NCBI GenBank assembly: GCA_902787825.1
Contig: CADAHS010000013.1
Location: 1-53,356, forward strand
DNA length: 53,356 nucleotides
Reading direction: 5' to 3'
From: an uncultured Ruminococcus sp.
Lineage (GTDB): Bacteria > Bacillota > Clostridia > Oscillospirales > Ruminococcaceae
Both the position numbers and the translations under genes were made by a program. How positions within the stretch are numbered: position 1 is the stretch's first letter; each line of letters opens with the position of its first letter. The notes beneath the pieces were generated by a model. The model ran no database searches. It was not told the DNA's origin and saw only the letters and a program-made list of their open reading frames with translations. Of this stretch, positions 1 to 53,356 are shown one piece after another.

Positions 1-79
1 TTTCTCGTAAAAAAAGGTGGCGGGTCAAGGGCGGCGCCCTTGTCGCTCTCCGCAGAGAGCGAAAGCCCCTTACATTGTG

Positions 80-314
80 CGCTCAGCATAGGGTGAATTC
101 AAAAATAGTCCGGTGGACTATTTTTGAAGAGGGGCATGCCCTGCAAGAGAGGGCTGCCCTTGCCCCGTGTAGAACTCTTTTTCCTCAAGCCATTATGGCT
201 TGACGTTCGAGCGTTGAACCTGAGCTTATTTAATATAGCCTCTTTAGGGGGCTTTCCGATCGCCCCCATACCCCTTCGGGTGCAAAACTATTAATTTGAT
301 AGTAATAGTTTAAT
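80..314 (+). repeat. Intergenic repeat, copy A (inverted partner at 53088-53323)
   Basis: This block is the near-exact reverse complement of the block at the far end of the window. It holds several hairpins: arms at 101-111/115-125, a palindrome around CAAGCCATTATGGCTTG near 186-202, and AAACTATTA/TAATAGTTT close to 285-311. I see no ORF of note. The first 79 bases also hold two small hairpins (26-42 and about 45-61) that may belong to the same element. It is most likely a dispersed structured intergenic repeat; a conserved RNA is an alternative. Confidence 0.8.
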
Positions 315-341
315 TTCTGATTTATGTTAAGGCAACAGAAA

Positions 342-382
342 CGCCATAGTACTTCTGACTGAATATCAGAAATACTATGGCG
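342..382 (-). terminator. Hairpin terminator downstream of the zinc-ribbon gene
   Basis: The arms 342-358 and 366-382 pair over 17 positions with one mismatch. Read on the minus strand, the hairpin follows the stop codon of the gene ending at 439 by about 57 nt and is followed by a short T-containing run. Confidence 0.6.
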
Positions 383-438
383 AAAAGCTTCTATATCAGC
401 AACGTACTTATGACTTACGGGTTTTTAGGTTCTGTTCA

Positions 439-1236
439 CTATTGTATATCGCTGTTCATCGTGATGTAGCTTACTGCTGATGTGCTGCTGTCGTCCTTGC
501 CCCAGATCTGATCTCTGAAAAGCCAGAACACGTCGATGAAGATGACCGCAAGGATCAGGATTATCAGAATGATCGGAACGATAAGCGACGAGCCGCCCTT
601 GCCCGGGGTAACGCCCGGCATATTCGGTGAAGCAGGATTTATGTAGTCGGGAGTATTGAATTGATCAGGCTGCTGAGGCTGAGCAAAGTTACCAAACTGC
701 TGGCTGGTCACCTGCGGCTGAGTGTAATAACCGCTTTGCTGGTAGCCCTGTGACTGCTGATCGTAGTAGCTGCCGGCGGGCTGAGTGTAGTTCTGCTGAT
801 AACCGCCTTGCGACTGACCGTAGTATCCGTTCTGAGCCATGTATCCCTGCTGTGTATAAGCATTATTTATAACCGGCTGTACCTCGTCCATGGTTGGTTG
901 GAGATCCTGCACGACCGGCTGGACCTCGTCCATAGTGAACTGAGTATCCTGCTGCATCACAGGCTCTGCTTGCTGCATGGTCGGCTGATATTCCTGCGCC
1001 GGAGTGGTTTCAAACTGTGCTGCTTCGACTGGCTGCGCATCAGCATACTGCGAATTATCTGCAAATTGTTTGTCAGGCTGCTGATAGTATTCCTGCGGCG
1101 GAATCTCGTCAGCTTGCTGCACCTGTGTCTCAGCTGTCAGCGGAGCCTGAGCGATGTTTGCTACGTTCTCCCCGCAGTCAAAACAATATATCGCATCATC
1201 CGGAAGCGATGCATTGCACTTTGGACAGTTTTTCAT
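439..1236 (-). CDS. Zinc-ribbon protein with Q/Y/P-rich linker and C-terminal membrane segment
   Basis: This is a 265-aa protein of unknown function. Residues 1-25 form a zinc ribbon (CPKC...CFDC). Residues 30 to about 205 are low-complexity, rich in Gln, Tyr and Pro, with a repeated TMDEVQPV unit that also shows as a DNA direct repeat near 870-950. Residues about 217-243 are one hydrophobic helix, and a short polar tail follows. The expected topology is a cytoplasmic ribbon and linker with a C-terminal anchor. It is the last gene of a minus-strand cluster with another zinc-ribbon membrane protein (1947-2579) and a lipoprotein. Such zinc_ribbon_2 proteins are common in Clostridia, but no role can be assigned. 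Confidence 0.8.
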   Translation of the reverse strand: MKNCPKCNASLPDDAIYCFDCGENVANIAQAPLTAETQVQQADEIPPQEYYQQPDKQFADNSQYADAQPVEAAQFETTPAQEYQPTMQQAEPVMQQDTQFTMDEVQPVVQDLQPTMDEVQPVINNAYTQQGYMAQNGYYGQSQGGYQQNYTQPAGSYYDQQSQGYQQSGYYTQPQVTSQQFGNFAQPQQPDQFNTPDYINPASPNMPGVTPGKGGSSLIVPIILIILILAVIFIDVFWLFRDQIWGKDDSSTSAVSYITMNSDIQ

Positions 1237-1290
1237 CTGTTGTCATGCTTGCTTGATCCAAACAAGCATTCCCTCCTTTTTGGTGGATTT

Positions 1291-1857
1291 TTAATCGCTG
1301 CTTTCTTTTGATCTGCTGCTGTCTTTGTCCGACACGCTGCTGTCACCTTCGCTTGTGTCAGCGCTGCCGAATCTGAAACGCTGGATAACATCGCTGTTTA
1401 TGTACCAGTTGTTGTCGATCAGCACTACGGTAAGCTTGCGTATGTCCGTACCCTTTGAGCTTGTGAAGCAGGCGTCGATCTGAAACGCTTTTTCAAAGTT
1501 ATCGTTTTTGGAGTAGTTCTTTTTGTATTCCTTTTGGAGCTTTTCACAGTCTGCGCTTGCAAGCTCTCTCTTGCCGATTATCTCGCAGCTCAGATCGTTT
1601 GCCTCGATTCCGCTTTTGTCAAGCAGATCGCTCACAGCGTCCTTACTTTTACTCTCGTCAGAACTGAGATATTTCTTTTTTGCAGGCGGGATAAAGCAGT
1701 TCAGAAAAGTTCTGCTGTCATTGTGATTTATGCTGTAACAAAGGTTGAAAACAGGTCTTTCGTGGTTAGCAGCCTCTTGTGTCTGGTCGCCGCAGCTGCA
1801 AAGTGTCAGTATACAGACTGTCATCACCAGAACGACGGCTTTGAGTAGCTTCTTCAT
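1291..1857 (-). CDS. Hypothetical lipoprotein
   Basis: The protein has 188 aa when started at the ATG at 1857, which has AGGTG about 8 nt upstream. A longer in-frame start at 1890 would put residues ahead of the signal peptide. Residues 1-21 are a lipoprotein signal (MKKLLKAVVLV... then LCSC) with the lipidated Cys at 22. The rest is a soluble domain of about 130 aa ending in a Ser/Asp-rich tail. I recognise no family. It lies between two zinc-ribbon membrane proteins on the same strand and may be co-transcribed with the gene at 439-1236 (gap of 54 nt). Confidence 0.75.
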   Translation of the reverse strand: MKKLLKAVVLVMTVCILTLCSCGDQTQEAANHERPVFNLCYSINHNDSRTFLNCFIPPAKKKYLSSDESKSKDAVSDLLDKSGIEANDLSCEIIGKRELASADCEKLQKEYKKNYSKNDNFEKAFQIDACFTSSKGTDIRKLTVVLIDNNWYINSDVIQRFRFGSADTSEGDSSVSDKDSSRSKESSD

Positions 1858-1898
1858 TTTACACACCTGCGCTTGTTGTGGGTTGGTCAAAAGTAAAC

Positions 1899-1929
1899 GG
1901 CATACCCGTTGATGTCGGGCGGGTATGCC
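1899..1929 (-). terminator. Hairpin after the zinc-ribbon gene 1947-2579
   Basis: The 10-bp perfect arms GGCATACCCG (1899-1908) and CGGGTATGCC (1920-1929) flank an 11-nt loop. Read on the minus strand, the hairpin lies 17 nt past the stop and is followed by GTTTACTTTTG. The T-tract is weak, so termination may be partial. Confidence 0.5.
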
Positions 1930-1946
1930 ATGTTTGTGTCACAATA

Positions 1947-2579
1947 TCAGAGGCTCGGAGCAGAGGTCATGAACCATTTGCCGTTTGCCTTGTAAACGTT
2001 GATAGTCTTTGTAACAACGTTGTCCTTCTTGCTGCCGGAGATCGAGAACTCGACCCTGAGCGTGTAAGCGTCATCATAAATGCCGAGTGTGCCGGACTTG
2101 CCGATGTTCACCTTTTCAACTACCTTATAGCTGATCTTGAAATCCTCACCGTACTTTGAGATCATGCTCGAAAGCCTGTTCTTGTAGGAAGAAGCAGCTG
2201 AGGATTCGCTCATTCCGCCGAGGATAGCAGTTGAGCCTGTGCCGTTGGTGACAGCCTCGGTGTAAGCCGAAACGTCCTGTTTTTCAAGACCCTTTATGTA
2301 ATTCTTGATAGGCTTTTCATATCCGCCGCCGACAAGTGCGATTATCAGCCAGATGATAAGTCCCACTGCAACTGCGCAGCAGGCAATGATAATACCCAGC
2401 TTGGCGTTCTTGCTCAATCCGGTCTTTGCAGCCGCACCGCCGCCGACTGCCGGCTGCTGGAATACAGGCTGATTGATCTGCTGAGGTGCAGCCTGATCTG
2501 TTGCAGGTGCTCCGCAGTTAGGGCAGAAAGTAGCGTTGTCCGCTAAAGTTGAACCACAATGTCCGCAAAATTTTGACAT
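1947..2579 (-). CDS. Zinc-ribbon membrane protein
   Basis: This is a 210-aa protein. Residues 1-25 form a zinc ribbon (CGHCG...CPNCG). A Gln/Pro linker follows, then one membrane helix at about 62-85 (GIIIACCAVAVGLIIWLIIAL). The C-terminal extracytoplasmic domain of about 120 aa has an NTF2-like or DUF-type appearance (a repeated pattern ending in GKWFMTSAPSL). The SD sequence GGAGG lies 8 nt before the ATG. A strong sigma-A promoter (2656-2684) reads into it, so it is the first gene of the cluster. The function is unknown. Confidence 0.8.
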   Translation of the reverse strand: MSKFCGHCGSTLADNATFCPNCGAPATDQAAPQQINQPVFQQPAVGGGAAAKTGLSKNAKLGIIIACCAVAVGLIIWLIIALVGGGYEKPIKNYIKGLEKQDVSAYTEAVTNGTGSTAILGGMSESSAASSYKNRLSSMISKYGEDFKISYKVVEKVNIGKSGTLGIYDDAYTLRVEFSISGSKKDNVVTKTINVYKANGKWFMTSAPSL

Positions 2580-2655
2580 GATAAAATCCTCCCGATAGTT
2601 CTCATTTTCATTCTCATTAGTTGCCGAATCGTTGTCGGTAACACTGATCTTAAAT

Positions 2656-2684
2656 ATTATAAACTACTCATTCACATTTGTCAA
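2656..2684 (-). promoter_or_regulatory. Sigma-A promoter for the zinc-ribbon cluster
   Basis: Read on the minus strand: TTGACA (2684-2679), a 17-nt spacer, then TATAAT (2661-2656), about 77 nt before the ATG at 2579. Confidence 0.8.
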
Positions 2685-2940
2685 GCATATTTACCACGCA
2701 GATAAACAGCTTTTTGCATTTTATTACGCACATTTTGTGAGCGTTGAGGAAAATCAGGAACGCTATGCCGTATACCATTATAAATATATATAAGACTAAC
2801 CACCGAATTTGGTGTTGTGAAAGCGTAAAGACACAATATATGGGACGACCGACTAAGAGGGCTAAACGCATTGTGCAGAATGCATAAAAAATATGAATGC
2901 AGTTGTGGAAAATTCTACACCGGAATTTAGCGCAAGACCC
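2685..2940. other. Non-coding spacer, nothing recognised
   Basis: This AT-rich spacer separates the divergent minus-strand cluster from the rpsJ promoter. The only ORF is a 67-aa minus-strand frame without an SD sequence. I see no tRNA, hairpin or repeat. Confidence 0.5.
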
Positions 2941-2969
2941 TTGAAATCACGGTACTTGTGGTGTATAAT
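2941..2969 (+). promoter_or_regulatory. Sigma-A promoter of the rpsJ leader
   Basis: TTGAAA (2941-2946), a 17-nt spacer and TATAAT (2964-2969) place the transcription start near 2976. That is about 580 nt before the rpsJ start codon. Confidence 0.85.
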
Positions 2970-2975
2970 GATACT

Positions 2976-3346
2976 TGCGTGACTGCACACGTTGATCCTG
3001 ATGTATATTCGGGATCCGCAAAATGTCTGATGTTCAGACCAAAAAGGTGCGTCCCGAAGGCTCGACGGGGTCTGAGGGATGAAAGCTCAGCCCGACGGGG
3101 AGGAGCGGCTTTGAAGGTCGGAAACAAAGGACACAACGATATGCGATGAAGCGAAAGGTTGCCGGCGGTGTGCCGGGTAATTTTCGTGGAGTATGTCCGA
3201 TTTCAAACCGGGCGACTGGAATACCGACACGGTATGTGCTTGTGCTTCTTGCGATGGCGGAGGTAACTCTGCTTTGGCGTAAGTATGTACGGCTGAGTGT
3301 CTGCTATCTGACGTCCGAGCCTTGTAAAAAGGTTTCGGAGTTTTTT
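2976..3346 (+). ncRNA. Structured transcript of about 370 nt, promoter to terminator, upstream of rpsJ
   Basis: The block begins at the promoter at 2941 and ends at a terminator-like hairpin: CCGA..CCTT (3313-3321) pairs with AAGG..TCGG, followed by six Ts near 3346. Between them are several short hairpins: 2994-2998/3012-3016, 3025-3030/3034-3039, the CTGAG/CTCAG stem at 3072-3090 extended by GGG/CCC, CCGGC/GCCGG at 3162-3176, and ATACCG/CGGTAT at 3221-3235. No frame carries an SD sequence and a plausible protein. It is either a regulatory leader of the S10 operon with an attenuator or a separate small RNA. It lacks the hallmark sequences of RNase P RNA, tmRNA and SRP RNA. Confidence 0.55.
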
Positions 3347-3558
3347 GTGAGACGGCAGGGAACACACGGCAGAGTGTAATTTTGTAATAGGGCAAAAGCG
3401 GTGTTTCGGAAAGGTCTTGGGGCAAAACCTGTCAATTGCGTTTGCAATTAACAGGGCAAAGGCAAAGAGTTGATGGTAAACGCAATTGACTCAGGCTTTG
3501 CTTAAAAACAGGACCTTGCCCCCTATCAATTTTTTAAATTTTAAGGAGGCGATCATAA
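3347..3558 (+). promoter_or_regulatory. Distal part of the rpsJ leader with nested hairpins
   Basis: A hairpin at 3428-3455 has arms CCTGT/ACAGG enclosing AATTGC/GCAATT. A wider pairing joins GGGGCAA near 3420 to TTGCCCC near 3515, followed by a run of Ts about 10 nt later and then the rpsJ SD. The arrangement looks like a second attenuator or an SD-accessibility switch. I see no second promoter here. Confidence 0.45.
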
Positions 3559-3873
3559 GTGGCAGTCAATGAGAAGATCAGAATCAAGATCAAGGGTTAT
3601 GAACACGCTGTAGTAGATGCAGCAGCAACAAAGATCGTGGAGGCTGTAAAGCGTTCGGGCGCACAGGTATCGGGTCCTATCCCGCTTCCTACGGATAAGG
3701 AGATCATCACTATCCTTCGTGCGGTACACAAGTACAAGGACAGCCGTGAGCAGTTCGAGATGAGAACTCACAAAAGACTTATTGTTGTTATCAGACCCAC
3801 AAAGGAAACAGTAGCTTCCCTTGAAAGTCTTGAAATTCCTGCCGGCGTAAACATCGTTATGGAGACCAAGTAG
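3559..3873 (+). CDS. rpsJ: 30S ribosomal protein uS10
   Basis: The protein has 104 aa and is full length. It starts at GTG 3559, nine nucleotides after AAGGAGG. It is a 30S head protein and also, as NusE, the NusB partner in rRNA antitermination. The family signature lies around residues 30-60 (GPIPLPTDK, then [19 protein letters not shown]). It is the first gene of the S10 operon, behind the long leader. The 89-nt gap to rplC contains a hairpin. Confidence 0.98.
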
Positions 3874-3882
3874 TTTCCAAAG

Positions 3883-3900
3883 GAGATCACAGGTGATCTC
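3883..3900 (+). promoter_or_regulatory. Hairpin between rpsJ and rplC
   Basis: GAGATCAC/GTGATCTC is a perfect inverted repeat separated by only AG, so the real RNA loop is probably CAGG. It overlaps an SD-like AAGGAG that leads to no ORF. It may be a processing or stability element. Confidence 0.4.
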
Positions 3901-3962
3901 AAAACACAATGTTACCCGGGTCATGTTGGGAAACCAACCAATAACCAAAGGAGGAAAAAATC

Positions 3963-4598
3963 ATGGAAAAAGGAATCATCGGTAAGAAGATCGGTATGAC
4001 ACAGATCTTCGATGAAGCAGGAAAGGTCATTCCTGTAACAGTAGTTGAAGCCGGTCCTTGCGTAGTAGTACAGAAGAAGACCGTTGAAAATGACGGCTAC
4101 GAGGCAGTACAGCTGGGCTACGGCGACATCAGAGCCAAGAGAGTGAACAAGCCTCTTCAGGGTCACTTCAAGAAGGCAGACGTTGCTATGAAGAGAACCC
4201 TCAAGGAGTTCAGACTTGCTGATTGTTCAGCACTCAACGTAGGCGATATCGTTAAGGCAGACACATTTGCAGCAGGCGACATCGTAGACGTAAGCGGCAC
4301 AAGCAAGGGTCACGGTTTTTCAGGAACCATCAAGCGTCACAACGGTCACAGACTCAAGGAGACACACGGTTCAGGTCCTGTACACAGACATGCAGGTTCC
4401 TATGGTGCTTGCTCGGATCCTTCAAGGATCTATAAGGGCAAGAAGATGCCTGGTCAGTACGGTAACGTAAAGGTAACTGTACAGAACCTTGAGATCGTAA
4501 AGGTAGACGCTGAAAATAATCTTATCGCTATCAAGGGCGCTATCCCGGGTCCTAAGAACGGAACCGTTACGATAGTTGACTGCGTTAAGAAGGCTTAG
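3963..4598 (+). CDS. rplC: 50S ribosomal protein uL3
   Basis: The 211-aa protein binds 23S rRNA near the peptidyl-transferase centre and is an early assembly protein. The conserved core loop is clear at residues about 118-165 ([19 protein letters not shown], then [16 protein letters not shown] and GKKMPGQ). An SD of AAAGGAGG precedes the ATG. Its TAG stop sits in front of the rplD ribosome-binding site. Confidence 0.98.
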
Positions 4599-4615
4599 TG
4601 GAAGGAGGAATGGAT

Positions 4616-5239
4616 ATGTCACAGATCGCAGTATTTGATATGGCAGGTAAAAAAGTTACCGACACTGAGCTGAACGATGAAATATTCGGAATAAAGCCAA
4701 ACAAGGCAATCCTTCACGCAATGGTAGTCAACTACCTTGCAAATCAGAGACAGGGCACACAGTCCACACTTACCAGAACAGAGGTAAGCGGCGGCGGAAG
4801 AAAGCCTTGGAGACAGAAGGGAACAGGTCATGCAAGACAGGGATCCATCAGAGCTCCGCAGTGGGTTCACGGTGGTATCGCACTCGGACCTAAGCCAAGA
4901 GATTACAGCTATTCGCTCAACAAGAAGGAAAAGAGACTTGGAATGAAGTCTGCACTTTCGGTTAAGGTCGCTGACTCTAATATGGTAGTTGTAGACAGCA
5001 TCAAGACAGAGGAGTTCAAGACAAAGACAATGGTCGAGATGCTCAAGGCTCTCAATGTACAGGGCAAGGCTCTTATCGTAACAGCCGATGCAGATGCTAA
5101 GGTAGTAAAGAGCGTCAGCAACATCCCCGGCGTTAAGACAGCAACCGTAAACACACTTTGCGTTTATGACATTCTGAACTACGATAAATTCATCGTTTCC
5201 TCAGATGCTGTAAAGAAGATCGAGGAGGTTTATGCATAA
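4616..5239 (+). CDS. rplD: 50S ribosomal protein uL4
   Basis: I place the start at ATG 4616 (207 aa), seven nucleotides after GGAGG. In-frame GTG 4598 and ATG 4610 lie before, or immediately after, that SD. The loop that lines the exit tunnel is visible (RTEVSGGGRKPWRQKGTGHAR at about residues 42-62). In E. coli uL4 is the repressor and attenuation factor of this operon, which makes it a candidate ligand for the rpsJ leader; that is inference. Its stop overlaps the rplW start by one base. Confidence 0.97.
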   Translation: MSQIAVFDMAGKKVTDTELNDEIFGIKPNKAILHAMVVNYLANQRQGTQSTLTRTEVSGGGRKPWRQKGTGHARQGSIRAPQWVHGGIALGPKPRDYSYSLNKKEKRLGMKSALSVKVADSNMVVVDSIKTEEFKTKTMVEMLKALNVQGKALIVTADADAKVVKSVSNIPGVKTATVNTLCVYDILNYDKFIVSSDAVKKIEEVYA

Positions 5240-5529
5240 TGAAAACTGCTCAGGATATTATAATCAAGCCTGTCATCACAGAAGATGCGATGGACAGACT
5301 CCACAATAATGTATATACATTCAAGGTGGCTAAGGACGCTAATAAGATCGAGATCGCAAAGGCTGTTGAAGAGCTTTTCGATGTAAAGGTCGCAAGCGTC
5401 AATACAATGATCGTTAAGGGCAAGGAAAAGAGAATGGGTAGATTTACCGGATACCGTGCCGACTGGAAAAAGGCGATCGTTACTCTTGACGGCGAAAAGA
5501 CAATCGAGTTCTTCGAGGGTATGTATTAA
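5239..5529 (+). CDS. rplW: 50S ribosomal protein uL23
   Basis: The 96-aa protein lies at the tunnel exit and docks trigger factor and SRP. The sequence shows the usual start (DIIIKPVITEDAMDRL) and the internal KGKEKRMGRFTGYRADWKKA segment. The start ATG at 5239 overlaps the rplD stop (TAATG), implying translational coupling. An unusual 207-nt non-coding stretch follows before rplB. Confidence 0.97.
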   Translation: MKTAQDIIIKPVITEDAMDRLHNNVYTFKVAKDANKIEIAKAVEELFDVKVASVNTMIVKGKEKRMGRFTGYRADWKKAIVTLDGEKTIEFFEGMY

Positions 5530-5736
5530 TACCGACCGTCACAAAAGAGGTGCGGCGTAAGCCGTATTCGGACCTTGCATAAGCGACAGACCGATGCAGT
5601 GCAAGGGTGACCTGCGAGGCAGCGAGGGCTGCTGGTCTGAAAAGACCGGTTTTCACCGCAGGCGTAAGTATGGAAGGGTGCTTGGCATTAGTGCTTTGCC
5701 CTTTTCGCAAAACTCAGATTAAGGAGTGAATTTATA
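5530..5736 (+). ncRNA. Structured RNA element between rplW and rplB
   Basis: These 207 nt carry no ORF and fold readily. CCTTGCA (near 5573) pairs with TGCAAGG (near 5600). CCTGCG (from about 5610) pairs with CGCAGG (to about 5662), closing a junction with GGCAGC/GCTGCT and a GGTCT-GAAA-AGACC hairpin. The last hairpin, GAAGGG...CCCTTTTC (about 5672-5706), looks like a weak terminator just before the rplB SD. It contains GGCGTAAGTATG (5661-5672), also found in the rpsJ leader. I infer a cis-regulatory leader for the rplB-onward part of the operon. Confidence 0.6.
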
Positions 5737-6570
5737 ATGGCAATAAAGAGCTACAAGCCTACGACAAACGGCCGTCGTGGTATGACCGTTACCGATTACT
5801 CGGGCCTGTCAAAGGTTGCTCCATGTAAATCTCTGCTTGAGCCTATCAAGGAGCATTCAGGCAGAAACAGCTACGGTAGGATCACAGTTCGTCACAGAGG
5901 CGGAAGAGTGAGAAGAAAATACCGTGTTATTGATTTCAAGAGAAACAAACTCAATATGAACGCTCAGGTTCTTACAATAGAGTATGATCCTAACCGTTCA
6001 GCATTCATCGCACTCGTTGAGTATGAGGACGGAGAGAAGAGATACATCATCGCTCCGAACGGACTCAAGGTAGGCGATACCATAAGAGCAGGTGCAGATG
6101 CCGATATCAAGCCGGGCAACGCACTCGCACTCGTGAACATCCCAGTGGGTACATTTATCCACAACATCGAGCTTTACCCGGGAAAAGGCGCACAGCTCGT
6201 TCGTTCAGCAGGAAACATGGCTCAGCTTATGGGTAAGGAAGATGCATATGCACTTGTCAGACTCCCATCAGGCGAGATGAGAAAGATCCCCATCAACTGC
6301 ATGGCTACTGTCGGACAGGTAGGAAACATCGACCATGAGAACGTGAACATCGGTAAAGCCGGAAGAAAGCGTTACATGGGCTGGAGACCGACAGTCCGCG
6401 GTTCAGTAATGAACCCATGCGATCACCCGCACGGTGGTGGTGAGGGTAGAGCACCTGTTGGTCGTCCGTCACCTGTTACCCCTTGGGGCAAGCCGACAAT
6501 GGGCTACAAGACTCGTGCAAAACATCATCGCTCCGATAAGTTTATCGTAAAGCGTAGAAACGGTAAGTAA
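5737..6570 (+). CDS. rplB: 50S ribosomal protein uL2
   Basis: The 277-aa protein is essential for subunit association and peptidyl transfer. The C-terminal [22 protein letters not shown] segment that reaches toward the catalytic centre is intact, as is the N-terminal RNA-binding domain ([14 protein letters not shown]). The start ATG follows AAGGAG at a 10-nt spacing, directly downstream of the structured element at 5530-5736. Confidence 0.98.
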
Positions 6571-6592
6571 TCTGAAAGGAGGACGATGATAA

Positions 6593-6874
6593 ATGAGCAG
6601 AAGCGTAAAGAAAGGACCATACGTACAGCCGGTCCTTCTCAAGAGAGTCAAGGCAATGAACGAAGCAGGCGAGAAGAAGGTGCTCAAGACATGGAGCAGA
6701 GCTTCAACGATCTTCCCTGATTTCGTAGGTCATACATTCGCAGTGCACGACGGACGCAAGCACGTCCCCGTATATGTAACTGAGGATATGGTAGGTCATA
6801 AGCTGGGTGAGTTCGCACCGACAAGAACATTTAAGGGTCACGCAGGATCGAAGACCTCAAATAGCGGTAAGTAG
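6593..6874 (+). CDS. rpsS: 30S ribosomal protein uS19
   Basis: The 93-aa protein sits in the 30S head and complexes with uS13. It shows the family start [11 protein letters not shown] and the [16 protein letters not shown] signature near residues 65-80. Strong SD; 22 nt after rplB. Confidence 0.98.
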
Positions 6875-6894
6875 TGCGAAAAGGAGGAAAACAC

Positions 6895-7230
6895 ATGGAA
6901 GCAAAAGCAATTCTGAGAAATGCTCGTATTGCTCCTCGTAAGGTACAGATCGTACTGGATCTTATCAGAGGAAAAGATTTAGATGTTGCAATGGCAACAG
7001 TAAAGCATACACCAAAGGCTGCAAGTGAATATCTGGAAAAGCTTCTCAAGTCCGCCGCTCACAACGCAGAGAACAATCATAACATGGACAAGAACAGTCT
7101 TTATGTAAGTGAGTGTTATGTTTGTCCGGGACCGATCATGAAGAGAATTATGCCAAGAGCACAGGGCAGAGCCTTTAGGATCCTGAAGAGAACTTCACAT
7201 ATAACAGTGGTTCTCAAGGAAAAGGAATAA
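6895..7230 (+). CDS. rplV: 50S ribosomal protein uL22
   Basis: The 111-aa protein lines the exit tunnel; the beta-hairpin region ends in [20 protein letters not shown] start it at ATG 6895 ([16 protein letters not shown]), which follows AAGGAGG by 7 nt. An upstream in-frame ATG at 6874 would include the SD as codons and is unlikely. Confidence 0.97.
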
Positions 7231-7248
7231 GCTAAGAGGAGGTAAACT

Positions 7249-8070
7249 ATGGGACAGAAAGTTAATCCGCACGGACTTCGTGTGGGTATCATCAAGAATT
7301 GGGATTCCCGCTGGTTTGCAGATAAGAGCACCTTTGGCGATACGCTCGTAGAGGACTTCAACATTCGTAAGTTCGTAATGAAAGAGCTTAACAGAAGATC
7401 AAAGAATCCTAACGATAAGTGCGTATACGCAGGTGTTCCGAAGGTAGAGATCGAAAGATTTGCAGATAAAGACGGCAGTTCAAAGGTTAAGGTGCACATT
7501 CATTGTGCAAAGCCCGGACTCGTTATCGGCAGAGGCGGCGCAGAGATCGAAAAGCTTCGTGCAAACGTTGAAAAAATGATCGGCAAGAGCGTTGCCGTAA
7601 ATATCGTAGAGGTAAGAAACCCTGATCTGAACGCACAGCTGGTAGCTGAGAAGATAGCTCACGATCTGGAGGACAGAATCTCATACAGAAGAGCTATGAA
7701 GCAGTCCATCGGCAGAGCAATGAAGCTTGGTGCAAAGGGAATCAAGACAACAGTATCAGGCAGACTTGCAGGCGCTGAGATCGCAAGAAGTGAGAGCTAC
7801 CACGAGGGTACTATCCCGCTTCAGACAATAAGAGCAGATATCGACTACGGTTTCGCAGAGGCTCTTACCACATACGGTAAGCTCGGCGTAAAGGTCTGGA
7901 TCTACAGAGGAGAAGTCCTCAAGGGCGAAGCAGCTCCTTCAGACAGAAGAGATTCTTCTGATGGCAGAAACGACAGAAGACGTAAGGCTCGCCAGAACGA
8001 TAAGGCTAAGGATAACCGCAGAGAGTTCAATAAGGCTCGTGAGATGAAAAGAGAAGGAGGTAACAACTAA
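7249..8070 (+). CDS. rpsC: 30S ribosomal protein uS3
   Basis: The protein has 273 aa. The KH domain with [14 protein letters not shown] lies near residues 90-105, and the S3 C-terminal domain follows ([22 protein letters not shown]). It contributes to the mRNA entry tunnel and helicase function. The last 45 or so residues are an Arg/Lys/Asp-rich tail, longer than in the roughly 220-aa Bacillus protein. The stop overlaps the rplP ATG by one base. Confidence 0.97.
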
Positions 8071-8501
8071 TGCTGCTTCCAAAGAGAGTAAAGTACAGAA
8101 AACAGCACCGTGGTCGTATGACCGGTAAGGCAATGAGAGGCAATAAAGTCTCTAACGGTGAGTATGGTCTTCAGGCACTTCAGCCTGCATGGATCACATC
8201 AAACCAGATAGAAGCTGCCCGTATCGCAATGACAAGATATATCAAGCGTGGCGGACAGGTATGGATCAAGCTGTTCCCTGATAAGCCGGCAACAAGAAAG
8301 CCGCTCGGAACCCGAATGGGTAAAGGTAAGGGAGCACCGGATTACTGGGTAGCAGTAGTTAAGCCGGGCAGGGTAATGTTCGAGATCGCCGGCGTTAGCG
8401 AAGAGGCTGCAAGAGAAGCTATGCGTCTTGCAATGCACAAGCTGCCGATCAAATGTAAGTTTATAACCAGAGAAACTCAAGAAACGGGTGGTGAGCAGTA
8501 A
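8070..8501 (+). CDS. rplP: 50S ribosomal protein uL16
   Basis: The 143-aa protein helps position A-site tRNA. It shows [19 protein letters not shown] at the start and [19 protein letters not shown] at about residues 80-98. It is coupled to rpsC and rpmC by one-base overlaps (8070 and 8501). Confidence 0.98.
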
Positions 8502-8698
8502 TGAAGGCAAATGAGATCAATAACATGACAGCCGACGAGCTTAACAGCAAGCTGGCTGAACTCAAGCAGGAGCTTTTCAACCTTCGTTTCCAGCACGCCG
8601 TAAATCAGTTGGAGAACCCAATGAGATTAAAGGCAGTCAAGAAGGATATTGCTCGTGTTAAAACAGTCATTCGTAAGCAAGAGTCTGAAATTCAGTAA
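8501..8698 (+). CDS. rpmC: 50S ribosomal protein uL29
   Basis: This 65-aa two-helix protein near the tunnel exit carries the [20 protein letters not shown] signature. Its ATG overlaps the rplP stop. Confidence 0.97.
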
Positions 8699-8718
8699 CA
8701 GGTGAAGGAGGAACTACT

Positions 8719-8979
8719 GTGAGCGAAGAGAGAAACCTCAGAAAAACCAGAGTAGGCGTTGTTGTTTCCGATAAGATGGACAAGACTATCGTCGTAGCTA
8801 TCAAGGACAATATACAGCACCCTCTGTATAAGAAGATAATCAAGAAGACCGTAAAGCTCAAGGTACACGATGAGAAGAACGAATGCGGCATCGGTGACAG
8901 AGTAAAGGTAATGGAGACCCGTCCGCTGTCCAAGGACAAGAGATGGAGACTCGTATCGATTATCGAGAAGGCTAAGTAA
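8719..8979 (+). CDS. rpsQ: 30S ribosomal protein uS17
   Basis: The 86-aa OB-fold protein is a primary 16S rRNA binder. It starts at GTG 8719 after GAAGGAGG. The signature [13 protein letters not shown] and the [17 protein letters not shown] end are present. A 55-nt gap with a small GTGC/GCAC hairpin separates it from rplN. Confidence 0.97.
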
Positions 8980-9034
8980 TAACAATTCAATAAGATCGTG
9001 CTAAGGCACTTATATTTGAAAGGAGGAACGCACT

Positions 9035-9403
9035 GTGATACAGATGCAGACTTACCTTAAGGTTGCAGATAACTCCGGCGCAAAGGAGCTTATGTGTATC
9101 AGAGTTCTTGGCGGAACTCGCAGAAAGTATGCAAACATCGGTGACGTTGTCGTTTGTTCTGTTAAAAAAGCAACACCGGGCGGAGTTGTTAAGAAGGGCG
9201 ATGTTGTTAAAGCAGTAATCGTTCGTTCAGCAAAAGGTCTTCGTCGAGCAGACGGAACATATATCCGTTTCGACGAGAACGCAGCTGTTATAATCAAGGA
9301 AGATAAGAACCCAAGAGGCACTCGTATTTTTGGACCTGTTGCCAAGGAACTGAGAGAAAAGGATTATCTCAAGATCCTTTCACTCGCTCCGGAAGTTCTT
9401 TGA
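9035..9403 (+). CDS. rplN: 50S ribosomal protein uL14
   Basis: This 122-aa protein is at the intersubunit bridge. It starts at GTG 9035 behind AAAGGAGG. It shows [18 protein letters not shown] and the family pattern around residues 60-85. Confidence 0.98.
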
Positions 9404-9418
9404 TCGGAGGTGTCGTAA

Positions 9419-9739
9419 ATGAATAAGAAGGTACATGTAAAAACTAACGACACCGTTGTTGTCCTCTCCGGTAAGGATAAGGGCAAGAAGGGTAAGGTAC
9501 TTCAGGTATCTCCCAAGGAAGGCAAAGTGATCGTTGAGGGTCTTAACGTTGCAACCAAGCACGTTAAGCCAAGAAGACAGGGCGAGCAGGGCGGCATCGT
9601 AGAAGCAGAGGCAGCAATGTATGCTTGCAAGGTGCAGCTGGTATGCCCTAAGTGCGGCAAAGCAACAAGGATCGCACACAAGATCCTTGAGGACGGCTCT
9701 AAAGTAAGAGTCTGCAAGAGCTGCAATGAAGAAATATGA
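9419..9739 (+). CDS. rplX: 50S ribosomal protein uL24, zinc-ribbon form
   Basis: The 106-aa protein initiates 50S assembly. The KOW motif is at residues 6-33 ([17 protein letters not shown]). The C-terminus has two CxxC pairs (CPKC...CKSC, about residues 79-103), so it is a zinc-binding variant. Confidence 0.97.
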
Positions 9740-9756
9740 TAAGGAGGAGTTAAACG

Positions 9757-10299
9757 ATGTCAAGACTTAAAGAAGAATATGTAAACACCGTAGCTCCTGC
9801 TATGATGAAAAAGTTCAATTACGCAAATGTAATGCAGATCCCGAAGCTGGATAAGGTAGTCATCAACGTAGGCTGCGGAGCTGATAAGGATAACAAGAAG
9901 GTCATTGATGCGATCATGGCAGATCTTGCAGCTATTACCGGTCAGAAGCCGGTAGTGTGCAAGTCCAAGAAGTCAGTTGCAAACTTCAAGCTTCGTGACG
10001 GACAGGTCATCGGCGTAAAGGTAACACTCAGAAGCGAAAAGATGTATGAGTTCGTTGACAGACTTTTCAACGTTGCATTCCCTCGTGTTCGTGACTTCAG
10101 AGGAATCAATGCAAACTCCTTTGACGGAAGAGGAAATTACTCGACCGGTATCAAGGAGCAGCTGATCTTCCCTGAGATCGAGTACGATAAGATCGATAAG
10201 GTCCGTGGTATGGATATCAACTTTATCACGACCGCAAACACCGACGAAGAAGCAAAAGAGCTGCTCACGCTTATGGGCGCTCCGTTTGCAGATAAGTAA
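9757..10299 (+). CDS. rplE: 50S ribosomal protein uL5
   Basis: The 180-aa protein of the central protuberance binds 5S rRNA. Its signature ([18 protein letters not shown]) lies near residues 110-130. A strong SD is present, and rpsN follows after 20 nt. Confidence 0.98.
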
Positions 10300-10319
10300 G
10301 AAAGAGGAGGAAACAGGTA

Positions 10320-10505
10320 ATGGCTAAGAAGTCTATGATAAACAAGCAGCAGGCTGCACCTAAGTATTCCACTCGTGCTTACAACAGGTGCAAGATATGC
10401 GGAAGACCTCATGCGTATCTGAGAAAGTTCGGCATCTGCCGTATCTGCTTCAGAGAGCTTGCTCATCAGGGCAAGATCCCGGGCGTTAAGAAGGCAAGTT
10501 GGTAA
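10320..10505 (+). CDS. rpsN: 30S ribosomal protein uS14, zinc type
   Basis: The 61-aa short form has four Cys (CKICG and CRICF) that bind zinc. The family end is [17 protein letters not shown]. This type is typical of Firmicutes and is independent of the long zinc-free S14 used under zinc limitation. Confidence 0.98.
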
Positions 10506-10520
10506 AGGAGGTTAACAAGC

Positions 10521-10919
10521 ATGCAAATTACTGATACAATAGCAGATTTATTGACAAGGATCCGTAATGCAAGTTCTGCAAAGCACGCAACTGTTGACGT
10601 TCCTGCATCTAATATGAAGAAGTCCATCACCCAGATCCTCGTAGACGAGGGCTACATCAAGGACTTCAAGATCATTGAGGACGGAAAGCAGGGTATCATA
10701 AGGATCACTCTCAAATATGACGAGAACAGAAACTCCGTTATAACAGGACTCAGAAGAGTATCAAAGCCGGGTCTTAGGATCTACGCAAGCTGCGAGGATA
10801 TGCCTAAGGTAATAAAGGGACTTGGTGTTGCGATCGTATCAACATCCAAGGGCGTTATCACCGACAAGAAGGCTCGTGAGCTGAACGTAGGCGGCGAGGT
10901 TCTCGCATTCATCTGGTAA
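10521..10919 (+). CDS. rpsH: 30S ribosomal protein uS8
   Basis: The 132-aa primary 16S rRNA binder shows [13 protein letters not shown] at the start and [20 protein letters not shown] near the end. In E. coli S8 is the spc-operon repressor. No S8-site mimic was identified here by eye. Confidence 0.98.
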
Positions 10920-10933
10920 GGAGGACTAATAAT

Positions 10934-11485
10934 ATGTCAAGAATAGGTATAAAGCCGATTAGTGTTCCTGCAGGTGTTGAGGTAACAGTTGCCGAGGGCA
11001 ATCTGGTTACGGTAAAGGGACCAAAGGGAACACTCACCAAGAAGCTTCATGGTGATATGATAATAAAGAACGATGCAGGCGTACTTACAGTAGAGCGTCC
11101 GAGCGAGGACAAGATGCATAAGTCACTGCACGGACTTACAAGAACACTTCTCAACAACATGGTTGAGGGTGTAACAAATGGATTTTCTAAGCAGCTGGAG
11201 ATCGTGGGCGTAGGTTACAGAGGACAGAAGCAGGGCAAGAACCTCGTTCTGAACCTTGGTTTTTCAAATCAGGTAGTGATCGCAGAAACAGATACTATCA
11301 AGCTTGAAATGCCCGACGCAAACCACATCACCGTATTAGGCTGCGACAAGCAGGAAGTAGGTCAGTTTGCTTGTGAGATCCGTAAGAAGCGTCCACCGGA
11401 GCCTTACAAGGGTAAGGGTATCCGCTATGTCGGCGAGTACGTTATCCATAAGGAAGGTAAAGCCGGCAAGGGTGCTAAGAAGTAA
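10934..11485 (+). CDS. rplF: 50S ribosomal protein uL6
   Basis: The 183-aa protein has two tandem L6 domains. The C-terminal signature KKRPPEPYKGKGIRY is at about residues 154-168. It lies near the GTPase-associated centre. Confidence 0.98.
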   Translation: MSRIGIKPISVPAGVEVTVAEGNLVTVKGPKGTLTKKLHGDMIIKNDAGVLTVERPSEDKMHKSLHGLTRTLLNNMVEGVTNGFSKQLEIVGVGYRGQKQGKNLVLNLGFSNQVVIAETDTIKLEMPDANHITVLGCDKQEVGQFACEIRKKRPPEPYKGKGIRYVGEYVIHKEGKAGKGAKK

Positions 11486-11503
11486 TAAAAGGAGAGAATT
11501 ACT

Positions 11504-11863
11504 ATGGTTAAAAAGCTTGACAAGGCTAAGGCAAGAGCCAAAAGACACGCAAGAGTCCGCAACAAGATCAACGGTACTGCTGAGTGTCCTCGCCTCAACG
11601 TATTCCGCTCCTCTAAGCATATCTATGCACAGATCATCAATGATGAGACCGGCGTAACACTTTGCAGCGCATCATCAATGTCCAAGGACTTTGAGGGTAA
11701 TGGCGGCAACAAGGAAGGTGCACGCAAGGTCGGTGAGATGATCGCTTCGGCAGCAAAGGCAAAGGGAATTGAAAATGTCGTATTTGACAGAGGCGGCTTC
11801 CTTTACCACGGACGTGTTCAGGAGTTAGCAGACGGAGCCCGTGAAGGCGGACTGAAGTTCTAA
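11504..11863 (+). CDS. rplR: 50S ribosomal protein uL18
   Basis: The 119-aa 5S rRNA-binding protein has a basic N-terminus ([19 protein letters not shown]) and the [21 protein letters not shown] end typical of the family. Confidence 0.98.
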
Positions 11864-11879
11864 ATAAGGAGGGTATACA

Positions 11880-12380
11880 TTGGCTTTAATAGATGCTTCA
11901 ACATTGGAACTCAGCGAAAAGGTAGTTGCAATAAACAGAGTATCCAAGACTGTTAAAGGTGGTCGTATCTACAAGTTTGCAGCACTTGTTGTTGTAGGCG
12001 ACGGAAACGGCATCGTAGGCTTCGGTATCGGAAAGTCGGGAGAAGTTCCGGACGCTATCCGCAAGGGTATCGAGGACGCAAAGAAGAATCTTATCAGGAT
12101 CTCACTCAAGGGTACAACTATCCCTCACGAGATCGTAGGAAAATATGGTGCAGGTGCAGTTCTTATGAAGCCCGCAGCTCCCGGTACCGGCGTTATCGCA
12201 GGCGGCCCTGTGAGATCGGTAGTAGAGATGGCAGGCATCAAGGATATCAGAACAAAGTCCCTTCGTTCAAATAATCCTTGCAACGTAGTAAGAGCAACTA
12301 TCGCAGGACTTGCAGGCGTAAAGAGCCTTGACGAGATCGCTGCAAAGAGAGGCAAGACTGCAAAAGAAATTTTAGGCTAA
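11880..12380 (+). CDS. rpsE: 30S ribosomal protein uS5
   Basis: The 166-aa protein starts at TTG 11880 after AAGGAGGG; no ATG or GTG lies in a better position. A double-stranded-RNA-binding domain (residues about 10-75, with the family motif at [20 protein letters not shown]) is followed by the C-terminal ribosomal fold. It takes part in decoding accuracy and mRNA unwinding. Confidence 0.97.
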
Positions 12381-12393
12381 GGAGGAAATACAG

Positions 12394-12573
12394 ATGGCAA
12401 ACCTGAAAATCGAACTGGTCAAGAGTCTGAATGGCAGAACCGCTAAGCAGATCGCCACTGCAAATTCTCTTGGTCTCAGAAAAATCGGTGACACAACAGA
12501 TCAGCCCGACAATCCTCAGACACAGGGCAAGATCAAGGTAGTATCTCACCTTATCAAAGTAACCCAAGCATAA
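12394..12573 (+). CDS. rpmD: 50S ribosomal protein uL30
   Basis: This 59-aa gene is read directly from the sequence: ATG 12394 after GGAGG, stop TAA 12571-12573. The protein starts MANLKIELVKSLNGRTAKQ and has the LGLRKIGDTTDQPDNPQTQG core. It sits in its usual place between rpsE and rplO. Confidence 0.96.
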   Translation: MANLKIELVKSLNGRTAKQIATANSLGLRKIGDTTDQPDNPQTQGKIKVVSHLIKVTQA

Positions 12574-12594
12574 AGCAAGGAGGTGCAATCACAA

Positions 12595-13035
12595 ATGAAA
12601 CTGCACGAATTATCACCAAATCCCGGTTCAAACGTTGACATCAAGCGTAAGGGCAGAGGTCACGGTTCCGGAAACGGAAAGACAGCCGGTAAGGGACATA
12701 AGGGACAGAAGGCTCGTTCAGGCGGCTCTATCAGACCTGGTTTTGAAGGCGGTCAGACAGCACTGGCTCGTAGAATCCCTAAGCGTGGATTTAACAATAT
12801 TTTCGCAACAAAGTACGCAGTTATCAATGTTTCAGACCTTGAAATGTTCAACGACGGTATCACAGTAGATGCCGAGCTGCTCAAGGCAAGCGGACTTATC
12901 AAGAAGGAGCTTGACGGCATCAAGGTGCTTGGAAACGGCGAACTTACTAAGAACCTTACAGTAAAGGCTGCCAAGTTCTCTGCAGCTGCCAAGGAGAAGA
13001 TCGAAAAGGCAGGCGGGAAGGCAGAGGTGATGTAA
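12595..13035 (+). CDS. rplO: 50S ribosomal protein uL15
   Basis: The 146-aa protein starts at ATG 12595, after AAGGAGGT. The in-frame codon at 12583 overlaps the SD and is rejected. It has the Gly/Arg-rich N-terminal extension ([21 protein letters not shown]) and [18 protein letters not shown] late-assembly 50S protein. Confidence 0.98.
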
Positions 13036-13037
13036 TT

Positions 13038-14333
13038 GTGATAGAGACATTTCGTAATGCCTGGAAAATACCGGACTTAAGGAAGAAGCTCCTATTTACA
13101 TTTTTCATCATCGTAATATACAGAGTCGGCGGTACGGTACCAGTGCCGTTCCTCGACGCAGATAAGCTCAGAGAGTGGTTTCAGCAGAGCGAGAACTCAG
13201 GTAACTTTTTCAGCTACCTGAACGTTCTGTCCGGAGGTAACTTCTCCAAAGCAACTCTTCTGGCACTTTCAGTATCTCCATATATCAATGCACAGATCAT
13301 CATTCAGCTTCTGACATATGCCCTTCCGCCATTGGAAAGACTCGCACATGAGGGTCCCGAAGGCAAGAAAAAGCTGGACAAGATCACAAAGTATTTTGCT
13401 TTGCTGATCGCAGTGTTCCAGGCTTGGGCATATTACCTCACACTTTCAAAAGCAGACGCTGTTGTTTATACCTCAGGTTTTGACAAGGTGTTTGCGGAGA
13501 TCGTTATAATCGCTTGCTTTACCGCAGGTGCTTCGATGACCATATGGCTGGGCGATGAGATCAATGCAAAGGGTATCGGAAACGGTATCTCAATGCTGCT
13601 GTTTGCAGGTATTGTAGCAAGAGGTCCAGCTGCTGTTATCGACCTTTTCAGACTGATGAGCACAGGCGATGCAAAGAACATTATCCTTGTTCCGATCATC
13701 ATAGTTGTGTTCGTGGCAATGATCGCTTTCATAATCTTTATGAACGAGGCGGAAAGGCGTATTCCGATCCAGTATGCAAAACGTGTAGTGGGCAGGAAAC
13801 AGTACGGCGGACAGAATACATTTATCCCTGTGAAGATCGCAATGAGCGGCGTGCTGCCGATCATCTTCGCAATGGCATTTGTATCACTTCCGTCTACACT
13901 GGAAATGTTCATCAAACCAAACCCGGGTTCGTTCTATGATAAGTTCCTTGGTTGGTTCAGCTACACACACCCCGTTTATGCAGTGGTATATTTCATACTG
14001 ATAATCGGCTTCAACTATTTCTACGTTTCAATGCAGTATAACCCTGTCGAGATCGCTAATAACCTCAGACAGAATAACGGAGGCGTTCCGGGAATCAGAC
14101 CGGGTAAGCCGACCTCTGATTACATCAAGAAGATACTGTCAAAGATAACACTGGTAGGTGCTATATTCCTCGGAGTTATCGCTATCCTGCCTATCATCTT
14201 TACAGCTATCACAAAGATGAATATTGCAATGGGCGGTACTTCCATACTCATCGTTGTGGCAGTCGCTCTTGAAACAGTTCGTACAATGGAATCTCAGATG
14301 ATGATGCGTCATCATAAGGGCTTCCTCGAATAA
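13038..14333 (+). CDS. secY: Protein translocase subunit SecY
   Basis: The 431-aa channel subunit starts at GTG 13038 only 2 nt after the rplO stop, with AGGTGA upstream. About ten membrane helices are visible. The plug region (GGNFSKATLLALSVSPYINA, about 72-91) and the cytoplasmic loop (RRIPIQYAKR, about 239-248) are conserved. It forms SecYEG with partners outside this window. Confidence 0.97.
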   Translation: MIETFRNAWKIPDLRKKLLFTFFIIVIYRVGGTVPVPFLDADKLREWFQQSENSGNFFSYLNVLSGGNFSKATLLALSVSPYINAQIIIQLLTYALPPLERLAHEGPEGKKKLDKITKYFALLIAVFQAWAYYLTLSKADAVVYTSGFDKVFAEIVIIACFTAGASMTIWLGDEINAKGIGNGISMLLFAGIVARGPAAVIDLFRLMSTGDAKNIILVPIIIVVFVAMIAFIIFMNEAERRIPIQYAKRVVGRKQYGGQNTFIPVKIAMSGVLPIIFAMAFVSLPSTLEMFIKPNPGSFYDKFLGWFSYTHPVYAVVYFILIIGFNYFYVSMQYNPVEIANNLRQNNGGVPGIRPGKPTSDYIKKILSKITLVGAIFLGVIAILPIIFTAITKMNIAMGGTSILIVVAVALETVRTMESQMMMRHHKGFLE

Positions 14334-14342
14334 CCCCCGATA

Positions 14343-14417
14343 ATTGTAAGGCAGTAAATTTTGAAAATGGATTTTCAAAGTCAGTTTTGCGTTGTGGGTG
14401 TTCTCCCACAGCGTAAA
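14343..14417 (+). promoter_or_regulatory. Two hairpins between secY and adk
   Basis: First hairpin: TTTGAAAAT/ATTTTCAAA near 14360-14379. Second: TTTGCGTTGTGGG (14386-14398) pairs with CCCACAGCGTAAA (14405-14417) over 13 bp with two G-U pairs. No T-tract follows, so these look more like processing, stability or attenuation elements than terminators. Confidence 0.45.
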
Positions 14418-14440
14418 GCGAAACCTATCAGATCATCGAA

Positions 14441-14478
14441 AGGAGGATATATTCGCTGCGGCGGATATAGAAAATAGT
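14441..14478 (+). promoter_or_regulatory. Hairpin-bridged ribosome-binding site of adk
   Basis: SD AGGAGG (14441-14446) is followed by TATATTCGC (14448-14456), loop TGCG and GCGGATATA (14461-14469), then 9 nt to the ATG. With the hairpin folded the SD-to-start distance becomes about 10 nt; unfolded it is 32. Confidence 0.6.
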
Positions 14479-15111
14479 ATGAACATTATTCTTTTAGGTG
14501 CCCCGGGTGCGGGCAAAGGTACACAGGCAGAGGTTTTGTGCAAGGCACTTGATATCCCGACGATCTCAACAGGAAATATGCTCAGAGCTGCTGTAAAAGC
14601 AGGCACAGAGTACGGACTCAAGGCTAAGGCTGCTATGGACGCAGGCGCACTTGTTTCAGATGATATCGTTATCGGTATCCTCAAGGACAGGATCGCAGAG
14701 CCTGATGCGCAAAACGGATTTATTCTTGACGGCTTCCCAAGAACAGTTCCGCAGGCTGAAGCCCTTGATAACATGGGCGTTCAGATCGATAAGGTCGTAG
14801 AGCTTGCAGTTGACGACGAGGTCATCAAGAGCAGACTTTCAGGCAGAAGAGTTTGCCTGGACTGCGGCGCAACATATCATATCGTTACCAAAGCTCCAAA
14901 GGTAGAGGGCGTGTGTGATGTTTGCGGCAAGGAGCTTGTCATCAGAAAGGACGACGAGCCTGCAACAGTCATCAGCAGACTTGAAACATATCATAAGACC
15001 ACAGCTCCGCTGGTAGATTTCTACAAGGCGCAGGGCAAGCTGGTAACAGTTCATGGTACAAATTCAGTATCGGAAACAAACGATATGGTGCTTGCAGCTC
15101 TCAAGGGCTGA
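14479..15111 (+). CDS. adk: Adenylate kinase
   Basis: The 211-aa enzyme interconverts ATP + AMP and 2 ADP. The P-loop GAPGAGKGTQ is at residues 7-16. The long LID carries four Cys (CLDC...CDVC) for zinc, the Gram-positive form. I choose ATG 14479 because the family starts MNIILLGAPG. The SD AGGAGG (14441-14446) is 32 nt away, but the intervening 14448-14469 is a perfect hairpin that would bring it to about 10 nt. A longer in-frame reading from 14392 lacks family support. Confidence 0.96.
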   Translation: MNIILLGAPGAGKGTQAEVLCKALDIPTISTGNMLRAAVKAGTEYGLKAKAAMDAGALVSDDIVIGILKDRIAEPDAQNGFILDGFPRTVPQAEALDNMGVQIDKVVELAVDDEVIKSRLSGRRVCLDCGATYHIVTKAPKVEGVCDVCGKELVIRKDDEPATVISRLETYHKTTAPLVDFYKAQGKLVTVHGTNSVSETNDMVLAALKG

Positions 15112-15139
15112 AGCTTAGAAAGGTCAAAAAGGCATAAAA

Positions 15140-15886
15140 ATGATTTGTGTCAAATCCAATAAGGAAATCGAAAAAATGCGTAAGGCAGGTCAGATAACTG
15201 CCGGAGCATTGATCGCTGCGGGCGAGGCGATAAGACCGGGTATGACTACCCTGGAGCTTGATAAGGTCGTCCACAGATATATAACCTCACATGGCGCAAA
15301 GCCAAGCTTTCTTGGCTACGGCGGATTTACAGGCTCGGCTTGTATCTCGATAAACGATGAGGTTATCCACGGTATCCCCGGACCGAGAAAGATCTGCCAG
15401 GGCGATATAGTATCGGTCGATGTCGGTGCATATATCGACGGATACCATGGGGATTCCTGCAAGACCTTTGCTTGCGGTGAAATATCCGATGAGGCAAAGG
15501 CGCTTATGAAGTCTACCGAGGAAAGTCTTTACCTTGCAATAAAAATGGTAAAGCCGGGCGTAAGGCTCGGAGATCTCGGTGCGGCAATCGCTAAGTATAA
15601 TGAGGACAACGGTTTCTCCGTTGTGAGAGAATTTGTCGGTCACGGAGTCGGAAGGAACCTCCATGAGGATCCCGAGGTTCCCAACTACGGTAAAGCCGGA
15701 CATGGCATCAGACTTGTTGCCGGTATGGTCATTGCGATCGAACCGATGATAAATCAGGGAACTGCGAAAATAATCCAGCTCGACGACGGCTGGACTGTCA
15801 AGACCGCCGACGGAAAGCTCTCAGCTCATTTTGAACATACGATCGCTGTAACTCAGGATGGTGCAGTCATACTGACCCAGCCGTAA
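15140..15886 (+). CDS. map: Methionine aminopeptidase, type I
   Basis: The 248-aa metalloenzyme removes the N-terminal Met. The metal ligands are all present: the Asp pair in SVDVGAYIDGYHGDSC, His in GHGVGRNLHEDP, Glu in AIEPMINQG and Glu in HFEHTIAVT. It lies 28 nt after adk in the usual order. Confidence 0.97.
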   Translation: MICVKSNKEIEKMRKAGQITAGALIAAGEAIRPGMTTLELDKVVHRYITSHGAKPSFLGYGGFTGSACISINDEVIHGIPGPRKICQGDIVSVDVGAYIDGYHGDSCKTFACGEISDEAKALMKSTEESLYLAIKMVKPGVRLGDLGAAIAKYNEDNGFSVVREFVGHGVGRNLHEDPEVPNYGKAGHGIRLVAGMVIAIEPMINQGTAKIIQLDDGWTVKTADGKLSAHFEHTIAVTQDGAVILTQP

Positions 15887-15899
15887 AGAGGAAAGCATC

Positions 15900-16169
15900 G
15901 TGAACATTGACAAGGGCACGCTGGTGAGGGCGAGCGCAGGCCGTGATAAAGACTCCCTGTTCGTTGCGGTGGGAGTTCACGACGGTTTCGTATATATCTG
16001 CGACGGAAAGTCAAGACCACTTGAAAGACCAAAGCGGAAAAATCCGAAACACATTTCACCTACGCACGTTACCGTTGAAACCGACGGGCTTACAAACAAG
16101 AAGTTAAGAAGGCTGATAAATCAGTTTATGACCCGGACTGATATTCAGCAGACCGACACCTTTGAATGA
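15900..16169 (+). CDS. KOW-domain RNA-binding protein
   Basis: The 89-aa protein starts at GTG 15900 after AGAGGAAAG. Residues about 5-45 form a KOW-like fold (KGTLVRASAGRDKDSLFVAVG), followed by basic PKRKNPKHISPTHV, as in L14e-like proteins that Clostridia carry between map and infA. Its role is not established; ribosome or rRNA binding is the likely one. Confidence 0.85.
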   Translation: MNIDKGTLVRASAGRDKDSLFVAVGVHDGFVYICDGKSRPLERPKRKNPKHISPTHVTVETDGLTNKKLRRLINQFMTRTDIQQTDTFE

Positions 16170-16181
16170 GGAGGTATTTTA

Positions 16182-16400
16182 ATGTCAAAAGAAGACGTGA
16201 TAGAGCTTGAAGGTACAGTTGTTGAGGCGCTGCCAAATGCAACGTTTCAGGTTGAGCTTTCAAACGGTCATAAGATCCTTGCTCATATTTCGGGTAAGCT
16301 TCGTATGAATTATATCAGAATCGTTCCCGGAGACAAGGTAACGGTCGAAATGTCGCCGTATGATCTGACAAAGGGACGAATCACTTGGAGAGCAAAGTAA
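16182..16400 (+). CDS. infA: Translation initiation factor IF-1
   Basis: The 72-aa OB-fold protein occupies the A site during initiation. It has the family pattern [17 protein letters not shown] and [25 protein letters not shown]. Confidence 0.98.
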
Positions 16401-16450
16401 AAAAGGACCAACGTCAGAAGAATGCAGTTAATCAATAAGGAGGTATTTCA

Positions 16451-16564
16451 ATGAAAGTAAGACCTTCAGTTAAGCCTATTTGCGAGAAATGCAAGGTTAT
16501 CAAAAGAAAAGGTAAGATCATGGTGATCTGCCAGAACCCAAAGCATAAACAAAGACAGGGCTAA
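16451..16564 (+). CDS. rpmJ: 50S ribosomal protein bL36
   Basis: The protein has 37 aa: ATG 16451, TAA 16562-16564. It is the zinc form with CEKC, then C and H (CQNPKH). SD AAGGAGG lies 7-8 nt upstream. The gene follows infA in the standard order. Confidence 0.97.
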
Positions 16565-16593
16565 CAAACCAATAATGGAGGTGCAGCTAAATA

Positions 16594-16962
16594 ATGGCTC
16601 GTATTGCTGGTATCGACCTGCCAAGAGATAAAAGGATAGAGGTTGCTCTTACCTATATCTTCGGCATCGGTCAGAAGACTGCTACAAAGATCATCAAAGA
16701 AACAGGCGTAAACCCTGATGTCCGTGTAAAGGACATGAGCGAGGACGATGTAGCAAAGCTTCGTGAATATATTGATCATAATTTGACAGTTGAGGGTGAC
16801 CTCAGAAGAAATGTGGCTCTTAATATCAAGAGACTTACAGAGATCGGCTGTTATCGTGGTATCCGTCACCGCAAGGGACTTCCAGTGCGTGGACAGAGAA
16901 CCAAGACCAACGCAAGAACTCGTAAGGGTCCTGTTAAGACCATCGCTAACAAGAAGAAGTAA
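16594..16962 (+). CDS. rpsM: 30S ribosomal protein uS13
   Basis: The 122-aa head protein contacts tRNA. It starts [20 protein letters not shown] and ends with the basic [18 protein letters not shown] tail. Confidence 0.98.
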
Positions 16963-16977
16963 AGGAGGGTGTGAACA

Positions 16978-17379
16978 ATGGCTCAGGCTAAGAAGAAGGT
17001 TACAACTATTCGCCGCCGTCGTGAAAGAAAGAACATTGAACAGGGACAGGTTCATATCCAGTCTACTTTCAACAACACGATCGTAACGATCACAGATATG
17101 CAGGGAAATGCGATCTCATGGGCATCTGCAGGCGGACTTGGATTCAGAGGCTCCAAGAAGTCAACTCCGTTCGCTGCACAGACTGCTGCCGAGACAGCTG
17201 CAAGAGCTGCTAAGGAGCACGGTCTGAAGATCGTAGAGGTATTTGTAAAGGGACCAGGTGCCGGACGTGAAGCAGCTATCAGAGCACTTCAGTCAGAGGA
17301 TCTTGAGGTAAGACTTATCAAGGACGTTACCCCTATCCCTCACAACGGCTGCCGTCCGCCTAAGAGACGTCGTGTATAA
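16978..17379 (+). CDS. rpsK: 30S ribosomal protein uS11
   Basis: The 133-aa platform protein has [21 protein letters not shown] and the C-terminal [17 protein letters not shown] signature. An 85-nt gap with a short TCAGG/CCTGA inverted repeat follows before rpsD. Confidence 0.98.
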
Positions 17380-17464
17380 TCAATTTGAGTTTGTAAGTTT
17401 GCTCAAAGTCAGGTAAGCAAGACTGCTAAGGCCTGATACAACATTAAAAACGGAGGAATTTACT

Positions 17465-18061
17465 ATGGCAGTAAATAGAGAACCAATTCTCAAGAGATGT
17501 AAGGCTCTTGGAATCAGCCCAATGGTTATGGGTGTTGCAAAGGAAACAAAGCGTGATCCTAACGCTAACAAGAGAAAGAAAGTATCCGAGTACGGACTTC
17601 AGCTCAAGGAAAAGCAGAAGCTCAAGTTCATCTACGGTATGCTGGAGAAGCCTTTCTATCACTATTTTGAGCTTGCTCAGAAAATGGAGGGACAGGCAGG
17701 TGCGAACCTCATCACCCTTCTTGAGTCAAGACTTGATAACATTGCATTCAGAATGGGTCTTGCAATGACAAGAAGAGAAGCTCGTCAGCTGGTAGTACAC
17801 GGACACTTTGAGGTAAATGGCAAGAGAGTCGATATCCCATCTTACAGAGTTAAGGTCGGCGACGTCATCTCTCTGAAGGAAAACAGCAAAAAGAGCGAAA
17901 AGTTCAAGCAGATCATCGAGGCTACGGCAGGCAGAACAACTCCTACTTGGCTTGATGTGGACAAGGAAAAGCAGACAGCAAAGGTAACTCGTCTGCCGGT
18001 AAAAGACGACCTTGACTACGATATCGAGGAGCATCTGATCGTCGAGTTGTATTCTAAGTAA
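17465..18061 (+). CDS. rpsD: 30S ribosomal protein uS4
   Basis: The 198-aa protein nucleates 30S assembly. The S4 RNA-binding domain lies at about residues 90-155 (RLDNIAFRMG, RREARQLVVHGHF). Only one Cys is seen in the N-terminal region, so this is the zinc-free form. It lies inside the alpha cluster, whereas B. subtilis has rpsD elsewhere. Confidence 0.97.
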   Translation: MAVNREPILKRCKALGISPMVMGVAKETKRDPNANKRKKVSEYGLQLKEKQKLKFIYGMLEKPFYHYFELAQKMEGQAGANLITLLESRLDNIAFRMGLAMTRREARQLVVHGHFEVNGKRVDIPSYRVKVGDVISLKENSKKSEKFKQIIEATAGRTTPTWLDVDKEKQTAKVTRLPVKDDLDYDIEEHLIVELYSK

Positions 18062-18075
18062 TACATCAGAGTCCT

Positions 18076-18120
18076 GTTTGCAAAGAGCTTGTACGCAAAG
18101 AGCCGTGCAAATCTTTGCAG
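18076..18120 (+). promoter_or_regulatory. Hairpin in the rpsD-rpoA gap
   Basis: The 128-nt gap contains TGCAAAGA (about 18078-18085) pairing with TCTTTGCA (about 18112-18119), and the 9-mer GCAAAGAGC occurs twice in it. No promoter consensus is convincing. It may be a cis-element tuning rpoA and rplQ. Confidence 0.4.
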
Positions 18121-18189
18121 GCATCATAAGGATCGTAAAATCCAAACACAAAAAGTCATAATAACAATAGAACACAGGGAGGGTTTTAA

Positions 18190-19149
18190 ATGCTTGAAAA
18201 AATCGAGAAGCCAAAGATCGAAACGCTGGAGCTTCGCCCGAACGGGACCTATGGCAAGTTTGTTTTAGAGCCGCTGGAGCGTGGCTATGGTATCACACTG
18301 GGCAACAGCCTCAGACGTGTACTGCTCTCCTCATTGCCGGGTGTAGCCGTTACATCTGTAAAGATCGACGGTGTACACCACGAACTCTCAACTATCCCGG
18401 GAGTAAGAGAAGATGTCACAGAGATCATTCTCAACCTCAAGGGATTGACTGCAAAGCTTTATGGTGAAGGACCAAAGACGATCTACATCGAGGCTGAAGG
18501 TGAATGCGACGTAACAGCCGCAGACATCAAGGCGGACTCTGAGGTAGATATCCTTGTTCCGGATATGCATATCGCAACACTTGGTGCAGGTGCAAAGCTG
18601 TTCATGGAAATAACGATCGACAGAGGTCGTGGTTATGTATCCGCAGAAAAGAACAAGAGCTATATGACCAATGCACCGATAGGTGTTATCGCTGTTGACA
18701 GCATCTATTCGCCGGTATTGAAGGTGAACTACACAGTGGACAATACCCGTGTAGGACAGATCACCGACTATGATAAGCTTACCCTTGAGGTCTGGACCGA
18801 CGGAACGATCTCAGCAAAGGAAGCTGTATCAATGGCAGCCAAACTCCTCAACGAGCATCTGAATCCATTTGTGGATCTGTCAGAGGAAACCAATGTGGTT
18901 GAGATCATGGCAGAAAAAGATGACAGGGGCAAGGAAAAAGTCCTTGAGATGACCATTGAGGAACTTGACTTATCCGTGCGTTCGTTCAACTGTCTGAAGC
19001 GTGCAGGAATAAACACAGTTAACGATTTGATCGACAAGTCTGCTGAAGAGATGATGAAGGTCAGAAACCTCGGAAAGAAGTCATTTGAGGAAGTAAAATC
19101 AAAGCTTCATTCTTTGGGTTATGAACTCAGCTCAGAAGACGATAATTAA
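18190..19149 (+). CDS. rpoA: RNA polymerase subunit alpha
   Basis: The protein has 319 aa. The N-terminal assembly domain ([22 protein letters not shown], about residues 29-50) dimerises and nucleates core polymerase. The C-terminal domain at about 250-315 has the helix-hairpin-helix DNA-binding motif ([32 protein letters not shown]) for UP elements and activators. SD GGGAGGG. Confidence 0.98.
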
Positions 19150-19167
19150 AATAAGGAGTGAAAATCT

Positions 19168-19509
19168 ATGCCAGGCACAAGAAAACTGGGAAGAACAACT
19201 GACCAGAGAAGAGCAATGCTCAGAGCAATGGTCACCTTTCTTCTCGAAAACGGTAAGATTGAAACAACTGTAACAAGAGCTAAGGAAGTAGCTGCAATGA
19301 CCGAGAAGATGATTACTCTCGGAAAGGCAGGCGACCTCCATTCAAAGCGTCAGGTGCTTTCTTATGTAACAAAGGAAGGCGTTGCAAAGAAGCTGTTTGA
19401 CGAGATCGCACCGTCATATGACGGACGCAACGGCGGTTATACCCAGATCGTAAGGATCGGACCACGTCGTGGCGACGCTGCAGAAATGGCTATTATTAAG
19501 TTGGTTTAA
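19168..19509 (+). CDS. rplQ: 50S ribosomal protein bL17
   Basis: The 113-aa protein is near the tunnel exit. It shows the family start [17 protein letters not shown] and ends with [17 protein letters not shown]. It is the last gene of the cluster; the ecf transporter genes that often follow in Bacilli are absent. Confidence 0.98.
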
Positions 19510-19520
19510 TTTCATACATC

Positions 19521-19553
19521 AAGAAGAAGTCCGCAAAGGACTTCTTCTTTTTT
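19521..19553 (+). terminator. Terminator of the ribosomal superoperon
   Basis: The perfect 12-bp stem AAGAAGAAGTCC/GGACTTCTTCTT with loop GCAAA is followed by Ts. It lies 11 nt after the rplQ stop. Confidence 0.92.
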
Positions 19554-19670
19554 ATGTCCGAAAGATCCAGGAACGGAGCTGCTGCGTGTATTGAAAAATA
19601 TATCACACAAAAAATATATCCATAGCAGCGTAATAGAGCATCAGGAAAAGAGTTTTCACTGATAATGTGG

Positions 19671-19699
19671 TTGATTTTTTGCGCAGGATATTGTATAAT
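19671..19699 (+). promoter_or_regulatory. Sigma-A promoter for the metallophosphoesterase operon
   Basis: TTGATT, a 17-nt spacer and TATAAT lie about 25 nt before the ATG at 19724. Confidence 0.75.
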
Positions 19700-19723
19700 G
19701 ATTGTGTATGGAGGAATTTTGGT

Positions 19724-20914
19724 ATGATTTTTTTGTTTTTACTTCCGCCTTATCTGGCAGTAGTGATATATATGCTGGTGAGGTTTTTTCACTGGCTGAA
19801 AAACTGCAACCACAGACTTGGATGGAAGCGAGTTAAGATACCGTTTACAGTGGCGTATATTTCGTTTGCACTTTCACCACTTCTGGCTTTCTTCCTCCCA
19901 AAGAGCACATTTGCGGTGATAGTGCGCCGTGCATCGACCTATTGGATGGGAGTGCTTTTGTACAGCGCTATGGCAGTCGGCTTGCTTGAGCTTATCAGAT
20001 TGATAGCAAAGCACACAAAACTCAGAAACACAAAGCTCTTCTCACGAGGCGGAACAGTGACCATTGGCTCGGTAATAACCGTTTTGACTGCACTTGTCTG
20101 CATCTGGGGCGGCATCAATGCAAGAAATATCAGAGTTACCGATTACAGCGTGAGTGTCAACAAAAAGTGCGAGGGAACGGACAAGCTCAATATCGTTCTG
20201 GTCGCAGACCTTCATATGGGCTACTCGATCGGCGTTAAGCATATCGAAAAAATGGTGGATAGAATAAATGAGCAAGAACCCGATCTTGTCGTGATCGCAG
20301 GAGATATCTTTGACAACAGCTACGACAGCCTTGACGATCCTGACGGGATCAGAAAGCAGTTTTTGCGTATTAACAGCAAATACGGTGTTTATGCAACAAT
20401 GGGCAACCATGATATCGAGGAAAAAATACTCATGGGATTTACCTTCTCATGGGGGGAGTCACCGAAGCTTTCACAGCAAATGCATGACTATGTTGAGAAT
20501 TGCGGGATAAAGGTGCTTTACGATGAGAGCGTGCTTGTGGACAACAAGTTCTATATCGTTGGCAGACGTGACAGGGATAAGCCCGGTACGGACGACGGAA
20601 GCAGAGCTTCGATAGACGAGCTTACAAAAGACCTTGACAAGTCAAAACCGGTGTTTGTCATAGCCCACGAGCCGGATGAATTGCAGCAGACAGCAGATGC
20701 CGGTGCGGATATAGACCTCAGCGGTCATACCCACGACGGTCAGCTTTTCCCGCTGACGCTGGTGGTGAGAAACATCTGGGAAAACCCATGCGGAAAGCTT
20801 GAAAAGGATAATATGACCAGCATCGTTACCTCGGGCGTGGGAGTGTACGGACCATTCATGCGAGTGGGAACTCGTGCGGAGATCTGTAATATAACAGTAG
20901 AGTTCAATGGTTGA
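19724..20914 (+). CDS. Membrane-anchored metallophosphoesterase (YkuE/YaeI-like)
   Basis: The 396-aa protein starts at ATG 19724, nine nucleotides after GGAGG. About four membrane helices fill residues 1-140. The calcineurin-like catalytic domain follows with all metal-site motifs: ADLHMG (about 161), GDIFDN (about 193), GNHD (about 227), HEPDE (about 315) and GHTHDG (about 334). The substrate is unknown; relatives cleave phospholipid or nucleotide-type phosphoesters. It heads a likely three-gene operon with the GGDEF-like gene and a solute-binding lipoprotein. A paralog lies at 46009-47157. Confidence 0.85.
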   Translation: MIFLFLLPPYLAVVIYMLVRFFHWLKNCNHRLGWKRVKIPFTVAYISFALSPLLAFFLPKSTFAVIVRRASTYWMGVLLYSAMAVGLLELIRLIAKHTKLRNTKLFSRGGTVTIGSVITVLTALVCIWGGINARNIRVTDYSVSVNKKCEGTDKLNIVLVADLHMGYSIGVKHIEKMVDRINEQEPDLVVIAGDIFDNSYDSLDDPDGIRKQFLRINSKYGVYATMGNHDIEEKILMGFTFSWGESPKLSQQMHDYVENCGIKVLYDESVLVDNKFYIVGRRDRDKPGTDDGSRASIDELTKDLDKSKPVFVIAHEPDELQQTADAGADIDLSGHTHDGQLFPLTLVVRNIWENPCGKLEKDNMTSIVTSGVGVYGPFMRVGTRAEICNITVEFNG

Positions 20915-20953
20915 TGGCAGCGCTGCCCCAAGCCATGAAACGGAGTGAGATAA

Positions 20954-22444
20954 ATGAAGAGCAAGGACACAAGAGCAGTCAGCAAAATAGCATCGGCAAG
21001 GCGTAAAACAGCTATAATCAGCGGAGTGATAATAGCTGTCTCGGTCATTATCACAGTGATCCTTGCTGCCTGGCTGATAATGGATCAGAATTCCGAGATG
21101 AGCCGTGAGAATATCCGCACGATGAACGACCAGCTCGGTAAGGCAGCTGTGTCAAAGCTTGATAAAATGGAGAGCGTTTCATCAAGGATATTCCAGCGTA
21201 AAAGGTTCGTCGAGTATGACGCTTCAATGTATAATCACGCCGACAGCTACGAGGCGCTGACACTTGAAAAAGAGATAGGTGACTTTCTTATCTCGATGAG
21301 CACAGTGGACAATTACAACGACTTTTTCTTCCTTTACGCAAACAACCATACAACAGGAAGGGTTTCAAGATCGGCAAGTGAGGACTTTGGCAGCGAAATG
21401 TATGCAGCTGTGAGCAACTACCTCAAAAACAGAAGCAGTCTGTGGTTCACCGGGGTAAATGACGACTACGATAATCTTTATTTTGCAAGACGTATAAATC
21501 CGGGAACGATCTTTATTGGTTCGTTGTTCACAGACGAGATGAAAACAGTCTTTCCCGACGCAAACGCAAAGCACCTCAGCTTTGCTATGTGCGATGACCA
21601 TGGAAAGATCTTTTTCTCGGTAAATAAAAGCGATGTCACCGAAAAAGCGATAGACGAGCTGAAAAAGCATTGGTCAGTCGATGAGCCGATAACTGCCGAC
21701 AGCACTGCCTATGCAGCAAGCTCAGCTTCGTGCGGAAGCAACTGGCATATCATCTCGGTGTCGGACTATTCAGAGAGAAATACCCACTATCTGCGCATAC
21801 TCATATATTGCTCGGTGATACTTCTGTGCGCAATCGTGCTGGTGCTTGTCGTGGGACTTTTGCTCTCATCGTTAAAAATGCCAAATAATATCATCTATCG
21901 TGGAGATTATTCCACCGATACTATGGATAGGCTCACAGGGCTTATTATGAATGAAGCACTCGAAAATGTCATAATCGGCAAAATGGACAGCTGCATAAAC
22001 GGCTCGACAATGGTGCTTTTGCTTATCAAGATAAAAAATTATGAGCTTATAAGCGAGAACTACGGCGAAACAGCGGTGGACGAAGCGCTGATAAAAGTCT
22101 CCTCCGTGCTCAGAGAGTTTTACGGAAAAAGCAGCACAGTCGGCAAAACAGGCGAGAACGAGTTTGCCGTGCTGGCTGATTTCACCGACTTCAACCTGTT
22201 CAAGGCACACGAGAGAATGAAGGCAAATATCAGACAGCTCGAAGAGGAACTTGATAAGCTTGAGCTTGAAAACGAGCGTGGAATGATAAGATGCGCTCTG
22301 GGTGCAGCGGTTTATCCCGAGGACAGCGAGGACTATGACGAGCTTTATGATAACGCAAAGTCCGCACTTGAAGACAGTACCCAGACCCGTGCCTGCAAGT
22401 GCAGGTTTTACAGCGACATAAAACCGCAGCAGAACAAAAAATAA
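20954..22444 (+). CDS. Membrane sensor with degenerate GGDEF domain
   Basis: The 496-aa protein has a first membrane helix at about 20-45, an extracytoplasmic region of about 230 aa (sensor-like, possibly Cache), a second helix at about 279-305 and a C-terminal GGDEF-type domain at about 320-490 (DRLTGLIMNEALE start). The catalytic loop reads TGENEF at about 398-403 instead of GGDEF/GGEEF, so the second Gly and the Asp are changed; cyclase activity is doubtful. No EAL domain is attached. Next to a solute-binding lipoprotein it may be a signalling receptor. Confidence 0.8.
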   Translation: MKSKDTRAVSKIASARRKTAIISGVIIAVSVIITVILAAWLIMDQNSEMSRENIRTMNDQLGKAAVSKLDKMESVSSRIFQRKRFVEYDASMYNHADSYEALTLEKEIGDFLISMSTVDNYNDFFFLYANNHTTGRVSRSASEDFGSEMYAAVSNYLKNRSSLWFTGVNDDYDNLYFARRINPGTIFIGSLFTDEMKTVFPDANAKHLSFAMCDDHGKIFFSVNKSDVTEKAIDELKKHWSVDEPITADSTAYAASSASCGSNWHIISVSDYSERNTHYLRILIYCSVILLCAIVLVLVVGLLLSSLKMPNNIIYRGDYSTDTMDRLTGLIMNEALENVIIGKMDSCINGSTMVLLLIKIKNYELISENYGETAVDEALIKVSSVLREFYGKSSTVGKTGENEFAVLADFTDFNLFKAHERMKANIRQLEEELDKLELENERGMIRCALGAAVYPEDSEDYDELYDNAKSALEDSTQTRACKCRFYSDIKPQQNKK

Positions 22445-22465
22445 TGAAAAAGGGGGACACAGCAG

Positions 22466-23743
22466 ATGAAAAAACTGATAAGCGTACTTATTGCAGCAGC
22501 CATGAGCGTGTCCCTTGCTTCGTGTGCTCCGGGAAGCGATGTGTATATCCAGCGATATGATACCAATTCGCATATAAGATTCAGCTGGTGGAGCAACGAT
22601 ATCAGAAGCAGCTATACCATTCAGGCTCTGAAAAAGTTTGAAAAGCAAAATGATGTCAGCGTTGATCCTGTATTCTGCGAGTTTTCGGGCTATAAGCTGA
22701 GGCTTGAAACAGACGTTAACGCAAAGGAAGTTCCGGACGTATTGCAGATGAATTACAACTGGCTTTACGAGTATTATTCGCATGATCCCGGTCTGTTTTA
22801 TGATATGAACAAGCTCAAGGACAAGATAAGACTGAGCAATTTTTCTCAACAGCAGCTGGAGCTTGGCACTATCAACGGAAAGCTCGTGGGTATCCCGACC
22901 TCGCTCAATGGGATAGATATGTTTTATAATACACAGACGCTTAAAACGTACGGTATCACCCAGCCGAGCAGTTGGGTAGATCTTATCGAGGCGGGGAAAA
23001 AGCTCAAACCGCATGGTATCTATGCAATGGAGATGGGCGAAGCATCAATGTGGCTGTGCTGCGCAGCATATGCCGAGCAGATCACCGACAAGCCGATGTT
23101 TGACAGCAGCAACCGCTTGCAGTATACCGCCGATGATTTCGGTATAATGCTGGATTTCTATAAAAAGCTTATTGAAAACAACGTTTCGCCTCGTCCGTCG
23201 AATTTTAATCATATGGATTTTTATAATGACAAAGCAGCCGGGATCGCCTGCTGGATATCAGAATCAAAGAGCTTTTTTTCCAGCAATACCGGTGTGAACG
23301 CAGCAGCTGTGAACATTTCCATCGGAGAACTTCCCGGAATAACGGAGCCTGCCCAGAGCGGCTGGTATAAAAAGCCGATGTCGTTTTATTGCATAAGCGC
23401 AAAAACCAGGGACGTTTCAAAATCTGCTGAGCTGGTGGACTTTCTGCTCAACAGCGAGGATATGGCAGAACTTCAGGGTACGGAAAAGGGTATACCTCTG
23501 AGCAAGTCTGCGCAGGAGGTGCTTGAGGCAAGGGATATGCTCAGCGACCTTCAGGCAGTGGCGGATAAGAAGATGAACGAGAATAAGAATATAAAGCTGA
23601 TGAGTCCGTATCTCGAAAATGAGCAGCTGATGAAAGCGTTTTTCTCTGCCGGTGACGATGTGCTTTATAACAATGCCGACTTAAACCAAATGGCAGCACA
23701 GATTCTTTCAACAGCAAGAAATATAGCGGAAATTCCTAAATGA
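22466..23743 (+). CDS. Extracellular solute-binding lipoprotein (family 1), no adjacent permease
   Basis: The 425-aa protein has a lipoprotein signal at 1-19 with LASC and Cys20. It has the two-lobe fold features of carbohydrate ABC binding proteins (IRFSWWSND, PTSLNGIDMFYNTQTLK, a C-terminal helix-rich lobe). The start lies 21 nt after the GGDEF-like gene. No permease or ATPase is near, so it may act as a ligand-presenting partner of the neighbouring membrane sensor, or serve a remote transporter. No terminator is seen before the T-box promoter, which starts 4 nt after the stop. Confidence 0.85.
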   Translation: MKKLISVLIAAAMSVSLASCAPGSDVYIQRYDTNSHIRFSWWSNDIRSSYTIQALKKFEKQNDVSVDPVFCEFSGYKLRLETDVNAKEVPDVLQMNYNWLYEYYSHDPGLFYDMNKLKDKIRLSNFSQQQLELGTINGKLVGIPTSLNGIDMFYNTQTLKTYGITQPSSWVDLIEAGKKLKPHGIYAMEMGEASMWLCCAAYAEQITDKPMFDSSNRLQYTADDFGIMLDFYKKLIENNVSPRPSNFNHMDFYNDKAAGIACWISESKSFFSSNTGVNAAAVNISIGELPGITEPAQSGWYKKPMSFYCISAKTRDVSKSAELVDFLLNSEDMAELQGTEKGIPLSKSAQEVLEARDMLSDLQAVADKKMNENKNIKLMSPYLENEQLMKAFFSAGDDVLYNNADLNQMAAQILSTARNIAEIPK

Positions 23744-23746
23744 CTG

Positions 23747-23775
23747 TTGACAATTCTGTTCGTCGGGTGTATAAT
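23747..23775 (+). promoter_or_regulatory. Promoter of the ilvA T-box leader
   Basis: TTGACA (23747-23752), a 17-nt spacer and TATAAT (23770-23775) match the consensus perfectly. Confidence 0.9.
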
Positions 23776-23781
23776 TCTATT

Positions 23782-24033
23782 ATATTGAAAATGGCTGTGA
23801 CGGAAAAGGTGCTTGGGCAGCTGACTTTCAGAGAGTAGCGGGTAGGTGCGACGCTATAAGCAGAGCCTTTGCAGGATCATTCCCGAGTCGGTCGGCTGAA
23901 ATCAGAGTAAGCGGACACGGTAACTCACCGTTAAAGAGTTTGAGCGGCACAGACTTGTGGCAAGTTTGTGCAATCAGAGTGGTAACACGGAGAATTTTTG
24001 TCTTCGCCTCTGCTAATAGAGGCGAATTTTTTG
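23782..24033 (+). promoter_or_regulatory. T-box riboswitch, Ile specifier, upstream of ilvA
   Basis: Stem I pairs CAGCTGACT (23818-23826) with GGTCGGCTG (23890-23898). The AGAGAG motif (23830-23835) and the UAGCG/CGCUA apical hairpin with a GGUGCGA loop are present. ATC (23901-23903) in CTGAAATCA is read as the specifier, consistent with tRNA-Ile. The T-box AGAGTGGTAACACGG is at 23976-23990. The terminator TTCGCCTC/GAGGCGAA (24003-24026) has six Ts. Uncharged tRNA-Ile should favour the antiterminator and ilvA expression. A one-base shift in the specifier register (TCA) cannot be fully excluded. Confidence 0.88.
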
Positions 24034-24089
24034 TTTTATTATGGCTTGTTTTGTAAACTGCAAACAGAGTCTATCCAACGTTGAGATCA

Positions 24090-24200
24090 AAAGATAATTA
24101 GGATCAAGAGGCAAGAGATCGTCTGCCAAAGGCAGACACCTTGTCTTGCATCTGAAAAGCGAAGCGCTCTTGCTTCAGAAAGCTGAGCTCAGATCAAAGC
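24090..24200. repeat. Short palindromic repeat element (GAGGCAAGA family) in the ilvA leader
   Basis: It holds GAGGCAAGAG..., a GTCTGCC/GGCAGAC hairpin, and a tail CTGAAAAGCGAAGCGCTCTTGCTTC that matches the repeats at 47257 and 47429. It lies between the T-box terminator and the ilvA SD. Confidence 0.6.
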
Positions 24201-24262
24201 ATCAGTTTTTTCATAGATCAATATTATATGATAAAATAAATCTAAAGAAGAGGTTGGAAGTT

Positions 24263-25465
24263 ATGCTGACATTAGACAAGGTATATGACGCATCAAGGGT
24301 GCTCAAGGAGGTAGTAAGACCGACAGCGTGCATCTATGCGCCAAAGGTAAACGAGGGAGTTAATACATTCCTCAAAACAGAAAATTTACAGGTAACGGGT
24401 TCGTTCAAGGTCAGAGGTGCATATTACAAGATATCACAGCTCTCTGAGGAGGAAAAGAGCCACGGCGTAATTGCCTGCTCTGCGGGAAACCATGCGCAGG
24501 GTGTTGCACTTGCAGCGCAGAAAAGCGGTATAAAGGCTGTTATCTGCCTGCCTGACGGCGCACCTATCTCAAAGGTCGAGGCAACAAGGAGCTATGGCGC
24601 AGAGATATGCCTTGTTCCCGGTGTTTATGACGATGCCTATGCCGAGGCTATCAGGCAGCGTGACGAAAAGGGCTACACGTTTGTCCACCCGTTTGACGAT
24701 GAAAATGTTATCGCAGGTCAGGGAACTATCGGACTTGAAATATACAACGAGCTTCAGGACGTTGACGTTGTGGTAGTTCCTGTCGGCGGCGGCGGACTTA
24801 TCTCGGGCGTTGCTTTCGCAATAAAGCAGTTAAAGCCGTCTGTGAGAGTCTATGGCGTTCAGGCAGAGGGTGCGCCGTCTATGAAAAAGAGTCTTGCTGA
24901 GGATAAGATACTTTGCCTTGACAACGTCCATACTATCGCCGACGGTATACAGGTGAAGGAGCCGGGTGAGAATACATTTGAATACTGCAAAAAGTATGTT
25001 GACGGCATCGTTACTGTTTCTGACGATGAGATCTCATCTGCGATACTGCACCTGATAGAAAAGCAGAAGCTCATTGCAGAGGGCGCAGGCGCTACACCTG
25101 TTGCCGCAGTTATGTTTGACAAGATACCCGACATCAAGGGCAAAAACGTTGTCTGCGTGGTTTCGGGCGGAAATATCGACGTTACAATTCTTTCAAGAGT
25201 TATCAAGAGAGGTCTGCTCAAGTCCGGCAGATCTGATACGCTCACCATTCAGCTTGAGGATAAGCCGGGTCAGCTCAAGGGCGTTTCAGCTATCATCTCT
25301 GATCTTGGCGGAAATGTCGTTTCTATCCACCACGAAAGAGCGAGCGAGGACAGCGACATCACCGAGTGCCTGCTTCGTCTGGTGCTTGAAACGAGAAACT
25401 ATGAACACATCAAGCAGATAAGAAAAGCACTTGCTGACAAGGGATTTAAAATCGTAAATAAATAA
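24263..25465 (+). CDS. ilvA: Threonine ammonia-lyase
   Basis: The 400-aa PLP enzyme converts threonine to 2-oxobutanoate and ammonia, the first committed step to isoleucine. PLP Lys49 lies in GSFKVRG; SAGNHAQG (73-80) and the phosphate loop GGGGLISG (175-182) are present. A single ACT-type regulatory domain fills about 325-400 (LTIQLEDKPGQLKGVSA). The start is ATG 24263; longer in-frame starts from 24146 encode repeat sequence. The Ile T-box and the downstream ridA support a biosynthetic role despite the short form often called catabolic. Confidence 0.95.
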   Translation: MLTLDKVYDASRVLKEVVRPTACIYAPKVNEGVNTFLKTENLQVTGSFKVRGAYYKISQLSEEEKSHGVIACSAGNHAQGVALAAQKSGIKAVICLPDGAPISKVEATRSYGAEICLVPGVYDDAYAEAIRQRDEKGYTFVHPFDDENVIAGQGTIGLEIYNELQDVDVVVVPVGGGGLISGVAFAIKQLKPSVRVYGVQAEGAPSMKKSLAEDKILCLDNVHTIADGIQVKEPGENTFEYCKKYVDGIVTVSDDEISSAILHLIEKQKLIAEGAGATPVAAVMFDKIPDIKGKNVVCVVSGGNIDVTILSRVIKRGLLKSGRSDTLTIQLEDKPGQLKGVSAIISDLGGNVVSIHHERASEDSDITECLLRLVLETRNYEHIKQIRKALADKGFKIVNK

Positions 25466-25484
25466 AATAAAGGAGTAATGTAAA

Positions 25485-25859
25485 ATGGCAGAAACGATCT
25501 ACACAAAAAATGCGCCCGACGCTATCGGACCTTATTCGCAGGCAAAGGTAGTCGGAAATCTCGTTTTCACATCGGGACAGATAGCTATTAATCCTGCAAC
25601 GGGAAACGTTGAGGCAACAACTATCGAGGAGCAGACACATCAGGTCTGCAAGAACCTCAAAAATCTGCTCGAGGCAGCAGGCAGCGACATCAGCAAGGCT
25701 GTCAAGACAGTTTGCTTCCTCAAGAATATGTCCGACTTTGCAGCGTTCAACGGCGTTTACGGCGAGTACTTCACCTCAAAGCCTGCACGCAGCTGCGTAG
25801 CAGTAAAGGAGCTTCCAAAGGACGTTCTTGTTGAGGTAGAGGTTATAGCAGAGATCTGA
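25485..25859 (+). CDS. ridA: RidA family reactive imine deaminase
   Basis: The 124-aa protein hydrolyses 2-aminocrotonate/iminobutanoate released by IlvA. The family signatures IGPYSQA (residues 15-21), FTSGQI (31-36) and the Arg in ARSCVAVKELPKDVLVEVE (about 101-119) are intact. It lies 19 nt after ilvA and shares its T-box. Confidence 0.96.
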   Translation: MAETIYTKNAPDAIGPYSQAKVVGNLVFTSGQIAINPATGNVEATTIEEQTHQVCKNLKNLLEAAGSDISKAVKTVCFLKNMSDFAAFNGVYGEYFTSKPARSCVAVKELPKDVLVEVEVIAEI

Positions 25860-25882
25860 TAAACCCAACTTAGCAAAAAAAT

Positions 25883-25921
25883 AACAGACAGTGCTTTTTG
25901 ATAAGCATTGTCTGTTTTCTT
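25883..25921 (+). terminator. Terminator of ilvA-ridA
   Basis: A 14-bp stem, AACAGACAGTGCTT/AAGCATTGTCTGTT with one G-U pair and loop TTTGAT, is followed by TT and further Ts. Confidence 0.9.
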
Positions 25922-25995
25922 TTCAATGCAAGTTTTCGGGTTCAAAACTAATAGAAAGTGATGAAATGTAGTATTGTATGACGTATTGATGTATC

Positions 25996-26166
25996 ATTGA
26001 GAAAAGCTCTCTTGAAAAGAATTATCTCCGAACTCTCTCGGGACTCTTACTCATTTTTCGTTACAGGGGACCATTAGTTTTTTAAGTCCCCTGTGGCGAA
26101 AAATCAATAAAAGGTTTCTGAAAAGGGTTTGGGGAAAACTCTTCTCGAAAAGAGTTTTCCCCAATA
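25996..26166 (-). repeat. Mosaic hairpin element, copy a
   Basis: Read on the minus strand it starts TTATTGGGGAAAACTCTTTT and contains TTCAGAAACCTTTTATTGATT, a core palindrome (26053-26104; arms CAGGGGAC/GTCCCCTG inside ATTTTTCG/CGAAAAAT), then GAGAGAGTTCGGAGATAATT and CTTTTCAAGAGAGC. A second hairpin (26129-26164) directly follows the minus-strand gene and should terminate it. Related copies are at 33213, 36320 and 50223. Confidence 0.75.
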
Positions 26167-26180
26167 AAACGTCGATGTTA

Positions 26181-27449
26181 TTACAGCCTTGCATTTGCAA
26201 GCATAAGCTTTATGCGGTTTTCCTGGTTTACCTTTGTTGCACCCGGGTCATAGTCGATAGCAACGATGTTCGCGTTCGGGTACGCCTTCTTGATTACACG
26301 CGCACTGCCCTTTGCAACGATGTGGTTCGGCAGGCAGCCAAACGGCTGGGTGCAGATGATGTTCTCTGTGCCTGTTTCGGCAAGCGCAGCCATTTCTGCG
26401 GTGATAAGCCAGCCCTCGCCCATCTTTACGCCCTGGTGGATGTACTTGTCGGCGCACTTGCGCAGATGCTCAAAATCGTGCGGCGGCTGGAAAACTCCAT
26501 GCTCCTCAATGACCTTTATCTGCTGCTTCTGGAACTTGTAAAGGATATCGTATCCAATAGTGTACAGCACTGTTGACTTGTCAAATATGCCGTACAGCAG
26601 CCTATCGTTTATCGGGTCAGAGGCGCAGTAAAGCACAAAGTCAAGCAGACCCGGGACATTCGGCTCGCAGCCCTCCTCAAGCAGAAACTCGTTGAGGTGG
26701 TTGTTTGCAAGCGGTGAGTATTTTACATATATCTCGCCGACTATGCCGACCTTAGGCTTTTTCTCACTTGTTCTTTCAAGCGCCGCAAAGTCACGCAGCA
26801 TAGCCTTGTAGATGCGCTTTGTGTGGGTGTAGCCTGTCTTGGTGTCAAACAGCTTGCCCATTCTGTGCTGCCAGCGTGCGAGGAGTCTGTCAGTTGAACC
26901 TTCAACGACCTCGTAGGGCTTGCACTGGTTGTAAAGCAGCATCAGCATATCGCCGTAAAGCACAGCATAGATAAGCCGCAAAGCGATAGCCGGAGTCATT
27001 GGAAAAGCCGGATTCTTTTCAAGTCCGCTGAAGTTGAGCGACAGCACAGGCACCTGTGGGAACTGACTTGAAACAGCCTTTCTTATAAGGTGTATATAGT
27101 TTGATGCACGGCAGCCGCCGCCTGTCTGGGACATTATCAATGCAGTCTTATTAAGATCGTACTTTCCGCTTTTGAGAGCGTCCATAAACTGTCCGATAAC
27201 GATAAGAGCAGGGTAGCAGGTGTCGTTGTGGGTGTTTTTCAGTCCCTCGTCGATGACATTTCGTGAGGAGTTTGTGAGCAGCTCCATCTTGTAGCCATAC
27301 TTCTCGTAGATCTTGATTATCAGCTTGAAATGGATAGGAAGCATATCCGGCACAAGTATCGTGTAGTCCTTTTTCATATCCTCGGTGAAAAAGGTCTTAT
27401 GCACTCTTTTTGAAGGTTCAGGCTTAGCCTGCTTATTTTTATCCGGCAT
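26181..27449 (-). CDS. 2-hydroxyglutaryl-CoA dehydratase D-component-like protein
   Basis: The 422-aa protein starts at ATG 27449, eight nucleotides after AAGGAGG; an upstream ATG at 27473 lacks this spacing. It resembles the C-terminal HgdB-type part of the large activase proteins. Conserved Cys stand in THNDTCYPALIVIGQ, SQTGGGCRASNYI and CTQPFGCLPNHI and are candidates for a [4Fe-4S] or double-cubane cluster. It overlaps the activase gene by 11 nt, implying coupled synthesis. The substrate is unknown. Confidence 0.8.
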   Translation of the reverse strand: MPDKNKQAKPEPSKRVHKTFFTEDMKKDYTILVPDMLPIHFKLIIKIYEKYGYKMELLTNSSRNVIDEGLKNTHNDTCYPALIVIGQFMDALKSGKYDLNKTALIMSQTGGGCRASNYIHLIRKAVSSQFPQVPVLSLNFSGLEKNPAFPMTPAIALRLIYAVLYGDMLMLLYNQCKPYEVVEGSTDRLLARWQHRMGKLFDTKTGYTHTKRIYKAMLRDFAALERTSEKKPKVGIVGEIYVKYSPLANNHLNEFLLEEGCEPNVPGLLDFVLYCASDPINDRLLYGIFDKSTVLYTIGYDILYKFQKQQIKVIEEHGVFQPPHDFEHLRKCADKYIHQGVKMGEGWLITAEMAALAETGTENIICTQPFGCLPNHIVAKGSARVIKKAYPNANIVAIDYDPGATKVNQENRIKLMLANARL

Positions 27450-30399
27450 TTTTGCTTTCCTCCTTTTCTTCAAGAGCAGCTGCCAGAGAACGCAGACGTA
27501 TCTTTGCTGCGCCGAGATTTGTTATCTCGTCTATTTTGAGCTGCGTGTAAAGCTTGCCCTTTTCTTCAAGAATAGCTCTTACCTCGTCTGTGGTGACAGC
27601 GTCAATGCCGCAGCCGAAGGAAACCAGCTGTACAAGCTGCATATCTTCGTTTTCACAGACATACTCCGCAGCTCTGTAAAGGCGTGAATGATATGTCCAC
27701 TGGTTCAGAACATCTACCGACGGAGTATCAACAAGCCCCGAAACACTGTCCTCTGTAACGACCGCAAAGCCAAGCGAAGCAATGAGCTTGTGAATACCGT
27801 GGTTTATCTCCGGGTCGATATGGTAAGGTCTGCCTGCCACAACGATTATCTTCTGACCCTTGCTGCGTGCATCTGCGATTATCTCACGAGCTTTTTTCTC
27901 GATGTTCCTTCTGTATCTGAGCTGTGCCGTGTACGCCTTATTCAGTACACCAAGCACCTGCTTTTCGGTTATGTGATACCTTGCAAGGCACTTTGCTACA
28001 ACGTGTGCAACGTGTTTTTTCATATTGATGTCAAGATACGGAGCGATGAAATTCCTGCTTGTCAGCTTGTCGTTGTTTGCTTTCAGAAGCTCGGGGTAGT
28101 ATGCAACGACAGGGCAGTTGTAGTGATTGTCCGAGCCGCCCTCGTCGATATTGTAGCTCATGCATGGGTAGAAGATAAAGTCAACTCCCTTGTCAAGCAG
28201 GCTCTCGATATGTCCGTGGCAGAGCTTTGCAGGGTAGCATACTGTGTCTGAAGCGATAGTCTGCTGTCCCTTGTAGTAGGTATCTCTTGTTGATTCCTCC
28301 GACAGCACGACCTCAAAGCCAAGCTCTGTGAACAATGTGTGGAAATATGGCATAAGGTCGTAGAAGGAAAGCGCAAGCGGGAAGCCGACCCTTGCCTTTG
28401 GCTTACCCTTTGGTTTGGTAAGCTCATAGTCCCTGATGAGCTTATACTTATATTCGATCATATTTTCCGCACGGTCGGTGACTTTTATTCCTGCACCCTT
28501 TTCGCAGCGGTTGCCCGAAACAAAGCGGTGACCATCGTTGAATTTGATTATCGTCAGATTGCAGTGTGCGCCGCAGCCCCTGCACTGTACAGCGGTAGAG
28601 TTGTAAGCAAATTCTCTGAGCTGTTCAAGCGTGAGTATCTTTGAGGTGCATTTCTGGTTCCTCGTTTTTTCCATTGCGAACAAAGCGCAGCCGAAAGCTC
28701 CCATAAGTCCTGCGATCGCAGGTCTGATAACATTTCTGCCAAGCTCTTTTTCAAACGAACGCAGCACAGCGTCGTTGAGGAAAGTTCCTCCCTGAACAAC
28801 TATGTTCTTTCCAAGCTCCTCGATAGTTTTTGCTCTGATAACCTTGTAAACAGCATTTTTGATGATAGATGACGAAAGACCGGCGGAGATATCCTCAACA
28901 GTCGCACCGTCCTTCTGTGCCTGCTTTACAGATGAGTTCATAAATACCGTGCAGCGTGAACCAAGCTCAACAGGGGCTTTTGCGAAAAGACCCAGCCTTG
29001 CGAACTCAGCAATGTCATAGCCCATAGCCTGTGCAAAGGTCTGTATAAAAGAGCCGCAGCCCGATGAGCAGGCTTCGTTGAGCATGATGCTGTCAATAGC
29101 GTTGTTTTTTATCTTAAAGCACTTGATATCCTGTCCGCCGATGTCGATGATGAAATCAACGCTGGGACAGAAGTACGCCGCAGCCTTGTAGTGAGCCACA
29201 GTTTCAACTATGCCGAAGTCAACGCCCAGACCCGCACGGATAAGATCCTCGCCGTAGCCTGTTACAGCGGAAGCCTTGATGTTGAGCTTGTCAGTTGAAA
29301 GATTATAGATCTCCTCAAGCTTTGCCGCAATAATGTCAAGCGGCTGACCCTTGTTGGAGCAGTAGTGCTGATAAAGCAGCTTTCCGTCTGGTGTGATAAG
29401 CACCAGTTTTGTCGTGGTCGAGCCTGCGTCGATGCCGAGGTAAGCGTCACCCTCATATGTGCGTATATCCTCGTATTTAAGGTCAGACTGCCTGTGTCGG
29501 TCAACAAAAGCAGCGTAGTCCTCTCTTGTTTCAAACAGCGGGTCGCCGGTGGTGATGTTATCGGTGGTCTTAGCGTTAGCGATCCGGTCAAGTGTTTCAT
29601 TGATGGTCGCAGCTTCAGCAAGCGTGTGAGCGTGCAGTGCCGCACCGTAAGCCACATAGCAGCTTGATTTTTCGGGCAGTACCGCATGGTCGTCATCAAG
29701 CGAGAGCGTGGTCTTGAACGCCTTTCTCAGCGCACTGAGATATGTAAGCGGTCCGCCGAGGAAAAGCACCTTGCCCTCTATCTTTCTTCCCTGAGCAAGG
29801 CCCGAGACCGTCTGGTCAACGACCGCCTGGAAGATCGATGCGGAGATGTCCTCTTTTTTCGCACCCTGATTGAGCAGCGGCTGAATGTCTGATTTAGCGA
29901 AAACACCGCAGCGTGAAGCGATAGGGTAGGTCTTTGTGCTTTGCAGCGCAAGCTCGTTCATTTCGTCGGGCGTAATGTCCAGAAGGCTTGCCATCTGGTC
30001 GATGAAAGCGCCCGTACCGCCTGCGCATGAGCCGTTCATACGCTGTTCCACACCGCCTGTGAGGAAGATTATCTTAGCGTCCTCACCGCCAAGCTCAACC
30101 ACAACGTCAGCATCGGGATAGGTCTTGTTTACCGCAACGAAAGCCGAGTAGACCTCCTGAACGAAAGCGATGTCGCTTGCCTGAGCGATTCCAAGCCCTG
30201 CCGAGCCTGTGATAGCGATGCGGAACTTGTCGCCGGGGTAAAGATCACGAATGATCCTCAGCTGCTGAGCGACCGTTTCACGCACTCTTGAAAAGTGCCT
30301 TTCGTATTTGTCGTAGACGAAATTGCCGTCATCATCAACGATGACCGTCTTGACGGTGGTCGAGCCTACGTCTATACCTAAGTCGTAAATTCTATACAT
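27439..30399 (-). CDS. Tandem BadF/BcrA-type activase with DUF2229-like C-terminal part
   Basis: The 986-aa protein has two ASKHA ATPase domains: residues 1 to about 280 (DLGIDVGSTTVKT, GGEDAKII, Cys125 in GSCAGGTG, Cys164 in SRCGVF) and about 320-590 (YLGIDAGSTTTKL, DIGGQDIKCF, CSSGCG, SRCTVF). Each keeps the two Cys that bind the activator [4Fe-4S] cluster. Then come CRGCGAHC and a dehydratase-like domain. In the family these are ATP-driven electron donors to difficult reductions. Many relatives are about 1400 aa in one chain; here the last part is the separate gene 26181-27449. The SD is bridged to the ATG by a hairpin. Confidence 0.85.
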   Translation of the reverse strand: MYRIYDLGIDVGSTTVKTVIVDDDGNFVYDKYERHFSRVRETVAQQLRIIRDLYPGDKFRIAITGSAGLGIAQASDIAFVQEVYSAFVAVNKTYPDADVVVELGGEDAKIIFLTGGVEQRMNGSCAGGTGAFIDQMASLLDITPDEMNELALQSTKTYPIASRCGVFAKSDIQPLLNQGAKKEDISASIFQAVVDQTVSGLAQGRKIEGKVLFLGGPLTYLSALRKAFKTTLSLDDDHAVLPEKSSCYVAYGAALHAHTLAEAATINETLDRIANAKTTDNITTGDPLFETREDYAAFVDRHRQSDLKYEDIRTYEGDAYLGIDAGSTTTKLVLITPDGKLLYQHYCSNKGQPLDIIAAKLEEIYNLSTDKLNIKASAVTGYGEDLIRAGLGVDFGIVETVAHYKAAAYFCPSVDFIIDIGGQDIKCFKIKNNAIDSIMLNEACSSGCGSFIQTFAQAMGYDIAEFARLGLFAKAPVELGSRCTVFMNSSVKQAQKDGATVEDISAGLSSSIIKNAVYKVIRAKTIEELGKNIVVQGGTFLNDAVLRSFEKELGRNVIRPAIAGLMGAFGCALFAMEKTRNQKCTSKILTLEQLREFAYNSTAVQCRGCGAHCNLTIIKFNDGHRFVSGNRCEKGAGIKVTDRAENMIEYKYKLIRDYELTKPKGKPKARVGFPLALSFYDLMPYFHTLFTELGFEVVLSEESTRDTYYKGQQTIASDTVCYPAKLCHGHIESLLDKGVDFIFYPCMSYNIDEGGSDNHYNCPVVAYYPELLKANNDKLTSRNFIAPYLDINMKKHVAHVVAKCLARYHITEKQVLGVLNKAYTAQLRYRRNIEKKAREIIADARSKGQKIIVVAGRPYHIDPEINHGIHKLIASLGFAVVTEDSVSGLVDTPSVDVLNQWTYHSRLYRAAEYVCENEDMQLVQLVSFGCGIDAVTTDEVRAILEEKGKLYTQLKIDEITNLGAAKIRLRSLAAALEEKEESKNAG

Positions 30400-30431
30400 A
30401 CTTTTTCCCCGAAAAACCGGGGCACTCCTTT
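30400..30431 (-). promoter_or_regulatory. Hairpin-bridged ribosome-binding site of the activase gene
   Basis: Read on the minus strand: AAAGGAGTG, then the 5-bp hairpin CCCCG-GTTTTT-CGGGG (30422-30407), then 7 nt and ATG (30399). The SD is about 24 nt away unfolded and about 9 nt with the hairpin closed. Confidence 0.55.
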
Positions 30432-30464
30432 CCCTGTTACAGTCAAGTGAACATATACATTAAT

Positions 30465-30493
30465 AGTATAGCATATTTGCTGCAAAAATACAA
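30465..30493 (-). promoter_or_regulatory. Promoter of the activase operon
   Basis: On the minus strand: TTGTAT (30493-30488), a 17-nt spacer, TATACT (30470-30465). Confidence 0.7.
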
Positions 30494-30557
30494 GTGTTTT
30501 TTAGAGGTAAGATATAGGAGGTTTCAAGAGGTAAGAGATCTGACGGCAAATTTGCTA

Positions 30558-30586
30558 TTGCAAAAAACGGGGCGGTGTGGTATAAT
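30558..30586 (+). promoter_or_regulatory. Promoter of the Thr-rich lipoprotein gene
   Basis: TTGCAA, a 17-nt spacer and TATAAT (30581-30586), 37 nt before the ATG. Part of a GAGGTAAGAGA repeat sequence lies just upstream (30528-30538). Confidence 0.7.
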
Positions 30587-30622
30587 GACGAAAGAAAAAT
30601 ACACAGGAATCGGGGCGGTTTC

Positions 30623-31405
30623 ATGAAAAAAAGAATTTTAGCGGCAATACTGTCAATGGCACTTGCGGCGGCGTGTATGACCGCCTGCGGTGAGGACAAC
30701 AAGCAGGAAAAAGACAAAGCGGAAACGACCACGACCACCACAACAAAGGAGAATACAACAGCACACGAAGTCATTGTACCAACTGATCCTGGACAAACGA
30801 CTACCGAAGGCTATTGGCACACGGAGTCCACGACAACAACCACCACGACCTCAAAGACCACAACGACCTCGGGCAATGCAGCGACCGTGAGCTCAAAGAA
30901 GAATACAACAGCACACGAAGTCATTGTACCACCTGGACCCAAAGAAAAGCCCAACGAAAACGGCTATTGGCACACGGAGTCCACCACCAAAGCCACCACA
31001 AAGGCGACGACTACCACAACCAAAGCGACAACCAAGAAAACCACCACAGCGGCAAATAAAAAGATAACAGCGGCAGACCTCAAAGCCGCCGCCGAAGCAG
31101 AGCTGGTAAAAATCCAGAGCGTTGCCAAAAAATATGGTTGGACTATAATAAAACATGAAGTAATACGCAACACGAACACGCAATATGGCATCTTTCTCCG
31201 TTTTCATATACCAGTAGACTCTTACGGAGAGAAAGATACGAAAGCGTCAGGCACTATCAAAGCAGAATTGCGAAATGGGACTATCAAAGTCTTTTGGGCC
31301 GAACGGGGCCTCAACGGTGGCGGAGACAACTATGACGACTGCAGTGATTATATGCCCATCGAAAACATAATCATCGGTTTGCAAGAATACGGCATACCAC
31401 AGTAA
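30623..31405 (+). CDS. Thr-rich lipoprotein with duplicated linker
   Basis: The 260-aa protein starts at ATG 30623. Lipoprotein signal 1-21 (MTAC, Cys22). Residues about 35-150 are a Thr/Lys-rich linker containing two copies of [10 protein letters not shown]...GYWHTEST, encoded by DNA copies about 150 bp apart (30751-30830 and 30901-30982). The C-terminal globular domain of about 105 aa ([17 protein letters not shown]...) is not recognised. The linker suggests a surface protein held away from the membrane. The DNA is rich in ACC/ACA runs, so copy number may vary. Confidence 0.75.
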
Positions 31406-31425
31406 ACAACATTTTCAATACAAAA

Positions 31426-31463
31426 AAGAGGTAAGAGAACCAACTCTCTTACCTCTTGTTTTT
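31426..31463 (+). terminator. Terminator made of a GAGGTAAGAGA palindrome
   Basis: The perfect 13-bp arms AAGAGGTAAGAGA/TCTCTTACCTCTT with loop ACCAAC are followed by GTTTTT. The arm sequence is that of the short palindromic repeat family found elsewhere in the window. Confidence 0.88.
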
Positions 31464-31471
31464 GAAAGCCC

Positions 31472-31500
31472 TTGCAAATCCCACGCTTTTGTGTTATACT
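31472..31500 (+). promoter_or_regulatory. Promoter of fhs
   Basis: TTGCAA, a 17-nt spacer and TATACT, 38 nt before the fhs ATG. Confidence 0.75.
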
Positions 31501-31538
31501 TTATACGTTGGAATTTTCACCGAAAGGATATGATTGAA

Positions 31539-33209
31539 ATGCTGTCAGATATCGAGATCGCAAAGCAGGCGAAAATGCTCAAAATAGGCGAGATCGCCGC
31601 TAACCTCGGAATAAGCGAGGAGGACTTTGAGCCCTATGGTCACTATAAGGCAAAGCTCTCCGAGAGCCTTTACGAAAAAACAAAGGACAAGCCCGACGGC
31701 AAGCTGATACTTGTCACCGCTATCAACCCTACCCCTGCGGGCGAGGGAAAAACGACTATCTCCGTTGGTCTTGCAGAGTCTATGGCGAAGATAGGCAAAA
31801 AGGCTATCCTTGCACTGCGTGAGCCATCGCTGGGTCCTGTGTTCGGCATCAAGGGCGGTGCCGCAGGCGGCGGATATGCACAGGTAGTGCCTATGGAGGA
31901 CATCAACCTCCACTTCACAGGCGATATGCACGCTATCACCGCAGCCAACAACCTGCTTTGTGCGTTGATAGACAACTCCATTCACCAGGGTAACCCGCTT
32001 CGCCTTGATGAAAGACGTATACTTTTTAAAAGATGTATGGATATGAACGACCGTGCCCTGCGTGAGGTCATCGTCGGACTTGGCGGAAAGATAAACGGCT
32101 TCCCCAGACAGGACGGCTTCCAGATAACCGTTGCCTCCGAGATAATGGCTATCCTTTGCCTTGCAAGCGACCTTGACGACCTCAAAAAGCGTCTTGAAAG
32201 CATACTCGTAGGCTACGACCTCGACGGAAAGGCTGTCTACGCAAAGCAGCTCGGCGGCTGCGGCGCTATGGTCGCTCTGCTCAAAGATGCGCTCAAGCCA
32301 AACCTCGTTCAGACGCTTGAAAACACCCCTGCGATAATGCACGGCGGACCTTTTGCAAATATCGCACACGGCTGCAACTCGGTAAGAGCAACAAAGCTGT
32401 GCCTTAAACTTGCAGACTACACCATCACCGAGGCAGGCTTTGGCTCTGACCTTGGCGCAGAGAAGTTCTTTGACATCAAGTGCCGCTTTGCGGGGCTCAA
32501 GCCAAGCTGTGTTGTGCTCGTTGCAACTATCCGTGCGCTCAAATATAACGGCGGTGTGCCAAAGACCGAGCTTACAAACGAGAACGTCGAGGCTCTGAAA
32601 AAAGGCGTTGTGAACCTGAAAACGCATATCGAGAATATGCATAAGTTCGGTGTGCCCGTTGTTGTGGCTATCAACCGCTTCCATACCGATACAGATGCCG
32701 AGATCGAGGTCATCAAGCAGACCTGCGATGAAATGGGCGTGCAGTATTCGCTTGCTGAGATATTTGCAAAGGGCGGAGAAGGCGGAAAGGATCTTGCGCA
32801 GAAGGTCTGCGATACAATCGACAGCAAGCCGTCAGACTATAAGCCGCTGTATGATGAAAAGCTCCCTATCAAGGAAAAGCTGAATATTCTTGCGACTGAG
32901 ATCTACCGTGCAGACGGCGTTGTTTATACCTCGCAGGCAGAAAAGGCTATCAAGGAGATAACTGATCTTGGCTTTGGCGGAATACCCGTTTGCGTGGCAA
33001 AGACGCAGTATTCGCTGTCTGATGACCCGGCAAAGCTTGGCAAGCCTGAGAACTTTGAGATAACCGTGCGTGATGTAAGGCTTTCAGCCGGCGCAGGCTT
33101 TGTGGTAGCATATACCGGTGATATCATGACTATGCCCGGCCTGCCGAAGCACCCGGCAGCATTTGATATCGACTGCGACAATAAGGGAAATATCTACGGA
33201 CTGTTTTGA
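31539..33209 (+). CDS. fhs: Formate-tetrahydrofolate ligase
   Basis: The 556-aa enzyme makes 10-formyl-THF from formate, THF and ATP. Start ATG 31539 gives the family length and follows AAAGGA by 10 nt. The ATP loop TPAGEGKTT is at residues 65-73, and [20 protein letters not shown] follows at about 95-115. It is monocistronic, with its own promoter and a hairpin element behind it. With metF (41241) it supplies one-carbon units; folD is not in the window. Confidence 0.97.
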
Positions 33210-33212
33210 TAG

Positions 33213-33403
33213 GTTATTGGGGGAAAACTCTTTTGAAGGAAGCCAAAAATGGCTTCGCAAGCGACCGTAAGGTCGCTTATACCCATTTCAGAAACCTCTT
33301 GATTTGAGCATATGGGGATAACCCCCATATGCTCAAATCATACTGAAAGCTCTGAAGAGAGACTGGGAGAAATCTTTTTTCCAGAAAAACTGCCCGCAAC
33401 AAC
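33213..33403 (+). repeat. Mosaic hairpin element, copy b
   Basis: It starts TTATTGGGGGAAAACTCTTTT. Two hairpins follow (AAGCCA/TGGCTT; GCGACC/GGTCGC), then TTTCAGAAACCT and a perfect 18-bp core palindrome (33300-33317/33323-33340, loop ATAAC). The end is CTGAAAGCTCTGAAGAGAG and a T-rich stretch. It is placed right after fhs and probably terminates it. Confidence 0.75.
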
Positions 33404-33440
33404 TTATCACAGCAGCCATATATTCCCCGTGCCTGCGTTG

Positions 33441-33469
33441 TTGACAAACCCTCGTATGAGTGGTATATT
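33441..33469 (+). promoter_or_regulatory. Promoter of the DUF3810-tsaE-tsaB-rpiB operon
   Basis: TTGACA, a 17-nt spacer and TATATT, 42 nt before the ATG at 33511. Confidence 0.8.
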
Positions 33470-33510
33470 TATTAGTGTATTATATTTTCAGAACTTGTTG
33501 GAGAGAGCCT

Positions 33511-34731
33511 ATGCAGACACTGACAGAGCAGACCTCACCTTCGCAGAAAAAAACTGCCGAACAAAACGAGGTGTCCCCAAAGGCAGAGCAAGCCGGGACT
33601 GAAATAAAGAAAAAACGAAAGTTTCCCCTGAGCATACAGCTTTGTGTCGCTTTGGGTCTGATTCTGTGTGCAGTGGCGCTTGAAGTGCTCGCACTCAACA
33701 GCACAGCGTTTGCCGATTGGTACAGAACGAACATTTTTCCGATGTGGGTGTATATCTATGGGCATATCACCTCACTGTTCCCGTTCTCGGTCGGTGAGAT
33801 ACTTATAATGATCGCAGTGTTTGGCATACCTGTCTCGCTGATAGCAATGACAGTGCTGCTCATAATCAAAAAGGGCAGACGTAAAAAAGTCGGCAGGGTC
33901 TTTGGGTATATCTACTTGTGGATAGTGACGTTCGTGGTCGTTGTTCAGGTCAACAACTGCTTCATACTTTACCGTACCTCAAGCTTTGCAAAAATAAACG
34001 ATATTCCTGTGAACGAGCATACCGATAAACAGCTTGAGGAGCTTTGTGACGCTATCGTGGAAAAGCTCAATATCGCTGCCAAAAAGGTCGAGCGTGACGA
34101 TGAGGGGCGTATCGTTATGAACTGCGATTATAACGAAACTGCACGAAAAGCGGTGCAGGATCTCAGCAGCGAGTTCAGGAACCTCGATGGCTATTATGTA
34201 AGACCCAAGCCGATAATCTGTTCATTTTTTATGAGCCAGATGGACTTTACCGGCATCTATTTCCCATTTTCAATGGAAGCAAACTACAACAACGATTTTT
34301 ACAAAGCGAAGCTTCCCTGCACAGTCTGCCACGAGCTTGCGCATACAAAAGGATACATACAGGAGGACGAGGCGAATTTTATTGCCTTTCTTGCCTGCAT
34401 CAGAAGCGATGACCCGTATTATAACTACGCAGGTTATCTCACTGCGCTGACATATGTGCGCAATAAGATATTTGAATATGCCGATGAGGATACAAAGGTC
34501 AGGATAGATTCATCTATCTGTGATGAGGTCTGGGCGGACATCGACGCAAACAGCGAGTACTGGGACAGCGTGAAGAACGCAAAAGATACTGTGTTCAACT
34601 CCGAAACGGTCAGCAAGATATCAGGCGATTTTGTTGAAGCCAATCTCAAAGCCAACGGAGTACCGGACGGAAGAAAGTCATACGGACGAATGGTAGACCT
34701 GATGCTCAATTACTATTTTGACAGAACGTGA
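33511..34731 (+). CDS. DUF3810 membrane protein with HExxH zinc-protease motif
   Basis: The 406-aa protein starts at ATG 33511 with GGAGAG upstream. A charged N-terminus is followed by three membrane helices (about 37-55, 73-110, 125-145). The large domain holds CHELAHTKGYIQEDEANF (HELAH at about 274-278 and the downstream E), the arrangement of a zinc metallopeptidase. Substrate and biological role are unknown. It is the first gene of an operon with tsaE, tsaB and rpiB. Confidence 0.85.
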   Translation: MQTLTEQTSPSQKKTAEQNEVSPKAEQAGTEIKKKRKFPLSIQLCVALGLILCAVALEVLALNSTAFADWYRTNIFPMWVYIYGHITSLFPFSVGEILIMIAVFGIPVSLIAMTVLLIIKKGRRKKVGRVFGYIYLWIVTFVVVVQVNNCFILYRTSSFAKINDIPVNEHTDKQLEELCDAIVEKLNIAAKKVERDDEGRIVMNCDYNETARKAVQDLSSEFRNLDGYYVRPKPIICSFFMSQMDFTGIYFPFSMEANYNNDFYKAKLPCTVCHELAHTKGYIQEDEANFIAFLACIRSDDPYYNYAGYLTALTYVRNKIFEYADEDTKVRIDSSICDEVWADIDANSEYWDSVKNAKDTVFNSETVSKISGDFVEANLKANGVPDGRKSYGRMVDLMLNYYFDRT

Positions 34732-34741
34732 GGGTGACGAT

Positions 34742-35188
34742 TTGACTTATAAATTTACCACAATCTCTCCTGCCCAGACGATAGCTCTGGGGGAGCAGAT
34801 AGGCAAACGTCTCAGCGGCGGCGAGGTGATAGCGTACAGCGGCGGACTTGGCGTGGGAAAGACCACGATAACCCGTGGCATATCCATAGGAATGGGACTT
34901 GGCGACGAGGTCACAAGCCCGACATTTGCCCTGGTCAACGAGTACGCAGGCAGCGAAAGGAGTCTTTGCCACTTTGATATGTACCGTGTGAGCGGTGGAG
35001 AGGATCTTGAAACCACGGGTTTTTATGACTATCTTGACGGCAATAACGTCCTTGCGGTGGAGTGGAGCGAGAACATCGCAGACGAGCTTCCGCCGGATTG
35101 CATACGCATAAATATAGAGCGTGTTGACGATGAAACACGCATCATCACACTGGATGGAGATGAAAGATTTGCGGATATTGGGGATTGA
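34742..35188 (+). CDS. tsaE: tRNA t6A biosynthesis ATPase TsaE
   Basis: The protein has 148 aa from TTG 34742, which follows AGGGTGA. A TTG at 34718, overlapping the previous gene, is the alternative. Walker A GGLGVGKTT and TSPTFALVNEY are present. With TsaB, TsaC and TsaD it makes N6-threonylcarbamoyladenosine at tRNA position 37. It overlaps tsaB by 29 nt. Confidence 0.95.
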   Translation: MTYKFTTISPAQTIALGEQIGKRLSGGEVIAYSGGLGVGKTTITRGISIGMGLGDEVTSPTFALVNEYAGSERSLCHFDMYRVSGGEDLETTGFYDYLDGNNVLAVEWSENIADELPPDCIRINIERVDDETRIITLDGDERFADIGD

Positions 35189-35876
35189 CACCAGCGGAAA
35201 GGTCGCATCTGTGGCGTTGTCAGACGGTGAGAAGATACTCTGGGAAAAGTCGGTATATACAAAGCTGACCCATTCTCAGGTGATACTGCCGATGGTTGAG
35301 CAGGCGCTTTGTGAAAGCGGATATGAACTTTCTGACCTTGACTGCGTTGCGGTCTCTGCCGGACCGGGTTCGTATACGGGACTGAGGATAGGCATAGGTG
35401 CTGTAAAAGGAATGTGCCGTGGCTGCGAGGGCTTGAAATGCGCAGGCGTTTCAACGCTTGCAAGCCTTGCCTATAACTGTCTTGGGTTTTGCGGAAGGAT
35501 AATCAGCGTTATGAGAGCAAGACCCGATATTTCGTATGTTGCAGAGTTTGACAGCAACACAAAGACTATCACCAGAGTCTCTGACGACAGGGTCGCAGGT
35601 GATGCTGATGTGTTTGAAAACTACGATACAGCTTCACCGATAATGCTCGTCGGCAACAATGCTTTGCATATAAAACAGAGTTTTTTCAAGGATAACGAAA
35701 ATGTTGTAACTGCGAATGCGGCTTGCCTGCTGCAAAGGGCAGCATCGCTATGTCTTGCAGCGGCAGATGATGAGGGGCTTGTCACAACGGCAGACGCTCT
35801 GGAGGTCTCGTATCTTCAGGCGACAAAGGCTGAAAAGGACAAGGCACATTCAGATAAACAGGAGGAAGTAAAATGA
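35160..35876 (+). CDS. tsaB: tRNA t6A biosynthesis protein TsaB
   Basis: The 238-aa ASKHA-fold partner of TsaD has ILGIDTSGKVASVAL at the start and SAGPGSYTGLRIGIGAVKG at about residues 69-87. The start ATG 35160 lies inside tsaE; 35154 is an equivalent alternative. Its stop overlaps the rpiB start (ATGA). tsaD is not in the window. Confidence 0.95.
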   Translation: MKDLRILGIDTSGKVASVALSDGEKILWEKSVYTKLTHSQVILPMVEQALCESGYELSDLDCVAVSAGPGSYTGLRIGIGAVKGMCRGCEGLKCAGVSTLASLAYNCLGFCGRIISVMRARPDISYVAEFDSNTKTITRVSDDRVAGDADVFENYDTASPIMLVGNNALHIKQSFFKDNENVVTANAACLLQRAASLCLAAADDEGLVTTADALEVSYLQATKAEKDKAHSDKQEEVK

Positions 35877-36316
35877 AGATAGCTATTGGTAACGACCATG
35901 CAGCGCCTGAGTTGAAAAATGCAGTAAAAGCACATCTGGAGCAAAGGGGCTTTGAGGTGGTCGATGTTGGCTGTGCAGCCGGCGAAAGGTGTGACTACCC
36001 CGATAAGGCAGTCGAGGTCTGCGACAAGGTGGTAAGCGGCGAGTGCGGACTTGGTATCCTTATTTGCGGAACAGGACTGGGAATGTCATATGCCGCCAAT
36101 AAGGTCAAAGGCATCAGGGCTGCCTGCTGCTCGGACTATTTCTCCGCAAGGCTTTCCCGTGAGCATAATAACGCAAACGTGCTCTGCTTCGGCGCAAGGG
36201 TAGTCGGCGAGGGTACCGCCATAGATCTTGTGGATATTTTTATAGATACTCCGTTCTCAGGCGACGAACGACACCAGCGCAGACTTGATAAAATAACAGC
36301 TATCGAGCAGAGATAG
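35873..36316 (+). CDS. rpiB: Ribose-5-phosphate isomerase B
   Basis: The 147-aa enzyme interconverts ribose 5-phosphate and ribulose 5-phosphate. It shows IGNDHAAPELKNAVKAHLE, the catalytic Cys in ILICGTGLGMSYAANKV (about 63-79) and the SREHNNANVLCFGARV signature. SD GGAGG, four-base overlap with tsaB. Confidence 0.96.
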   Translation: MKIAIGNDHAAPELKNAVKAHLEQRGFEVVDVGCAAGERCDYPDKAVEVCDKVVSGECGLGILICGTGLGMSYAANKVKGIRAACCSDYFSARLSREHNNANVLCFGARVVGEGTAIDLVDIFIDTPFSGDERHQRRLDKITAIEQR

Positions 36317-36319
36317 CTT

Positions 36320-36563
36320 TGTTGGGCAGCTGGGGGAAACCCTTTTGGAGAGAGGGTAAGTAACACGTGGTAACGGTTACTCCGTTATCCCCCGAGAATA
36401 TCCTTTGGATATTCTCGCAAGCGACCGCAGGTCGCTTTACCCCTATTCCTAAACCTTTTAATGAAAATCAGGGATATAGGGTCATAACCCTATATCCCTG
36501 ATTTTGACTGAGAGTTCAGGAGGAGAGTTTGAGAGACAGCACTTCCAAGAGAGTCCCACAACA
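36320..36563 (+). repeat. Mosaic hairpin element, copy c
   Basis: It starts TTGTTGGGCAGCTGGGGGAAA. Hairpins AGAATATCC/GGATATTCT and GCGACC/GGTCGC are joined by CGCAA, as in copy b. Then come AAACCTTTTAATG and a perfect 19-bp palindrome (36464-36482/36487-36505), followed by ACTGAGAGTTCAGGAGGAGAG and an end CCCACAACA that mirrors the start. It lies between convergent genes and probably terminates rpiB. Confidence 0.75.
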
Positions 36564-36629
36564 GTATTCCAATAGAATATCCTCAGATGTTCAGCAGCGT
36601 TACCGCTGTTGACAGTGTCATATCATCAA

Positions 36630-36654
36630 AAAGTCCGGGTTTTCCCCGGACTTT
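36630..36654 (-). terminator. Terminator of the minus-strand hydrolase operon
   Basis: AAAGTCCGGG/CCCGGACTTT is a 10-bp stem. Read on the minus strand it is followed by TTGATG. It lies 6 nt past the stop of the gene 36661-37020. Confidence 0.8.
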
Positions 36655-36660
36655 CTTTAT

Positions 36661-37020
36661 CTATCGTTTGAATTTTGCAAACAGGAACACACCTGCAATA
36701 ACTATCACAAATATCCACACAAAAGCGATTATGACTTTCTTTATGATAACGAAGATCAGCCACAGTACCAACAGTATGACGATCATGACCAGCATACCAA
36801 TGAGTTTTGCACCAAACGGTGTCGAAAGTGCAGACCTCCGCTTGGTGACGGTGATGACCTCACCATCTTCAACTGTTATCCATACGCTGTCCCCGACGCT
36901 GACCTTTATTCCCGAGGGTCTGAGCGAGGATATCTGTACGAATCCGTTCCTGTCGGAATACTCATATGTCACAGTGTTCCCACTTATGCTGATGATCTTT
37001 GCACGGTAAGTTTCTTTCAT
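36661..37020 (-). CDS. Small membrane protein with N-terminal beta-rich domain
   Basis: This 119-aa protein has a beta-rich, SH3/OB-like stretch at residues 1-62 (YRAKIISISGNTVTYEYSD..., VSVGDSVWITVEDGEVITV) and two hydrophobic helices at about 72-112. The layout resembles inverted NfeD-type proteins, but no family is assigned. The start lies 9 nt after the hydrolase gene, so the two form an operon. Confidence 0.75.
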   Translation of the reverse strand: MKETYRAKIISISGNTVTYEYSDRNGFVQISSLRPSGIKVSVGDSVWITVEDGEVITVTKRRSALSTPFGAKLIGMLVMIVILLVLWLIFVIIKKVIIAFVWIFVIVIAGVFLFAKFKR

Positions 37021-37029
37021 ATTTTTCTC

Positions 37030-37977
37030 CTAATGATTTTGAATAAATTCGCTAAGCGCCCCGGTGTACTTTTCATAGTCGATGTAACAGCTCGTTGCAT
37101 GGTAAGCGCCCTCTATTTTGACCAGCTTTTTCTCGCCTGAGCAGGCAGCGTAGTTTTCATCACTCATGTAAGCGGGAACAAAGTCGTCCGCAGTGCCGTG
37201 AAACAGCAGCACCGGCAGCTTGGTATGCGACAGAGCCTGTCTGGGGCTGCAATCCGAAAAATCAAAGTGTGCGAATATTTTGGCGTAAAGCTCGGCGATG
37301 TCAACGAATGGGAACGGCGGCAGATGGAACCAGCTCCTTGAAACACAGCGAAAAATAGCGTCCGGCGAAGAATAGCCGCAATCTCCTATAAGCCCCCTGA
37401 CATTGTCCGGAAGCCCCGTGCCGGGTGTCATAAGCACCGAAGCAGCACCCATTGAAACGCCATACAGATATATGCTGTGCCCGGGGTACTGCTCAGCGAT
37501 CAGCCTTGCCCAGCCGCAGATGTCAAAACGCTCCTTGATGCCGTAAGTCATGTGAGAACCTTCACTTTTGCCGTGGCTGCGTTCGTCGATGAGCAGGATG
37601 TTAAGCCCCAGATCCTCATACAGAAATCTTACTACTCCGCCGAAATCACCAAGACCAGAGCCTCTGTAACCATGGCAGAGAATGACCGTCTTTTTGCTTT
37701 CGCCGCAGCGCAGGAATTTTGCGTAAAGTCTTAGCCCGTCAAATGATATGAGGTGCATTTCACTGGTCCGCTGAGCCTCGAACCAGTCTTTCCCGGCGTA
37801 GTACGCAGGCATTACTGCCTTGTATTGGCGCTGCGAGTCGTCGTTTCTGGACATCAACGACATTATTCTGGGAAGAACGTACAGCTTTCTTGAAACACCG
37901 CAGCGGTACATCACCGCCGATATGCCAAGAGTTGCAGTGCAAGCGGCGATAGCAGTGTTGCGTATAGCTTTTTTCAT
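37030..37977 (-). CDS. Alpha/beta hydrolase, membrane-anchored
   Basis: The 315-aa protein starts at ATG 37977, eight nucleotides after GAGGAGG. An N-terminal hydrophobic segment (about 5-24) anchors or exports it. Motifs: oxyanion region CHGYRGSG (about 102-109), nucleophile elbow GVSMGAAS (about 168-175), acid in GTADDF and His in GAYHATSCY near the C-terminus. It is close to the BAAT/FrsA-like or YqkD-type hydrolases of Firmicutes; the substrate is unknown. A TATACT box at 38044-38039 (minus) may be its -10. Confidence 0.88.
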   Translation of the reverse strand: MKKAIRNTAIAACTATLGISAVMYRCGVSRKLYVLPRIMSLMSRNDDSQRQYKAVMPAYYAGKDWFEAQRTSEMHLISFDGLRLYAKFLRCGESKKTVILCHGYRGSGLGDFGGVVRFLYEDLGLNILLIDERSHGKSEGSHMTYGIKERFDICGWARLIAEQYPGHSIYLYGVSMGAASVLMTPGTGLPDNVRGLIGDCGYSSPDAIFRCVSRSWFHLPPFPFVDIAELYAKIFAHFDFSDCSPRQALSHTKLPVLLFHGTADDFVPAYMSDENYAACSGEKKLVKIEGAYHATSCYIDYEKYTGALSEFIQNH

Positions 37978-38044
37978 TTTTAAGACCTCCTCTTTGACCT
38001 CGGGCAATGTCCCGGAAGAATTTTGTGATCCTGCTCATAGTATA

Positions 38045-38335
38045 ACATAAAAACTGTCTTTTGTATACACCGTGATACGGGAAATTTTTGTGGGCATTTT
38101 GACGGACAACAAGCGAAATTCTTCATTTTCGGAGCTTATTCTGCGATGTTTACAAAAAATTTTGATTTTAAAGGGAAATTTTTTTCTCTCAATTTTATCG
38201 TCTGTGTTTCAATATATTGTGCAGGAATTTTTTCGCAGGGGCAACAGATAGACGATTTTTTAAATAAAATATCAAACTCACGGAAAAAACGACCCTAAAG
38301 GTTACAATTTGTTGACAAATCGTCATTTTTACTTA
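38045..38335. other. AT-rich spacer, nothing recognised
   Basis: This spacer lies between divergent genes. It is rich in A and T runs. I see no ORF, no convincing hairpin and no repeat shared with other parts of the window. Confidence 0.4.
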
Positions 38336-38364
38336 TTGACAAGAGGGGCAAGGTTTGTTATAAT
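38336..38364 (+). promoter_or_regulatory. Promoter of the GH25 gene
   Basis: TTGACA (38336-38341), a 17-nt spacer and TATAAT (38359-38364), 62 nt before the ATG. Confidence 0.88.
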
Positions 38365-38426
38365 TAGATAAATTCTTTGTTTTATCAGATTTTTTTTGGT
38401 CAATTAGTCACATTTCGGAGGCAGCG

Positions 38427-40820
38427 ATGAAATTACTCAGAAAGATAACAAGCACTATCTGTGCATTGGCACTTTGTGTGCAGGCATCAGCAGCAGTCAG
38501 TGCCCAGCAGCTTGGCGTACATACAGATTCGGGCGTGGCAGTCGCAAGCGTTGATGCAGACGTTCCTTGCCTTTCATATCTCAAGGACGTTGCAGTGAAC
38601 GATGACCCGTCATATATCAAGTTTGTAAGGAACCAGCAGCTGGTCGGAATGACTGATTTCAGCTCGCTTGTTACACACCAGGAGAGGTTCAACAGCTTCA
38701 ATAAGATCTACGGTATCGACGTTTCTCAGTATAACGGAGAGATCGACTTTACCAAGGTCAAAAAAGAGGGCTATCAGTTCGTTATCGTTCGTGCAGGCGC
38801 CCGTGGATACGGACAGGCCGGCATGATGATATCTGATACAGACTTTGAAAAGAATATCGACAATGCCAAAAAGGCAGGACTGATGGTGGGCGTTTATTAC
38901 TATACGCAGGCTATCACCAAGCAGGAAGTTAAGCAGGAAGCAGATTTCTGTATCAAAAGGATCGCAGGAAGAAAACTGGATCTTCCGGTGTACTTTGATA
39001 TCGAGCCTGCATATGACTGGACAGGACTTCCCGGAAGACTCGTGGCAGCCAAGTTCTCAAAGGCAAAAAAAGCAGAGCTTTGCCAGTATTTCTGTGACCT
39101 TATCCAGCAGGCAGGTTATGTCGGCGGTATCACGTCCTGCAAATCGTGGTTCGATAACGAGATAGAAATGAGCGTGCTTGAAAACAAGTATGATATCTGG
39201 CTTGCACATTATACCGAAAACACCAATTACAGCAGAAGCTACAATATGTGGCAGTTTGCAAGCACAAGAAAGATCGAGGGCGTTCAGTCAAACTGTACCG
39301 ACCAGGACGTAAGATATATAGATACGGTCAGACCGGTGGGCTATCTGAAGCTCTCGGCAAAAGCACTCAGCGATACTGTAATTCTTAACTGGAACGCAGT
39401 TTCCAATGTGGACGGATATATAATTTACAAAAAGGATGCCTCGGGCAAAGCTGTCAAGATCGCACAGACCAAGAACCTCAGCTATACCATACAGCGCAGC
39501 GACAGTAATGCAATGTACTATGTGCAGGCGTTCAATACCGTTGACGCAAAGACCTATTATTCGGGAAATTCTAATACCATAAGCGTAAGCGGAGCAAAGG
39601 TCACAGGCATAAAGACCCTGAGCACTACCGAATCAAGCGTTTCACTCAGCTGGAATGCAGTTACCGGTGCAGCAGGCTATGTGGTGTATATAGCTAATGG
39701 CGGAAAGACCACTCTTGCAGGCACGACAAATTCTACTAACCTCACTGTTTCGGGACTGAGCAAAAATGTCGAGTATACCTTCACTGTCTACCCGTATTAT
39801 AATGCGGACGGCTCAAAACAGTTCAAACAGGGCGTTTCTGCGACTGCTAAGAACGCAGATCCGTTCAAAGCAAGCACAGTAAGAGATGTCAAGGTCAACT
39901 CAGTCGAACTGGTGGGCTATGACAGATATGAAACTGCTGCACTTATATCAAAGCAGACATTCCCCAAGGGTACAAATACAGTCGTTCTTGCAACCGGAGA
40001 AAGATATGAGGACGCTTTGGTCGCAGCGCCTATGGCAAGGGCTTATAATGCACCTGTGCTGCTTACATCAAAGAATGACCTCAGAGCCTATACTCAGGCT
40101 GAGATAAAAAGACTCGGTGCCAAGAAGGTTTACGTTGTCGGCGGAACAGACAGACTCAGCGGGAATATCGACAAAGCACTTGAAAGCATGGGCTGTGAGG
40201 TACGCAGAGTGTTCAGCAGCTTTACAAATGACGATTTCGGAACAGCTGTTTACGTTTCAGCAAATATGGATATCGTAAGAGGTTCGACACCGACAGAGGT
40301 GTTCATCTCGACCGTTGAATGCTATGCGGATATGCTCTCAATAGCAGGCATCGCAGCAGCAAAGAACGCTCCCGTGCTTTATATCGCAAGCAACGGTATC
40401 ATCGACGGCGCAACAAAGTTCTATCTTAACAGCATCAAATCCGGATTGAAAAATGTCTATATCATCGGCGGAACAGAGGCTATCGGAGCCACAGCCGATA
40501 AGATGCTCAAGGAGTATTGCACAAATGTCACCCGTATCGGCGGAAAGAACAGGTATGAGACCTGCGTTATGGTCAATAAGTACTTTGACAGTGTCCTCAC
40601 CGGCAGCAGCCTGTGCGTAACGACAGGTGCTGAATTCCCCGACGCAATGGCAGGCGGAGCATTTGCAGCAGTCAACAAAGCTCCCGTGTTCATAGCAGAC
40701 AGAGTGCTCAGCGATACCCAGAAGCAGTATCTCAAAGCTAAGAATCCGCTGAAGCTTTACAGACTCGGCGGACGAGGACTTGATTCAACTGCGTTTATAA
40801 ATGCGATAAACGGCAGATAA
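38427..40820 (+). CDS. Secreted GH25 lysozyme with Fn3-like and cell-wall-binding-2 repeats
   Basis: The 797-aa protein has a signal peptide at 1 to about 26. The GH25 muramidase domain spans about 94-310: YGIDVSQYNGEIDF with Asp98, and the catalytic FDIEP (Asp191, Glu193). Two Fn3-like domains follow at about 313-385 and 395-480. Three cell-wall-binding-2 repeats (PF04122 type; VVLATGERYEDALVAAP, VYVVGG, VYIIGGTEAIG, RIGGKNRYETCV) fill about 500-797. It should cleave peptidoglycan while attached to anionic wall polymers. It has its own promoter and terminator. Confidence 0.93.
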   Translation: MKLLRKITSTICALALCVQASAAVSAQQLGVHTDSGVAVASVDADVPCLSYLKDVAVNDDPSYIKFVRNQQLVGMTDFSSLVTHQERFNSFNKIYGIDVSQYNGEIDFTKVKKEGYQFVIVRAGARGYGQAGMMISDTDFEKNIDNAKKAGLMVGVYYYTQAITKQEVKQEADFCIKRIAGRKLDLPVYFDIEPAYDWTGLPGRLVAAKFSKAKKAELCQYFCDLIQQAGYVGGITSCKSWFDNEIEMSVLENKYDIWLAHYTENTNYSRSYNMWQFASTRKIEGVQSNCTDQDVRYIDTVRPVGYLKLSAKALSDTVILNWNAVSNVDGYIIYKKDASGKAVKIAQTKNLSYTIQRSDSNAMYYVQAFNTVDAKTYYSGNSNTISVSGAKVTGIKTLSTTESSVSLSWNAVTGAAGYVVYIANGGKTTLAGTTNSTNLTVSGLSKNVEYTFTVYPYYNADGSKQFKQGVSATAKNADPFKASTVRDVKVNSVELVGYDRYETAALISKQTFPKGTNTVVLATGERYEDALVAAPMARAYNAPVLLTSKNDLRAYTQAEIKRLGAKKVYVVGGTDRLSGNIDKALESMGCEVRRVFSSFTNDDFGTAVYVSANMDIVRGSTPTEVFISTVECYADMLSIAGIAAAKNAPVLYIASNGIIDGATKFYLNSIKSGLKNVYIIGGTEAIGATADKMLKEYCTNVTRIGGKNRYETCVMVNKYFDSVLTGSSLCVTTGAEFPDAMAGGAFAAVNKAPVFIADRVLSDTQKQYLKAKNPLKLYRLGGRGLDSTAFINAINGR

Positions 40821-40828
40821 CAGATCTC

Positions 40829-40865
40829 AAGAGGACGGAAACAGGTTTTTCCGCCCTCTTTTTTA
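40829..40865 (+). terminator. Terminator of the GH25 gene
   Basis: AAGAGG-A-CGGAAA pairs with TTTCCG-C-CCTCTT with one mismatch, followed by TTTT. Confidence 0.9.
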
Positions 40866-40929
40866 CATCGTTCTTTCAGAATACTTTCTTGTCATTTTCA
40901 CACGATTTTCATAAAAAGCGGGTATTATG

Positions 40930-41105
40930 TATTCAAGGTCACAGGGACACCGCAGAGAAACTTAGACAACAAGTCAAAGAACATTTGAAAGATCCTGTCA
41001 AAATATACACTTTCACCTTCATATAGAATTTGGCAGGCTGCCCCGGCGTGATGTCGGGACAGAGTGCCACCCCAATAAGCAAATGATCTTTTCTTTTTTC
41101 ATAAT
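40930..41105 (+). ncRNA. Candidate small structured RNA between GH25 and metF
   Basis: CCTGTCAAA pairs with TTTGGCAGG, CTGCCCCG with CGGGACAG, and GAAAGATC (near 40988) with GATCTTTTC (near 41085), enclosing both hairpins and followed by a T-rich run. This multi-branch fold ending in Ts looks like a small RNA. The promoter is weak (TATTAT near 40923), and no known class is recognised. A further hairpin GAGAAAGAG/CTCTTTCTC stands at about 41119-41158. Confidence 0.35.
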
Positions 41106-41178
41106 TATACTTCATTTCGGAGAAAGAGGCTGTTGTGACCCAACGGTCTCTTTCTCTTTGGTATACCATAAAAAAGGC

Positions 41179-41207
41179 TTGATAATTGTGAATTAATGTG
41201 CTATACT
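41179..41207 (+). promoter_or_regulatory. Promoter of metF
   Basis: TTGATA, a 17-nt spacer and TATACT, 34 nt before the ATG. Confidence 0.75.
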
Positions 41208-41240
41208 TGTTTTCAAAGCTTGTTTTAAGGGGTTGGGAAA

Positions 41241-42107
41241 ATGAAAACTAATGATCTGTTCAAGCTCAAGCCGGTGCTCTCTTTTGAGGTCTTTCCGCCA
41301 AAGAGCACAACACCGGTGGAAAGCATCTATAATACCATCGACGAACTGAAGAACTATAAGCCGGATTTCATCAGCGTTACCTATGGCGCTGGCGGAAGTG
41401 CAAACAACGCAACTATCGACATCTGTGATGCTATAAAGAATAAGTGCGGCATCGAGGCTGTGGCTCACCTGCCGTGCATTAATCTTACAAAAGAGCGTGC
41501 CATGCAGGAGCTTGAAAGACTCAAAGCCGCAGGTATCCACAACGTGCTTGCTCTGAGAGGGGATATCAATCCAGATGTAGAGCCTAAGCATGAGTTTCAG
41601 CACGCCTCCGATCTTGTGAGCTTTATCAAGGAAAACAGCGACCTGAACATTATCGGTGCCTGCTATCCCGAGACCCACCCGGAGTCGGATAATATGATAG
41701 ATGAGATAAAGCATCTGAAAATAAAGGTTGATGCGGGCTGCTCACAGCTTATCACCCAGCTTTTCTTTGACAACGATGATTTCTACCAGTTTTACGAGAA
41801 AACCCGTATCGCAGGCATCAATGTACCGATAGAGGCAGGAATAATGCCGGTCACCAACACCAGACAGATACAGCGAATGGTCGCTATAACACACGCAAAG
41901 CTTCCAAGAAAATTTGTGAAGATAATGGAAAAGTACGAAAATGACCCGGTCGCCCTGCGTGATGCAGGTATTGCCTATGCCGTTTCGCAGATCGTTGACC
42001 TTATCGCAAACGATGTCGAGGGCATTCATCTTTATACGATGAATAATCCCTATATCGCCTCAAAGATCTGTAAAGCCGTGCAAACCCTGTTCGCCGTGGG
42101 TGATTAG
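41241..42107 (+). CDS. metF: Methylenetetrahydrofolate reductase
   Basis: The 288-aa flavoprotein makes 5-methyl-THF for methionine synthesis. The catalytic Glu16 lies in SFEVFPPK; FISVTYGAGGS and VLALRGD are also present. It is the catalytic-domain-only bacterial form. No SAM or THF riboswitch consensus is seen upstream. Confidence 0.96.
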   Translation: MKTNDLFKLKPVLSFEVFPPKSTTPVESIYNTIDELKNYKPDFISVTYGAGGSANNATIDICDAIKNKCGIEAVAHLPCINLTKERAMQELERLKAAGIHNVLALRGDINPDVEPKHEFQHASDLVSFIKENSDLNIIGACYPETHPESDNMIDEIKHLKIKVDAGCSQLITQLFFDNDDFYQFYEKTRIAGINVPIEAGIMPVTNTRQIQRMVAITHAKLPRKFVKIMEKYENDPVALRDAGIAYAVSQIVDLIANDVEGIHLYTMNNPYIASKICKAVQTLFAVGD

Positions 42108-42612
42108 TTCTGCCGTATCATTTTGCCGATCGACCGATACAGTAAAATTCTGCCCGGAGATAATCACAGAAATATTTTCGTTGACAGCACGTTTTTGCGT
42201 GCTGTTTTGCTTTTGCGCCGAAACCCTTTTTCGACGATCCGGCGCTGTAACCGAAGGTTACAAAACGGTTACCGGAACTTTTTCGGACAGTTGAAAACTC
42301 TCGCCACGGCATATTTTTTTGTTGAAAAGTCGGTTGAAAATGTTAAAAACACATAGTTTTCAACCAGTGCAGAGGTCATTTCTTCAAATCTTTCAACATC
42401 TGTACGTTTTTTAAGACTTGTAAACGGTTACAGCGTGCAATTTAATATTTTCATATAGTCCGCTTTTTTGTACACAAAACGACGTTTGCCGCACCGAAAT
42501 AATTACAGTCAGATGTTTCGCAAGCTGTTTGTACAGATTGTGCAAAATGCCGCAAATAAGCTTTGAAGGAGCTAAACAAATTGCATAAAACACTGAAAAT
42601 ACCGGGTTTGTA
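42108..42612. other. Long intergenic region with hairpins and a GTTGAAA array
   Basis: ACAGCACG/CGTGCTGT (42184-42205) followed by TTTGCTTTT is a likely metF terminator. GCGCCG/CGGCGC near 42215-42246 and GTAACC/GGTTAC at about 42247-42260 are further hairpins. GTTGAAA occurs five times, in both orientations, at 42290, 42321, 42333, 42357-42364 and 42391-42397; two of these form a 9-bp hairpin. No plausible gene is seen. Confidence 0.5.
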
Positions 42613-42641
42613 TTTACACGGTCAGTAAATTGTGATATTAT
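42613..42641 (+). promoter_or_regulatory. Promoter of the amino-acid-binding lipoprotein
   Basis: TTTACA, a 17-nt spacer and TATTAT, 50 nt before the ATG. Confidence 0.7.
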
Positions 42642-42690
42642 GTAAAAGTGAAAAACGATTATGGAAAATCAAGAAAGGACAGGATAAGAA

Positions 42691-43518
42691 ATGAAAGGTT
42701 TCATAAAAAAGATAGCAAGTATGGCAATGGCAGCTACAATGCTGTTTGCAGTTGGCTGCGGCAGCTCATCAAGCAGCAGCACCGACGCTTCCTCAAACAA
42801 GGACGATTCGCTCCAGAAGGTGATGGACGCAGGCAAGCTCAGACTTGGTCTTGATGCGACATTCAAGCCAATGGGCTACACCGATGAGAATGACAAGATC
42901 GTCGGCTTTGACATCGACCTTGCCGAGGAAGTCTGCAAGAGAATGGGCATCAAGCTCGAACCGGTCGGAGTTGACTGGGACACTAAGGAGCAGGACCTTA
43001 ACGCAGATAAGATCGACTGCATCTGGAACGGACTTTCGATCAGCGATGAGAGAAAAAAGCAGATGCTGATGAGTGAGCCTTATATGAACAACAAAATGGT
43101 GTTCATGGTGAACAAGGACAGCGGCATCAAGTCAAAGGACGACCTCAAGGGCAAGAAGGTAGCCGTTCAAAACGGTTCGACCGCACAGGATACACTCAAG
43201 GGTGCGGACATTTACAGCGACCTGACAGTGACCGAGCTCGGTACGAACGTTGAAGCTATCCAGCAGCTGGAGCTGAAAATGGTGGACGCTGTTTTCCTTG
43301 ACTCTGTGGTCGCAGATTACGAGATAACCTCCACAGGCAAGCCCTATGAAACGCTTACCGATTCGCTTTACGAGGAGCAGTACGCTATCGGCTTCAAGCT
43401 TGGAGCAAACGAGCTTTGCAAGAAGATAGAGGAAACTCTCAGAGAGATGAAAAAGGACGGCAAGACCGAGGAGATCGCAAAGAAGTGGTTCGGCAGCGAC
43501 GTTACCACCATCAAGTAA
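42691..43518 (+). CDS. Amino-acid ABC transporter substrate-binding lipoprotein
   Basis: The 275-aa family-3 binding protein has signal residues 1-22 and lipidated Cys23 (AVGC). A Ser/Thr/Asp linker is followed by the bilobed domain (KLRLGLDATFKPMGYTDEND, VGFDIDLAEEVCKRMGI). Polar amino acid or cystine is the usual ligand class. No permease or ATPase gene is adjacent; it stands alone with its own promoter and terminator. Confidence 0.92.
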   Translation: MKGFIKKIASMAMAATMLFAVGCGSSSSSSTDASSNKDDSLQKVMDAGKLRLGLDATFKPMGYTDENDKIVGFDIDLAEEVCKRMGIKLEPVGVDWDTKEQDLNADKIDCIWNGLSISDERKKQMLMSEPYMNNKMVFMVNKDSGIKSKDDLKGKKVAVQNGSTAQDTLKGADIYSDLTVTELGTNVEAIQQLELKMVDAVFLDSVVADYEITSTGKPYETLTDSLYEEQYAIGFKLGANELCKKIEETLREMKKDGKTEEIAKKWFGSDVTTIK

Positions 43519-43531
43519 TACCTTTTATCAG

Positions 43532-43561
43532 ACTGCCCGATGTGTGTCGGGCAGTTTTTTG
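43532..43561 (+). terminator. Terminator of the amino-acid-binding gene
   Basis: The perfect 9-bp stem ACTGCCCGA/TCGGGCAGT with loop TGTGTG is followed by at least five Ts. Confidence 0.93.
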
Positions 43562-43573
43562 TTTGTACGGCTG

Positions 43574-43602
43574 TTTACAATGAGGCAGGTTTGTGATATA
43601 AT
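43574..43602 (+). promoter_or_regulatory. Promoter of the 43691-47947 gene group
   Basis: TTTACA, a 17-nt spacer and TATAAT (43597-43602), 88 nt before the TTG start. Confidence 0.78.
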
Positions 43603-43690
43603 CATATTACCGATTTTAAGCAAGCTTACATCGGGCTTTATTCCGAGGAGTTTAAAAGCAAATTAAAGTTTCAATAAGAGGTGTGAAAAG

Positions 43691-44053
43691 TTGAACAGCG
43701 ATGTGTTTTCAGACGTGCTGCAGCAGCTTGACCAAAGACCCAATCGGCTTTCGGACATCAGGCTGTGGCTCTTTGTTGCTGTAAATACCGCAAGAGCACT
43801 GATAGACAGCACGGATAAACAGGCACTTGAAAACGCCGTGTTTACCGACTGCAAAAGCGTCAGCGAGATACAGTACGGCTTTGATGTGATACAGGGCAGA
43901 TACGGCAGAAAGTTCCGTTCGTCATCTGATGCACGGTATAACTATCTTTGCTCACTTGTGGCGTTTTTTTCCGACAGGGAGCTGACGCAGGAGGAGATCA
44001 GGCTGACACAGCAGTATAATAAGGTCGATAAATACCTGATTTATGAATTGTGA
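43691..44053 (+). CDS. Small hypothetical protein
   Basis: The 120-aa protein starts at TTG 43691 after AAGAGGTG. It is mostly helical and soluble, with no signal peptide (DVLQQLDQRPNRLSDIRLWLFVAVNTARALI...). I recognise no family. The stop overlaps the upstream frame of the next gene, and the two are probably translated from one mRNA. Confidence 0.7.
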   Translation: MNSDVFSDVLQQLDQRPNRLSDIRLWLFVAVNTARALIDSTDKQALENAVFTDCKSVSEIQYGFDVIQGRYGRKFRSSSDARYNYLCSLVAFFSDRELTQEEIRLTQQYNKVDKYLIYEL

Positions 44054-44073
44054 AACACCGGGAGGAACAGACT

Positions 44074-44781
44074 ATGGCATCTAAAAAGGAGTATCTCGAT
44101 TTCGTGCTGGAACAGCTTTCACAGCTTGACGGCATCACATACAAGGCGATGATGGGGGAGTATATACTGTATTATCAGGACAGGATCTTCGGCGGAGTTT
44201 ACGATGACCGATTGCTCGTCAAGCCCACCGAGTCAGCAAAGAAGCTGATGCCCACAGCTCCGCTTGAGCTTCCCTACGAGGGAGCAAAGCCGATGCTGCT
44301 TGTTGAGGATATCGACAACAGGGAGCTTCTCACACAGCTTGTCCGTCAGATGTACGACGAGCTTCCTCAGCCAAAGAAAAAAAATAATATCAAGGAGATC
44401 GCTATGAAAAAGTGGTATGATGAAGAATACGAATTTACAGTCGAGGTCACAGGATTTCTGAGGGGAAACAAAACCGAGAGATATTGCCGCAACGGCGAGG
44501 AGATCGGCGATAAATATACCTGTACATACGGCTGTCCCGTGAACGAGCAGGGCTATGGCATATGCTCAAAAACTATGATGATGCTGTATCCGCTTATGGA
44601 AGCAGTCCGCAGCGGCGGCGACCTTGAAAATCTCGGCGGCGACAGTAAATATACAAAAACTATCGTTTGCCCCGACGGCTGCGTGATGTTCAGACTGACC
44701 GCAAAGCCGCTTGGCAACGAGAATTTCCACAAGGGCGGTTTCTGGGATTATCCCGATGACCAGCAAGGAGAGAGCTTATGA
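44074..44781 (+). CDS. TfoX N-terminal domain fused to TIGR04076 family domain
   Basis: The 235-aa protein starts at ATG 44074 after GGAGG. Residues 1 to about 105 match TfoX_N (YKAMMGEYILYYQDRIFGGVYDDRLLVK). Residues 111-235 match the Cys-containing TIGR04076 family (VEVTGFLRGNK, CTYGCPVNEQGYGICSK). At the join, an A8 tract (44377-44384) is followed by AAGGAG and ATG 44404, an internal ribosome-binding site and start for the second domain. One extra A would create a TAA stop and two separate genes. The functions of both families are poorly known. Confidence 0.85.
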   Translation: MASKKEYLDFVLEQLSQLDGITYKAMMGEYILYYQDRIFGGVYDDRLLVKPTESAKKLMPTAPLELPYEGAKPMLLVEDIDNRELLTQLVRQMYDELPQPKKKNNIKEIAMKKWYDEEYEFTVEVTGFLRGNKTERYCRNGEEIGDKYTCTYGCPVNEQGYGICSKTMMMLYPLMEAVRSGGDLENLGGDSKYTKTIVCPDGCVMFRLTAKPLGNENFHKGGFWDYPDDQQGESL

Positions 44782-46004
44782 AAATACAGCGTCAGTTTCC
44801 TGCGTTCACAGTATCAAAAAAAGGAGAGCGTGAGGTAAAAAGCGGACACCCGTGGGTGTATGACAACGTGATAACCGCCGCACCCGAAAACTGCGAAAAC
44901 GGCTGCATTGCCGATGTTTTTTCGCAGGGCGGAAAGTACCTCGGCAGCGGTTTTTACAGCGAAAAAAGCAAGATACGCATTCGCCTTTTGTCAAACAATG
45001 CCAACGAGAGCTTTTCAGACAGCTTCTTTGCTCGCCGTGTGCAGTATGCCATAGATTACAGAAATACAGTTATGGGCGACGACTTTTCGGCGTGCAGACT
45101 TATATTCGGCGAGTCCGACGGTCTGTGCGGGCTGACCGTTGACAAGTACGGAGATATCCTCGTTTCGCAGGTGCTTTCTTTCGGAATGGACAGAAAAAAA
45201 GATGTTGTCTATAAAGCTCTGTGCGAAAGCCTTGCAAAACAGGACGTGACTGTCCGTGGAATAATGGAGCGAAATGACGTTGCGATAAGAGAGCTTGAAG
45301 GGCTTGAACAGTACAAGGGCTGGTACGAGGCGGACTTTCTTGCGCAGCCGCCGTCACCCGTGACCGAGATAACAGAGAACGGGATAGTGTATACCGTTGA
45401 TGTCGAAAACGGTCAGAAAACAGGATTTTTCCTCGATCAGAAGTATAACCGCCTTGCTGTTTCAAAAATAGCAAAGGGCAAAAAAGTGCTTGACTGCTTC
45501 ACCCATACAGGTTCCTTTGCGCTCAACGCTGCAAAGGGCGGTGCAGCGCACGTTACAGCGGTGGACGTTTCACAGTTCGCCGTCGATACCGCAAGAGAGA
45601 ATGCTGTTAAAAACGGACTTGACAAGACGATGGAATTTATCTGCGAGGACGTATTTGAGCTGCTTCCAAGGCTTGAAAAACAGGGCGCAGACTATGATAT
45701 GATAATCCTTGACCCGCCTGCCTTTACCAAAAACAGAAAGACCGTGGACAGCGCTGCAAGAGGATATAAAGAGATAAACTACCGTGCAATGAAGCTGCTG
45801 CCCAGAGGCGGTTATCTTGCGACCTGCTCGTGCTCGCACTTTATGGATAATGAACTGTTTGTAAAAATGCTGATGTCAGCGGCCTCCGATGCAGGAGTGA
45901 GCCTGAAAATGATAGAGGCACGCAAGCAGAGTCCCGATCACCCGATAATGCTCAACGTTCCCGAGACGGACTATCTGAAATTCTATCTTTTCCAGATCGT
46001 GTAG
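44778..46004 (+). CDS. RlmI/RlmCD-type class I SAM-dependent rRNA methyltransferase
   Basis: The 408-aa protein has an N-terminal PUA-like domain (VSKKGEREVKSGHPWVYDN), a linker domain and a Rossmann methyltransferase: VLDCFTHTGSFALNAAKGGA (SAM loop), VTAVDVS, and catalytic-region LDPPAFTKN. The family methylates cytosine C5 in 23S rRNA (RlmI); the exact base is not certain here. It overlaps the previous gene by 4 nt. Confidence 0.92.
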   Translation: MKIQRQFPAFTVSKKGEREVKSGHPWVYDNVITAAPENCENGCIADVFSQGGKYLGSGFYSEKSKIRIRLLSNNANESFSDSFFARRVQYAIDYRNTVMGDDFSACRLIFGESDGLCGLTVDKYGDILVSQVLSFGMDRKKDVVYKALCESLAKQDVTVRGIMERNDVAIRELEGLEQYKGWYEADFLAQPPSPVTEITENGIVYTVDVENGQKTGFFLDQKYNRLAVSKIAKGKKVLDCFTHTGSFALNAAKGGAAHVTAVDVSQFAVDTARENAVKNGLDKTMEFICEDVFELLPRLEKQGADYDMIILDPPAFTKNRKTVDSAARGYKEINYRAMKLLPRGGYLATCSCSHFMDNELFVKMLMSAASDAGVSLKMIEARKQSPDHPIMLNVPETDYLKFYLFQIV

Positions 46005-46008
46005 GCGT

Positions 46009-47157
46009 ATGAAGAAAGGGGTATATGTTATGGTGTTCGTATTTTTTGCAGGGATCGTGTTCACACTTGCAGTGGGCGTGCTCAGCTGTCTTGACTGGTG
46101 GAAAAAGCACGTTGCATTATCTCAGGTGTTTTTCTGGGGGATAACAGTGATCTTGCTTGTAAATATGTTCTACACTGTGTTCAATATAAAAAGCATCACC
46201 ATCAAGCCGCTGAAAGAGGTAATGATATTTCTTTCGGCAATAACCTTTATCGTACTGATATATACATCGGTCATAATGCTGATAAAATACATACTCACAT
46301 TCATTCTCGGCGGATTTATGAAGCCGACAAATCCGTTTTTCAGATTTATCAGGGAAAAAAACATAACCCTGCCCGTGCTGCTTGGCATCACAACGATCAT
46401 CGGGATAATCGGCTATATCCATATGAATACCATCACAGTCAACGAGTATGAGATAAACGTCCCCAAAGCGTCAAAGAACAAAAGCATTACCGCCGCAGTC
46501 ATTGCGGATACACATATCGGCATCTCAGCCCACAAGGATACCATAGATACTATCATTGACAGGATAAATGAGATGGACCCCGATGTCGTTTTGCTGCTGG
46601 GCGACATCTTTGATGAGAATACCTCGACCGATGAGATGGAGTATTTCAGTGAAAAATTCAAGCAGGTCAGAAGCAGGTACGGCTCATACTTTGTCTACGG
46701 CAACCACGAGAATATGGCGGACGATGACGCTGCACGCTATCTTAAAGATGCAGGCATAAAACTGCTTGAGGACGACAAGGCGGTCATCGCAGGTGATATC
46801 ACTCTTGTGGGAATGCTGTCCGAATACGACTCGTCAGGCGATCCGGCAGATCGTATCATCAAGCAGAAAAAGGTCGATATGACAAAGCCGGTCATCGTCC
46901 TGAAACACGAGCCTCTTGGCATACAGCAGATCGCTGATGCAGGAGCAGATGTTTCAATGCATGGTCATACCCACGGCGAGCAGTTCCCGCTGACGTATCT
47001 GCCGTTTTCGTTTCTCAATGATATGATGTGCGGCACAAAGCAGTTCGGGGAAATGACTGCATTCACTACGCAGGGCGCAGGCGGCTGGGGCTTTCATTTC
47101 AAGCTGCCCGCATCATGTGAGGTCGCTAAGGTAACGATCAATTTTGGAGTTAAATAA
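46009..47157 (+). CDS. Membrane-anchored metallophosphoesterase, second paralog
   Basis: The 382-aa protein has four membrane helices in residues 1-150, then the calcineurin-like domain: ADTHIG (about 167), GDIFDE (about 198), GNHEN (about 231; Asp of the usual GNHD is Glu), HEPLG and GHTHGE (about 319). It has the same architecture as the gene at 19724. Its last eight codons and stop are part of a tandem duplication that continues downstream. Confidence 0.85.
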   Translation: MKKGVYVMVFVFFAGIVFTLAVGVLSCLDWWKKHVALSQVFFWGITVILLVNMFYTVFNIKSITIKPLKEVMIFLSAITFIVLIYTSVIMLIKYILTFILGGFMKPTNPFFRFIREKNITLPVLLGITTIIGIIGYIHMNTITVNEYEINVPKASKNKSITAAVIADTHIGISAHKDTIDTIIDRINEMDPDVVLLLGDIFDENTSTDEMEYFSEKFKQVRSRYGSYFVYGNHENMADDDAARYLKDAGIKLLEDDKAVIAGDITLVGMLSEYDSSGDPADRIIKQKKVDMTKPVIVLKHEPLGIQQIADAGADVSMHGHTHGEQFPLTYLPFSFLNDMMCGTKQFGEMTAFTTQGAGGWGFHFKLPASCEVAKVTINFGVK

Positions 47158-47466
47158 GCCCTGAGAGGTAAGATGTAAGAAATAAGAGGTAAGAATACTG
47201 ACGCAGCAGTCTGAGAAGCAAATAACACAAACTCGGTATCAATACTTCTTGTCTCTTGCTTCTGAAAAGCGAAGCACTCTTGCTTCCAGAGGCTGAATTG
47301 TAACGATCAATTTTGGAGTTAAATAAGCCCTGAGAGGTAATATGTAAGAAATAAGAGGTAAGAATACTGACGCAGCAGTCTGAGAAGCAAATAACACAAA
47401 CTCGGTATTAATACTTCTTGCCTCTTGCCTCTGAAAAGCGAAGCACTCTTGCTTCCAGAGGCTGAA
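47131..47466. repeat. Tandem duplication, two 169-bp units
   Basis: Unit 1 is 47131-47299 and unit 2 is 47300-47466, nearly identical. Each begins with GTAACGATCAATTTTGGAGT, the 3' end of the metallophosphoesterase gene, and contains a short palindromic element (GAGGTAAGA...CTTCTTG(T/C)CTCTTGC, CTGAAAAGCGAAGCACTC). The second unit carries a non-coding relic of the gene end. Confidence 0.93.
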
Positions 47467-47476
47467 AGGAGATAAT

Positions 47477-47947
47477 ATGGCACACATTGACAATCCGAGA
47501 GAGGAGTTTTCAAACAGCACAGGAATAGGTATTCCACTGTTTCTGATGCTGATGTTTTATATTGCAAATATCGCAATGGTCGTTTTTGCACTGCTTGCAT
47601 TCTTCAGCTTCAGAACAGATTATAAAAATCAGCAGGAGCTTATGTTCTCTGTGGTGAAAAACGAAAGCTCCCCTCTGTCAGAAGCGATAGTCCAAAAAGA
47701 CGGAACGTATGCTGTTGAATACGAAAAGCTCGGTGAGGAATATGAAAAATATTTCAACAAAGACGAGCTTGAAAAAATGAGGTCTGACGCAAAGCAGACA
47801 AAGCAGGAGTTTATGGTCACTGTGCTTGAGAATAAAGATGCATACTCTCCGATAAGAGCAAAGACCACCACCCTTGGGATCATCAGTGTCGGGTTGCTTG
47901 TGCTTTTGCTGTTCAGATCCCTGCGGCAGATAAGAGCAATGTACTGA
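47477..47947 (+). CDS. Hypothetical membrane protein
   Basis: The 156-aa protein starts at ATG 47477 after AAAGGAG. One helix is at about 17-42 and another at about 132-148, with an acidic helical region of about 90 aa between. No family recognised. It lies directly behind the tandem duplication and has a hairpin terminator at 48028. Confidence 0.75.
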   Translation: MAHIDNPREEFSNSTGIGIPLFLMLMFYIANIAMVVFALLAFFSFRTDYKNQQELMFSVVKNESSPLSEAIVQKDGTYAVEYEKLGEEYEKYFNKDELEKMRSDAKQTKQEFMVTVLENKDAYSPIRAKTTTLGIISVGLLVLLLFRSLRQIRAMY

Positions 47948-47990
47948 TAGAGGTAAGATGCAAGAGGTAAGAGGTAAGAAGTAAGAGGCA
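47944..47990. repeat. GAGGTAAGA-type repeats
   Basis: Four consecutive units of the type GAGGTAAGATGCAA, GAGGTAAGAGGTAAGAAGTAAGAGGC follow the stop codon. They belong to the short palindromic family but lack the second arm. Confidence 0.6.
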
Positions 47991-48027
47991 TATTCGGGAG
48001 AACCCTCTTTGTGAAAATAAATCATTT

Positions 48028-48059
48028 GCCGCATTCTCGGAGTTCGAGAGTGCGGCTTT
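48028..48059 (+). terminator. Hairpin terminator after the gene 47477-47947
   Basis: GCCGCATTCTCG pairs with CGAGAGTGCGGC over 12 bp (one G-U), loop GAGTT, then TTT. Flanking GGGAGAACCCTCTTTGTG and CCGGGAGAAAGAGAACGC resemble the edges of the mosaic hairpin elements. Confidence 0.65.
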
Positions 48060-48130
48060 AAAGTTTCCGGGAGAAAGAGAACGCTTTATGTGAAAAAAAG
48101 ATGAAATATTTGACTCGCAGTGCGCAAATC

Positions 48131-48159
48131 TTGACAATATATGCAGTTTTGTATATAAT
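48131..48159 (+). promoter_or_regulatory. Promoter of the DUF975 gene
   Basis: TTGACA, a 17-nt spacer and TATAAT (48154-48159), 61 nt before the ATG. Confidence 0.88.
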
Positions 48160-48219
48160 AACTATGTATGGTTTGATTATCAGGGGACGAACAATAACAC
48201 AGATAAATTGAGGGGTAAG

Positions 48220-49452
48220 ATGACTGATTTTGTTTTTAACAGGAAACAACTGAAGAAAAAAGCCCGCACTGCGTTGAAGCTGAACTACTTCGCCTGTATT
48301 GCGGTCTGCTTCATTATGGTCTTTCTTGCTGGGGAATACAGCACAACAGTCCAGGGCATCTCTATGTGGGATAAAACTCATGTGGCAAATCTCAAGTATA
48401 CGCCCCAGCAAAAAAAAGAGATCATCCAGGATATGGTCGATAACCGCCTTACGCCGGAACAGGCGAACGAGAAATGGGAGATCAACAATGTCGATGCAGT
48501 TAAGTCATGGCTGAAATCCTATGAGGAATTCGGTCTTGAAGGACTTGAATCAAAAGAGCTCACCTTTTTCGGAACGACCGGCGACGGTTCCAATATCAAT
48601 ACGATCCTTGAATCTTTCTCGATCACAAGATCCGCAAAGGAAAGGCTCGATGTGCTGACCAGCGACAGCTTCTTTGAAAAGCTTCCAGACCAGGCGATAC
48701 TTTATTTTGACGGGCTGACAAGGAGCAAATCGTATAAATTTACGTTTGTGGCTTCTATCGTTTCAGCGTTCAGAGAGGATAAATCCTTCTCCCAGACGTG
48801 GGATGTTTTTGCAAACTTCCTCGTTTCGCTTTTAAGAGCGGTGTTCATCACCAATCTTATGATAGTCTGCGAGTGCAGATTCTTTATGGAAAGCAGGACC
48901 TACCATAAGACCAAGGTCGGAAGAATGGGATTTTTGTTCAGAGAAAGAACACTGCACCCCATAAAGACAATGCTTATCAAGGATCTGTACCTCACACTGT
49001 GGACATTCACGATAGCAGGCTTTTTCATCAAGCAGTATTCGTATGCAATGGTGCCGTGTATCCTCGCAGAGAACCCGAATATGCCGACTAAAAAGGCAAT
49101 AACTCTTTCCCGGAAAATGATGGACGGCTATAAGTGGGAGCTTTTCAAGATAGACTGCACTATGTTCGGCTGGACATTGCTTTCAATGCTCACCGTCGGA
49201 CTTGTAGGCATCTTCTTTGCAAATCCGTACAGAGCGACCATTCATTCTGAGGCGTATATCGTCCTCAGACGCAAAGCCAAGCTTGAGGGTATGCAGTATG
49301 CCGATGAGCTTAACGACAGGTTCATTGATCTTGACCTTCTTGAGCAGGAGATCGACCAGCAGGACGGGCAGAAGATGTTCAGCATCAGAATACCCGATAA
49401 TGCTGACGAAAAGTACGATCATGATGAAATAGCAAAGGAGGTAACGGTGTGA
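48220..49452 (+). CDS. DUF975 family membrane protein
   Basis: The 410-aa protein starts at ATG 48220 after AGGGG. One membrane helix at about 25-45, a soluble region of about 130 aa rich in charged residues (an insertion relative to short DUF975 proteins), then four helices from about 180. The signature YSYAMVPCILAENPNMPTKK, SRKMMDGYKWELFKID and FANPYRATIHSEAY is diagnostic. Function unknown. It overlaps the next gene by 4 nt. Confidence 0.85.
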   Translation: MTDFVFNRKQLKKKARTALKLNYFACIAVCFIMVFLAGEYSTTVQGISMWDKTHVANLKYTPQQKKEIIQDMVDNRLTPEQANEKWEINNVDAVKSWLKSYEEFGLEGLESKELTFFGTTGDGSNINTILESFSITRSAKERLDVLTSDSFFEKLPDQAILYFDGLTRSKSYKFTFVASIVSAFREDKSFSQTWDVFANFLVSLLRAVFITNLMIVCECRFFMESRTYHKTKVGRMGFLFRERTLHPIKTMLIKDLYLTLWTFTIAGFFIKQYSYAMVPCILAENPNMPTKKAITLSRKMMDGYKWELFKIDCTMFGWTLLSMLTVGLVGIFFANPYRATIHSEAYIVLRRKAKLEGMQYADELNDRFIDLDLLEQEIDQQDGQKMFSIRIPDNADEKYDHDEIAKEVTV

Positions 49453-50156
49453 CTGAAAAAGTTTACAGCATCGAAGATCTCCGGGAGCTGGGCGAGTACC
49501 CCGGAGTTGCCTACGAGCAGAAATATCATTTCAGCAGATTTACAAACAAGGTCGTCAAGCACCGTGACTATCACCGCACATATACGCTGATAGGCTATAT
49601 CCTGCTGTTCTTTTCATTTTCCATCGGCGGTTGGATATGGGAGGTCGGGATCCACGTCATTGAGGACGGCGTATTCATAAACCGAGGCACGATGCACGGA
49701 CCGTGGCTGCCTATCTATGGTTTCGGCGGTACGGTTGCATTGCTCGTTTTCAGAAAACACGTCGATAACCAGGTCGGCGTATTTGTCGGCTCTGTCGCAA
49801 TGTGTGCGACCGCAGAGTATATCACAAGTGTATTGATCGAAAAGATCCAGCATCTTAAATACTGGGACTATAACGGCTATTTTCTCAACATCAACGGCAG
49901 AATATGCTTTGAGGGTATCGTCGTGTTCGGCTTTGCCTGCATTTTCGTGATCTATATTCTGTCACCGTTTCTGGATACGATATATAAAAAAGTGTCCAAA
50001 AAGCTCCTTGTGATCGCAGCGATAGTCCTGTGCGTATCTTTCGCAGTGGATTTCGTATATTCGCTCAATGTCCCAAACCAGGGCAAGGGTATCACTGATT
50101 ACAGCGTAAGCATAGTCCAACCAACTGAACCCACAACGATCAGGATAGCGAAGTAG
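49449..50156 (+). CDS. CmpB-type putative ABC transporter permease (PF06541)
   Basis: The 235-aa protein starts at GTG 49449 within the previous stop (GTGA), so it is translationally coupled. About five membrane helices; the family motif GWIWEV and FINRGTMHGPWLPIYGFGG near residues 60-95 are clear. Despite the name no transport partner is near. Its pairing with DUF975 suggests a joint envelope function, which is inference. Confidence 0.85.
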   Translation: MTEKVYSIEDLRELGEYPGVAYEQKYHFSRFTNKVVKHRDYHRTYTLIGYILLFFSFSIGGWIWEVGIHVIEDGVFINRGTMHGPWLPIYGFGGTVALLVFRKHVDNQVGVFVGSVAMCATAEYITSVLIEKIQHLKYWDYNGYFLNINGRICFEGIVVFGFACIFVIYILSPFLDTIYKKVSKKLLVIAAIVLCVSFAVDFVYSLNVPNQGKGITDYSVSIVQPTEPTTIRIAK

Positions 50157-50222
50157 CCTCAAATGCTAAAGTTAGTTCCGATCTATATATCAATCATGAT
50201 CTAATGCCGTGTATTCGGTAAA

Positions 50223-50388
50223 TTGTTGGGGGTTCTCGTTTGAAAGTATCTTTTTCAGATCTCACTATGAGCCTTAGTCAGAAACGGCGTTATGGAGAAA
50301 TTCTCCATAACGCCGTTTTCCATTAAAAGTTTTATGGGTGGGGATTGGGGAGATACCATTTTTCAAAAGAGTCCTTCCCAACAATTAC
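50223..50388 (+). repeat. Mosaic hairpin element, copy d
   Basis: It starts TTGTTGGGGG and ends TCCTTCCCAACAA, so the ends are inverted. The core palindrome near 50282-50299/50300-50317 is GGCGTTATGGAGAA/TTCTCCATAACGCC. It lies between convergent genes and probably terminates both. Its last bases overlap the upp stop codon region. Confidence 0.7.
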
Positions 50389-51014
50389 TCAGTGCCGAAG
50401 ATACGGTCGCCGGCATCACCAAGTCCCGGGACGATATAAGCATTTTCGTTGAGCTTTTCATCAAGACAGCCAACATATATCTTAATATCCGGGTGTGCGT
50501 TCCGAAGACGTTCAAGGCCCTCCGGTGCAGCGATGATACACATAAACTTGATATTCTTGCAGCCCTTAGCTTTAAGAATATCTATCGCATTGACAGCAGA
50601 GCCGCCCGTGGCGAGCATCGGATCCACAACGATAACTATACGCTTGTCGATCTTATCGGGGAGCTTGCAGAAATACTCGCGAGGCTCGTGAGTCTGTTCA
50701 TCACGGCAAAGTCCGATGTGACCGACCTTTGCCGATGGACACATATTCAGTACCCCGTCCACCATTCCAAGTCCTGCACGAAGTATCGGTATCACGGCAA
50801 GCTTTTTGCCTGTGAGCATTGGCTGCATCGTCTCAGTGATCGGAGTCCTGACCTTGACAAGCTCGGTGGGAATATCTCTGAGAGCCTCGTAGCACATAAG
50901 GTTGGCTATCTCGCTGACCAGTATGCGGAAATCCTTCGTGCCTGTGCTTTCGTCACGAAGCAGGGTTATCTTGTGTCTTACAAGCGGATGATCCATAATA
51001 ATCGTGTTGTTCAT
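50385..51014 (-). CDS. upp: Uracil phosphoribosyltransferase
   Basis: The 209-aa salvage enzyme makes UMP from uracil and PRPP. Start ATG 51014 follows GGAGGTG; an upstream in-frame ATG at 51077 overlaps the promoter. The PRPP loop [12 protein letters not shown] (about 128-139) and the end [17 protein letters not shown] are intact. It has its own promoter and is transcribed away from asnS. Confidence 0.97.
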
Positions 51015-51048
51015 TTTTACACCTCCGATAGTTTTGTTTTCAAGATAT

Positions 51049-51077
51049 AGTATATCATATTTTTCCTGCATTTTCAA
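51049..51077 (-). promoter_or_regulatory. Promoter of upp
   Basis: On the minus strand: TTGAAA (51077-51072), a 17-nt spacer, TATACT (51054-51049), 35 nt before the ATG. Confidence 0.8.
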
Positions 51078-51183
51078 TAACGATATTCCAAAAAAATAAT
51101 ATGAAAGTCAGTGCGAAATTCCCCCGCAAAAAGATTTTGTGCAGTGTGCTGCTGTGAATTTTGGGAAAATGCGGATAAAAGCC

Positions 51184-51212
51184 TTGACATTTTTTTTTTG
51201 AAGTGATATAAT
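51184..51212 (+). promoter_or_regulatory. Promoter of the asnS T-box leader
   Basis: TTGACA (51184-51189), a 17-nt spacer including ten Ts, TATAAT (51207-51212). Confidence 0.92.
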
Positions 51213-51217
51213 GTGCA

Positions 51218-51472
51218 CATGATAAATGCCATGACAAAGAGAAGTAGCATGAGAATTCGTTCAAAGTGAGTGCGGGAGAGTGAGAACCGCATAACAGAGC
51301 TTGTGTGAATAACACTTTCGAGCAGCGAACCCAAAGCCGCAGCAAGTAGGGGAGACGTCGGGCGTGCGTTAAACGCCGAGAGTGACCGCAGATCTTTGCG
51401 GTAATTCAGGTGGTACCACGGGTATATTTTTGTATACATTCCCGTCCTGTTGAAAAGCAGGACGGGTTTTTT
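51218..51472 (+). promoter_or_regulatory. T-box riboswitch, Asn specifier, upstream of asnS
   Basis: Stem I: AGAAGTA (near 51240) faces GAATAACA, giving the loop-E motif and specifier AAC (51311-51313) for asparagine. The helix above pairs GCATGAG with CTTGTGT, the one below AAAG with CTTT. The T-box AGGTGGTACCACGG is at 51408-51421. Terminator CCCGTCCTG/CAGGACGGG (51441-51466) has six Ts. Uncharged tRNA-Asn should switch on asnS. Confidence 0.95.
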
Positions 51473-51477
51473 AGTTG

Positions 51478-51570
51478 AAAGTGATAAGATGTAAGAGGCA
51501 AGAAGCCCTGCTGCCAAACCTCTTGCTTCTGCTTATCCTGCATCTGAAAGAGGTAAGCAGGCTTTAACAG
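51478..51570. repeat. Short palindromic repeat element in the asnS leader
   Basis: GATAAGATGTAAGAGGCAAGAAG pairs in part with CCTCTTGCTTCTGCTTATC. It lies between the T-box terminator and the asnS ribosome-binding site, the same position as the element before ilvA. Confidence 0.65.
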
Positions 51571-51612
51571 AAAAAACGAACTTTATTATTAAATCATACG
51601 GAGGTAAGGACT

Positions 51613-52983
51613 ATGAAGCATATAGACATCAAGGAAGTTTTTGCGGATAAGTCGCTGTTGAATACGACTGTCACAGTCTGCGGTTGGGTAAGAACTGCAC
51701 GAAATTCAAAAAATGTGGCTTTTATCGAGCTGAATGACGGCACAAGTCTGAAACATATCCAGATAGTCGTGGACAAGGAGTCGGACATCAACTTTGAGGA
51801 CGCACTCAAACTGGGAAGCTCCCTGAAGGTCGAGGGAGAGGTCGTTGAGGGAAGAAACTCTGTACCCGAGATAAACGCCAAGTCCATCACTGTCATAGGC
51901 ACCTGCCCTGCTGAGTACCCACTGCAAAAGAAAAGGCATACCCTTGAATTTCTCAGAACTATGCCTCACCTGCGTGGAAGGACTAATACCTTCAATGCCG
52001 TTATGAGAGTACGTTCGGTGCTTGCACAGGCAATACACAATTATTTCAGGGACAGAAACTTTGTTTATGTGAACACACCGCTTATCACCGGAAGCGACTG
52101 CGAGGGAGCAGGCGAGATGTTCCAGGTAACAACGATAGGATATTCCACCGAGTATAAGAATGAGGCTGAATACTACGAGAACGACTTTTTCGGAAAGAAA
52201 GCAGGACTTAGCGTTTCAGGACAGCTCGAAGGCGAAATGGCTGCAATGGCAATGGGTAAGATATATACCTTCGGACCAAGCTTCCGTGCGGAGAACAGCA
52301 ATACACCAAAGCACCTTGCAGAGTTCTGGCACGTTGAGCCGGAGATCGCATTTGCAGAGCTTCCCGAGGTCATAGAAACTGCTGAGGATATGATAAAGCA
52401 CGTTATCAGAACTTTGCTTGATACCTGTCCGGACGAGATGAAGTTTTTTGACGAGCATTTTGAAAAGGGACTTATCAGCAGACTGGAGGAGCTTATCAGC
52501 CACGAGTTCGGCGTAGTTAGCTATACCGAGGCGATCAAGCTTCTGAAGGAATCGGGTGAAAAGTTCGTTTACCCCGTTGAGTGGGGCTGCGACCTTCAGA
52601 CCGAGCACGAAAGATACATCTCCGAGAAGGTATTCAAAAAGGCAGTGTTCGTTACCGACTACCCCAAGGAGATAAAGTCGTTCTATATGAAACAGAATCC
52701 CGACGGCAAGACCGTTGCAGCAGTTGACCTGCTCGTGCCGGGCGTTGGTGAGATAATCGGCGGCAGCGAGAGAGAAGCTGACTATGACAAGCTTATCGCC
52801 ACAATGAAAGAGCGAGGAATGAATATAGACCTCTACTCGGATTATCTGGAGCTGAGAAAGTTCGGCTCTGTTCCTCACGGCGGATTTGGCCTTGGCTTTG
52901 AAAGACTTATAATGTATGTAACAGGTATGCAGAATATCAGAGATGTTATCCTCTTCCCAAGAACCGTAGGCTCTATAAGATAA
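51613..52983 (+). CDS. asnS: Asparaginyl-tRNA synthetase
   Basis: The 456-aa class IIb synthetase has an N-terminal OB-fold anticodon domain (about 15-100, VCGWVRTARNSKNVAFIELNDG) and a catalytic domain with motif 2 (GPSFRAENSNTPKHLAEFWHVEPE) and motif 3 (GFGLGFERLIMYVTG). The AsnRS-specific features and the AAC T-box agree. SD GGAGG. Confidence 0.97.
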   Translation: MKHIDIKEVFADKSLLNTTVTVCGWVRTARNSKNVAFIELNDGTSLKHIQIVVDKESDINFEDALKLGSSLKVEGEVVEGRNSVPEINAKSITVIGTCPAEYPLQKKRHTLEFLRTMPHLRGRTNTFNAVMRVRSVLAQAIHNYFRDRNFVYVNTPLITGSDCEGAGEMFQVTTIGYSTEYKNEAEYYENDFFGKKAGLSVSGQLEGEMAAMAMGKIYTFGPSFRAENSNTPKHLAEFWHVEPEIAFAELPEVIETAEDMIKHVIRTLLDTCPDEMKFFDEHFEKGLISRLEELISHEFGVVSYTEAIKLLKESGEKFVYPVEWGCDLQTEHERYISEKVFKKAVFVTDYPKEIKSFYMKQNPDGKTVAAVDLLVPGVGEIIGGSEREADYDKLIATMKERGMNIDLYSDYLELRKFGSVPHGGFGLGFERLIMYVTGMQNIRDVILFPRTVGSIR

Positions 52984-52988
52984 ATCAG

Positions 52989-53070
52989 AATTTAGCCGCC
53001 GCTGCGGCGCGCAATGCCCTCGCCCACAATTTTGGGAGAACTGTTGCTTTGCCTGGCTCGGGGCTAAATT
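52989..53070 (+). terminator. Long imperfect hairpin after asnS
   Basis: The outer arms AATTTAGCC (52989-52997) and GGCTAAATT (53062-53070) enclose CGCCG/CGGCG and a further loop, followed by TCTTTGG. A terminator is likely but of irregular form. Confidence 0.45.
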
Positions 53071-53087
53071 TCTTTGGAGTTATAAAT

Positions 53088-53323
53088 TTAAACTATTACT
53101 ATCAAATTAATAGTTTTGCACCCGAAGGGGTTAGGGGGCGACCGGAAAGCCCCCCTAAAGAGGCTATATTAAATAAGCTCAGGTTCAACGCTCGAACGTC
53201 AAGCCATAATGGCTTGAGGAAAAAGAGTTCTACACAGGGCAAGGGGCAGCCCTCTCGTGCAGGGCATGCCCCTCTTTCAAAACAGTCCACAGGACTGTTT
53301 TGAAATTCACCCTATGCTGAGCG
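53088..53323 (-). repeat. Intergenic repeat, copy B (inverted partner of 80-314)
   Basis: Read on the minus strand it matches 80-314 almost base for base. Its hairpin at 53279-53301 is CAAAACAGTCC-ACA-GGACTGTTTTG on the plus strand. The two changes from copy A within the stem are compensated in the other arm. Confidence 0.82.
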
Positions 53324-53356
53324 TTTGACGTTCGGGGTGTTCCGCTGACTGCGGTC

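Follow-up and report, generated by a model that had tools for sequence, protein, structure and literature searches.

How can a long stem stay paired while its sequence changes? This old question is raised by four hairpin elements in a contig of an uncultured Ruminococcus sp., analyzed here as one stretch of 53,356 nucleotides (the window). The first-pass annotation described the four as sharing flanks and connectors around unrelated but perfectly paired cores, and suggested that they might be mobile or recombining terminators with exchangeable stems. We built a covariance model, R1, from 16 copies of the host's own genome (G000), the four window elements included. The elements and their parts are as follows, all bit scores being those of R1 on its own training sequences:

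25992-26170, minus strand: element 1, short form, after the gene at 26181-27473 (minus strand); 152.9 bits
26131-26162: left hairpin of element 1
26052-26105: core of element 1
33212-33404, plus strand: element 2, after the FTHFS stop; 109.1 bits
33238-33256: module GGAAGCC..GGCTTC of element 2
33259-33278: module AAGCGACC..GGTCGCTT of element 2
33300-33340: core of element 2
36324-36569, plus strand: element 3, with a long left arm, between the rpiB stop and the native terminator; 118.0 bits
36359-36381, 36394-36416 and 36419-36437: modules of element 3
36464-36505: core of element 3
50220-50387, minus strand: element 4, directly after the UPRTase stop; 98.5 bits on the minus strand versus 94.4 on the plus strand
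50282-50318: core of element 4

R1 placed all four elements in one repeat family, which is no independent test as all four are in the training set. The repeat itself is genuine: GGGGAAAACYCTTTT occurs 25 times in the own genome and its reversed control not at all. Folding energies of all four elements lay 6.7-10.9 standard deviations below those of 100 dinucleotide shuffles on both strands. The profile search of genome and relatives proposed in the first-pass annotation gave 113 R1 matches in the own genome (E≤0.1, both strands), corresponding to 68 distinct places, training copies included, because quasi-palindromic copies often match on both strands. R1 was present in 20 of 29 Ruminococcus genomes, the own genome included (E≤0.001). 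At the FTHFS loci of other species, one of 80 carried an R1 copy (E≤0.01), and this one came from Ruminococcus sp. YE71; the best named relatives of the FTHFS protein of the window are uncultured Ruminococcus and R. albus. The four elements are members of a large family of small mobile DNAs of a Ruminococcus group with interchangeable hairpin modules; they stand far beyond chance, yet only a corner of the family is on view in the window. The connectors proved less general than first described: CGCAAGCGACC...GGTCGC is shared by elements 2 and 3 only, and CAGAAACCTTTT is exact in element 1 only.

No Rfam family reached its gathering threshold on the elements searched; the best match in the window was nqrA-II (31.4 bits versus a gathering threshold of 55), and 20 loci gave chiefly miRNA hairpin models, all below gathering. 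One 506-base unit had no match among plasmids and phages, and two exact matches to the pattern of the terminal inverted repeats (TIRs) described below in the viral_contigs set were rejected as chance, both lying within long reading frames. The family was not met in the literature on Ruminococcus among the matches listed. Elsewhere in the window, two T-box leaders scored above gathering (51222-51452, 112.2 bits; 23788-24014, 93.2 bits), and an S10-Clostridia ribosomal protein leader was found at 3138-3218 (48.6 bits).

Element 4 lies on the minus strand, not in the orientation first called: the minus strand scores higher even though R1 was trained on the plus strand. All four elements therefore directly follow an open reading frame (ORF) on their own strand, and three of the four lie between convergent ORFs. 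Among 99 copies, whose neighbors were called by script with a longest-ORF heuristic, the upstream ORF pointed at the element in 68 of 97; where both neighbors were called (82 copies), the ORF pairs were convergent in 29, co-directional in 46 and divergent in 7. Much of this setting can be put down to elements keeping clear of promoters, an argument made before for the repeats of pneumococci (PMC3049150).

Placement directly after genes, often between convergent genes, would suit transcription terminators. Nevertheless, a terminator scan (GC-containing hairpin plus T-run, by its own criteria) found no site inside any of the four elements, and the native terminators lie outside:

36630-36654, plus strand: native intrinsic terminator of rpiB, found by the terminator scan, beyond element 3
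25883-25916, plus strand: terminator-like hairpin downstream of a RidA-like gene, outside element 1

A hairpin like the first follows rpiB in six of the eight relatives read. Moreover, most cores carry T-runs on the 5' side and A-runs on the 3' side, the reverse of a terminator. The left hairpin does resemble an ordinary terminator hairpin at the FTHFS site of two relatives (L286, 4662-4815, G018; L288, 4452-4539, G008), where GGGGGAAA(A)CTCTTTT... with a T-rich tail follows the gene and is much like the left hairpin of the element; it could be what is left of an element, or else the left arm could have come from it. Taken together, the proposal that the elements are mobile or recombining terminators is very improbable.

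By following copies outward, we reached TIRs of a first type, TAAATCAGAATTTRCCG...CGGYAAATTCTGATTTA. A second type, TAAGTGCTGTACTTATACAGAAG and TAAGKGYWGTACYTATAYAGAAG, is found on other copies that share the inner module, and the ends of family units include TAAATCAGAATTT and TAAGTGCTGTAC. The first pattern, at up to 2 mismatches, had 118 matches in G000, 30 in G022 and 42 in G006, against 7, 3 and 4 for the respective controls; the second, at up to 3 mismatches, had 33 matches in G000 (control 0). Eight full units with first-type TIRs, 419-733 bp long, were read, and seven have TA at both ends. Their interior consists of one or two R1 modules (~140-275 bp), in some units two of them face to face, together with other palindromic modules; R1 matches six of the eight, one weakly, and L305 and L315 are without it. 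Units with second-type TIRs are shorter (~160-250 bp). Judging from their length, the units would hold no coding gene. Because intact copies end in the inverted repeats TAAATCAGAATTTRCCG or TAAGTGCTGTACTTATACAGAAG with TA, they look like non-autonomous transposons (MITEs). The window elements have no recognizable intact TIRs and are therefore probably old. One of the units without an R1 match, of 733 bp (L305, 614-1346), has ends whose like recur near contig ends of G000 (L306-L309). Among the TIR matches listed for G000, 35 lie at most 420 bases from the first base of a contig, so that the family seems to break assemblies.

An IS630-type transposase, the one family searched (PF13358), was above cut-off in none of the 29 genomes, with two sub-threshold matches in G009 and G020, and no facing TIR pair 0.6-5 kb apart was seen by eye among the 42 matches in G006. 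MITEs can outlive their autonomous partner; these results therefore lower the MITE claim without sinking it. A large insert between FTHFS and a DUF3810 gene in G022 (L285, 4405-8412) was rejected as an autonomous element, since its ORFs by eye form a gene cassette that looks like a response regulator, an ABC transporter, a flavin-type reductase and a histidine kinase.

As for MITEs, sites with and without the element were seen, at rpiB, FTHFS and lysS. At rpiB, all eight relatives read lack an R1 copy in the interval from the stop to the terminator or the next gene, and G016 has an R1 copy beyond the terminator. At the FTHFS site, R1 gave no hit in L285, L287, L289, L290, L291, L294 and L295, and weak hits in L286 and L288, of 31.0 and 20.5 bits. 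With the dispersed copies and TA-ended TIRs, these orthologous sites without an element support the suggestion that the elements are mobile.

The lysS site lies at the end of the window:

52981-53356, plus strand: further family unit with 5' TIR TAAATCAGAATTT, whose TAA is the stop of the lysS-like gene; it runs off the contig end

The visible part of this unit has no R1 match. We scanned 162 TIR-like matches, chance ones from other species included, for overlap with stop codons. In 11 flanks (9 sites, two orthologous pairs), that of the lysS-like gene at 52981 among them, a long upstream frame, defined by a stop-free run of at least 90 codons, ends in frame at the TAA of the TIR itself, with homology used for lysS only; these are what is left of 18 such cases after removal of four from other species and three doubtful ones. 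At the lysS stop, the exact 13-base TIR start was found in G000, G018 and G008, a start with one mismatch in G016 and G021, and a diverged start plus R1 in G006; G022, G027 and G028 are empty, so that six of nine species are occupied. TA is also present at the lysS stop TIR; the empty relatives are other species with a different downstream gene. Downstream of the stop in species without the lysS element (L330-L332), there is an extra reading frame, full in L332, which is missing in G006 and G021, and thus insertion and gene loss may be linked at this site.

R1 was found in the lysS units of G016, G018 and G006 and not in those of G000, G008 and G021, the contig ending inside the element in four of the six species. 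The units of G016 and G018 share 81 of the 96 bases that can be seen in both, and identity in the remaining 14 pairs is 4-64% over the first 96 or 140 bases in a rough alignment, indicating at least five make-ups among the six units. An edge of the lysS tree sets the six occupied species apart, with support of only 0.37. Possibly, a single old insertion was followed by exchange of the interior. Alternatively, given this support, the make-ups could reflect repeated insertion at one TA. More generally, the elements may be independent insertions in which cores mark mobile subfamilies, and differing cores at orthologous sites would be repeat insertions at preferred TAs near stops. Subfamilies with recurrent cores (GTAGAATAGGGC, GGCACTTAGGGC and CGCCATTGGGG), several sites where the TIR sits squarely on a stop codon or immediately behind one, and the separate events near rpiB in G000 and G016 are in line with such a history.

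Closely related copies argue against it. The elements of L187 and L256, as well as those of L215, L217 and L126, are near-identical save for one arm or a few bases. In L187 and L256, aligned element positions are 100% identical between flanks that are 87% identical, and one has a short left arm where the other has a long, four-hairpin arm (108 gap columns). Similarly, the elements of L235 and L237 are 96.7-100% identical versus 79-87% for their flanks. For both pairs, gaps were ignored and the core cut was rough; correlations of 0.09-0.19 from the same rough cut were set aside. The first-pass annotation held that point mutation alone does not explain the cores, and here orthologous sites were divided. 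Cores differ by point changes only at L215/L217/L126 (a C-G to A-T change), L222/L205 (CC/AA versus CC/GG), L252/L269 and, save for the loop, L250/L204. Cores of L235 or L237 against L255 do not follow this pattern, nor do W1, L221 and L265, which differ throughout. The idea of recombining elements with exchangeable parts was supported at some orthologous sites, by the arms of L187/L256 and by the lysS make-ups.

We then set aside 11 of 115 copies, since ten came from divergent genomes and one lacked a core, and compared the other 104. These comprise 82 distinct cores, of which 30 are perfect, and most of the 82 stems have a common outline. Single linkage put 42 distinct cores in one cluster and left 11 alone. 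The cores of the window, earlier held to be mutually unrelated, fall into three clusters: elements 2 and 3 belong together in a cluster of 10 cores, element 1 is apart in the cluster of 42, and element 4 stands alone. Nor is pairing perfect throughout, as the stem of element 1 has two C.A appositions. Intermediates were found within clusters (CGCC/GGCG, CGCC/AACG and CGTT/AACG), and two-sided changes in 19 of 26 consensus pairs. Among 74 short copies, the two halves of the core covary strongly (r=0.89), and r was 0.73 for one side of the left stem against the other. By contrast, distances of left arm and core were weakly coupled in the 74 short copies (r=0.12-0.24, versus 0.45-0.55 for odd/even controls within segments); other segment pairs gave 0.28-0.45, with 0.39 for the halves of the right part, so that the contrast with the controls is modest.

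Loops on identical 8-bp inner stems were inverted in 5 of 30 equal-length pairs, compared with 29 of 852 pairs between stems (one-sided p=0.003). The five are short loops: TGAA/TTCA, TTTTAT/ATAAAA, GTT/AAC and, twice, TTT/AAA. This count leaves out the ten divergent copies; an earlier count of 7 of 32 had two from L227, whose orientation is ambiguous. Loop inversion is described as a footprint of template switching, which in hairpins of rRNA and microRNA genes produces multi-base compensatory change together with loop inversion (PMC8794818). The weak coupling of left arm and core and the inverted loops suggest that template switching matches the arms and recombination exchanges the modules. 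Both findings speak against independent insertions, which leave the inverted loops unexplained; we regard that history as unlikely.

Instead, the explanation we consider probable, if by no wide measure, is that the elements are non-autonomous, TA-ended modular mobile repeats in which template switching during replication keeps the arms matched and from which modules pass to other copies by exchange. Units would be inserted at TA by a transposase supplied in trans. Most of the surviving units would lie on a stop codon or immediately behind one, because the TIR restores TAA with its first bases and insertions are tolerated at 3' ends. On reaching a quasi-palindrome, a replication fork could switch template and copy one arm from the other, an event that could also flip the hairpin loop, and recombination among copies would swap modules. 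Stem sequence would thereby change while pairing persists. Dispersal and module exchange are well supported; the matching of arms by template switching is what we infer from a few events. Besides the absence of PF13358 above cut-off, several findings stand against this explanation: inverted loops are rare, TTT/AAA makes up two of the five, and the copies are related by descent. In addition, symmetric template switching does not predict the one-sided mispairs of the cores.

On the gene-sense strand, non-Watson-Crick appositions in the 82 distinct cores were A.C in 64 cases, G.T in 7 and other in 7; when each position in a cluster (17 clusters) was scored a single time, A.C outnumbered G.T 19 to 6 (p=0.015). 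An A.C on one strand is a G.U on the other. The module might therefore be a selected structured RNA, in which the strand opposite the upstream gene folds as transcript or single-stranded DNA and changes by compensatory wobble steps. Read on the minus strand, the series CGCC/GGCG, CGCC/AACG, CGTT/AACG would be one such path of wobble steps. At some orthologous sites, copies are 97-100% identical across species between flanks at 79-87%, and this greater conservation could mean a selected function. However, left-arm hairpins lean in the opposite direction (G.T 24, A.C 10, other 41), and counts are even once the lower stem is included (A.C 135, G.T 131), the core-only cut having been chosen after these even counts were seen. 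The clusters are not a phylogeny, copies that have lost parts of the core persist (L020, L022 and L013), and the lack of an Rfam family at gathering on the elements searched also counts against this reading. A folded minus strand is hinted at, and selection on a structured RNA as the main explanation seems to us improbable.

By analogy, and with no BOX sequence compared, the family seems closest in kind to the BOX elements of Streptococcus pneumoniae and S. suis. These are modular composite repeats with variable inner modules and predicted stem-loops, which are over-represented between convergent genes, can supply the stop of the preceding gene and are nested in other repeats (PMC3049150). The Ruminococcus repeats share modularity, stem-loops, a place between convergent genes and the supply of stop codons with BOX as pictured there (PMC3049150). 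They differ from that picture in host, in stems that covary, in some inverted loops and in one module borne by two TIR types. RUP, Correia/NEMIS and ERIC are described as small, mostly intergenic MITEs with TIRs, TA termini and highly paired transcripts (PMC2229807, PMC2759123). The present repeats are likewise small, TIR-bounded, TA-ended and mostly intergenic; unlike RUP, Correia/NEMIS and ERIC as given there, they are mosaics of several palindromic modules for which no relative or transposase was found. TIMEs are mosaic non-autonomous derivatives of Tn3 with 38-bp Tn3 inverted repeats and duplications of 5-6 bp (PMC4133298). They too are non-autonomous TIR elements with varying cores, whereas the Ruminococcus termini are TA-ended. 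Template switching, known from rRNA and microRNA genes in the account cited above, would in the present case act on mobile repeats of which each genome has many copies. In our view, the kind is known from TA-ended MITEs and modular BOX elements, and what is new is that one module occurs with two types of TIR, that its stems covary and can be exchanged, and that some loops are inverted.

A bolder idea, which we offer tentatively and think doubtful, is that of fixed sockets, in which the TIR at a stop codon is kept through speciation, the hairpin interior is repeatedly swapped by recombination, and hairpins are rewritten or flipped by template switching. If true, there would be dozens of sites in the genus at which the structure of the 3' UTR is replaced cassette by cassette, with a minus strand that is possibly folded as RNA or single-stranded DNA. 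With dozens of copies in each genome, at sites that are orthologous between related species, the question of stem pairing would become testable in natural DNA, and the 3' UTRs of gut Ruminococcus may be reshaped by modular repeats seated at stop codons.
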